This document shows positions 1 through 48,925 of a stretch of DNA of 48,925 nt, in pieces. The position numbers and the translations under genes are program-made. Position 1 is the first letter of the stretch. Each line of letters opens with the position of its first letter. Under the pieces are notes generated by a model. It did not search any database and had not been told where the DNA came from. It saw nothing but the letters and a program-made list of their open reading frames with translations. The DNA is taken from contig FN649755.1 of NCBI GenBank assembly GCA_000310025.1, positions 1,701,872 through 1,750,796 on the forward strand, in the 5' to 3' direction. This DNA comes from Ectocarpus siliculosus (taxonomy: Eukaryota > Sar > Phaeophyceae > Ectocarpales > Ectocarpaceae).

Positions 1-16
1 GCGCAAGCACAAGTAA

Positions 17-2557
17 GAGCAGAAAGCAAAAAAGTGTTTTTACCTCGGCCCTGGAATCAACACAAACCGTGATTGCGTATGCATCCTGAACGAAAAACGC
101 CAAGCGATCACCACTCGCAACTTCACCTGGCAATCTGTGCCCGCCGCCCCGACCGCGCACCCCCAGCCGCTGCCTCCCATTGCAGAGGAGGACGAGGAGC
201 TCACGACTGGGGAGCACGAGGGCGGAGGGGGTGCGTCATGCCACGGTGGAGGGAGGGCGGAGGGAGAACCTGAGGATGGAGGTTTCCACCTTGACACGAC
301 GGCAAACCCGGGGCCCGCGGAGCCGCCCGCGCGCGATGCGCCGGCGGCGCCGCCGGCCGCGCCCCAGGAGTCGGGCGCGGGCGACGCTGGCGATGGCGCC
401 CCCTCGAGCAGGGAGGGCGCGAGCGTCGCCCCATCTACCACGTCGACCGGGAGGGCCGATGTGGGCGGCGGCGAGGACGACCGCCGCAGCAGCAGCAGCA
501 GCAGCAGCAGCAGCCGCGGTGGCGGCGGCAGCAGCAGCAGCAGCGGTGGCGGCAGCGACAGCGGCAGCGACACGGATATTCCGGCGCTCCGCGGGCCCGA
601 GGAACGGAGGCTCGCCCGCTTTGGCGAGCCGGCCGAACTCACCAGCCGCCGACTCAGGGAGAACCCTCGCCGGAACACGAGGTACGAGTCGTCAACGAGT
701 GCCGAAGGTCTGCTCGCCCGCCATGCATCGGCGGCCGGGCTGCCCACCCTGCCCATCACCAGCACGGAGGAGTACACCCACTGGATGCTCGCGTGTGTGG
801 TCGACGTGGTGGAAGGGCTAGAGGCGAGGGCGGTGCAAGCGCTGCTGTGCGAGCGCGCGGAGGAGGCCAACATCGCGCGCCAAGAGGCAGAGGACTTCCT
901 GCTGGGAGCGGAGGACCTCGTGCTCAACTCTCCAGACGCCTTCGTGAGGGCCCTGGCGTCGACCGAGCTGAGTACAGAATCCCCCATAGGCAAGCGTCCG
1001 AGTGACGTTGAATCCCCCCCCATGACCGTAGCCGGCGTTGCCAAGTCTGTGTACAGAGAGGGGTGGGAACAGGCCATGAGGGAAGAGTTCGATGGACACT
1101 TGGACACGGGAACGTTTTCATTCGTAGACGGTACGCCAGAGGGGCGTAGACCTGTGAGTTCTAAGTGGCGTTTTACTTGGAAGACGAACAAGGAGGGGAA
1201 AATCGAGAAGTTCAAAGCGCGTCTGGTCGCTAGGGGTTTTTCGCAAATTCCGAATGTGGACTACTTCTACTCATCCTCCCCTTGCCCATCATCCGCATCC
1301 ATTAAACTGATGCTTGCGGTAGCCAATGAGAAATCATTGAAACTCAACCACTGGGATGTCAAGCAGGCGTTTACACACGCTAAGTTAGACGAGGATGTGT
1401 TCTTGAGGCTCCCCGCGGGGTGCGGGGAAAAATCCCACAAAGTTGTGAAGGCTGAGCGTGCTATTTACGGCTTGAAGCAGAGCGGCAGGCAGTGGGGGTA
1501 CCACGCTGCCGACACGCTTGTAGAAAACGGGTTCGAGCAGTGCAAGGCGGACCCGTGCGTCTTCCGCAAGATGAAAGACGGTGTCGTGGTGATGATTATC
1601 GTGATTTATGTGGATGACATTCTGGTGGCTGGGTCTGATGATGATTGCAAGGAGTTGCTCGCTTCCCTCAACAAGGCATTCCCCACTAAAGACCTTGGAG
1701 AGTGTGTGTGGTTCGACGGGTGTGCCGTTGAGAGAGACCTAGAGGCTGGGACCCTTAGAATCTCCCAAACCGCGTACATTGACAGCATCGTGAATCGCTT
1801 TGATGTGCAATCGACCTCCCCCATCCCTGCTTCCCCTGGTGCTGACCTAGGACCGAAGCGAGATGACGAAAGTGGAGGGGAGTGGCCGGTGAGGGAGGCC
1901 ATCGGCAGCATGATGTGGGTGTCGACGTTCTCGCGCCCGGACATCTCGTTCGCTGTGCGTGCGGTAGCGCGCCACGCCCACGCCCCTGCCGAGAGGCACT
2001 GGAAGGCGATACGGAAGATCCTCGCCTACCTCAAAGAGACGAAGGACCTCGGGATCACCTACAAACGGGGATCGGGGCTGGGGCTGGCGGTGTACGTGGA
2101 CGCTAGCTACGCCGACGCTGAGGATAGACGTTCGGTGTCAGGGCTGGCAACAACGGTTGGAGGAACCGTCATCAGCCACGGTAGCAAGACGCAAGCTATC
2201 GTATCTTTGTCGTCTACGGAGGCAGAGTACATTGCTGCCGGAGAGGGTGTGAAAGAAGCTTTGTTTGTGCGTGCAGTGCTTTCGTTTATTGCCCCAGAGA
2301 CCAGCGGCGGTAGCATTCAGGTCCTTGAGGACAATCAGGGGGCCATGGCTTTGGTGCAGAACCCCCTTAGCTCAGCGCGTAGCAAGCACATCGACGTGCG
2401 GTACCACTTCATTCGTGGATTGTTTAGGTCGGGTGACATCTCGATCAAGTTTGTGTCGACGTCGGAGCAACATGCAGACATGCTCACCAAGGCTCTTAGC
2501 AAGAGCAACCTGCAGTACCACCGGAAAAAGCTGATGAATTTGCCGGAGCTTCTGTAG
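17..2557 (+). CDS. Ty1/copia Pol polyprotein, 3' part: integrase C-terminus, reverse transcriptase, RNase H
   Basis: This is the downstream part of a copia-type retrotransposon polyprotein, which copies element RNA to DNA and integrates it. The open frame starts after a TAA at 14-16. Codons from 17 to about 121 read like a copia integrase C-terminal end (FYLGPGINTNRDC and TTRNFTWQ). From the first ATG at 137 (806 residues) comes a low-complexity Ser/Gly/Ala linker (residues about 60-145, encoded by an AGC repeat), then reverse transcriptase (about 305-560) with WDVKQAF and catalytic YVDD at 491-494. RNase H follows (about 650-795) with VYVDASYAD, SSTEAEYIA, EDNQGA and SKHIDVRYH. The order integrase, RT, RNase H is diagnostic of copia. 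Gag, protease and most of the integrase lie off the window. The ATG at 137 is not a biological start. RT to stop is intact. The in-frame TAA at 14-16 may be a disabling mutation. Confidence 0.95.
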   Translation, partial: EQKAKKCFYLGPGINTNRDCVCILNEKRQAITTRNFTWQSVPAAPTAHPQPLPPIAEEDEELTTGEHEGGGGASCHGGGRAEGEPEDGGFHLDTTANPGPAEPPARDAPAAPPAAPQESGAGDAGDGAPSSREGASVAPSTTSTGRADVGGGEDDRRSSSSSSSSSRGGGGSSSSSGGGSDSGSDTDIPALRGPEERRLARFGEPAELTSRRLRENPRRNTRYESSTSAEGLLARHASAAGLPTLPITSTEEYTHWMLACVVDVVEGLEARAVQALLCERAEEANIARQEAEDFLLGAEDLVLNSPDAFVRALASTELSTESPIGKRPSDVESPPMTVAGVAKSVYREGWEQAMREEFDGHLDTGTFSFVDGTPEGRRPVSSKWRFTWKTNKEGKIEKFKARLVARGFSQIPNVDYFYSSSPCPSSASIKLMLAVANEKSLKLNHWDVKQAFTHAKLDEDVFLRLPAGCGEKSHKVVKAERAIYGLKQSGRQWGYHAADTLVENGFEQCKADPCVFRKMKDGVVVMIIVIYVDDILVAGSDDDCKELLASLNKAFPTKDLGECVWFDGCAVERDLEAGTLRISQTAYIDSIVNRFDVQSTSPIPASPGADLGPKRDDESGGEWPVREAIGSMMWVSTFSRPDISFAVRAVARHAHAPAERHWKAIRKILAYLKETKDLGITYKRGSGLGLAVYVDASYADAEDRRSVSGLATTVGGTVISHGSKTQAIVSLSSTEAEYIAAGEGVKEALFVRAVLSFIAPETSGGSIQVLEDNQGAMALVQNPLSSARSKHIDVRYHFIRGLFRSGDISIKFVSTSEQHADMLTKALSKSNLQYHRKKLMNLPELL

Positions 2558-3177
2558 GATTTTCTAGCGCTTGGGGAAGGTCATGTATACCATGCGGGGA
2601 AAGATGCATTACTGTCGCGGGCTGTGTCCCAATGGCAGGAGTAGGAGGCTTGCCTCGCATTCTTGTCTTCGCCTTGGCCTTCCTGATAAGTGCGGCCGTT
2701 GTGATCCGCCGTGATAGCAATGGTTTGTGTTGGATGGGATTTATTTTCGAGGGGTTTTGCCCGGGCGCCGGGTTTCCCCTCGACCACCGTATTGGCATTT
2801 TATTGATGTATCCGGGGTGTTTTTGCCCCACTGATGGTTAGTCACTTGCGTGAAGAACCAGGGAGGGTGTTCGTGGGTCTACGGACATGGTTTGGATATG
2901 TTAGCCGTACGTACAAGTGTGACGCAGATGGTGTAGAACCTTTTAGGTAGGGGTACGGTGATGATGCACCGGGGCCCCCTTTTGTTGTGTGCAGCAGCCC
3001 TGCTGCCACTCCTCCTCTCTGAGCACGACAGCGCCCTGGGTACGGGCGTTGCCTCACCGTCTGAAGTTAATACACTACACAAACAATACCCGATAAGTAC
3101 GCGGAGTACGGCCGACAAACAACAACTTGTATCCATTGTGTGTGTGTCGTCGTGTCGACAACATTATTATTGTCGAT
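2558..3177 (+). other. 3' flank of the copia element, probable 3' UTR and LTR, ends not fixed
   Basis: A copia element should have a polypurine tract and a 3' LTR just after pol. Purine-rich stretches occur at about 2592-2603 and 2634-2650. TGTTG at 2728 and CAACA at about 3158 could be LTR ends, giving an LTR of about 430 bp, but TGTTG has no polypurine tract immediately before it. No 5' LTR is in the window, so the boundaries cannot be confirmed. Confidence 0.35.
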
Positions 3178-3343
3178 TCGGCTTGAGCTCGTACGCGTCA
3201 AGGAGTAACACTCCGCCTTCGCTCTTCATGCAAAGTTCAGGCTCGGCGTGCGGCATCTGGCACCCTTGATGGCTAGAAAAAGTTTGCACACGCATATCGT
3301 AGCCATCATGTGGTGCTCAGTCGGCGGATTCCCCTCCGATCTA
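3178..3343 (+). repeat. Interspersed repeat, copy 1 (pair with 5153-5341)
   Basis: Shares GGCTTGAGCTC, CAAGGAGTAACACTCC, ATGCAAAG, GGCATCTGGC, CATGTGG and TTCCCCTCCGATCT in the same order with 5153-5341. It lies directly after the presumed copia LTR, so it may be part of an LTR or another dispersed element. Confidence 0.6.
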
Positions 3344-3439
3344 TATAATTAGCACGCTGTAGAAAAATAAGGCAAAACAAAGGTGCACAAAAGGCCCGAA
3401 AAGGTGTACAGCAGTGTACCGTACAACATTGACTGCAGT

Positions 3440-3800
3440 TACACAACAGCCACAGCACAGCACAGCGTGACCACCGCCTGACCGCCGCTGCGTGTTCTGT
3501 TTTTTGGGGGGTACGTACGTGTCGAAAACGACAGTATGAAGGCATACTCACCACGTGAGATTGTGCACAACAACCTGAGCACATCAACACAACAACCACC
3601 GGGCACGATCTCAATTTGGTTTGATCTCGACGTACCTTTCGATCTATCTGCTCCATCCCGGTGCAGCATGTGGCGGATCCACTCACCTCTCGTTCAGGGC
3701 GCGACCAACACGCTCGAAGAACCAGAGTGGGAGTGAGTGGGAGTTGAGTTTGTGTGCTTGTGTGTTGTGTGTGTTGTGTGCAGGCTGCGTAGGGAGAGGG
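3440..3800. repeat. Diverged segmental duplicate, copy 1 (pair with 11330-11680)
   Basis: Shares ordered blocks with 11330-11680: GTGTCGAAAAC versus GTCGTCGAAAAC, CCGGTGNAGCANGTGGCGG followed by TCCACTCACC, GAAGAACCAGAG, a GT-rich stretch ending GTGCAG, and GGAGGCGGG-like sequence. On the minus strand both copies carry a GTGAGTGG donor-like site at the same place, so an old duplicated exon is possible. Confidence 0.5.
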
Positions 3801-5152
3801 GCGGGAGGAACCTGTGCATAAAACGATTTTGGTTCCGATCGCGATTGGAAAAACATGCAAAAGCCAGTTTGTTCCAACAGACAGTAGTATAGTCGCGAGT
3901 CGCGAACGGTTAATTTGGGAATTCTCTGGAACTTTCCAATATTATTCTAGTGGGTACATGGTCAACAATCGGTACATGACCGTGCACATGGCCGAGTGCG
4001 AATGCCGGGTGTGAAGGGCGGTTCTTCATTCTGCTGGGGCAGCGGCACCGTTGTCGGTCGCGAGGTGGTATCTGTAGCGTATCACCGTTTCGATCCTTCA
4101 CCGTACACGCGCAGAAATTTCGGGGTTCTTGCGAAATTTCTGAAACGTAAGCGAAAGAATGACACCTGCTGATTGGATAATGCAGACAGTTCCGGTCCTG
4201 GGCGCAAGTGCAAAGCTGTGCCTCCGCACCTGAGCCGTCTGTTCTCAAAATACCCCTATCAAATGACCCCTCGATTGGTAGTCACCGCGGCAAAGTCATG
4301 CCGCCCAGTCGAAGACTGCCACGACAGAAATCACACAAGGCCATTATTGCACGCCGGCGTGCGAATGTACGCGTGTACCGCGGAGTCAATCGCCCTCTAC
4401 CGGTGCCATTTCTTTACACTACACGAGAACTGAGGCCTCATTGTTCAAACACTTAGTCTCATCTACTTGACAATGACCCCGACCAATCGGCGTTGTGTGC
4501 ATATCAGAGGAGGGAGACTATTCGATGGTCAGTATGCCCCACAAACGACACAATTTCTCCGTCTATAGATGTAGTTGGACATCATTGACAGCAGTGGGTG
4601 TACTATCTCGAATGGGTATGCATGTACGTATGTAGTCTTTCTGTGTGTATGTGTGTTTATTCTCGACATATGTAGTCTAATCATTGTTTCTGAGCTTGTT
4701 CTTTCGCCTCATCAAGTGCCCAATGTTACGTCATCACAAGAAAAAGGTAACGGTACATGTTGATGAGAGGATCTTGCACCCTACACCACCAACCAGTGCT
4801 CTGTCATGTTTTCCCCTCTCGGTATCATTGTGAACTCTGCAGTGTCCTATACCCCAAGGTGTTGCTTCCTGTCCGGAACAACAGAGAGAGACATTTCGAA
4901 GCGCGCGTACACACAGACAGACTGACCGCAACCCTTACTACTGTACCATACTCCGAGTTATTTTAGACTATACTCTCTGTTGTTTAGTGCCGGGTGGGAT
5001 TGGGAACACCTGTCTGTTTCAGAATTCTGGTAGAGCGCCCCCCTGTGTAGTCGCCTCATCATGTAAGTCGCTGTCATTTCTAGAAACCAACCAACAAACA
5101 TGTAAATCATGTGTGTGCCGTCGGTCGCGTTGACAAGTAATCCATTGCCGCT
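3801..5152. other. No gene recognised
   Basis: Open frames are all under 115 codons, overlap on both strands and lack coherent splice sites. Nothing was recognised apart from GT-rich stretches near 4630-4670. Confidence 0.5.
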
Positions 5153-5341
5153 CTGGCTTGAGCTCCCACGCATCAAGGAGTAACACTCCTCGTCCTCGCT
5201 CTACATGCAAAGAGTTCACGTTCGGCCCTCGTGTGCCGCATCTGGCGCCCTTGGCCAGAGAAGTTATCATTCGCTCCATAACTGGCAGAATCATTCGTTC
5301 ATGTGGCGCTCAGATGGCGGATTTATTCCCCTCCGATCTTA
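5153..5341 (+). repeat. Interspersed repeat, copy 2 (pair with 3178-3343)
   Basis: Same ordered blocks as the first copy, on the same strand and about 2 kb away, but without polyprotein sequence beside it. This would fit a solo LTR fragment or a short dispersed element. Confidence 0.55.
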
Positions 5342-5857
5342 AATGGTGAACGGCTGTGTTGTTGTGGTGGGCGGCAATCAATGTGATACTTCGAGCCCCT
5401 CACAAAGTAGATTGTCTCGGGCGGTACCCCGTCGTGCTCAAAGCATACTGGATACAAAATATGTTGTATGTCAGTCCCTGAGCAACATCGCCAAACCTCA
5501 GGAGGAATGTAGTATTCTTCGACTGGCTCCAGTTAGAGCAAATAATGGGACCGGTATTCCAGGTGTTACCAGGTTCGTTGTACAGTCCACATGCACAGCT
5601 AGTCAAGGAGTATGTAGACAGAAAAAAAAAATCGAAGATGGCAAGGGGTGCGGCGGGTGAGAGACCAGTGAAGGAGGGTGACAAATCAACCAACAACCTG
5701 GTTCTTCACGGACGGCCCTCTTTCTCTAAGGGACCGCACTGACTGGCAGGCCAAAAGAAAGGGGTAACGACAGCGAAACGGACAACTGCTGGGGGAGCAC
5801 CACCTAGTGTCCGGATGGTCATCATCCGTTCAGCGCATTAGACCCCGATTGATGAGA
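5342..5857. other. No gene recognised
   Basis: Only short overlapping open frames; no repeat or splice structure was seen. Confidence 0.4.
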
Positions 5858-6890
5858 ACAAAATCTTGTCGATAAATCTTGATCTTGGCCAAGATCTGCC
5901 AGTTTCACGATTTATGGGAGCGAAATCTTCCGATACATCTTGGCCAAGATTTCTCGAGGCCCGAAATCTGCCCTTTCGAACAAATCTTGACCCAAGATCT
6001 GTCGAAACGAGCCTTCCGACAAATCTTGAGGCGGCGTAACAAATCTTGCCTGTGGGTGCGGCGCGATCACATTAGGTAAGTCAACCTAATCGTCCATAGC
6101 GCCATGAAATCTGCACGTTGCACACTCGCAAGGGTCTCTAACGCACCCTGGCCTCACTGTGTCGGCGCCACGGGCGCCGACAGCGAACGAGAACGACCAA
6201 GGCGCGCGAAAGAAATGCGGATTTGCCCTGGCTCGTTCCACGTGCGTCATCACCAGTTTGTCGAGAGACCGTTCAAAGAGTTCTTTATTTTGAAGTAGAA
6301 AAATAGAGGAAGAGGTGAAAGTTGCCAACACTGCTCTGTAGTGTGCGACGCTTCTATCTCTTCATCGAATCACCCCACACACAACCCGTTTGCACCCGAG
6401 CCAAATCCGTGGGTGCAGATGACAGCGCCGGAGGTTTGACCTCGGTACGCCTGCTACACAGCAGTGAGATACGTGTTTGGGTGTCATCGGCCTCGGGTTG
6501 ATGCACTTTCTTGTCAGTTGGACAGCAATGGAACAATTTTATTTCTCCGCTTGACATGAGCTCGTGGGCAACGGCTTCTATTTTGCACCCCAGGTAGGCG
6601 CCCACCGCTAATATCCACCCACAGTGTTGAGGCAATACAGGGGGACGGACGCCCCTTCTACAACTGCGTCATGCTCACTTTTCGCCACACCTCGGCATTT
6701 TCTGTGGACCAAGTGGCCGTTGTGCCTTTATCAACTTCAAGCAGAAGGGAGGAACAACACGCCGCTTTTTCAACATTCAACATATTTCCCCCATGAATCG
6801 CGATACTGCAAATCTTCGCGGAGATATATTGTGAGCAAATCTTGGGTCAAAATGCCAAGATATATTTGCAAGATTCTGTTTCCATGAAGA
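5858..6890. repeat. Region bounded by clusters of AAATCTTG / CAAGATTT motifs
   Basis: About ten copies of AAATCTTG or its complement crowd 5863-6050, including the hairpin CTTGGCCAAG at two sites (near 5884 and 5940). A second, oppositely arranged cluster lies at 6798-6883. Many copies of a short motif near both ends of a 1-kb segment resemble the subterminal repeats of DNA transposons. No perfect terminal repeat or target duplication was found and no transposase is present. Confidence 0.35.
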
Positions 6891-7694
6891 AGGGTCTTAA
6901 AGTGGCGATTCTATTCCAACCTTCCCATCCCCGCCCCGGGTAGATAAGCAGAACGGAGAGCCCTTTCGACCTTCATTGAAAAGTGCTTAAACTGGAATTG
7001 CGAGCTTTGCGAGCTTGCTGCCCTTTCATCATCCCCAAAAAATGGACGGACAAGGGAAAGAAATGGAACGCCGGGCAACAAAAGCTTTCGTGGTGTTGAG
7101 TCAAAAACGTTACTTATGGCGTATGATACACATCGCCTCAAATCCCTCACCACACACCCAACCCCGTGAAATTCTAGACACCACACCAGCGGCCAGCAGC
7201 AGACGATGTTGCGGGTCTGGTCTACCAAAGCCGAAACTCGGGAAACATTTTTGACACCACCAAACAGCCGAAAACCCCGCGCAGCTATCCTGGATCTGGC
7301 TTTGCCAATTTTGCCCTGGAAAGTCGCCGCCTTTGTACAAACGGAAACACTAAACACACGATTTTATTATACACATCGCGAACCGTTTCCGGCTGCCCTT
7401 GAGACCCCTCAAGCTTTCACCGGAACTGTTGAAAAGATTATTATTGTGCACACTCCTCATGGATACTTTATGGGGGCATGCTAGAAACACCCAAATACAA
7501 AACAACTGTAAGTTATGTCCCCTCTTCGGGTTGTTGTTGTTGTCGTTGTTGTCGTTGTTGTTGTTGTTGTTGTCTTCACATTAAAAACCGTTCCGATCTC
7601 TCTCTACCCAGTACCTCCGTATGTCCGTACTGATCCAACACTCGACGCGGTCGATTCCCGTGGTCACAGGTTAACTTACCCTAAAAAGGTACAC
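6891..7694. other. No gene recognised; TTG microsatellite at 7528-7574
   Basis: The run of TTG and TCG triplets at 7528-7574 is a microsatellite. Open frames of up to 148 codons on the minus strand at 6911-7357 have no supporting features. Confidence 0.4.
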
Positions 7695-8893
7695 TCAGAT
7701 AAACTGGCCCCGAGGGGTCCGCAAGTCAATAGAAATTCGGGTGTATTTACATGTATGGACCACCTCCCCACGCAAACTCTCTTGGCGTGCAAGGTGCTGC
7801 AGTGACGTACCGTGCTCATTCGCAATAACCCGCGTGGGGGCTCCCTACAGAGTATCGAATCGAACCCGTGGAATTCTTGACCTGAAAACGCCCTCACCGA
7901 CGCAAAGGCAAATAGGCACCAATCGAATTCCAACTCTCTTGAAGTCCCAAAGTAGTGCTCGCTGTAGTGTTCAACCCCCGATGCCATCGCGCGTCTTCGA
8001 CTAACCCTGATGTGCATGCCGCCTCTCATTCATCCAAGCACTTACGGCACGAGATAGCCGAGCGTACGCGGCGCTGTCAAGCTTGCCGAAAATCTGGTGG
8101 ACTCCGAACAGGAGCGCAAGCATCTGTGGGGGGAGTCGGAGCACCATAACGCACCACGCCGCCGAAATCGAAATGAGCTCGGTTCTTGGTGACGACACGG
8201 CAACTTGAGCTTGTTCGACTGGCGGCCATCGACGCATCCTGCCGCTTGGTTTTGTTTCGAAGGCACGCAGCGGCAGCAGCATTAGGCCCAATGACGCAGC
8301 AAAAACAAAATGTGAACGGTACATCTGTCCCACAAGACGTTGCGTAGCAGCGTGGGTAAAGCTCCCTCACCAGAAATATGACCGCGAACTGAGCCGGGTG
8401 CGGTAGGTCGTTCCACGTGCACATGACGCCAGACGGAAACTCAACCAGCCCTGCTCGGCAGCAACGTCGCGGGCGAGTAGGAGGAACCAAAAACCCTTTG
8501 CGCGTGACACCCCTCCGCTAGCCTACAAGACACACGCTAGGAGCCCCGCACATTCGTGCTGACGCGCCATTAGTTACGAGTCGCGGATAATACCTCTTCC
8601 GACAGGCTCATTGGCACGACAGGCTTATTGGCACACGAAATTGTAGCAGCACTAGATATCATGTACCACGCACATGTAATTGTAACAGCACTCGATATCA
8701 TGTACCATGAAAGTGTTCCCGGTGGGCTATCGCGGGGATCATAAGCAGGACGGACACATCGTTCCGAATTTGGACGCCATTTGGCAGAAGTTCGCAACAA
8801 CGCCCCGTAAACATGGGTGTTGGCCACTTACTGTTACTTTCCACGATGCCGACGATCATGGCTGACATCGCGGTCGCCACCAGGAGGTGAGAC
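7695..8893 (-). CDS. Gene A: small two-helix membrane protein, four exons seen, first exon missing
   Basis: Minus-strand exons are 8893-8832, 8450-8371, 8123-8046 and 7796-7695. Donors are GTAAGT, GTGAGG and GTAAGT; acceptors are GGTAG, GAGCAG, CCCCCCACAG and CTGCAG. Exon phases join without a stop (2 to 1, 1 to 0, 0 to 0, then TGA). The first exon seen encodes a hydrophobic stretch (SHLLVATAMSAMIVGIVESN). The second carries PSGVMCTWNDLPH and ends in QFAVIFL, which joins MLALLFGVHQIF of the third to form a second membrane helix. The fourth is a hydrophilic tail ending RTPRGQFI. An initiating exon ending in phase 2 must lie above 8893 and was not identified. The second exon matches one in gene B at 16 of 26 residues, including the donor position. 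The function is unknown. The last exon is the least certain. Confidence 0.5.
8606..8709. repeat. Short tandem duplications inside gene A intron
   Basis: AGGCTCATTGGCACGACAGG / AGGCTTATTGGCACACG and, separately, TTGTAGCAGCACTAGATATC / TTGTAACAGCACTCGATATC plus ATGTACCA are each present twice, about 20 and 38 bp apart. Confidence 0.6.
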
Positions 8894-9637
8894 CTACCGC
8901 AGTTGCGTACATTGGCAACGGAGCAGAGGGAGCAGGGCAATCTCACTTGAAACGAGCATCACAGGGTGGTTGGTCCCTACGCGTACACAAGCAGGCACGA
9001 AATACCGATCAAAAGAAAACGACAGCCGCATGACTGGATTGTTGCCCTTGATAGCTCCAAAACCGCTCGTCTCCTGGGGCACCAATGTGGGGCGTGTGTT
9101 CCGCGGGTGAGTCCACGTGTCCCTGCCCTGGTTGCAGAGGCGATGGATAAATTCGTTGCTGTGACACACGGCCGTCCTCACGTATGCGACCATACACTCG
9201 CAACCATGCACACCGGGTCGAACACGTATGGGAGCCCTGAATATTTTGTTTTCCCGTCCTCAAGACATTGGCCTCCTCGCAACAGGAACACGCTTACGAG
9301 GGCGTCGTGATTCTACGTCCACGCTGCTATTTAGAAAAGAGAAACGCTCGTCAAGTCACCCCCAACACCGCCAGTCAATCACGCGTTGCTCAGCTTCTCT
9401 CCCAAACACCACATCAGGGCCTGCAGACCAAGAAAAACGACGCCAAACGCTGTGGAACGACCAACTCGGCAAGCAGTATCAGCTCCAAGTTGCGCCATCG
9501 ACCCCACTCAACGCTTCCTCAAGCTCCCATCATAGAACCGAGTATTTTACAGAAGTTTCAAGTGGAATAAGGTGATGGTCAGATAGGATGCCAGGTCGTT
9601 CGTGGGTCGCTCCCGTCCTTCGGATCGCGTTTGGTCA
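8894..9637. other. No gene recognised
   Basis: This stretch should hold the 5' end of gene A if the model is right, but no ATG exon with a convincing phase-2 donor was found. Confidence 0.4.
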
Positions 9638-9867
9638 TACACTAGGTTGCACAAGATATAACACCCCCCGGACAGATGTTCGAAGCTCGATTTCTCGGCA
9701 GGAAAAAGTAGTGGCGGTGCCGAAAATGGCCGGAGGCGTTGGAACCGTCTCGTCGAGAGATTTCCGAAAACTTTTCCTTTGATTTCGGCATCCTCTTCGT
9801 CGTGGAGTAATCGAGCTTTGAAAGTCGATCCGGGGGGTGTGGTTTCTTACGTATGAAACCTACGGTA
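9638..9867. mobile_element. Short inverted-repeat element, TACCGTA family, copy a
   Basis: About 230 bp. The left end reads TACACTAGGTTGCACAAGAT then ATAACACCCCCCGGAC; the right end has the inverted form GGGGGGTGTGG to TACGGTA at 9861-9867. The middle carries CCGTCTCGTCGAG and GCATCCTCTTC, shared with copies at 29.8, 37.9 and 45.8 kb. It has no coding capacity, so it is a MITE-like non-autonomous element. Confidence 0.7.
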
Positions 9868-10384
9868 TGCAGTGTACCAACCTTCTTCGTAGTCCGGGAC
9901 GTCGCTTTCGGGCCTTTCGCGTCTTGCTCTTGCTGATCATCTCCGAAGCCCGACGTTCACGATGAGTAGTAACAGCCGATGGAGGGAAAAAGCCTTGCCA
10001 ACCTATCGAAAGGAGGCACCAGTAGCAGTAGTCCGTGATGTGGGCTGTTGGTGGTACCGATCATTTCTTGAGGAGAAAGTAAAGGTCCGAAGGCTGTGCG
10101 TGCTATTACGGGATTAGAGTACAAGGATCTGAACGGTAGTTCTAGGGGAGGGTTGACAGGCTATGGCTAGAGCTTAGACCCCCTGGGGGGGGAAATTGTC
10201 ACGGGGGTAAACGTTAAAGACCCCCCCTGCAAGGGGGCCCCCCCCCCCCCCCCCCTGTTTAGTTCACCAAAGAGAGAAAGGCAGCAAACAACGAGCATTG
10301 CTACTAGAAGAGAAGATTATCAACGAGTAATCATCCATCGGGGTCTTCAAGGAAAGACACGTGTAACCCTCACACCCAATCAGT
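9868..10384. other. No gene; G and C homopolymer tracts at 10180-10256
   Basis: CCCCCTGGGGGGGG is followed by a C-run of about 17 interrupted by AAGGGGG. These could be a real homopolymer-rich repeat or poor consensus sequence. Confidence 0.4.
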
Positions 10385-10792
10385 GTGCCGCGCTGCAAGC
10401 AGCCTCGCGCTGGCGTTTCAGAACGACCCTTTCCGTTCTTCGACTCCCGCCATGTAAGTTTCGAGGGGTGCTGGCTGGTCTGCGCGAACCATGCTCCTAC
10501 TACATGCTCGTTTCAACTCCTGGTCAAAGGCTGTGCGTGTGGAAGATCAGTTCAGGCCAACACCACGACTGCGCTGATCGGTGAAAGTCTAGCGGACCAC
10601 GTCAGGCAATGCCTACTCTCAGCCACGGAAACAGGAAAAGTAATGCAGCACGCTCGCATTTCAAATGTTTTGACGCCATTGCCAATGACGGACGCTTTGC
10701 AGGCACCACTTACACGCTTGATCCAGCCATGTTTCAGCCCTCCGGCCGCTGTTTGGTTTTCTTGGGAGCAAAGAGAAAGAGTGCGAAACTGA
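10385..10792 (+). CDS. Unsupported open frame, possible exon
   Basis: A 135-codon plus-strand frame with GTG, not ATG, at its left edge. CGCCAT followed by GTAAGTTTC at 10446-10455 looks like a donor inside it, so only the first part might be an exon. The composition is unremarkable and no motif is recognised. Frames of this length arise by chance in this window. It is listed because nothing else is in the stretch. Confidence 0.15.
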   Translation: MPRCKQPRAGVSERPFPFFDSRHVSFEGCWLVCANHAPTTCSFQLLVKGCACGRSVQANTTTALIGESLADHVRQCLLSATETGKVMQHARISNVLTPLPMTDALQAPLTRLIQPCFSPPAAVWFSWEQRERVRN

Positions 10793-10866
10793 GCGCACCC
10801 GAACCGTGACAAAAACTAAAAACTACCTCGACAACCAACCGTCGAGTCATTCGGCAAAGGGGGGAG

Positions 10867-11944
10867 TTGGTACACATCATCCGTGGTGCTGTGTTGAACC
10901 AAAAAAACACAAGGGGTGCTTGCGAGACACGAAGACCATTTCGCTCGCCTACTTCATTCTTGCTATCACCCACCACACGAAATAGGTCAGTACAGGGAGA
11001 TCCTTGTTGCCAATCTGAGATTGTGAGAACCACACGACAACTTCAACTGAAGAACGCCGGCCGACACAACTACCCGTCGAAACGGACACCGTACGCATGC
11101 CTATTTCATGCGAAAACACAACTAGACTCGTTCTACTTTATGCCTCTCTGTGCACCCCAGGACTTAGGCATACTCCGAAGTTGTTCCGTAGGAGATTCCT
11201 TGTTTGTCCACGTCTACGGCGTATCGCGGGGTACATCCACTGCTGTACGTGCTCCAAGGAAACTGATGTATACGGACGTGACCGAAGCGTCAAGTTTTCG
11301 AAGCACGTCGCAAGCAGCACGCCAGAAAAGAGCGCCTTGTGTGTTCGGTTTTGTCGGGTGTGTGTCGTCGAAAACTACGGCGCTTGCTATACATACATTG
11401 GTCTAGGCCGGTGCGAGCCGAACACGAAAACAACACTGCAACCGAGGTGCGATGTGTCAGTTTGGTTGTCGATCGCGCACAGGTCAACACCGGTGAAGCA
11501 CGTGGCGGCTCCACTCACCACACTCTCAGATCACACCACACGGACACACGAGCAACCCCATGGAAGAACCAGAGCCGACGTCCGAAACTGCGTGCGTGCG
11601 TGCGTGCGTGTGCTGTGTGTTGCGTGCAGAGTCCGTGGAGGCGGGGAGAAGGCGGGCAAGAGGCGGGGATGTCGGGGCGTTGCGGGGCTGAGCTGGGGGC
11701 GGGTAATTTGCTGTGTCCGAATGGCAACAACGGTTCAGACCATTTTCAACGGTTCACCACCGGGTTCAGAATACTTTTCGCTGCCCCTATGCCCTATGTG
11801 TTCATACTACACTGCGATGCTGTACGCTTCCAAAATAAAATGATACGTGATGAGAAGGCCTCGAGTAGCAGAGTGAGGACCGGCGTTGAAGAGGCAGAAA
11901 GAGTGCCACAGCAGCAGCCCCGTCTCTGGGGAGTAGCGCGTTGA
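10867..11944 (+). other. Overlapping long open frames on the plus strand (up to 248 codons)
   Basis: Three plus-strand frames stay open for long distances: 10867-11406, 11097-11843 and 11339-11944. The 248-codon frame begins with ATG but shows no domain, signal peptide or repeat and is Cys- and Arg-rich. The frame at 11339-11944 keeps weak residue-level similarity (GGSTH and KNQS blocks) with the duplicate at 3.4-3.8 kb. One of these may be an exon; I cannot tell which. Confidence 0.25.
11330..11680. repeat. Diverged segmental duplicate, copy 2 (pair with 3440-3800)
   Basis: See the first copy for the shared ordered blocks. This copy has a GTGC microsatellite at about 11580-11615, where the other copy is GT-rich. 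Confidence 0.5.
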
Positions 11945-12403
11945 CAACTTCCGGGGTACTCGGTGTAAGTATAAATAAAGTGTTCGGTGTTCGGTCGGTT
12001 GATTCCATTTTCAGCATCATGTGTCGGTGTGACGAGCCACCCACCACGAACAACATTCTTTTGGCTTCGTTGTCGAACATCGCACACCGATAGAAGAGTG
12101 TTCGCGTGTTCGCTGTGTCCGAAGGCGCCGAAGGGCCGAAAGAGGCACACCTTCCACCGCAAGCACGTCACGTCGTCACACACGCCGACCGCCCTTGGAC
12201 TGCTGTAGCGCTTGATCCAACCTACGCGATTGGTTGTCTTGTGTCAGTAGCCGATGTCTCCAGGTTTTTCTCCCAGTTGGTGGGTGTCTGCCCCCACCCT
12301 GCTGATACGTGTGCGTCGGACGCGGTGCACACGCGATTTTTTCGCTGTGGGCACGTGTGCCAGTGTGCCAGTAACTGCTGCCTGCTGGTTGACGATTTTT
12401 TTT

Positions 12404-12500
12404 TTTTTTCTTCTTAGTATGACACAACGAAACCATCTCTATCATAGAAAAAGAGTCTGAGACAGATTAGCAATGGATTCACACAATAGCGTCAGAAAGT
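12404..12500 (-). repeat. Dispersed repeat R, copy 1
   Basis: Minus-strand order is a TCTGACGCTATTG-like block, AATCCATTGCTAATCT, ACTCTTTTTCT, GATAGAGATGGTTTCGTTG. Shared with 12862-12982 and 44297-44420. A T-run of 13 (12388-12400) lies just beside it. Confidence 0.65.
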
Positions 12501-12861
12501 ACCTAATTTTGCACCGCTTCAATTTAGCGCTCGTGATATTATTTACATAGAGCATTTTGGTTCAGAAAACGAAACCACCCGTTTCGGCGCACAGGCGGAG
12601 CAAATAATATCGTCATCCAGCGGTCCCGCCGTCCCGCCTGCTGGCGTTGTAAAAGTGGTACTTCATCGCTTGTGCGCGCACACACAGGCGACATGAAAGA
12701 TACAGATATCGACTGCAGAGATGGGGCGAGTCTTGCCTTAAGGCCGTCGACGTGCGGGTTTCAAAGCCAGGTATGTCCGGGGGGTAACATCCCATCAGCA
12801 TCCACGAACTGCAAACACGCGAGAGACAGAGGTGAAGACTACAAGAACCATCAGCATCCAC

Positions 12862-12982
12862 AGACACACCGCAACGAATCCATCCATCTCTATCTAAGAA
12901 AAAGAGTTTAAGATAGATTAGCAATGAATCCACAGCGTCAGCGAAAATTCTGTTTTCCCACGATTTCCCGAGCAGCTGCTGT
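12862..12982 (-). repeat. Dispersed repeat R, copy 2
   Basis: Longest pairing is with the third copy: GCTGCTCGGGAAAT, TTTTCGCTGACGCT, GATTCATTGCTAATCT, AAACTCTTTTTCTTAGAT and AGAGATGGAT on the minus strand. It overlaps the end of a 185-codon minus-strand frame (12613-13170), so that frame is at least partly repeat. Confidence 0.65.
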
Positions 12983-13446
12983 GTCGCACGCGAGGTAGAC
13001 GACGGCACCATGACTCCTTCATAGCGTATTACAAGGGCAGTTGGTTGCAGTGCCGGCCCGCTGACAAGCATGATGTGCATAACACGAAGTCGAGGCTCAG
13101 GATTTTTTACTACGATAATGAGTAGGGCCGCCGTCCTCTCGTAGGCTGCTGCGTCAGAGGAGAGCGGCATATCGCCGTCCGACCTCCGGGGCTCCCCCCC
13201 GTGATCCCTTATGCATGTCTAGCCAAAGGGCAGAACGCCTCCTCCTCTCCGTCGGTTTCGTGCTCAGTACTTTCAATCACGGCCCTGCAGAACCTGCAAT
13301 GTCTGTGTAAGCCGGCAAGGTTCGAGATCCGTGCCTGTTGTATCCAGAGTACCGGACAGAGTGCCCGTCGGGTTGGTGTGTACCGAGATGTTGATTGTTG
13401 CGTTGTAGGGGGCGGAGGGATGATGCGTTAGAGAAAATCGCCTATT
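12983..13446. other. No gene recognised
   Basis: A minus-strand frame with AAAYERTAALLIIVV-like sequence runs through 12983-13170 but has no start or splice sites I can support. Confidence 0.35.
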
Positions 13447-13830
13447 TTACACTCCCCTAGTACTCTTCTTCATCGTGATGGGTGGAACCAGCCGCGGGTC
13501 GCCCAGTCTCCTGCGAAGCGCTCCACAGGCCTCTACAAAGTGTAAGAGTTTCAACGACAAGCAAAGCTGTTCCACATCTATCTCGCGCCGCGAAAAGTCC
13601 GCCTCAGGTACATACCACTGCCGGATGGAACAACAAGCGGTCCGTGGGCAGCGAGAGTGGGGGTTCGGCCTCGAGACGAACACATCTCGCGGAATAATCC
13701 GAACGCACTCACCTTTAGGAGGCCTGGTTAAGCTAGGAGCTTTGGAGCTTTGGAGAGCAGCTCGCTTTTTGTCAGATGCAACGACGACTTGGAAATAACC
13801 AGCTGGAAACAACAACTCTGTGGGTGGTTG
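13447..13830 (-). CDS. Hypothetical frame overlapping the gene at 13.7-14.5 kb, possible 3' exon
   Basis: Minus-strand frame ending at 13447 with no membrane segment. It runs through a strong donor-like GTGAGTGCG at 13703. Its last part (EQLCLSLKLLHF, then GALRRRLGDPRLVPP) looks protein-like, and a possible acceptor ATCCGGCAG precedes TGGTATGTACC. It overlaps the neighbouring model in another frame between 13728 and 13830, so at most one of the two is right there. It could be an alternative 3' end of the same gene. Confidence 0.25.
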   Translation of the reverse strand, partial: QPPTELLFPAGYFQVVVASDKKRAALQSSKAPSLTRPPKGECVRIIPRDVFVSRPNPHSRCPRTACCSIRQWYVPEADFSRREIDVEQLCLSLKLLHFVEACGALRRRLGDPRLVPPITMKKSTRGV

Positions 13831-14495
13831 CGGCAGCGGAAGCAGCACATGAGGAGTGGGCTAGTGCTAGCGTGCAGAGCGAAATGCGTCGTCACTCCTC
13901 CTCCTGCGATACGTACTCCCAAGACCTGAAAAATAAAAAACAAATAAAACAATAACACAACCATTTCAAACAAAAACACAGCCAATTAAAAATGATACCT
14001 TTATCCGATTCTATTGAACGTCTATCTATGAAGATGCTTGGGCTCCCGAATGCTCTCTTTCAAGGCCAAGTAGGTCTCCGAGTTGCCGATACGCACGACC
14101 GCTGGACCGCCGCTTGCCGCGGGCGGTCATCGACTGCGTCCGCCATTCATTCGCGACGCGAGCGCTCGTCCACCGAGTCACAGGCGTTTGCAAAGGAACT
14201 CTTCCATTTTATCTCATGAAGTATCCATTTTTCGTGTGGAGTATCGGCACGGGAAGGGTGCATTCAACGAGCTCCCATTGATCCAACCGCTCGTCGGAAG
14301 CCGAACTACAAGGCATCCAAGACGAACCACTTGAAACTTACCGCAAAAATACAATCGGTATTATCATAACCAGCACCGTAGATCACCCTCGCATCTCCGC
14401 GGAAAGCCCGAGGGTTGCGCGTCGTCTGCGTCTGCTTTCGACAGTCAAGCCAACCCCACTCGCCGCTGGGGGTGTTTTGAAGGGACAGCATCCCA
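13728..14495 (-). CDS. Small Cys-containing protein, last two exons, 5' end missing
   Basis: Minus-strand exons 14495-14342 and 13925-13728. The first has a strong acceptor (CTCTCTGCTTTTCAG) and donor (GCG, then GTAAGTTTC), enters in phase 2 and leaves in phase 0. Only this frame is open. It encodes NTPSGEWGWLDCR and ends YDNTDCIFA. The second exon has a long T-rich acceptor (TTTTATTTTTCAG), continues in phase 0 and stops after 65 codons, with a Cys-rich block (MCCFRCRNHPQSCCF). The PSG then W-D pattern recalls exon 3 of genes A and B, but the entry phase differs and I do not place it in that family. An upstream exon ending in phase 2 is required. The function is unknown. Confidence 0.4.
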
Positions 14496-14683
14496 CTGAA
14501 AAGCAGAGAGAGACCCTGCGCATCATCACATGACGTGGCACCGCTCTGCCCTAAGCATTGCCTCCACGCGCCCCCCTGGCGTTTAAACGGGGGAGCCCTT
14601 CGTGCGATTGCTTTTGTAGTTAAAAGGAGGTTGAGGCTGAGGTAGCGCTTCCCTACATCGGCCCTCAGCATCCATAAAGAAAG

Positions 14684-14890
14684 GTGCTACCGACCCTCCC
14701 TTTCCCCTTTACCCCCTTGCTCCCCTCGCCCACTTCCCTCCTACCCCCCGCTAACCCCCCCTTCCCTCCTTATCCCCCTCACCACCTTACCCCGCTCCCC
14801 CCCTTACCCCGCTCCCCCCCTTCTCTCCTTACCCCCCTTACCCTCTTACCTCCTTACCCCCCTTACCCCTGCAACCCCCCCCCCCCCTAC
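14684..14890. repeat. Pyrimidine-rich low-complexity tract
   Basis: About 200 bases almost free of G on the plus strand, built from variants of CCTTACCCC and CCGCTCCCCCC. The proline-rich frame across it is a consequence of the repeat. Confidence 0.8.
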
Positions 14891-15973
14891 CTTTCCCGGC
14901 CAATACCACTGAGAAGGTGGGAGAAGCGACCATGGGTGTGCGGGCGAAACGAAGACCACCCAGTTGCATCGAACTGGGAAATGTAGTTGGCCACAGCGCT
15001 ACATTTCGACATGAAAACAGTATCGCTTTTTCAACCACCCGGCCAGCGCTAAATAAGACGCTCGCAACGTAGAACGAACACCACTCACACAACCCATCTC
15101 CGAACATCCTTAGTTACAAACACAGAAACAAACACAGAAACAAACACGCAGCCCGCGGACTAGAAACACGAGCCGGCACCATTCATCACGATAAAAACAT
15201 CACGCCCACATGCACACACTAAACTCGATGCAACGCGTGCCCACCACGACAACGACCACAAACCAAACCGGACTCTACACTAGAACCATCTGATCTGGTT
15301 GGTCAATGCGGACGACTACAGAAGCACCTTGATCCTGACCACACGGTGTTCGTGATCCTAAATAGTACAAGACGTAAAATAATGGCCTCCACAGCAGGTG
15401 TTTCCAAGAACGACGCGGAAGTACCCAAGAATAACCATTCGTGGCGCATCAGAGAAAGCCCAACATCAAGAACAGCCAAAACTTCGTATCTACGACCCGC
15501 AAAAAAAACTTGAACCGAATCTGCGTGTTTCCAACACAGATGCAAGCAAGCGACACAAGTCAAAGTGCAATCACCACGCGGGTGGACACAGACTTCAGTC
15601 AGAAGCAGCCCGCATCACACCCTACGGCTGTATGTGTGCTTAGCTACAGCAGTCTAGTCTAAACCTACCACGACATAAAACACATAGCCTCAAGCAGCCC
15701 ACCTTGTTGATGGGACAAAAACCCACCAAACAAGATATCGTGGGACTCAAACCAATTCTACCGTAGGCCAAGTTGGTGTGCGGTACAACCGAACGCTCCA
15801 AATCGATGGCGGAATCTTGTCGGCCGGGTAAAAACTGAACCCGTCCTCCATGCCCTACGGAAATTGCTCCAGATCCGATTCTCAACACAGGCTGTAGACT
15901 ACTACTGCCACAAAATTTCAAAGGGACAGACAGGGTACAGTGAGGCACACGCAATGCTCCAAGTCGTCACAGG
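14891..15973. other. No gene recognised
   Basis: Contains the direct repeat ACAAACACAGAA near 15116-15145. Open frames are short; a minus-strand frame at 15303-15563 has no supporting splice sites. Confidence 0.4.
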
Positions 15974-16343
15974 CTATCTCCAGGGCCGGGTGGAGCAATC
16001 GCATCGCCATATCACCGTCAAACTACGGAGAGATCGACCACTGTCTGTTGCTTGGGTTACCATATCGAGTACCTCTATGCCACCATCACGAGTTGTGGCT
16101 TTTTCTGTCTGGGACCCGTACAAGTAGTCTCCAACATACTTTATTGTTTTATTTTGCTTTTGTTGTTGTTGTTGCTGCTGCTGCTTCCACCGCCGCTGCC
16201 GCTGCTGCTGCTGCTGCTGCTGCTTTTGTTGTTGTTGTTCTTGTTGTTGCCCCCACTGGTGCAACTGCGTCTGGTTCCGAGGTACCAGAGCATTACTTAC
16301 AGCCCTGACCCTCATATCGCAGTCGAAGCTGTTGATGAGCCAT
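15974..16343 (-). CDS. Possible start of a polyglutamine protein
   Basis: GCCGCCATGG at 16349-16340 (minus) is a strong initiation context. The frame MAHQQLRLRYEGQG ends at a good donor (GCT, then GTAAGTAAT) at 16301-16295. Beyond it, a minus-strand frame of 113 codons carries glutamine runs at about 16155-16250, followed by ordinary sequence (YVGDYLYGSQTEK, GGIEVLDMV) to a stop at 15974. How the start exon joins the Gln-rich part is unclear; an acceptor at CAGACGCAG is possible. On the other strand the same triplets give Leu and Ala runs. Gln-rich tracts occur in many regulatory proteins but prove nothing here. Confidence 0.25.
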
Positions 16344-17425
16344 GGCGGCGGCAGGGGTTTCTGTCCCCCTCGCCGTTGCCTGCTCCCTCAAGAATTCGCT
16401 GGGCCACGCACACGCCAGGGCCGTCTGCCCTAGAACTTGATTCCGCGTAGCCCCCCCCCCACCCCCCCCACCCACCCCCGTCAATTATTTGCAGCGCCTG
16501 GCTCGGCGCCGATGTGTGCATGCTCTGTGACCCGGACCTTCCCTGCACCCCAGCTTTCTCCGCCCATGCATGCCTTGTTAGAATGGTCCGTGAAACCTCG
16601 GCGCGAGGTAATGCAGGCTTCGGAGTATCTGTCGGAGCACACGCACATACGACGGGATGTGAGCTTCACCACGTTAACCGCCTCTCCGACACCATTAAGA
16701 GCAGTCGACGTGGCCGTCGGTGTGTGGTGGGGGTTGTGTTCAGGCCGATCCCTTCTCGCGAACAGCGATATTGCCCAAGGCAAATAAATATTCAACGAGG
16801 AGGGAAGATCGTAGGAGAAAATGAAGACAAACGTTAGCGGCCGAAGACTCTTCTATCGGCCCGGCTCTCGTTGGACGACGAGACAGCAGAGCGAGCGGTC
16901 ATCAGGACTTGGGGTGTGATAGACACTCGTGAAAGGGGCAATAAACCTGTATCCAAGTGCAAGGAAAAACTCCCCAGCATAGCATACAGTCGGATACACA
17001 CGATGGCCACCTAAGTGTCTTGTCGGGCCGGTTACCTACAGGGGAGATATAGCTGTACGCTGCCCGGGAAACCATGAAAATACAGGTTGGTCGCTGTACG
17101 TATCACGACTCTTTTATCTGTGGAAGCGATGGATTTGTTGTGCTTTTCGTAAGAAAAAAAAAACACGAAGTCAGCATGCATGCCGATGGAAACCCGCAAC
17201 ACGCAAAACGAAAAAAACGCAAAAAAAAAAAAATGACGTCGGAACCTGGACGATCCTTCAAAACACTCTCAACATTTTAGCACCATATGCGTGTGCAACC
17301 CCACTTCTCACAATTAAATTAATCAAGGTCTTCCACCCCAACTCCAGCAGAAAGAAGGTGCCCTCGTCCAACACGTCTCCTGCTGCACAGCTCCACCCTC
17401 CTGGGCATTGATGGCGCCGCATGTT
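16344..17425. other. No gene recognised; poly-C tracts near 16449-16480
   Basis: C-rich tracts at 16449-16480 and A-runs at 17153 and 17220. No convincing coding frame. Confidence 0.4.
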
Positions 17426-17466
17426 AGAGAGAGAGAATGAGAGAGGAAGAGAGGAAGAGAGGAACA

Positions 17467-17520
<54 letters not shown>

Positions 17521-17572
17521 GCAGACAGACAGAAGAGAGAGGGAAAGAGAGGGAAAGAGAGGGAGAGACAAC
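17426..17572. repeat. AG / ACAG microsatellite
   Basis: GA-rich tract with about 20 AG units at 17470-17504, ACAG units to 17531 and GGGAAAGA units to 17572. The Ser/Leu-rich frames on the minus strand are artefacts of it. Confidence 0.9.
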
Positions 17573-18444
17573 GCACGCGCATAGCTGAGTAAAAGACCTG
17601 GGCGTAATCCTCCTGGCATTGTGCGCGGTTATCAAATGAGCTGCAAAAGGGGCACGACGATTCAACCAACCCTAGTGTCTGCAAAAATAACACGTGTACG
17701 TATCTAGCAGCGCGACCGTTGAGGGAAACGTGGGGGCCAACAAACCGATCCCTGTTCTGCTTCAATGTGCAGAGAGAGGGCAACGTGAAAAAAACTTCGC
17801 GGCCGGGAGGGAGGTGCGGCGCCATCTACTACTGTGGCTTGTGCGGGAATACGCCTCGGGCCTGCGTGGGGCTAAGAAAGAAAAACTCCTGCGCGACCTC
17901 TCTCGCCTGTGTGTACCCCAGCTGATCCGTCAGAAAAGTACATCGAGAGGTGCATTGACGTGTAGACTGGCGCCAGAAAAGATGGCACAAACACACACAT
18001 ACACTTTTCATCACCTAGCAAACACCACCCACACGCACAAGGGTGAGCTCATGTTTTCTCAACATCGACCAAAATAGGACGCAAGCCAGGGTGTACTCGC
18101 GTCGGCGAGATTGCCAACGAGGGGGGTGCGCGTAAACAACGAGAGAGCGAGTTAGCAATTCACGAGCGTGTGGGGTTTTTCAACCCGAAACGGTCGAAAA
18201 AAAAAACACGATTAAAGAAAAGCGTACCGAGGCATGCCGCTCTTGCAGCACCCGCGGAGACAGCGGGCCACGATAGGAGGGCCTCGCTGCATCGTTTTTG
18301 GTGCGACACGTCGTTCGGGCGCGCGAATGGGGAAAAAGTCGGGTTGAGCGGGGAAACCGGAGACACACTCCAAAGACACAGTTTTTGGTATCGCCAACAT
18401 ACGTCCCGACAAATTCACAGCAAATTTTGGACGGCTGCCGGCGT
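17573..18444. other. No gene recognised
   Basis: A minus-strand frame at 18212-18540 stays open for about 110 codons just downstream of the small gene at 18.4-18.8 kb and could be its last exon, but the implied intron would be only 48 nt. Confidence 0.3.
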
Positions 18445-18767
18445 TCAAAAAAAATATAATTTGGACGACACACGCAGATGCGAACTCTCTAAGCGTTTCA
18501 ACTCCGTTTTCTGGCCGGGGGCTATATGATGCCCCTCTTGCAGCAGAAATAAGTGGTGTGAGAGCTCCACATGATTAATATACACACACCTTTCTTCGGA
18601 GGACCGGGCCAACAAGCAGCTCCTTGCAAAGCGTTCGGCAAAACCGGCCAATTCTTCCCCGGAAACCGCTCCTGACGTGCTCCCCGCGGCTGGTGAAAAA
18701 AAAGCCCGCTGGATAACGGCTAAGCCGATGGCGACCATCATGAACTTGTTCATCCTGCGGGACATTT
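18445..18767 (-). CDS. Small putative secreted or membrane-anchored protein
   Basis: A good acceptor (TTGTATTTTTCAG) is followed two bases later by ATG at 18765. The frame starts with a signal-like segment (basic MSRRMNK, hydrophobic FMMVAIGLAVIQRAFF, then PAAGSTSGA) and continues with an amphipathic stretch (EELAGFAERFARSCLLA). Reading straight through gives about 106 residues to a stop at 18445. A donor-like AAAG then GTGTGTG at 18590 suggests the first exon may end earlier; the next frame would then be different. The intron before the ATG would lie in the 5' UTR. The family is unknown. A second frame is also open across the same exon, which lowers confidence. Confidence 0.35.
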
Positions 18768-18809
18768 CTGAAAAATACAACAAAAAAAAAAAAAAGAAAA
18801 ACGCGCACC

Positions 18810-19115
18810 ATAGGGAGGGGGGCGGGGCACAACCGAAATCAGCGCTGCTGATGCTGCTGCTTGAAGAGGGAGGAGATGGATGAGGGGCCTCCTGCCACCC
18901 AGGTCTAACGGAGAGAGTTACCGCTGACCGTCGCGGACACAACGACCCCCAGCATGCAGCGAGTTGGGAATGCAGCACGTCGTCTGGGTGGCACGGTTTA
19001 TGAAGGGCGGGCGCACCCCCACGCCTCTCAACTCCAGGGAAATAGAGGGGTACCTCCTCTCTTGGTCGTATTTCGTACCTATGCGTACCTCATGGAGGGG
19101 GGCAACCGAAATCAG

Positions 19116-19170
<55 letters not shown>

Positions 19171-19260
19171 GCTTGAAGAGGGCCGACAAGGATGAAATGC
19201 CTTTTGCCACCGAGTTGCTATGGAGAGAGTTACCGCTGCCAGTCGCACACAAGATGACAC
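18810..19260. repeat. Imperfect duplication of a roughly 130-bp unit carrying CTG repeats
   Basis: GGAGGGGGGC, CAACCGAAATCAG, CTG repeats, CTTGAAGAGG, TGCCACC and GGAGAGAGTTACCGCTG occur in this order at about 18810-18930 and again at 19090-19240. Confidence 0.75.
19116..19165. repeat. CTG microsatellite, about 16 units
   Basis: Uninterrupted CTG run. The paired copy at 18841-18862 has only about six imperfect units. Confidence 0.95.
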
Positions 19261-19261
19261 A

Positions 19262-19620
19262 CAATATTAATGTTGGCGGAGCCATCTAATGGTCGCCCTT
19301 GATGCAAACGTCGTGTAGACTACGCAGTCCTGTCCTCATGAGGGAAGGCGATGGAGAGGAGACTCATTGTGGCAAACGTAATAAAAATTGCAAACCGCTG
19401 CTCGTTCTCGTGAACATATGCATATATTGACGGAACCATCTGATGGTCGCCCTTCGTGCAACTCATGTAGACTAGTCCGTTTCGAGGGTGTGCTCATCAG
19501 AGAAGGCGATGGGGAAGATGCCTTGTGGGGGAAAGCATAAAAAGCGACAGGTTTGTTCTCTGCGGCCACCGAATTTGTTTTTGCTACATATCTCTGGTCG
19601 CCTTTTGTCAACGATCACAT
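19262..19620. repeat. Second tandem duplication, about 165-bp unit
   Basis: CCATCTAATGGTCGCCCTTGATGCAA, GTGTAGACTA, CTCATGAGGGAAGGCGATGG recurs as CCATCTGATGGTCGCCCTTCGTGCAA, TGTAGACTA, CTCATCAGAGAAGGCGATGG; a third partial GGTCGCCTTTTGTCAA lies at 19597. Confidence 0.7.
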
Positions 19621-19974
19621 GGTCAGATGACGGAGCCAACCGCGGTCCTTGCCGCCCTCAAATTTTAGAGAGGCCGCCGGCTGAGAGAAAAAATCATCCA
19701 CTGCTGCTTCATTATTGAGCTAGCTCTCGTGACTACGAAACATACCTCTAAGATAACAAAGGCAGGCTCAGACTTTGACGACAAATATGCGACGAATTCG
19801 ACTAGATAAGAAACACGCCCCAGCCGTCGATAACTCTACACTAAACTCAAAAAATAGTGCGACCTACGGTCGACGGTGGGGACTAAATACGAAATGTGTC
19901 CTCGATCCCAAACTGACGTTTCTTAAACGCGGACGTTAGCTGCAGTCATGGCAGGTGCCCTGCCTGTTCCCCAG

Positions 19975-20276
19975 ATTCTGCGGGAGAGACCTGGAACAGC
20001 TAGCTGTTGAGGGCCAATCTTCTACTGGTGCGGGGGGGGAGGTGGTCGGATCGCTGGCAACATGGGCGACGAGTCGGGGGCATCATACCGCTTCAAGTGA
20101 CGTTTGCAAGAATGTGCTAACGCGAGCAGAGAGCGGACGGGAAGGTGAGCGGGGTAGTCACGGAACATAAGAACGCCCTTTTCTGCGGGGAATAGCGCCT
20201 CGTTTGTGCTCGTCAGACGCATGCAGGCAGCCAGACTACATTGGTGAACGCACATGTATGTGTGCCGCCGGTGTGA
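19975..20276 (+). CDS. Hypothetical two-exon fragment
   Basis: Exon 19975-20144 has a strong acceptor (CCTGTTCCCCAG) and donor (GAAG, then GTGAGCGG). Only one frame is open; it enters in phase 2 and leaves in phase 1. It encodes GRDLEQLAVEGQSS then a Gly-rich part. A candidate last exon at 20227-20276 (acceptor GCATGCAG, stop TGA) fits the phase, but the intron would be only 82 nt. The LEQLAVEG segment resembles LTELAVEG of the frame at 40.1 kb. I do not recognise the family. The upstream exon was not identified; the nearby ATG at 19948 is in another frame. Confidence 0.35.
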
Positions 20277-20605
20277 CGATTGATTGTAGTTGATTCTCTA
20301 TGATCGATCGAAAAATAAGAGGGATCAGTCGTGGCAACGACTGTTTTGAATGAAACCAACAATATGTAGTGACGGTTGATGACGCCTTGAAATGCCACCA
20401 AAAATACACGTCGGGGATGGGCGCGCAATCCGGCACGTGATAGGGTGGTTTACGTCTAACTGGTGTTGTTGTTGTTCCGTTGTTGTTCCGTGGGATCTCG
20501 AGAGGTCTGTGCACACATACAAATTGGGGGGTGAAATTGAACGAAAGCAAATTGCCAAGTGGATAGCGCTAGTTCGTGTGTACACAGAGGGAAGAGAGTG
20601 CTGAA

Positions 20606-20700
20606 CTCTTCTCGCAATAAAAATTGAAGGCGAAGTACCGCAGGAGGGGAGGGGAGAGAGAGGCTCTTCTGTGTGACCACGGGTTGGAATAAACGGCACT
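20606..20700 (+). repeat. Dispersed repeat, copy 1 (pair with 35266-35345)
   Basis: CTTCTCGCAATAAAAAT, ACCGCAGGAGGGG, CTTCTGTGTGACC and GGTTGG recur in order at 35266-35345 as CTTCTCGCGATAAAAAT, ACCGCAGGAGGGG, CTTCTCATGTGACC and GGTTGG. Confidence 0.6.
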
Positions 20701-21206
20701 AGTGCTGTGAGCGCTGATTTGAAGTGAAGAACAATAAAAAAAAAAAATTGCATGGCGCTTTGTCTTTGGAGAGTGTGGAAGCGGAGGGGGGTGAGGAAAC
20801 GCAGAAGCACTAAATATTAGTACACTTTAGAGCATCAGGCTCTTGTTCATTTACTGTAAGGAGAAAACAACGCAAGCGGGAACATCAGTCTTCGATGAAG
20901 AAAAAATGGTCCACGCCATGGTCGGACCTCGAGAACTCGCACACCGCTCACGCGCGTGCCCGTTGTTGTACTCCCACGCCCGCCTCCTCTAACCCTTTGT
21001 TGTTCTCTCCCTCACTCTCGCCCCACTTACTACATTAACCTGACGGCGCTAATATTGACCGGCTACAACATGATTTATTGCGAAAACCCAACTGCAACCT
21101 TGAACCTCTTGAAGGTAAAACCCTGCGCCCCTATCCATCAAGGACAAAGGGTCGGAAAACCCGCCATCAGTTGAGAGGGAAAAAAGCAGATCTCAAGAGC
21201 AAACTA

Positions 21207-21805
21207 CTACATGCTGCATGCATATGCACGTGATGGAGATGCTTGATGGTAGAGCAAAAACAAGTGTTTAGGTAGGCTCGGCTCTGTTCCAGGTGTTGTA
21301 CGTACGTTGTACACGACATCGAAATGATTTTGGACGGTAGACAGAGAGGGGGGGCGCGCCATAAAAGGTAGATAAAACTGCTTAATCAACGTTACGACAG
21401 CGGACGAGCCGCATGACAATGATATATGTCGTCATGAATACAAGCAGCCAACAGGCGGGTGAAGCAGGGAGACGGCCTATCTCCGGAAACGGAAGGTGGC
21501 GAGGGATTCAGTAATGGGACGGGCCCTTCCCGCATGCCAGGGCACCGCAACGCGTAGTGTACGTACCTGGATTCTCGAAGAAGGCCTTCGAAAAGATACA
21601 GCGCCAAAATAACCGTGATGTTTCTCGAGGGCGATCGACGCGTCATCATACATAGCTTTGGTTCTTCTGTACAAAACGGCGAAAAAAAACACTGCGTGTT
21701 TCGTTCACAGGCGACTGCAGGCCGTGCTCTCCTCACCGCTGTGTGCGTTGATCGAAAGTTGCTTGTCCTTCGTCTTCGAAAGAGGGGGGCTTGTCACGCT
21801 CGGCT
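21207..21805 (-). CDS. Hypothetical hydrophilic protein, three-exon fragment
   Basis: Minus-strand exons about 21805-21737, 21666-21567 and 21377-21207. The middle exon has a strong acceptor (GCCGTTTTGTACAG) and a GTACGT donor; the first ends at GTGAGG; the last follows GATTAAGCAG and stops at 21207. Phases join (2, then 0) in a single frame. The product is charged: KPPSFEDEGQATFDQ and QRRTKAMYDDASIALEKHH are followed by GYFGAVSF and a 56-residue tail (NHFDVVYNVR). No signal peptide or membrane segment is visible. The left limit of the first exon is set only by an upstream in-frame TAA. No family is recognised. Alternative frames exist in the middle exon. Confidence 0.35.
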
Positions 21806-22264
21806 TCTTTTCTTTACGCACGGCTCTCCCTCTCGACGATCGATGTCTGGCCTTGCTCGCCGTCCTTCATTCGCCTCCGCGTCCCCCCCCCCCCCCGCTA
21901 GTTGCTCCCCCCGAGTAACCCGCCGCATTTTTGGTTTTGGAGAACGGTGCCGAGAACCGTTCTCGGTTCTCGGTTCTCCGTCCCGATGTCATTTTTTTAT
22001 TTATCGATGGCCCGTTGCACTCTGCACTCTGTGGGTCATTCCAAGGTAGAAGACAACCACGGCGCACCTCCCGTCTAACGCGCGCTAACCCACGTCTAGT
22101 CCAATGTGCATTGACGACGTAGTACGTGCGGAGTCCCCACATGGTAATGGGGAAGAGAACAGAGAGGGCGTGCCGATTACCTTTCGTTTCCTCTGTGGGA
22201 CCTCACTCACGTACGTACTATATATAGTAGTGTAGCCCAATGAATCTGTGTTGCGAAAGGCATA

Positions 22265-23288
22265 CAGTAGAGGTCCCTGTTTAAGGCCGCCCTGTGACAG
22301 ACGAAATGACCGGCCTTAAAGAGGGCACCAGGCCTTATTGGAAACGGGTCTTGTTTAAGGCCGGTATCGGCCTTATAGAGGACTGAGTATTCCTCAATAA
22401 GGCAGGTTAAAACATGAGGAATACTGATGCTGCACTCAAGCCTTTCGGGAAGGTGGCGGGCCCCAACGTGTCTGAAGGCTCGCAGGATGCACGTTATACA
22501 TACGTATACAGATTAATATAGCCGCACACGTCGTGACAAAAAATGATGTTGCATGTTTCCGAATATTACTTGCTGCCGTAGTAGCTGACGTCCACAAAAA
22601 TATGTATTTCACTTGGTACGTGCGAAGTATCTCATCGAGTGGCTCCCTCGTGAAGGTCGACAACAATACTGCCAATCAATCCTGATCAGAATGAGAGGAC
22701 GCCCACAGCAAATAGTCCAACGATCTGCACAACACAACAACCATCGAAAAATGCACATGTTGCGCCAACTGACCAACTGGTGCTTACCCGTCAAACACAA
22801 AGTCGACAAAAAAATCGAACAGCCCGACCTCTCTACCCCCTGATACACTAACAACGGCACACGAAGTTGAAAATACAAGGATGAAACCGGACACGACACC
22901 GGACGCGGGAGAACCACTCAATCAACTGACGCCTCCCCCCATCCATGCGCCTATCGAGTCTACAAAAAATGCCTCATGTCACCAGCCGCACAAGGCATGT
23001 GTGCTCCTACTGGTTGGGTCGGTAGGGGTACGCTAGGTATTGCTGTTGTGTAGATCTCTGGAGTGGTTGTGTTGCGGCTTGAATAATGCTGCCGAAGAAC
23101 TGGGTGCGTCACACCAAAACCGGCCTTATATAGGGTGCGCGGACGCCCTAATCGGCCTTAAATAGGGACTACGCCTGTTTAAGGCCTGTGCGGCCTTAAA
23201 AAGGAAGGCAAGTGTGACAGACGATTTCACCGGCGTTAAAAAGGGCCACCGGCCTTAAATTTGCGGCCTTAAACAGGGACCTCTACTG
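22265..23288. mobile_element. Non-autonomous DNA transposon, 1,024 bp, TA target duplication
   Basis: Perfect 26-bp terminal inverted repeats begin CAGTAGAGGTCCCTGTTTAA and end GGCCGC. TA flanks both ends (22263-22264 and 23289-23290). Inside each end lie further GGCCTTAAA motifs (about ten in all) and a direct repeat beginning TGTGACAGACGA. No transposase frame is present. A TA target site with CAG...-ended TIRs fits Tc1/mariner, probably pogo-like; that assignment is inference. Confidence 0.85.
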
Positions 23289-23290
23289 TA

Positions 23291-23959
23291 TTAGGTTGGT
23301 GTGATCCAGCCCATGTATGCGCCGGCAGTGCATGCCGAGACGATGTTGGATTGCACATCGTTAAGAACACAACAAATACGAGACGCAGCGCACGTGCCGC
23401 ACACCTCAAACACTCCATATGAAGCGTATTTCAACAAGCACGACCGACCCCGGCTGGTTGATTGATTGCCTTACACGGCCGGGAGTTCTTTTTGAGCGAC
23501 ACACGGTGTTTGAACCTCGAAAATAAAACCTGCCTATACCTGCTACGCGTATCGGAAGGAGGTGGTGGTGCAGTTTATGCCACAGTGGCATCAGAGTTTT
23601 TCTCGTGACCCCCGCCGCGGCCCGCCCGCCCGCCCGCCGTGGGCTTGCCTGTCCTCAGGAGAGTGATGCTAATATTACCACAGTAGGGGGTCGTCACCTC
23701 ATCGTACACCTTGGAGCAGGGAGAAACGCTCTCCGTAACCAAACCTGTTGGCCGCGTCCTTTTTCGTCTTGAGATCACCGACAGACATCGAACTATACAC
23801 GTTTTCCCCCAGAAGTGTATAAGATTTCACACCAAATGTGCACCCCCCCTACCGCAGCACCAGTCCTCAGGGAATGTCACTCCCCCCCCCCACCCCCACC
23901 CGCAGGAGGAAACCCCGGAAGTGAACCACCGACATTAGTCGTCTCGACGAACTCATTAC
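23291..23959. other. No gene recognised; poly-C tract at about 23881-23903
   Basis: Contains a run of CCCGCC units at 23614-23637. No coding evidence. Confidence 0.4.
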
Positions 23960-25010
23960 ACGCTGACGTCCTGTCGTTCCCGTGCGGAGACCGTCGCTGC
24001 ATCCATGCTGCTACAGGTTGCAGGAACAGCACTCAAGTACTTGTAGTTCACCTGCTCCGACATACGAACTCAACCCCGAGGGCCCTGCCTCACACATCAA
24101 AACTATCATCATTGTGATTCCCTCGTGTGAGGAGAACAACCCGTCCACAAAACGATTCGAGTACACGCAGATGCTGACGTCACGATTGTCCCAGGACCGT
24201 CAACTGCTACCCACCGGTGTATGTACGTATACTACAGCTCCCATATATAGACGCTGCTCTGTATCGGCGAAGTCAACTCCGAGGACCGAGCTTCACCCAG
24301 AAAAAGGAACAACGTTTGTGATGACTCTCGCTAACGAGGAGAACACCCATTCACCAACGACACAACTCGAGTGCACGCAGATGCTGACACCAATATGCTG
24401 ACGTTCCACCTTTCCCGTGTGAAGACGCCCATGTTGCTAGAGGTGATGTTCCAGCAACAAACAACTCCGCTGGTGACCATCAACAGCATATGGAGTTTCC
24501 ACCCCGGTATATCCACCATCTACCAAATTAGCCTAGACGTTACCGTCTCGACAAAATCAATCCCGAGAACCCAACGCCACCCACACAAAATATTATAGCG
24601 ATTCCGTCTTACGAGGAATACGCAACAACACGATTAACATTAACTGGAAGCAAGACGGTGACGTCACTTCTGTCCCGTGCCAAGACGGTACCACATATAT
24701 TGCATCAATGCTGGTACAGGTGATGCTGCAGCAACAACAGGCCATCAACAGCAGAGCATGTAGTTAACCAACCGTACACCCACCAACTCCCTTAGATATC
24801 TGTAGTGAAGACGTTGTCGTCTAGACATACTCAACCCCGCATGAAGCACAAAAAAATAATAATAATAATTATTCACCCCCTTATGAGGAGAACATCCATC
24901 GACAACACAAAATCAAAAGCACCGAGGTGATATCGATATGTATATCCTGACGTCCTGCCTTTCCTGCGTCAAGACGGATATTGCATCCATGCTGCTACTG
25001 CTACTTTGTC
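23960..25010. repeat. Diverged tandem array, five units of about 210-290 bp
   Basis: The anchor GACGT(C/T) followed by a TCCCGTG-like block recurs near 23964, 24176, 24398, 24658 and 24949. Between anchors recur GCATCCATGCTGCTACAGGT, CAGCAACAA, GACCATCAACAGCA, AACTCAACCCCGAG, and GAGGAGAACA followed by CCATC. The spacing grows from 212 to 291 bp. Confidence 0.75.
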
Positions 25011-25527
25011 GTGAGGCGAAAGCCACTTTCCATAATTTACCATTCGTTCGCCTTCCGTGGATGGATGCAAACGACACCAAACTCCCGGGCCTTCAAATAC
25101 TTTCTATACTGTGGCAAGGCCACAAACGTACGGGCTTTCGACTACTCCATATACTGCAGCAAGGCCACAAGTGACGACTGTACCACCTCCTATCTGGAGG
25201 ATTTTGCGGCAGCAGCAATGAAACTACTGCTGGGCGGGAACTCCAAGTCCCTCATCGACAATTTCAGTCTCTGGATGAGGATGAACAAGCTGCTGCTGCT
25301 GGTGGTGGCCCAAGGGCGAAACACCACGACCATGACCAGAACACTGGGGTTTTCCCGTATCGCCAGAAGACGCGCACCGCCGCTCCTGTAGGCGCGGCTT
25401 CGTCTCTGGCGGTGGTTTAGGGATTCCGGGAGCGTCGTGGAGCTTCCTCTCGTGCAATAACGCTGCCGTGGCGCAGGACAAGCGAGTGGACACAGCCTCG
25501 TCGGCCTTGTCGAAGAGCCGATTCACC
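25011..25527. other. No gene recognised
   Basis: Short duplication of GGCAAGGCCACAA / GCAAGGCCACAAG at 25112 and 25161. Open frames overlap on both strands. Confidence 0.35.
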
Positions 25528-25765
25528 CCGTACAGGAGCACCACCATCTGCGTGATTCGGGAATATTAAAGGCAAACAAGTTTTTTTTGTAATGGCACAA
25601 GCGCAGGAGCATCACCACCTGCGTGATTCGGGAATATTAGAGGCAAACAAGTTTTTTTGTAATGGCACAAGCGCAGGAGCATCGCCACCTGCGTGTGGAG
25701 AGAGCGAAGAAGTTTGGGATATTGTAGCACAGGTACAGGAACATCACCGCGTGCGGGGAAAAAGC
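25528..25765. repeat. Tandem array, about 80-bp unit, three to four copies
   Basis: CAGGAGCACCACCATCTGCG, ATTCGGGAATATTA, AGGCAAACAAGTTTTTTT and GTAATGGCACAAGCG repeat almost exactly twice, then decay into two weaker copies (CAGGAGCATCGCCACCTGCG, CAGGAACATCACCGCGTGCG). Confidence 0.85.
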
Positions 25766-25858
25766 AGAGAAGGTTTGTTATACGGAGAAATAATAGGTAA
25801 TGATAGTGGCGTGATGAGGATTCTAAGAGGACGGGACTCTCGGTCGACGCGGGAAATG

Positions 25859-26047
25859 CAGAGGGGGTCCCTGTTTAGTGCCGGAATACGCGCCCAAAAA
25901 GTTCGCCGGCACAACACTACCGGACCGGCACTATTCAAAGTACTGGCAATGACTTCGGAAATGTATTCAGTGGGTGCCCGCCGATAACACCGGGACTATA
26001 CAGGGCATTGGTGTTATTCAACCGGCACCACGCGGGGACCCCCTCTG
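25859..26047. mobile_element. Short inverted-repeat element with GGTCCC-type ends
   Basis: Left CAGAGGGGGTCCCTGTTTAG, then TGCCGG; right end, inverted, CAGAGGGGGTCCCCGCGTGG, then TGCCGG. The length is 189 bp. The right flank is TA and the left flank TG, so any TA duplication has decayed. It is related in its ends to the 1-kb element at 22.3 kb. Confidence 0.7.
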
Positions 26048-26452
26048 TAAACCCTGACCCTGACCAACTAGTCCACGACTAAGCGCGGCGAAGGCGGCCG
26101 CCCTTTCTGGACGACGCGAGAAAAAAAAAAAAAGTTGAAAAGAAAGAAAAGCACATTTTTCAGCATTTCGTGCGTTTCTATTGGGGTGCTTAAATATTCG
26201 TCGCGCTTTCTGGACAAAGTGGGAAAAAAATCTCAAATTTGGGTTGGAAAAAGAGGCCGTGAAGGCAACTGACTCAGTTGTCGAACAACACAAACAAAAA
26301 CCACGCTACACGATCCTCCCAAAGCAATGTCGAGATTTCGTTCCACGTTGATGCCAAAAGCTGTACATTGTAGCGAACCGTGAAATTCGGACAGAAACAA
26401 AAACATGATGCCGTTACTCTCTTAACGAACACTCAATCAACGCGCCGCTTAC

Positions 26453-28018
26453 CATAACTATGGCCACGAACTGGACAAGGTGCGGAAGGTTGTTCCACGT
26501 GCACCTGAAGCCCGACGGAAGCTCAACCAGCACTGCACGGCACGGATCAAAAACGGCAGCAGCTAGCGGCAGCAGCGACAACGCCACGGGCGAAGGAGGA
26601 AACGCGTTGTTACACCAGCTTAACGCCCGAACAATAAAACCGATGATTTGATCTACAGCAGTGGCTCCCGCTACAATGCCGGTTGATGCCCTGTACAATG
26701 ACGGTGAAGTCGCTCTGGCACAGATGGAATATTCAAGTGTTTTCGTAACGTGAATAATAACGATTGCACGCTAGAATGCCGATTCAAGAGACTGGCACCT
26801 ATCGGCAGTATACGGGGACCACTAGTTTACTGTGAAGTAGATCTCAGGGGGGCAGGGTACGCCTCAAAGGATACCTGAATCAATTGCGGAGCCCCCTCCC
26901 ATTGCTCCGCGACCTACAGCACCACGCGGTTCTCACTGCTGCCAAGTTTTGCTAACCACACAAGTGCAAAAAAAGAGGCTGTGTTGGTTCGGTGACAAGG
27001 GGGGCACGCAGAAAAAACGTCTCATGAATTCCAATTTGGCGTGTTTACGCACCGGACAAATATATACTTTTCCTTCAGTTTTTCTCCACCGTCCGTGTGC
27101 AAAGAAGTGTGTAAAAGTATGATATTGTGTGGGTGTTGGATCGGTATCGTGGGTGACAAGTCAAACGAAGTGAATGAAACACGCTCTACACACTGAGAGC
27201 AAACCACATTGTGATCCACTCAAACGGTCACTCCCTGCATTGCTACATACATGCATAGTGCTTAACGGTGGAGGGACTATTCTTACCGCACGCGGCAGTC
27301 TCAGGTGACCAAGCCCCTCAAATGGCATCCTACAATTTCTCTTCTCCCTAGTATTACACTGAAACGGCTGCTGCAATCGGTCCTCTCCTCTCCCCCACCA
27401 CCTTCGAAAGAACGGTGTGTGTGTGCAGGAAAAGACAACACTGTTTCCCAGCTCCTCCAGCTGGAAAACCACTCGAAGCCTTCTATCTGTGCACCTCGTT
27501 CCTTGTCACACTCTGCGGTGTTGCGCTGTCTCTAGTCCTCGCAAGGCTCTCTCTGTGAACACCTCTATTCTTTGGCAAGACTCTCTGTGTGAACACCTGC
27601 TCTAGCTTCCACAGACGGAGTGTTCCAGGTGCAGGTTCCTCTCGCGTTCTCCCCCTGGGGGGCCCTGTATTTCCGTTACCATCTTCCTCATACTATACCC
27701 AAACACCAACATAACGATTCGAATGCATAAATATAAGGCTTGGTGTACACTCGTTTTCGTTTAATCCTCCCGCAAAAAATCTCTTCCGTCTGATGCTCTG
27801 CTGGTCGCACGTATGTTGCATGTACAGCATATCCACTACGCCACAAGTCAAGCGCTGATCGACTTGTAGCTTAGTGGATATGCTGCAGTCTACAGCACAG
27901 GCTACCACAATATTTAGACTCACCCTCAATGCTCGCGCTTTCCACGGTGTCCAAAATGATGGCTACGATCAAGGCCAGGGCCACCAGCCTAGCGACACGG
28001 CGACCGCCATGAGAACCG
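26453..28018 (-). CDS. Gene B: paralogue of gene A, two exons seen
   Basis: Minus-strand exons 28018-27924 and 26532-26453. The first has acceptor CTGCCCACAAAATCAG and donor GAGG then GTGAGTCT, enters in phase 2, leaves in phase 1 and encodes basic GSHGGRRVAR followed by the hydrophobic LVALALIVAIILDTVE. The second has acceptor CCGTGCAG and donor ATG then GTAAGC, enters in phase 1, leaves in phase 0 and encodes LVELPSGFRCTWNNLPH then LVQFVAIVM. Its 26 residues share 16 with gene A, the exon is the same length (80 nt), and both donors fall at the same codon. The exon corresponding to gene A's second helix was not found. A frame after TTTGTCCAG (KARRIFKHPNRNARN, 26228 downward) fits the phase but is not similar, so the gene may be truncated. 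The intron holds a MITE at 26656-26832. Confidence 0.45.
26656..26832. mobile_element. Short inverted-repeat element inside gene B intron
   Basis: 177 bp. Left CAGCAGTGGCTCCCGCTACA then ATGCCGGTTGATGCC; right, inverted, CAGTAAACTAGTGGTCCCCG then TATACTGCCGATAGGTGCC. The left flank is TA and the right TG. Same family as the element at 44802-44979. Confidence 0.65.
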
Positions 28019-28035
28019 CTGATTTTGTGGGCAGA

Positions 28036-28037
<2 letters not shown>

Positions 28038-28066
<29 letters not shown>

Positions 28067-28067
28067 G
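28038..28067. repeat. AAGC microsatellite
   Basis: Seven uninterrupted CAAG units. Confidence 0.95.
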
Positions 28068-28432
28068 TAGCGACGGAAGGCACGCTCAAGTCAAACGAAA
28101 GGGACAAAGCCACAACTGCTCGATTTGTATCTACGTATTTCTGTAGACTAGGACGGTCTCACCGTCGTGTTAAGAACAACGGTGAGTAAGTTCAGGCCAA
28201 GTGCAATGTGGGAAGAAAAATAAGCACTGACAGAGAGGCGGATTGAACTTCGGCTGTTTCCAAACACGGGGTGATGGCACGTGCGTGCTATTGTTACGGA
28301 TGCATGTATTCGAATGTGCTTGGCCTTAAGCTGCAAACAACGGGGCTGGGCGCCGGGCGGTTCACAAGTCACTACGAGATCATGAAAGAAAAACGAATCA
28401 TGGCAATGCGCGAAGTCAGTAAAAAAAAAACG

Positions 28433-28963
28433 TACCGTAAGAGGCGGAGAGATGCCCCCCCCCCCCCCCCCCAGGCCGGTTTCCGGGGTCCATTTCTTAA
28501 CCACCCACCCTGCCCAAACCCCCAAATTGGGGTTTGGAAACCTGTCCCCCAGGCCCTTCCCAAGAAGAACCCCAATGTATCCCGCCCCTTGAACCCCCCC
28601 TTGGGTGCCGAAAAAACCAGTTTCCAAAATCCGTCCAAAGGGGGGGGGGGGGGGGGGGTCGGGGGGCCTCCCGGNNNNNNNNNNNNNNNNNNNNNNNNNN
28701 NNNNNNNNNNNNNNNNNNNNNNNNNNNNNNNNNNNNNNNNNNNNNNNNNNNNNNNNNNNNNNNNNNNNNNNNNNNNNNNNNNNNNNNNNNNNNNNNNNNN
28801 NNNNNNNNNNNNNNNNNNNNNNNNNNNNNNNNNNNNNNNNNNNNNNNNNNNNNNNNNNNNNNNNNNNNNNNNNNNNNNNNNNNNTTGGATTTTGGAAACA
28901 TGTTTTTGGGGGGGGGGGGGGGGGGGGTAGGGGGGGGTGCCTATCTCTCCGCCTCACACGGTA
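28433..28963. mobile_element. Inverted-repeat element interrupted by the assembly gap
   Basis: The left side reads TACCGTAAGAGGCGGAGAGA then TGCCCCCCC; the right side, inverted, reads TACCGTGTGAGGCGGAGAGA then TAGGCACCCCCCC. The same 7-bp ends occur in the TACCGTA family. The length is unknown because of the gap, and the sequence next to the gap looks low in quality. Confidence 0.6.
28675..28884. other. Assembly gap, 210 N
   Basis: Run of N. Frames reported across it are meaningless. Confidence 1.
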
Positions 28964-29795
28964 TTCCTGAGTCACGGCAAACGATTAGGTCCCGCATAGA
29001 CACGGCTACCTCTGAATGTGAAGCCCCGAAACATATTTTCGGGGATCGCGAGAATACAAGAGAAAGCAACGCGCTCAACATGGGCTCTCAGGCCATCTTC
29101 TCCGTGTCCTGAGACAGCGGTCACCAACTCCCCTTTCGCGCAGATTGTGCAGTTGTTTGCTCTCGGCGAAACAAGTGATGAAGAGTCAAACACGAGCTTT
29201 CGTCTACACCTCTCGTCTCTCGACAACTCTCGACGAAAAAAAGGCGAAACATAGATCATGATGATGAACATATGTAGATCATGATGACGAACATTCCCGC
29301 GTCCGCCTGTCTCTCATACGCAACGCCTCAGTGTGCGCAGGAGTCGTCTCGCGGACAGAAAAGAAAGGCGAAACAAACGTGTTGACGGTCATTGGCCACC
29401 GTCGTCTCCCTCTCATGCATGCAGTATGCGCAAACGTCCTTTCGGAACGAAAGGCTGGCCCTTTCGACGAAAAGGTTATCTCAGAAGTAAATAAATGTGG
29501 CACCTCTATACCTCCTCTGCCTTACCTTAGCCCAGCCGCCCTGTTCCCGCATATCTCCTCCTCCTTCCGTGGCATTATTTTTCCGTCCCACGAGCGGCCA
29601 CCTTTGCCTGTGCTGGTGAAACGGGAAATGGACCCAGCGTCGCGGCCCATCGACACTTCAGGACCAAACACGGGCACGCACATCGTTCCCTGGCTCGACT
29701 CCGACTGGTACTTGATCGGTCCACCTGGCGCGAGGGGGCAGCAGGTGTTGTAGTTTTAGGTCGGTGGTCGGGCCACACGCGAACGAATGAATGGG
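28964..29795. other. No gene recognised
   Basis: Contains a short tandem duplicate ATAGATCATGATGATGAACA / TAGATCATGATGACGAACAT at 29252-29291. No supported coding exon. Confidence 0.4.
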
Positions 29796-29990
29796 TGCAA
29801 ATATAACACACCAAAGCTCGACTACACCGCGATTAAGAGGATGCATGAAATGAAACAACACATTTTCGGAAAGCTCTCGACGAGAAAGCTTCAACGCCAC
29901 CGTTTTCGGCTCTGTGACTCTTTCTGCTATTGAGAAATCGAGTTTTGAAAATCGGTCCAGGGGGTGTGATATCTTGTGTCATTTACGGTA
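29796..29990. mobile_element. TACCGTA-family element, copy b, left end damaged
   Basis: The right end has GGTCCAGGGGGTGTGATATC, TTGTGTCAT and TACGGTA (29984-29990). The core has GAGGATGCATGAAAT and CTCTCGACGAGAAAG. The left end keeps only ATATAACACACC and AAGCTCGA. Confidence 0.65.
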
Positions 29991-30427
29991 CCCGCATGCT
30001 ACCGGCAAAAGGACCACGCCAAAGAGTGGCGCTATGGCAGGGGGGTAGCCTCGTTAGTACACTCTCGGGTGCAGGGAGAGACAGACGCACGCACTCTACT
30101 TCAAAACATGTTGGGTTGCCAACGTTTCATGTAGGATCACCGAAACAGGAATATAATACACGCTTTCTCCCCAAAGTGCTAAGATATCTTCACCCCAAAA
30201 GTGCCCCCCCCTACCGCCGTAGCATCACCCCAAAGAGCAGGGGATAGCCCAAGGGCTGATGGAGCACCTGGGGCATGTTCTGATACATATGCACTGCCAC
30301 GTATTTTGTTTCATCAATGAGAGACTCATCCCGACGTTACCATAACACCATTGTACACCCCGCCGCTTTTTATCAACGCGAAATCGGCCACCCCGGGGGT
30401 AAAACTAAGGGAAAAAACTATAGGGCC

Positions 30428-30709
30428 ATGTTCAATCCGGCAGTGTTGTGTGGCTTGTTGTTGCTGCTGCTGTTTCTGTCAGCGCAGGGCTGGAGGGGCT
30501 GGATCTCCCACAATTTCTACAATTTTCCCAGACGACCCATGGGACACCCCGTGGGCAACCCATGGGAAGCCCGTGGGCGGCCACTGAGAGCCTTTCAACC
30601 AACTCCTAAACAATACATTATATGCTTTGGAACGGGCACTATAGCGGCTGAAAACCCTAACGCTAACGCAAACCCTAACCCCAAGCCCACACGACACGTG
30701 CTAGGTTGA
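30428..30709 (+). CDS. Possible small secreted protein overlapping a TIR element
   Basis: A 93-codon ATG frame whose first 20 residues look like a classic signal peptide (MFNPAVLCG then LLLLLLFLSAQG). The rest is rich in Gly, Pro and Asn (GHPVGNPWEARGR, NPNANANPNP). From about codon 25 it coincides with the left arm of a 335-bp inverted-repeat element, so the C-terminal part is transposon-derived and the frame could be fortuitous. The poly-Leu part comes from TTG and CTG triplets. No splice sites are obvious. Confidence 0.3.
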   Translation: MFNPAVLCGLLLLLLFLSAQGWRGWISHNFYNFPRRPMGHPVGNPWEARGRPLRAFQPTPKQYIICFGTGTIAAENPNANANPNPKPTRHVLG

Positions 30710-30834
30710 CCCTGGTGGCTAAGGTCTCGGAGAGCCCATGGGCCGCCCACGGGCAGGCAGCCTATGGGCGGCCCATGAAGTGCCCATGGGTGTCCCATGG
30801 GCGGTTCAGCAAAACTGTCAGTAGTGTGGGAGAT
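30499..30834. mobile_element. Inverted-repeat element with CCCATGGG palindrome arrays
   Basis: The left arm GATCTCCCACAATTTCTACA, then CCCATGGGACACCCCGTGGG, pairs with the inverted right arm GATCTCCCACACTACTGACA, then CCCATGGGACACCCATGGGC. About ten copies of CCC(A/G)TGGG lie in the two arms. Roughly 120 bp separate them, including a degenerate AACCCTAAC stretch at 30654-30682. Confidence 0.7.
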
Positions 30835-33800
30835 CGGAGGCGCTGGGGGCAGATGAGATGGCTACTACTCCAGCAACACCGGTCTGTAGCTACTCTTCGT
30901 CCGAGGGCGGAGTACTACAGCGGTGGAGGGTGAACGAAGGACAACGAGGTGAGGTTTTTGCCGGACCTTTTCCTTTTGCTAGCGACCCCCGTCTCCCCGT
31001 GGATGCTTCGCCAAGGGCACAAGTCAGCCGCAAGTGACGTGAGAAGTCCTATTACTCATTTCGAGTGCGACATCTCGGACGGAAGATATGCCATAGGATA
31101 GGTAGGTCCGATAGGGTGGTTTGGTGAGATCCGGGAACTTGGGTGTTTTGTCGACAAAGGCGATAAGGCAAGTCTCGATTTCGGGTCGAGGTTCAATTGC
31201 CTACAGTTTTCGCCCACCCCCGGGTGTGTGTGTGTGCATGTTTCATGCCTGATGCAAAGCTCCCCCCAGGATGAGGTAAATTTGGGAGGGGGGGGGGGGG
31301 AGTTCTTCACGTGTGTTCCTTGTGATGCCCTACGCTTGGATTGCAACGACATACAGTGTTTGCCTGCCGCGCGGCACAAAAAACTACTATTCCCGCCCAT
31401 CCTGCCGCATTCCACCGTCATCGCGGCTTTGGCGGATTGGAAACACGGCAACCCGTGTCTTTTTCGTTTACGTCCCAAAAGTCACCGCCACCCTCTCGCC
31501 GCCGCCGCTGGGGGCGTTCCGGTGAAGGAATGCGTGGGTTGGGGGTTGAAATATGTACCGCCGGCGACCCCGCGCGTCAGGGTTGCCGCGCCGCGAGAAC
31601 CGGGCGGAAACCGGCGGCGGCGACGCTACCGGCAGATCGGCCGTGCCCCTAACAAAGTATAATCCAACGTTTTTCGATACAGAACAAGACAAGACAAGTA
31701 CTGCTGGAAGCATGGTGCTCTTCATGCAAGAGTTGGTCACCCTGATGATCTGCCGTCTTCCAGGGGTTACAATCTGCTTCAGTTTGTGGGTTCTATTATC
31801 TCTCTGAAGGACTCCCTCTCCGTATTTTTAACTTTCAGCACGAAATATTCGCCCTATCGGTGGAAAAACGGTCTACTTGGTGAACATAACATGCGCAGCA
31901 GTTACACTTGACGGTCGTCAACGCGGGAAAGGGGCGGAGAATGGACCCGTTTTGAGTATGAAGTACAACAGCTGTAAGCTGTAAGGCGCGCAACAGGAGC
32001 GGTAGAACATGATATCGCGCGGGCAGCCGGATGCGCCACAGAGGGCAACCCCATAATCTATCTTACAAGCGGACGCCGAAATCGAACGGGAGTGAGTTGC
32101 GCGAAAACCAACTGGACGATCGCACTATTGTACATACATTCAAGCAAATGAAACAGAGACCGGTGCGTTTTACTCCGGGAGAGACCCTTAGAAAGTAACT
32201 TGTTTTTTTACATTCCTCCACAGAGAATAGCCAAACACGAAATTCTTGTATGCAACGCGAAGACAACAACAAGAAACGCGCCAAGCAAGGTAGAGTTGCT
32301 CCAGAAACACGCACTGAGTGCTCATCGCTCGGTACATCGCAATTTCACTGGGAGGCGCCGCCGGCGGAGCAATTCTTGCATTTATTTGTCATCGCTGCGT
32401 CAACCAAGGTGTTATGGCGTGAAGGTGAAGTTAGATGTTGTATTTGTACGCGGATAATAAACGTGTTTCATTTGCGGCATCATGTTGTGTACAAGAAAAT
32501 GTTCTGAGAGGTTCTCAAGGCCAGCCAACATACTAGCCCTCACCCTAAGGCCAACAATGAAGGACAGCTCAGGCCATCGACAGGCCACGCAGGGAACCAT
32601 CCGGAGAGCCTACACAAACCCACTGGAGAAATTTTTTTACAACTCGTCTCTTGCTGTGGTATCTATCTGGCCCATGGGTACAGGGGTGATGCCCCATTGT
32701 GTACTCCCAATCAATACCCAAACACCTCGAACAAGCGGGGCGTGCACGAAAAAGTGTGATCATCTTCGGCAGACGGACACAGCAGCGAGCACGCAGTCTC
32801 GGCCTGCTTGACGCTGTAGCTGCTTCGCTTGGTTGTTATTTTGTAGAGAAACAACGGCTCTATCGAAGTCGTTCGAGGTTACAGCAGAAAAAGCCAGACA
32901 TAAATACTTGCTTTTTAATTAAGGAATAATAAAAACACACACAGAAAGCTTTTTGTTCTGCATCTGAAGCTCTCCACAATTCTTCACAGCGTCACCAGCC
33001 AAGCCAAGTCTCTGCATCATCATCGCCATAAGCAGACAACCTCTCACCGAGACCCTATACTGGTGTGCGGAGAAGAAGCTGCTCCGAAGCACGAGGGTCA
33101 AACGCCGAGCGATAAGATTGTCCGTGCGGGTAACCCCTTCTTTCAGCAGAACGTTGAAGGCAAACGTGCGGGTATTATGTAGGGACGAAGGCAAAACGGA
33201 ATATAGAAAGTGGAAAAAATGAATCTTTCACCCGCAGCCGTTCCCGACCGTTTGTTTGAGTTTGACATGTCGCACGGGACACACCCTACGCGCGGAGAGC
33301 ACCACGATTAGAACCTCAAGCTTTTTTTCAGTCAATGTGCGTAATGTGCGCTTGAATCTCTCTTCTCAGCCAGTTCTGGTGCCCAGCAAGATACCACATT
33401 ACTTGCAACAGCAGAGGGGCCTGCGTTTGATTTCATCCTAAAGATGCAACAAGATACTGCTGTGTAGATAAGGGCAGCCATCTTGTATGCCATGCCGCTT
33501 GCTGAAACTGCTCTTGTTGTGGTGTGTCGTTGCTTCACAGCAGTTTTCCCCCATCACCAGAATGCCCCGGACTGCTGTGGTGTGATTCATTCGTCGTTCG
33601 CATGATACGCAACATACACTGTTCCGTTCTCAAGGTGGGGATGAAGCATGCATTCACTCATCACCCAAGGGCAGCGGCACCCAGGCAGAGGGCACAGAGT
33701 ATTCATCTTCATCGGCCGCGAACATGAGAAAAAAAGTTTGACCGTGCATTCCGGGGCCAGTCGGAAAGCTTGGACCCCCAGATCCCCGAGCATGATTGTT

Positions 33801-34128
33801 CACAGACTGATGCCTACCATTGACGAAATGAAATCAGACCCAGGGAAGCAGCGTCGATGCAATCATTCCCTGGTGTGGATGCACGCGAGCGCATGTGCGC
33901 ATTTGTGGGCACATCGATGCGTTTCTTTCTGGTTCGCGTACTGAGATGAGAGACGGAAAGAACACACTGACGTACCACTGACGTACCCCACGACGTATAT
34001 TTTTTTTTATTCTGCACACGCACTGGTAAATGAAGCAGGTAAGCCAACGCATCGATCGTATCATTCATTCCATGGTGATGCAGAGCGCGCGAGTTTGTGT
34101 CTGTCTCTTTCGACACACACACCTCACC
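30835..34128. other. 3.3 kb without a recognised gene
   Basis: Contains a G-run at 31288-31299 and GT repeats at 31224-31235. Open frames reach about 144 codons on both strands but overlap and lack coherent exon boundaries. A small gene could be hidden here; I cannot support one. Confidence 0.4.
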
Positions 34129-34687
34129 TTACGCTGTTCTTCTCTGCATCAATGATCCACCGATGACGCACTCTCCAGCAGCAGGCGAGATGTGGGATCG
34201 TGGGTCTGGAATTGATACAGCACCGTTGTATGAATGAAGGAACTTTGGAACCCGGGGAACGTTCTTTCTGGTACCAGCGAGCGGAAACAAAAAACAAAAA
34301 TGGATGCGGAACAGCGTATCGTCCGCTACGGCAGTACCATTTACCACATCTGAACCAGCCTGCTGGAGCCTGATGCACATAAATTTCCCACGGACACCAA
34401 CCATGAACATTTCGAGATACCGGCGCGGCCCGCTTTGGAATGATTCTCAATGCGGTAAAACCGTTCCGTTCTCTCTACATGCAGCACCTTTCTAACCCAG
34501 ACCCTTCTTCTGTCCGAACGATAATTTATACCACATTTTGGAGGTGTGATTTCCGTGAATCCATCTGATTCGCTGGTGTTTGTGCCGCTGCCCAAGGGCC
34601 GAGGGCGCTTACCTGCTGCTCAAGACGCTCTGAAAAAAGACTGCCGTAACTAAAGTTCTGATCACCGAGGTGAGTGAAAGTGATTGC
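34129..34687 (-). CDS. Hypothetical two-exon fragment
   Basis: Minus-strand exons 34687-34613 (donor CAGCAG then GTAAGC) and 34359-34129 (acceptor GGCTCCAGCAG). Both are in phase 0 and join to one frame. The first encodes HLGDQNFSYGSLFSERLEQQ. The second encodes GSDVVNGTAVADDTLFRIHF, then a basic stretch and a tail with HSYNGAVSIPDPRSHISP, stopping at the TAA at 34131-34129. That stop lies within GTAAGGTGAGG, so a downstream exon is also conceivable. The acceptor of the first exon (GTGGCAGTAG) is weak, and a plus-strand donor-like GTGAGTG overlaps it. No family recognised. Confidence 0.3.
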
Positions 34688-35265
34688 CTACTACTGCCAC
34701 ACGGCGTGCCGCACGTGGAGATGGATTGATGAACAAGGAGCGATTGTCGAGTGCATAACAACGCACGGAACAATTTGAGCAGCAAAGCCCCGCGGCCCGG
34801 GCGTAGCAAGAGGTCTAGAAGAAAAGGGCATGGGGGTCTGCTCCCAGTCGCTTGCACGCCGAAACTCATCATTCATTGCCCAGCTGCGCTCCGGGAACAG
34901 ACGCGTTCTCGCTCTACACGGACGGGTCCTTACGCATGCCATCATTCGTTTCCGATCAATCTGTCGGTTTCTCCTCTGTTGATCAGTCGTGTTTAGGTCG
35001 CGTCCCCTCCTCGTTGTTGCTTTGGGCGCTCGTTTGCGCATCATCAGGCCTCTGCTGTGCTGCGTAAAAAACAACCAGCGCTGCCATAGGACAAAGACTC
35101 GTCACTAAGCCGAGTCTTTCTTTTCGACGCGGTACTGTAGCGCTGCAGGGAGAGGTTTCGATTTGCGAGACGAAGCGCCTGCCTTTGTTGCCGCGTTGTT
35201 GTTGCTTTGTGCCGAGTAGACGAAACGGGTGACTGGTTGCCGCCAATGTCAGCCAACTACATGTA

Positions 35266-35345
35266 CTTCTCGCGATAAAAATATCTCAGGCAGGAACCGC
35301 AGGAGGGGCCCCTTCTCATGTGACCCCGGTTGGGTCGTCTAGCTA
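35266..35345 (+). repeat. Dispersed repeat, copy 2 (pair with 20606-20700)
   Basis: See the first copy for the shared blocks. Confidence 0.6.
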
Positions 35346-35702
35346 GTAGAAGTGGAGGATGGGGCCAGAGGGGCAGACGGCAGAGTCCAATGATGGGAGA
35401 AAACAAAAAAAATGTACTGCTGTACCTTTCGCAGCCCCTGGATCGTTTGGCGAGTGTTCCTCTCTTCCATCTCTTGTCTGGCGACCGGAAGGAGTCACGC
35501 GCCCCTTCATGCACGGCCTTCAGCCATGGCCATGGACTACGAACGGTGGTGGACAAACGCTGACTGCTTCGTTGTTGTTTCAACCCACGTATTGTTTGTT
35601 TTTTGGTTCGGCTCTCTGTCCGTCTGTCTCGCTTTATACAAAGTTGAACTACCTCTGCTGTCTCTTCAAGTACATCACTTCGAGAAAGGAGCCAAGACGA
35701 AG

Positions 35703-38700
35703 ATGACGACTGCTGCCCACCAGTCCGCAACCACCGCCTTGGCCTTGGCCGCTGCCCTGGCCCATTTCGCGAGGTATGTATGTGGGTGCGCGCTTGATCG
35801 TGAGATGCCAACCATACGCCTCCTCCGTCGCCGTCGCAGCTTGTGTTTGAGGGTGGCAGACAACGATGTCATCGTGATGCTGACGGCGTGCCTGTCAGAA
35901 AGACTAAATACCCATTCGAGGCATTGTACCACACAGCAGTGCCTCTTTCAACCATATGGCAGAAAGCTTTCGGCTTCGTTTTCTACGCCTGGGCCTCAAC
36001 ATCTGGCCAAGACGTGCCGAGCGCCCGATTTAGAGTCGGAATGGGAGGGGGGGGGGGGGGCTTCCATGAGCGCGGAGCCCAAGTTCGTGAGGTGCATCGC
36101 GAGACTGACCTTTGATTGTTGCAACGATTCGGAGCGTTTGGCGGGTTGATGTGCGTTCGTTCCCGCTAAGGGGCTACGGACGGTAGTCTGCAGAAGGGGC
36201 GAGTGGGGGGGCGTACTCTACGTTTCCATGCCTTCGCGGCTGCATAGACCATTGACCAAAGGGGGGGGAGCGGGGGGGGTGAATCGTGTGCCAGCACTGC
36301 TGCTGTTGACATTTTTCTCTCCCTCTCCGACCCCTTAATCCCGCCCTTGCTGCACTTGTTCTTCTACAGTAGTGGCGGCAGTGTCAGCCTTGGGCACAAC
36401 AAGACCGCGCTTGTTGTGTGCATGGCAGCGTTGTTGGTTGGGGGAGCTTGGGCCGATTCAAGCCCGGCAATGGCGGCAACCGCTGACGACCTCGTCATCG
36501 GTAAGGCCAACCTCGCGCGACACCCACCACGCAGTTTTACCGATGCTACACGTTTTTTTATACCTCAATAGTTTCCTGCTTTTTTCAAAATCGCGCGAAC
36601 GGAATGAAGAGACTTGCCATTTTTCAAATCTTGCCTGAATTGTGCGTGGCCGCCCAGCGTAATCGGCCGGTACGCCGGCTTGTGTTGTGCTCTGGTTTCC
36701 ACGGAACCTCTTGAACAGAAACACCCGCTCTCCCTGCCCCATTTGACCTACCGTTGCTTAACGCCTGAACACGTGTTGAGCGTGCCTTGTTAAGACTGAG
36801 CGGTGGTGCGTTTCCAGCTCCCTTTCATGTTGCAATGTTTGGCGCTATCGTAGCTTCAGCATTAGCCAGCTTAACGTGGTTCAAATATTGCCAATGCTGT
36901 CGCTGTTTCATGTCGTAGATCAATTTCCGTCGTGTTTTTGATCTCGTAGATCCAGAACACAGCCCTGGCTGAGCGTTTTCACCTTGCACCTGGCTCAACC
37001 CCTGATTTGTTGTGCTGTTACCTATGACCGCGATGATGATGCTTTCCAGGGGAGGAGGCTTGCAGCAGCCGCTGGGACGCCAACTGTGACGGAGACACGA
37101 TGGACGAGGTTCTGTTCTGGCTGGTCTTATGGATATGGAGAGGCTACAAACTCTACGCGGTGAGCATTCTCACTCGCGTTGTTCTGACAGCTGGTGCTCT
37201 ACAGCACGTGCCCGCACTTATGAACGTCTAACCGTAGGTGACACAAGATACCCCCCCCCCCCCCCAGTCTCCGGTGTTTGCCATCGGGGTTTGGGTTTTC
37301 GTCGCTTGGCAACGACGTTGTAAAACAAGCCCCCCACTCGGTGTTTTGCCATCGGGATTGGGTTTTCGTCGCTTGGCAACGACGTTGTAAAACAAGCCAA
37401 TTCACTTCGTGAACTCGGCAACCAGGTTACCGTTTTTGTTTTTACCTCGTTTTTTTTTTTGGCGGTAACCATAATGGTGGTCGAGTAGATCATGTTGTGC
37501 GGGGTCGAGAAACCTCACTCCGCGCAACGGGGGATGATCGCACCACGTTGTGTTAAAATGGTCAAGCTTCCTCGAGGCAGTTACACAGTGCTCACAACTG
37601 TCTCTGGAAGTGAAAGCACCAGAAAATAAATTAAGTCATACGTAGCTGTCATCCGTACGCAAGGAAGTAAGCACAAGATGCCGAACACCCTTAGCAGGAT
37701 GCAGCTCACCCTTCATGCGACTCGCCAAATACCTCACGGCGCTTCGCGCTTGGTGATGTGAGAGCCTGGTCCGGTGAGAACCCGGCGTGCTCCGTCCCGG
37801 CTTTGTAGGGATGCGAGGTCAATGGTCAAACGACTACGGCATCCACGACTACGAGTACACCCCCCCCCCCCCCCCCGTGGGCCGCGTTTCAAAGGTCGAT
37901 CTGTCCCACGGGACAAGCGTTGAAGCGCCGCGAACGGCGGCATTGAAGCCGTCTCGTCGAGCGCTTTCTGAAAACGTATCTGATCATTTATGCATCCTCT
38001 TCATCGTTGGGCGTTCGGGCTTTGAACACGGGTCCAGGGGGCGTGGTATCTTGTGTCATTCCGCCTACGGTAGCTTTGGCCGAGGCTGGGGTTCTAACCG
38101 TATTCCTAGGGTAATGCTGCCAATGGTCGCTATATGGGGTTTAGTGTGAGGGGTCTTATCCGAGCTAAAAAAAATGGTGCTCAATTTCGGAAATTTTGAG
38201 TTTTTTGGAGGCTCAATTTCTCAACTCCTGGGTTCCGACTGTAGGCGTTCTGTACGCGTTGTTTCTCACGACCTCGTGGTGTATTTTTTGTTTGCTCTTG
38301 CAACATCTCCGTAAGAAGACAGGACTCGTCGCCCCAAACGAAGGTTGATGCTTGCCTTTGCCGATTTTTTTTAAGCGGCGCCATCTCTACGACCTCGTCA
38401 TGCGTTCGCCTTCGCTACTCTTCTAGTAGAAAGAGAGAATCGTCGCCATTTCCACGAAGAAGAAGGTTGATGCTGCTTGCCTGTAATGTTGCCGAGGTGT
38501 CGTGCGTAGCATTTGAAGTGTCGGGGAATGTTGCACGCGTGTTGTCCCATCATACCACGACCTCGTCGCGTAATAGACGTCGACACGTTATTGCCTTCGC
38601 AGCTCTGTAGCAGACGGGTTCGTCGCCATGAAACGAAAGTAGTGTGATGCTTTGACGTTCCGTAGCAGTGTCAGGCGTGTTCGCATGTTTTTTTGTTTTT

Positions 38701-39336
38701 TTTTTACGATGCCGTCCTGGCTGGTGTGGTACTCGCCTCCTTCGTAACAACATGCAAGCGTGATGAAATCCAGATTCGTTCGCCATTGGTTGCCTTCCTT
38801 CTTCCGCGGAGCCCCCTTTTTTGACAAAGGTATCGATTGACAACCGTCCCAGTTTTCATTTCTCCGGCATGGGGAAAAAACCATGCCTGCTCTCGCCAAC
38901 AATACGTACACAACAATAATAACCCGGCGGAGAAATAATAGCAGTAAGATTGCAGCTAGCCCTCCCTTATTCCGTCGTCCACCGCCCACCCACGCTGCCC
39001 GCACATTTTCCCCGACGGCCGGCCCCGATCGTTTGCTCCAAGTGCGCGCGGAGCGTGCGGGCTGCGGCTGTGTGGCTGACAGGAACAGCCTTCTTCATCG
39101 ATGCGAGGAGAAGAGCGTCGTCGTTTCTCCTTCGCAGGGGGGGGGCGGCTTTGCGGGCAGCAGCTCGCATGCCGCCACTTGGTGGCCTGGGAGGGGGCGG
39201 TGGCGTTGCCGTCCCCCCCATCATGCGGAACTTGGAGGAAAAGGAGGACGATGTTGAGCTTGCCGTCATCTCGCCGCGGTCGCCGGTAGCGGCGGCGGCG
39301 GTGGCGGAGCAGCATCCGCTTCCTTTGCCGCAGTGA
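35703..39336 (+). CDS. Gene C: complete four-exon, two-helix membrane protein, about 201 residues
   Basis: Exons 35703-35773, 36370-36500, 37050-37159 and 39043-39336 total 606 nt, exactly 201 codons plus TGA. Donors are GTATGT, GTAAGG and GTGAGC; acceptors are TTCTTCTACAG, GCTTTCCAG and GCTCCAAG; phases 2, 1 and 0. Exon 1 starts at ATG with hydrophobic ALALAAALAHFA. Exon 2 carries a second hydrophobic stretch (TALVVCMAALLVGGAWA) with a signal-like end (SSPAMAA). Exon 3 has EEACSSRWDANCDGDTMDE then an aromatic helix start (FWLVLWIW). Exon 4 continues with RAAAVWLTGTAFFIDARRRA, a Gly-rich linker and an acidic then Ala/Pro tail ending HPLPLPQ. Exons 2-4 match gene D in order and phase. The 1.9-kb third intron is full of repeats. 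Two hydrophobic N-terminal segments could be a bipartite targeting signal or a membrane helix. The function is unknown. Confidence 0.6.
37225..37268. mobile_element. Left-end fragment of a TACCGTA-family element
   Basis: AACCGTAGGTGACACAAGAT then ACCCCCCCC matches the left end of the 45.8-kb copy. No right end follows. It lies in gene C intron 3. Confidence 0.55.
37272..37398. repeat. Tandem duplication, 67-bp period
   Basis: CGGTGTTTGCCATCGGGGTT and TTCGTCGCTTGGCAACGACG then TTGTAAAACAAGCC occur twice, nearly identical. Confidence 0.9.
37788..37877 (+). mobile_element. tRNA-like short repeat with poly-C end, copy 1
   Basis: TGCTCCGTCCCGG, GGGATGCGAGGTCAATGGTC, AAACGACTACGG, CACGACTACGAGTAC and a run of C. 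GGTCAATGGTC then AACGAC resembles a tRNA D-arm / A-box region. Other copies are at 44455-44532 and 48.5-48.7 kb. Confidence 0.55.
37878..38072. mobile_element. TACCGTA-family element, copy c, left end truncated
   Basis: GCCGTCTCGTCGAGCG, GCATCCTCTTCATCGT, GGGTCCAGGGGGCGTGGTAT, CTTGTGTCAT and TACGGTA (38066-38072). The left end directly follows the poly-C of the tRNA-like repeat. Confidence 0.65.
38250..38680. repeat. Diverged tandem repeat, about three units of 120-165 bp
   Basis: ACGACCTCGT, TTCGC(C/A)TTCGC-like, GT(A/C)G(A/C)AGACAGG or equivalent, TCGTCGCC, GAAGGTTGATGCTTGCC recur near 38270-38375, 38390-38490 and 38557-38670, inside gene C intron 3. Confidence 0.55.
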
Positions 39337-39436
39337 TCGTCAGCCGGGCGCCGTCACCGCCGCCGCCGCCGCTGCCGCCGCTGCCGCCGGCGACCACGTC
39401 CGGCGCGTCCCCGTGTTGGCGGATTAGAAAACGTGT

Positions 39437-39760
39437 CCATGAGTACAGGATGGGAGGGGATGGCACAGCTAGCCGTGCTGACGCGGTGGAAACGTGCCTA
39501 TAGGGATGTTATATAGTACAGGATTGGCGACGATAGCACAGCTAGCCATGTTGACCGGTGGAAACGTGCCGCCTATATTGATATTTGTTATTACAGTAGT
39601 ACAGGATGGACGAGGATATTGTAGCACAGCTTGCTCAGAACGGGCGTCGTGATGATGGGGGGGAAACGTGCTCATGGGGATGCTAATACGGAGTATATAG
39701 GACAGGGATTGGCGAGGATTTCATAGCTACATGCATAGCTCGCCGCGCCGGCAGCCGGGG
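39437..39760. repeat. Tandem array, about 75-90-bp unit, four copies
   Basis: GTACAGGATNGGCGANGATA, GCACAGCTAGCC and GGTGGAAACGTGC recur from 39439, 39513, 39599 and 39700. Starts about 100 bp after the stop of gene C. Confidence 0.8.
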
Positions 39761-40067
39761 GTTGGATGTGACTCCCGAAGTGGGCCATACACAGCGGAAT
39801 GGTTTCTCGTTTTATTTTCACACGAACGTGTTGTTGCCGTGCTGAGTCTTTTGGACGCGGCGCGCATAGTCACACCATTTCGTATCCCATGATGGCTCGT
39901 CCTCTTCACGTCTATTTACCTGATTTTGTACATAGTTTGCTCTTGGTTGAGCGTGCACGTAGCAGTAATGCCGCCGCTTGGGCGAGCGAGAGAGGATGTG
40001 TGTGTGTGTGTGTGTGTTTATACCCTTGACAACGACAGCTTTCAGCTTGTCGTCATTTCCGACAGTC

Positions 40068-40336
40068 ATGGACCGCCTCCCTTCTATAGAAACGTTGAGC
40101 GCTGTTGTTTACCTGCCAGCTGAAATGAGCCAGCTAACAGAATTGGCTGTCGAAGGTCGGTCGACACGGTTACGATGGTTGCTGGTGGAAGGGTAAGGAA
40201 TTTGAAGACGATCAACCACACCTGTCTGTCCGTCTTTCGGAGTTGGGCGTGTGATGATGTCTTGTGCCGCGGGTGCGAACGTTTGCAACAGCAGCCAGTC
40301 GTTCAACGAACATTATTCCGAAGTGAGCGGGCATGA
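40068..40336 (+). CDS. Possible 5' end of a gene, two exons
   Basis: Exon 40068-40192 starts at ATG and ends at GG then GTAAGG; exon 40292-40336 follows GTTTGCAACAG and ends at GTGAGTGCC. Phases agree (2 and 2). The first exon encodes MDRLPSIETLSAVVYLPAEM then SQLTELAVEG and LRWLLVE; the leucine spacing (LPAEMSQLTELAVEG) recalls a degenerate leucine-rich repeat, which is only a suggestion. The second encodes SQSFNEHYSEVSGH. No further exon was identified downstream. The frame also opens upstream of the ATG through a GT microsatellite. Confidence 0.3.
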
Positions 40337-41407
40337 GTGAGTGCCCACTGCACTATCGATCGTTTTGGCTCTCTATGCCAACGACATTTACCTTTGGGTG
40401 GACGAGGTTCCGTGCGGTGCTGATGTAGGCGGATGGTGAACAGACGACGACGAATTACTCGTCGGCAACAAGTACCTGGCAGAGGGAAGTCGTAGGGGTA
40501 AATTTTCATTGAGGCTTTGTCCAGAGTAGGTCAAGGCAGGCAGCAGAGCTACACCGTGTCGCGTACTGCCTTTGGATGCCCCCCCCCCCCCCCTGTGTAG
40601 CTCCCATTCGACTACTAGGATATCAGAACTGGCGTCGACAGGGTAACTGATGAGTAACCAAGGGTCTTTTACAGTAGGAGAGTTTCTTTCGTTTCGTATT
40701 TTTTCTTCAAAAGTCGGCGCTCACAGCACTTGTGCCGCAACGGGGGAGATCAAGAATCATTTGGAGAAACTTTTTGTCTACATGTACCTCGGGATGTACA
40801 TGTACTTCGTATGTGTTCGGGGGATCCTTGTATTTTCGTGAATGAATTCTGTGGGGAATTTTTGTCGTGTTTTCCGAAAGATTTTTTGTTGTTTGTTCGT
40901 TGTTGGCATCGTATTTCATCCCGAGCTGTCTGCTAAAGTTCACGGTTAGAATAGTAGCGCCGAGGACGGTGAGGTTATAAAACAAAATCTTCAAGGAAAC
41001 GAAAGACAGTTTTGGTTTGAGAGCGAAGGGTTGCCTGTCTGTCTTGTCGCAAAACGCTCGCAGGATTTGCCCAAGGGTTTGCATGGCCATACATTGGTGT
41101 TTTTTCCTGTGCCGCTCTACCTCATACTAATAAGTATCAATCATGGTATGGTACTTACCGCCATGCTCCATTACGAGTGCTCGTTGTCAAACACGCTGAC
41201 GTGCTCCTTGTCTTACTTGCCATCATGATATTGGTCTTGCGCATACGCTCGTCGTGCGGACAAGCAAATCAGGGGTTTACCCCGGGACATTGGTACCCCT
41301 ACGCCTACACAACGAGAGATGTAATCTGCGAATGACATGTCATGTTCTCTGGGTACGTACATATTTCACGTCTTGATCGTGATCGATTCAAGCGGGAAAC
41401 GGCCAGG
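40337..41407. other. No gene recognised; poly-C at 40579-40593
   Basis: A 127-codon minus-strand frame (40707-41090) has no start context, domain or splice support. TACATGTACCTCGGGATGTA then CATGTACTTCG is a short repeat at 40779-40810. Confidence 0.4.
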
Positions 41408-41676
41408 CGCACGCTACTTACGCATTCACGGAGCCATCGCCCATGCTACAACGGGCTCTGCCGCCACGAGAAAGTCGACCTACTGTACGAGTGATCCGAT
41501 ACCGGCGCACGCTACTTACTAGTATGCATTCACGGAGCTATCGCCCATGCTACGACTGGGCTCTGCCGCCACGAGAAAATCGACCTACTGCACGAGTGAC
41601 CCGATACCGGCGCACGCTACTTACTAGCATGCCTTCAAGGAGCTATGGCCCATGCTACGACGGGGTCTACTGCCTC
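41408..41676. repeat. Tandem array, about 104-bp unit, 2.6 copies
   Basis: GCGCACGCTACTTAC, TTCACGGAGC, ATCGCCCATGCTAC, GGGCTCTGCCGCCACGAGAA, TCGACCTACTG and CGATACCGG recur with few changes. Confidence 0.9.
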
Positions 41677-42059
41677 CTCCTACCCTATTAGCTACTATTG
41701 ATTATTACCCTTGAACTATCCTCCTCACGTGGATACTTTTTCCCGAGCCACGACACACCTACCCGGTTCGTTGTTCAACCTCGGTATAGATAGGTGCTTC
41801 GAGATCACCTTACGCACCCCCTCCGCCACCTCCTCCCTGCCTGAGTCGCACAGTCTCTTCGACCCTTTCACTCTACCGTGCTACTGCTGCTGACTGCCTG
41901 TACGGTTGATTCCTCGCCTGTAGGTGACTGGCTTCTGTCAATCACAAGGCCCCGGAAGAATCAAACGCTGACAACAATCGGCAAAAAAAAAAGAGGCGAA
42001 AGCAAAAAGCAAAAACCACTACAGTATTCGCCCACACCCCTGCACCCGTTCATTCGGAG

Positions 42060-42305
42060 AGGCTTCACCCAAACACCGCTCGTGTTGAATGAACCTCTAG
42101 CCTTGTTTGCACCGCTGATGCTTCGCACACACTCTGGTCGTGTCCAATCAGCCTCTAGATAGCCTTGTTTGCACCGCTGATAATGCACGAGGCTTCTCCC
42201 ACACTCTGCACTCAATTCAATCGGCGAGGCTTTGCCCACACACTGCACTCAATTAAATCGGCGAGGCTTCGCCTACACACTGCGTGCAATCAACGGAAAC
42301 TCTAG
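42060..42305. repeat. Two interleaved short tandem repeats
   Basis: CCTTGTTTGCACCGCTGAT occurs at 42101 and 42163 with a CCTCTAG prefix. CACTCAATT(C/A)AATCGGCGAG then GCTT(T/C)GCC repeats with a period of about 40 bp to 42270. Confidence 0.8.
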
Positions 42306-42402
42306 CCTTTCTTTATCGCTGCTGCTACCGCTGCACGTCCCGAGCGCATGAAGAAGTACCGCCTCCAAGGCGGTGGGGAATCATATGCGACGAGGTTCCA
42401 CG

Positions 42403-42417
42403 CCCCCCCCCCCCCCC
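42403..42417. repeat. Poly-C tract followed by poly-A
   Basis: Fifteen C, then AG and twelve A (42420-42431). This may be the tail of a dispersed element. Confidence 0.8.
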
Positions 42418-42716
42418 AGAAAAAAAAAAAAGCGCGCCCACCAAAGAACGAAAGTGATCACTCCCGACACCCCGTTCGAGCCGCGCACTGTGCACAAAAT
42501 TCCTACAACAGAAACGAAACGCCGTGTCTTCTCGCGAATGTTGTGCGATGCTCTGCTGCTTCCCCAGCACAGCATGTGCGCCAAGGGAAGGAAGGAAACA
42601 CACCACGATGACAAACGTTCATCAACACAACAAAAAAAAAACAAGAGCGGTACGGCACCGGTGATGGTAGATACGTGCCCCGGCCGGTCCACACCGTCAC
42701 CCATCTCGAGAAACGC

Positions 42717-42899
42717 TCACCACACGATTCGACCCGCACAACAACAACCACACGCCACAGCAGCACCGGCGGTGGCACCTCACGATTCGACGCGCACAAC
42801 AACAATCGCACACGCTACAGCAGCACCGGCAGTGGCAACTCACAATTCGACACGCACAACAACAATCGCACACGCTACAGCAGCACCGGCGGCGGCACC
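42717..42899. repeat. Minisatellite, 60-bp unit, three copies
   Basis: CACGATTCGACGCGCACAAC, AACAATCGCACACGCTACAG and CAGCACCGGCGGTGGCACCT in tandem. It lies just beyond the stop of gene D, so it is in or near its 3' UTR. A plus-strand frame runs through all copies because 60 is a multiple of three. Confidence 0.9.
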
Positions 42900-43088
42900 T
42901 CAATTTCTTCTCACCAACAAGAACCGCCTGAATTGTTCCGCGCCCTTTCCCCCGGTCCCTTGCGGCGCTTTCGATACCACGACGGTCTACACACAATCAC
43001 CCTACCGACCCCCCAAGCACGCACGCAACCGCGACACCACCGCAACCGCGGAGGTGCATCGGAGGTGTGTGCAATCGATGCCGGCGGC

Positions 43089-45138
43089 CTACACCATGTC
43101 CAGCGCGTTGCCCAGGTTGGAGGCGGCGTTGCCAACGTTGGAGACGGCTTCGCTGACGGCAGAGACGGCCTCCGTCAGGTTGGACACCATGCGGTCTAAG
43201 TAGGATAGCGAGCGCAGGAGCACGGGCGGCCGGCCCACCCCGGCGGCGGCGGCGGCGGCGGCGGCGGGTTCGGCCGAGGAACCGGCCACCTCCCCCTCCG
43301 CCGCCGCCGGTACCGCGACAGCATCGTAGGCGGTAGTGTTAGGCACGGCCGTCGAAGGGGTTGCCGCCGTCGCGGACGCCGTAGACGCCGCCGGTTCCTG
43401 AGATGCGGCCACGACAGGGGAAGCGGCGACGACGGTGGTGGTAGCAGCAACGGACGTGTTGGACACCGCGAACGGATACCCCACCGCCTCCGCCTCCGCC
43501 ACCGCCTCCGCCTCCGCCACCGCCTCCGCCTCCGCCTCCGCCTCCGCCTCCGCCTCCGCCTCCGCCTCCGCCGCCGCCTCCGCCTCCGCCGGGCGCACCA
43601 CCACCACCAACTCCAGAGCAGCGTCGCCCACGTTGGAGGCGGCCTCGCCGACGACCATCGCCGTCTCCGTCAGGTTGGACACGATGCGCTCGACGTAGGA
43701 CCGCGCGCGCCGGAGCACCGGCACGGAGGCGGGTTCGGCCGAAGAAGACGTTGCCGATGCCGATGCCGCCGCCTCCTCCCCCGCCGGAGCCGCGGTACCG
43801 GCGGTGTTGGGCGTGGCCGCCGTCGCAGGCGCTGCTGCTACGGGCGCCGTAGATGCCGTAGACGCCGCCGCCGCGGTCGGAGGTGCGGCAATCACCGGGG
43901 CGGCCGTAGCGGCGACGGCGACGGCGACGACGACGGCGTCTGCAGTGGGGATTAAGGGCGAGACCGACGCTCTCGTGCTCCTGCTCCTCCTGGTCCTAGC
44001 CCACATGACGCAGGTCGTTGTCGTGCCTCCGAGCCAGACGGCGGAGATCCAGAGGAACCGGAGCACCTGAAGAGAGCAACCCAAGACACACATCCCCGTT
44101 GAAACGCACGGCGGTTTGTGGCGGTGGTTACGGGAGCAGTAAGAAAGGGCGTGACGGCGGCGCTGGCGGAGGCACTGGCGATGACGACCACGATCACCAG
44201 CCTCCGCAGGCTTTTTGTAGTTAAGAAAACATGTTGGATTAATCATACAATCGGGGAATAGATAGATAGGGTCTGCGTACCCCTTCCCTGTTCTATTTCC
44301 AAATATGACCCAACGAGAACCCATCTCTATCGAAGACAAGAGTCAAAAAGTGATTATCAATGAATTCATAGTGTCAGCGAAGGCTACCTGTATTTCCACC
44401 ATTTCCCGAGCAGCACATGCTTTCAAGAAGGAAAATCCTTCCCCGGGTTGGGGTTGGGGGGTACTCATAGTCGTGCATGCCGTTGTCGTTAGACCATTGA
44501 CCTCGCATCCCTTCAAAGCCGGGACGGAGCACGGGGGGGGGGGTGATACCTCACCTACGCCACCTGCGGTAAACGGTAAGCCAAGACCAAACGAACGGGG
44601 GTACGGCGGCAACCCGTGCTTGATTGCTTACCGTTGTAAGCGCCAGGACGTCCGTGATGACCTCGAACCACGTCCATGTTTTCTCGTCGGTGTCGTCGGA
44701 AAGGCAGTCCGCATCCCCGGGACGGCAAGTCCAACCTCCTGTGGCGACACATCGCGCACAGAAAAAATGAAGCACCCGGCAGCACGCTTAAGGACCTCGT
44801 ACAGTAGTAGCAATAGTAGTGAGGGCGGTTGGAGCCCTGGAAAATGCCGGTCAAGTCGTCTGGCGCTTATGAATATTCGAGCTATTTCGGGCTCTGAATA
44901 ATGCCGGTTGCCCGCTATAATGCCGGCTCGATCGGCTCGATCGCACCACCGGCATTTTGCCGGGACCACTATTTTACCGTAAAACCTGTCCTCACCTGAG
45001 TTGATGCCTTCGATGCTCGAGGTCGTGTTGGTCTGGGTCCCCACGGTTCTCGTCGTCGTGGTGTTGGCAGCCGCAGCCGACCGCACGCCCCCCGCCACGA
45101 GGGTAAGCAGCAGCACGGCCTTGCTTCCGAAGCGGAGG
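43089..45138 (-). CDS. Gene D: paralogue of gene C with a long Ala/Glu-rich repeat tail
   Basis: Minus-strand exons 45138-44996, 44738-44632 and 44066-43089. Donors are GTGAGG and GTAAGC; acceptors are GGCGGCAG, TCGCCACAG and TTGCTCTCTTCAG; phases 2, 1 and 0 as in gene C. A first exon ending in phase 2 is missing. The first exon seen has a hydrophobic KAVLLLTLVAGGVRSAAAAN and a Thr/Asn-rich stretch. The next has GWTCRPGDADCLSDDTDEKT then WTWFEVI. The last completes a helix (LRFLWISAVWLGG), passes a basic stop-transfer (ARTRRSRSTR) and gives about 290 residues of Ala/Thr/Glu-rich sequence with a Glu-Ala run. Two related segments (YVERIVSNLTETAMVVGEAA and YLDRMVSNLTEAVSAVSEAV), each followed by SNVG, sit about 180 residues apart, the second near the C-terminus. 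It is probably a membrane-anchored low-complexity protein. Introns carry a MITE, a tRNA-like repeat and repeat R. Confidence 0.6.
43483..43590. repeat. GGCGGA hexamer repeat encoding Glu-Ala
   Basis: In-frame with gene D, giving alternating Glu and Ala with occasional Val. The hexamer keeps the frame whatever the copy number, so length variation between strains would be tolerated. Confidence 0.9.
44297..44420 (-). repeat. Dispersed repeat R, copy 3
   Basis: GCTGCTCGGGAAATGGTGGA, CTTCGCTGACACTATGAATT, CATTGATAATCA and GATAGAGATGGGTTCTCGTT on the minus strand. It lies in gene D intron 3. Confidence 0.65.
44455..44532 (-). mobile_element. tRNA-like short repeat, copy 2, inside gene D intron 3
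   Basis: On the minus strand: TGCTCCGTCCCGGCTTTG, GGGATGCGAGGTCAATGGTC, TAACGACAACGG, CACGACTATGAGTACCCCCC. Same order as the copy at 37.8 kb. Confidence 0.6.
44802..44979. mobile_element. Short inverted-repeat element inside gene D intron 2, TA flanks
   Basis: 178 bp flanked by TA at 44800-44801 and 44980-44981. The right end inverted reads CGGTAAAATAGTGGTCCCGG then CAAAATGCCGGTGG; the left reads CAGTAGTAGCAATAGTAGTG and has GGAAAATGCCGGT further in. It makes up most of the 257-nt intron. Confidence 0.65.
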
Positions 45139-45763
45139 CTGCCGCCGCCGCCACGATCAACGGACAGACAGGCGGCACGAAAAAGTGCAGCAGGAAACGG
45201 TGACGTCAGCAGCAGCTATACATCGTAGGCGAGGGGGTCGTTTTTTTCGTGATACCGATTCACCATGCACCACGTGCATGCGGTGTTGCCCTCTTCTTCA
45301 TGGTCAGGTGTGGTCGTCAGGAGACCCCTAACCCGACCGGTGTGCGTGCGCTCATGAAAACCCTTGCCGCCTCAGCGCTACCATGATGATACAGAGCTAA
45401 CGACGAGAGTGCAGCACGCAAAACAGCCTGTTTCTGCAGTTAGGTCCGAGCATGCATATGTACAGCTAGCTCTCCAACACCTCGAGAGCATACTTCGAAG
45501 CACGTTTTTTTTTTTTTTTTTCTAGCACCGTTATACCTCAAAAGTTGGCAGTCAGGAACTACTTCTGCTGCACATGATTCAAATGTACCCTATCAGCCAC
45601 GAGGACCTGAGCACCGTCAGATGTGACCTCAGTTAAGACCCGCCACACCAAAAACCTACGCCCTCCGCTTAACAGCACCCACAGTAGAAAACATTTTAGC
45701 GGGCCATTTGCAGTCAACATGAAGGAACCAAGGGCCCCAGCCACCCGGCCAATACCAGAGGTC
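45139..45763. other. No gene recognised; poly-T at 45506-45521
   Basis: The missing first exon of gene D should lie here or further up; no convincing ATG exon with a phase-2 donor was found. Confidence 0.4.
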
Positions 45764-46003
45764 CTTACCGTATTACCACACAAGATAACACACCCCCTGG
45801 ACCAATTTTCAGACCTCGATTACTCCACGACGAAGAGGATGCATAAACGAACTGATACATTTCCAGAGAGCTCTCGATCGAACTATTATTTATACTTTCA
45901 ACGCCGGAGTTTTCGGCGCCGCGACTCTTTCTGCGGCTGAAAAATCATGGGAGCTTTGAAAATCGGCCCAGGGGGTGTGTTATCTTGTGTCGCATACGGT
46001 AAG
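45764..46003. mobile_element. TACCGTA-family element, copy d, the most intact
   Basis: The left end CTTACCGTATTACCACACAA, GATAACACACCCCCTGG and the inverted right end CTTACCGTATGCGACACAAG, ATAACACACCCCCTGG match for about 55 bp. The core contains GAAGAGGATGCATAAACG and GAGAGCTCTCGATCG. 240 bp, non-coding. No clear target duplication. Confidence 0.85.
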
Positions 46004-46253
46004 TGCTGGCGCGAAAGCTGCATGCACACCTTGCAGCCGGAATATCGAAAATGTCCACCACACACACACTATCGCGTTGCTCACGATGACGAGGGCACAC
46101 TCACACCTGGCACATCCGATCAATACCGACGCCGTGGCGGTGTCCGCGACGTGGGCGTGCAGTTTCTCCAAGCCCTGCGTTTGTTTTCGTTTCCAGGCAG
46201 GGAGGCATGCGAAACGGGAGAGGAGGAACGACAGAAAAAATGACGACCCATTG

Positions 46254-48319
46254 TTAATAATTGGAGCGCAAATCCGAGTCAAGCTGGTGCACGCATTGCA
46301 TGCCGACACGCAAACACACACGCTCGACACCGCTTGCAACAGGAGCGGTTGGCTCGGATCGTGGGCGGTTGCGTCCCCCCCGCGCTCTCTCAACAACGCC
46401 TCGGGCGGTGTTGAACACACAGGCGAAATGTGTCAAATGAAAGCCAACCTGACGCACTATTAGAGTCGTCGTCCATGGCAGGGAAATAAGAAAGCTTTCT
46501 TCCAGTGGGCTTGTGGCCCCCCAACCCTCTCTCAAAACCACCTTTGTACAGGCGATGAATATGCCAAATGAAAGCCAAGCTATCGCACTACTAGAGTCGT
46601 CGTCCATGGCAGCGTAACAAGCAAGAACGGCCGCGAGAACATACCCAACCCCGACTGACTTGTCTTGTGGGGGGTAGGTTTTCTGTGCCAATTCGCGACC
46701 ATACAGTACGGCACGCGGCTGGGGTCGAAGTCACCAAACAGGCTCACGGCTCCCACAAGCTGCCAGCATGTACACGAGAACATTCAAACTTTAAAAATCC
46801 ATGTTTCTACCGTTGTGCTCATTTTTCTTGGTCAACAACCCCCCCAAACGGATGCCTGCACACACACGAGAAACCCAACCCTTATGCCGTTCGTTTTGCC
46901 TTGCCTCACCTTTCGAGTCAACGACCCTCGGACAATAACCTCGGACAATCATCAACGGGAGTAGATTTGTTCTGTGCCAATATCGACACGACTACGGCGC
47001 GTGGCTGGGATCGAAGTCACCGACACGGGTTGCGGCTGCGCAAGCCGCGGCCGCCGTCGCCGCCTGGACACGAGAAAACATCAAAGTCCTTGCCGTCGGT
47101 CGTGCCGTTCCTTTACCTTGGTCAACAACTCCCGAAAAGGTTGCCAGCGCACGAGAAAACATCGAACTCGTTGCCGTTCGTTGTGCCGTTCCAGTCTACC
47201 GTTGTGCTTTTTCCCCTGGTCAACAACCTAAAGAGCTCCCTGCACACCATACTTCAAACTCTTTGGTGTCTATCTACCGTTTGTGTTATTTGTCTTGGTC
47301 AACAACCCCCGAAAAGGTGCCAGCACAGCAGAAAGAATCGAACTCTTTGCCGTTCCGTACCTTGGTCATGAACCGTCGGACAACGCCACCGCTGCCGGCG
47401 GAGGCCTTGGCCATGCCTAGGAGCTTGCGGCCGCTAGTCCTGGGGCGGAATCGTTCGAAGGCCCTCATCCAGTCAGGCGGGTGTTGGTGCTGCTGGTGCT
47501 CCATCTGAAGCGGCAGCCGAACATTTCCGAAAAAAAAAAATATCACCACACGCACGCACGTGGACAGCAGAAGGAGGAGGTGGAGGAGGAGGAAGGAGGA
47601 CAGACAGCAAGCAGGCACAGGAAAACCTCCAACTTCTATCATCAGCGAGGCGGTAGTGGCGGTGGCGGTGGGTGGTGGCATTGGCCTTCGGTCGGTGTGC
47701 CGGTACCTTCCCTTGCAACTAACTGCCCTGTGCAACAACCCCATCCACTTCCGCCCACCACACGCACAATACTTACTCTATAATACGTGCCAAGGTTCAA
47801 CGGGCCGATACTAAAACAAGCCTCCTGTGCGGAGGGGGGAAGCGACGCACCAACTGCCACTGGCCGAGATTTCTTCGCCTGTGTTGGTCGTGCTGTCCAG
47901 CACCTGCCGGTGAACCAGCGCAAGCGGGGACGCGAAGAGCCTCCCGTGTACAAGCAAACATCATCGCTACCTCGCCATCACGAACATCACAACCACCATG
48001 CCATGCAAATAAAAAAAAAACCGATAAAAAACACACACACACACAGACACATCACGTTCATATCATTTTCTCGTGGTTGCCACTGCCGAATACTGTAGCC
48101 GAGTCGATAAAAACAAAACAACGCACTCACCCTTGCGTCGGCACCCCCCGTAGCGAAGAATGCCTCGCCCCCCTCCAAGCCCTTCGCCGAATCCACTGAG
48201 GTGCCGCCACCCAGGGGTGCAACGAACCCCCCTCCGTTTCCGTTGAACTCATGCGTGGTCTGCACGTACGTCTCGACGTCGGCCGAGCCACCGCTGCCTT
48301 CCTGGAGGACTTCAACTCC
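46254..48319 (-). CDS. Gene E: four-exon protein with duplicated exon and intron parts
   Basis: Minus-strand exons 48319-48131 (63 codons), 47824-47777 (16), 47504-47361 (48) and 46682-46254 (142 plus stop), all phase 0. Acceptors are CTGATCAACAG, CCCCCCTCCGCACAG, GCTGCCGCTTCAG and AATTGGCACAG; donors are GTGAGT, GTAAGT and GTACGG. Exon 1 is Gly-rich (HEFNGNGGGFVAPLGGG), exon 2 short (EACFSIGPLNLGTYYR), exon 3 basic (DWMRAFERFRPRTSGRKLLG). Exon 4 has KTYPPQDKS, a hydrophobic segment (VGYVLAAVLACYA) and MDDDSSSAIAWLSFGIFIAC. The frame beyond that repeats exon 4 DNA out of frame, so the true end may come earlier, for example at AAAG then GTGGTT. Further 5' exons are likely above 48319. The family is unknown. 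The agreement of four exon boundaries in one phase is the main evidence. Confidence 0.5.
46359..46608. repeat. Tandem duplication of gene E exon 4 core, about 125-bp unit
   Basis: On the minus strand CTGCCATGGACGACGACTCT, A(G/A)TAGTGCG, TTGGCTTTCATTTG and CGCCTGT occur twice. The two copies are in different frames relative to the long open frame. Confidence 0.8.
46681..47390. repeat. Array of duplicated splice-site regions in gene E intron 3
   Basis: Exon-3-end-like blocks (minus strand GTTGTTGACCAAG) recur near 46826, 47117, 47215 and 47293, next to the real one at 47361, with AACGGCA, GAGTTCGATG and CTGGCA(A)CCTTTTCGGG-type sequence. The acceptor region TTGGCACAG with upstream GGTGACTTCGA(T/C)CCCAGCC is also duplicated (46683-46745 and 46970-47035). 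Confidence 0.7.
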
Positions 48320-48539
48320 CTGTTGATCAGGAGGCCGGGGGTTGCAACGGCGCCATTGCGGTATTTATAGGTTTATGATGAAGTAGAAGAGGGAAGGGGG
48401 GGGGTACGCAGACCCTATCCCTAACCCAAACTTCCCCCGAATTGCATGCTGTGAAGTATCCAACATGTTCACATTTTGTGACCGGCGCATGCTGGTTGTA
48501 TGTAACAAATGTTTTGGCACCCCTTTTCGCGTTCAGACG

Positions 48540-48625
48540 ATTGACCTCGCATCCATGCTCTGCCTGGACGAAGCGAGGGGGGGTACTCATGTAAACGTAT
48601 ACCGTAGTCGTTAGTACATTGACCA
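48540..48625 (-). mobile_element. tRNA-like short repeat, copy 3, rearranged
   Basis: Blocks GGATGCGAGGTCAATCGTC and GGTCAATGTACTAACGACTA, then CATGAGTACCCCCCC. Two partial copies appear joined. Confidence 0.45.
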
Positions 48626-48655
48626 ATCGACCACAGTGGCCACGAACCGGGGGGG

Positions 48656-48720
48656 AGTACTCATGTTTTGCGTGCCTTAGCGGTTAGACCATTGACCACG
48701 CGTCCTCTAGAGGACGGAGC
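48656..48720 (-). mobile_element. tRNA-like short repeat, copy 4
   Basis: On the minus strand: GCTCCGTCCTCTAGAGGACG, GTGGTCAATGGTCTAACCGC, GGCACGC and CATGAGTACTCCCCC. Confidence 0.55.
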
Positions 48721-48925
48721 AAGAGGAGGGGGGGGGGGGGGGGGGGGGGGACCCCAAAACGGGGCTGGCGGAATCCTTTTGACCTTTGCCCCCCCTCCCC
48801 ACAAAAGCGGGGGGGGGGCCCCCGGGGTTTCCCCGGGACAGGGTTTCCCATTACCCAAGGGGAAAAACCGGGGGGGATTTTGGGGGGCCCAAGAAGGGGG
48901 GGCCGCCCCCCGGCAAAGGGGTTTC
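48721..48925. other. Low-quality or homopolymer-inflated end sequence
   Basis: G-run of about 22 at 48729-48750, followed by stretches in which most runs are 3-8 bases long. The texture matches the sequence flanking the N gap and suggests poor base calls at a contig edge rather than biology. Confidence 0.7.

Follow-up and report, generated by a model that had tools for sequence, protein, structure and literature searches.

Two families of small, probably membrane-bound proteins share one exon-phase plan in Ectocarpus siliculosus

Results

Four genes with the same exon phases

The window, by which we mean the whole stretch of 48,925 nucleotides that we analyzed (C30:1701872-1750796), contains four genes, A to D, that look real. 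We identified them by comparing the window with itself, by reading the DNA, and by motif and alignment scans. The exon borders below are exact and were rebuilt from the window's DNA. Copies elsewhere are given locus numbers (L001 and so on).

Gene A, exon 1: 8832..8893, minus strand; hydrophobic, enters in phase 2 and leaves in phase 1; aligned with copies L001 and L002
Gene A, exon 2: 8371..8450, minus strand; 80 nt, phase 1 to 0; LVEFPSGVMCTWNDLPHPAQFAVIFL
Gene A, exon 3: 8001..8123, minus strand; phase 0 to the stop; remainder of the hydrophobic stretch, and the tail
Gene B, candidate start exon: 29526..29683, minus strand; ATG, leaves in phase 2
Gene B, exon 1: 27924..28018, minus strand; hydrophobic, phase 2 to 1
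Gene B, exon 2: 26453..26532, minus strand; 80 nt, phase 1 to 0
Gene B, exon 3: 25224..25547, minus strand; phase 0 to the stop; absent from the earlier note's list for B
Gene C, exon 1: 36382..36500, plus strand; hydrophobic, phase 2 to 1; by eye, like an exon in L018
Gene C, exon 2: 37050..37159, plus strand; Cys/Trp/Asp, phase 1 to 0
Gene C, exon 3: 39043..39336, plus strand; phase 0 to the stop; AAG acceptor
Gene D, exon 1: 44996..45138, minus strand; hydrophobic, phase 2 to 1
Gene D, exon 2: 44632..44738, minus strand; GGWTCRPGDADCLSDDTDE.., phase 1 to 0
Gene D, exon 3: 43089..44066, minus strand; phase 0; hydrophobic start and long Ala-rich tail, 325 amino acids in all

An earlier note on this DNA proposed that the four genes follow one plan of exon phases, and this proved correct: each was rebuilt with AG and GT borders and with phases 2 to 1, 1 to 0, and 0 to a stop codon. 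The note gave a third exon to A, C, and D only, which needs correcting, as B has one too. The third exon of C was found through its similarity to other copies (score 59, against a background maximum of 37), and the start of exon 3 in D resembles the exon 3 starts of L021-L024. The first exon of D begins at 45138, the end of the range covered by the earlier note, which supports our identification of D as the gene meant there. The bases from 7695 onward (42-44 nt) are a short genomic repeat, the sole piece matched by 35 of the 40 scored hits. Many other repeats lie in the region around the four genes, and an Rfam scan of the window gave no match.

Because exon 1 enters in phase 2, a start exon would be expected upstream. 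The candidate for B shares its ATG and donor with L011 and L014, and differs from theirs in length by multiples of three. The differences between L011 and L014 in this exon do not favor third codon positions (6, 8, and 5 at the three positions). Among the family groups outside the B subclade, the search for a start exon gave nothing, or very short frames only.

The A/B family

Exon 2 of A and exon 2 of B are 55% identical over 38 amino acids (E 2e-10 in the self-comparison), so the pairing of A with B in the earlier note stands. To count members genome-wide, as the note had suggested, we searched 189 Mb in 492 contigs. The best-ranking candidates were scored in each search, and all family totals are lower bounds. 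With A as the query, all 36 scored candidates matched at E ≤ 1 (best 4e-15); 38 of 39 matched a consensus of the A/B family, and 17 of 17 matched a divergent copy on C9. All of the matches to these three queries fall on 19 modeled loci or on a fragment with stops at C30:1121402 (L025). The family therefore has at least 19 loci, of which 15 are on C30 (1.09-2.00 Mb), two on C21, and one each on C235 and C9.

Exon 2 runs from phase 1 to phase 0 between AG and GT in all 19 modeled loci, including the divergent C9 copy. Its length is 80 nt in 17 of them, 77 nt in L017, and 101 nt in L016, where it carries an internal duplication. All 19 have an AG before exon 3 and enter that exon in phase 0. In 15 loci it was possible to draw an exon 1 with an AG and phases 2 to 1, and the scan found none for L004, L005, L008, or L010; more than one AG was possible in nine of the first 14 loci drawn. 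Among the matches listed in an open-frame comparison of duplicated blocks (see below), a peptide like that of exon 1 lies at a greater distance upstream in L004. A few copies look like decaying ones: L013 stops early in exon 3, and the tails of L015 and L016 differ.

For the A/B alignment (A1), L016 was left out, and L004, L005, and B were entered without exon 1. The tree joins A to the copies at C30:1094 kb and C21:1446 kb (support 99/97) and B to two others, one at C30:1113 kb and one at C21:1464 kb (96/93). Together with the locus positions, these groupings mean that the spacing of about 17 kb between A and B recurs twice, at 17.6-18.6 kb.

In the A/B family, purifying selection acts on exons 2 and 3: nine close pairs, chosen from 16 loci, give a pooled dN/dS (omega) of 0.27 (Nei-Gojobori, 186 nt; the table excludes L013, L016, and L017). 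Single pairs range from 0.11 to 0.84 among the 30 pairs listed. By region, omega is 0.28 before the helix, 0.19 in the helix, and 0.35 in the tail, with few sites in each, so that these regional differences are weak. The differences in exons 2 and 3 number 30, 14, and 41 at the three codon positions. Exon 1 has 26, 17, and 24, with no third-position bias. By eye, many of the exon 1 changes exchange one hydrophobic residue for another.

The C/D family

In genome searches, 5 of 6 candidates matched C, 9 of 10 matched D, and 9 of 9 and 8 of 8 matched two queries built from other copies. Two of the matches, at C4:120491 (E 0.18) and C53:140497 (E 0.68), were dropped as chance. The family has at least nine loci (C, D, and L018-L024), and eight of the nine lie in the stretch of C30 that also holds A/B genes. 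Several of the first links were weak (E 1e-3 to 0.2), and it was the reading of the DNA at these loci that made them convincing.

The earlier note took C and D to be a clear paralogue pair. Aligned directly, they score no better than unrelated pieces, and what joins them is a chain of intermediate copies that runs from C to L019, from L019 to L023, and from L023 to D, each link being a direct match. Most copies carry a pattern like C....DA.C.GD..D in exon 2. An AG and a GT were present at the scripted positions in six of eight C/D exon 2s. In L018, both are present if the exon starts six bases upstream of the scripted position, and L020, which resembles a decaying copy, has no AG before exon 2. 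Exon 3 is in phase 0 in C, D, L019, L021, L022, L023, and L024 (L024 shows exon 3 only), and its AAG acceptor is found in C and L019. The tails of D and L023 are both long and, by eye, alike at their ends.

Predicted protein anatomy

In both families, exon 1 is hydrophobic and a short Cys-containing segment opens exon 2. Exon 2 ends, and exon 3 begins, with hydrophobic sequence, after which comes a tail, basic in most copies. The Cys segment of A/B has one invariant Cys, usually in the form C.W, while that of C/D typically reads C....DA.C.GD..D.

Topology was predicted from simple hydropathy alone. The earlier note held that exon 3 completes a second membrane helix, and for A/B this agrees with the best 19-residue hydrophobic span, which crosses the junction of exons 2 and 3 in all 17 loci tested (in L006 and L007 hydropathy reaches only about 1.0). 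Among six C/D proteins, the best span clearly straddles the junction in D only, and the others have two separate hydrophobic stretches. In most C/D copies, exons 2 and 3 look more like one helix each, and a split second helix is not clearly a feature common to both families.

In the six C/D proteins examined, the Cys segment has a net charge of -4 to -9 and the tail of +1 to +5. The A/B proteins carry little net charge ahead of the helix (+1 to -2 in 18 loci), and their tail is positive in 14 of 19 loci, zero in two, and negative in three.

Two families that spread together

The four genes had been described as sharing a plan with little sequence in common between A/B and C/D, and common descent of all four had been offered as an inference. 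The first part is right and the second is not what the profiles indicate: hhalign gives the A/B and C/D profiles a probability of 0.2%, with no homology detected. By this comparison, A/B and C/D are two families rather than one. Nevertheless, the same three intron phases are found in A, B, C, D, and other copies. If phases were uniform, chance alone would, by our estimate, produce such an agreement in about 1 of 27 cases.

The families are also close neighbors. On C30, 15 of the 19 A/B loci and eight of the nine C/D loci are interleaved within about 0.93 Mb (1.07-2.00 Mb), and a further place where both families are present is the small contig C235. Furthermore, C30:1183-1213 kb aligns in order with 1972-2006 kb, at 61-71% identity. 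The alignment runs through a minus-strand A/B gene and then two plus-strand genes, first C/D and then A/B. These two blocks of about 30 kb are thus largely collinear duplicates, which indicates that the families spread together. The tree pairs L009 with L012 (100/99); the pairing of L003 with L004 appears in FastTree only (0.887) and is left open by IQ-TREE. In the open-frame comparison of the blocks, the matches listed include the family exons and many repeat-like stretches. Several further pieces matched between the blocks break the order or are inverted, and these resemble repeats. Overall, location and joint duplication are better evidence that the locus has a common history than that the genes descend from one ancestor.

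Searches for known relatives

Profile searches, also suggested by the earlier note, found no Pfam family to which the 18 A/B and seven C/D members scanned belong. The best Pfam-A E values were 0.0065 for A/B (CopD) and 0.007 for C/D (FlgE_3rd), each in one member, and gathering cut-offs, compared for the first member, were not reached. The best NCBIfam match among the 18 A/B members was at E 0.021, in one member. Against PDB chains, the A/B profile (A1) gave two matches, at E 1.5 and 1.7, and the C/D profile (A3) gave none up to E 10. Pattern searches of IMG/VR viral contigs returned 78 stretches for A/B and four for C/D, none of them confirmed by tblastn at E 1e-3, and a viral origin of the families was dropped on this account. 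A literature search brought up no paper that we recognized as describing either family. We conclude that there is no convincing relative in Pfam, NCBIfam (A/B only), PDB, or viral contigs, in line with the earlier note, which knew of no described family.

We also considered whether C30 might be a sex-determining region. In an excerpt of PMC12592211, the ancestral genes of the V sex-determining region include one for a MEMO-like protein and the male determinant, MIN; the title of a reference cited in it links HMG-box genes with brown-algal sex determination. The one Memo match and one of 11 HMG-box matches (weak, E 9.4e-5) lie on C340, 107 kb apart; among the matches listed, none is on C30. The idea was dropped, as these markers, chosen by family only, gave no match on C30.

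Discussion

The exon plan first seen in the window extends well beyond it and covers two families of small, probably membrane-bound proteins. Our tentatively favored reading is that both families supply small subunits to membrane complexes, and that the products of A/B work with those of C/D, either as partners or within a single process. Exon 1 would then be a signal peptide or the first membrane helix, which are indistinguishable here because the start exon is only a candidate. The Cys segment would face the outside or the lumen, the tail would face the cytosol, and the complexes would belong to the cell surface or the secretory path. The partnership of the two products is the least certain step. 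The idea draws on location and block duplication only, and repeat-rich regions can duplicate unrelated neighbors together, which counts against it.

That same consideration leads to another account, to which we give about the same weight and less than an even chance: that the two membrane-protein families are unrelated, share no function, and were multiplied as neighbors by segmental duplication of a repeat-rich region. The region is indeed rich in repeats, and the non-coding sequence of the block duplicates has diverged. The two families do occur together at several places on C30 as well as on C235, which might seem to argue for more than accident, though block duplication alone would give that. 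It is unlikely that A/B and C/D instead descend from one ancestor and have diverged beyond recognition while keeping their phases and layout. The three identical phases and the common genomic cluster fit such a single old family. Against it stand the profile comparison, the different Cys patterns, the different arrangement of the hydrophobic part in most C/D copies, and the chance of phase agreement estimated above.

We think it very improbable that the genes are parts or passengers of transposons rather than host genes. They are multi-copy and have repeats close by, but exons 2 and 3 of A/B are under purifying selection, the introns are conserved, and the copies are concentrated on one contig. 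In addition, an inverted-repeat element upstream of A is extra sequence that is absent in L001 and L002, which implies that it arrived beside gene A and not as the gene's carrier.

Clustered, duplicating families of membrane proteins without known relatives are often found where recognition systems evolve. The membrane-complex reading could be carried further, to a C30 cluster that is a recognition or signaling locus, with A/B and C/D as subunits of a heteromeric complex and matched pairs arising by block duplication; we regard this as a long shot. We know of no locus in brown algae that is organized as block-duplicated, matched subunit pairs. Gene finders probably overlook short genes with small exons easily; with the exon coordinates listed above, the models of A to D can be tested directly.

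Several known systems bear some likeness to these families. The putative transmembrane gametologues described in an excerpt of PMC12592211 are likewise putative membrane proteins and are thought to serve recognition; the likeness is one of description, and they sit in sex-determining regions, while C30 has no Memo or HMG-box match. Candidate immune receptors of the brown-algal ROCO/LRR type form a multigene family in which exon structure matters, but as portrayed in an excerpt of PMC11378527 they are GTPases with a ROC-COR tandem, whereas A/B and C/D are small and have no repeated exons. DUF1180/FAM174-like proteins (PF06679) are also membrane proteins, with a weak match in one of seven C/D members; at E 0.14 and in a single member, this is not meaningful.

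The EsV-1-7 family (Pfam PF19114) is expanded in brown algae. It has a different motif from A/B and C/D, and PF19114 is absent from the Pfam scans of both. Like them, it is multi-copy in this genome, with at least 150 matches to its motif (150 of 150 scored, from 880 candidates), and it too forms arrays on C30.

A short repeat in the window, and gene A

Short repeat copies lie in two places:
9639-9884, short repeat copy
45778-45990, short repeat copy
Inverted arms of 40-44 nt were found in two of the three copies tested. Stretches related to this repeat also occur near 29.9 and 38.0 kb of the window. Upstream of gene A, the repeat stretch occupies 246 bases; because L001 and L002, two other copies of the A/B family, have 6 bases at this place, the 246 bases are most simply read as an insertion in A.

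Across A (8001-8893), L001, and L002, the intron stretches of the three-way alignment appear more diverged than the synonymous sites of exons 2 and 3 (dS of about 0.1). Gene conversion may have acted on the exons of this group.

Other features of the window and genome

7695-7737, piece of 42-44 bases, multi-copy genome-wide
17-2557, + strand, long open frame
The first accounts for 35 of the 40 scored matches in the genome search. The second looks like a copia-type retrotransposon polyprotein, a candidate assignment that we make from its motifs.

Searches of the whole assembly (by motif for EsV-1-7) gave:
C30:1.215-1.234, 2.03-2.05, and 3.19-3.31 Mb, EsV-1-7 motif matches
C340:106974, HMG-box match (weak)
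C340:214354, Memo match
Some EsV-1-7 matches on C30 fall inside the cluster of A/B and C/D genes, some adjoin it, and some lie farther out. On contig C340, the HMG-box and Memo matches are 107 kb apart, and the region that holds them is, judging from these matches, possibly a sex-determining region.
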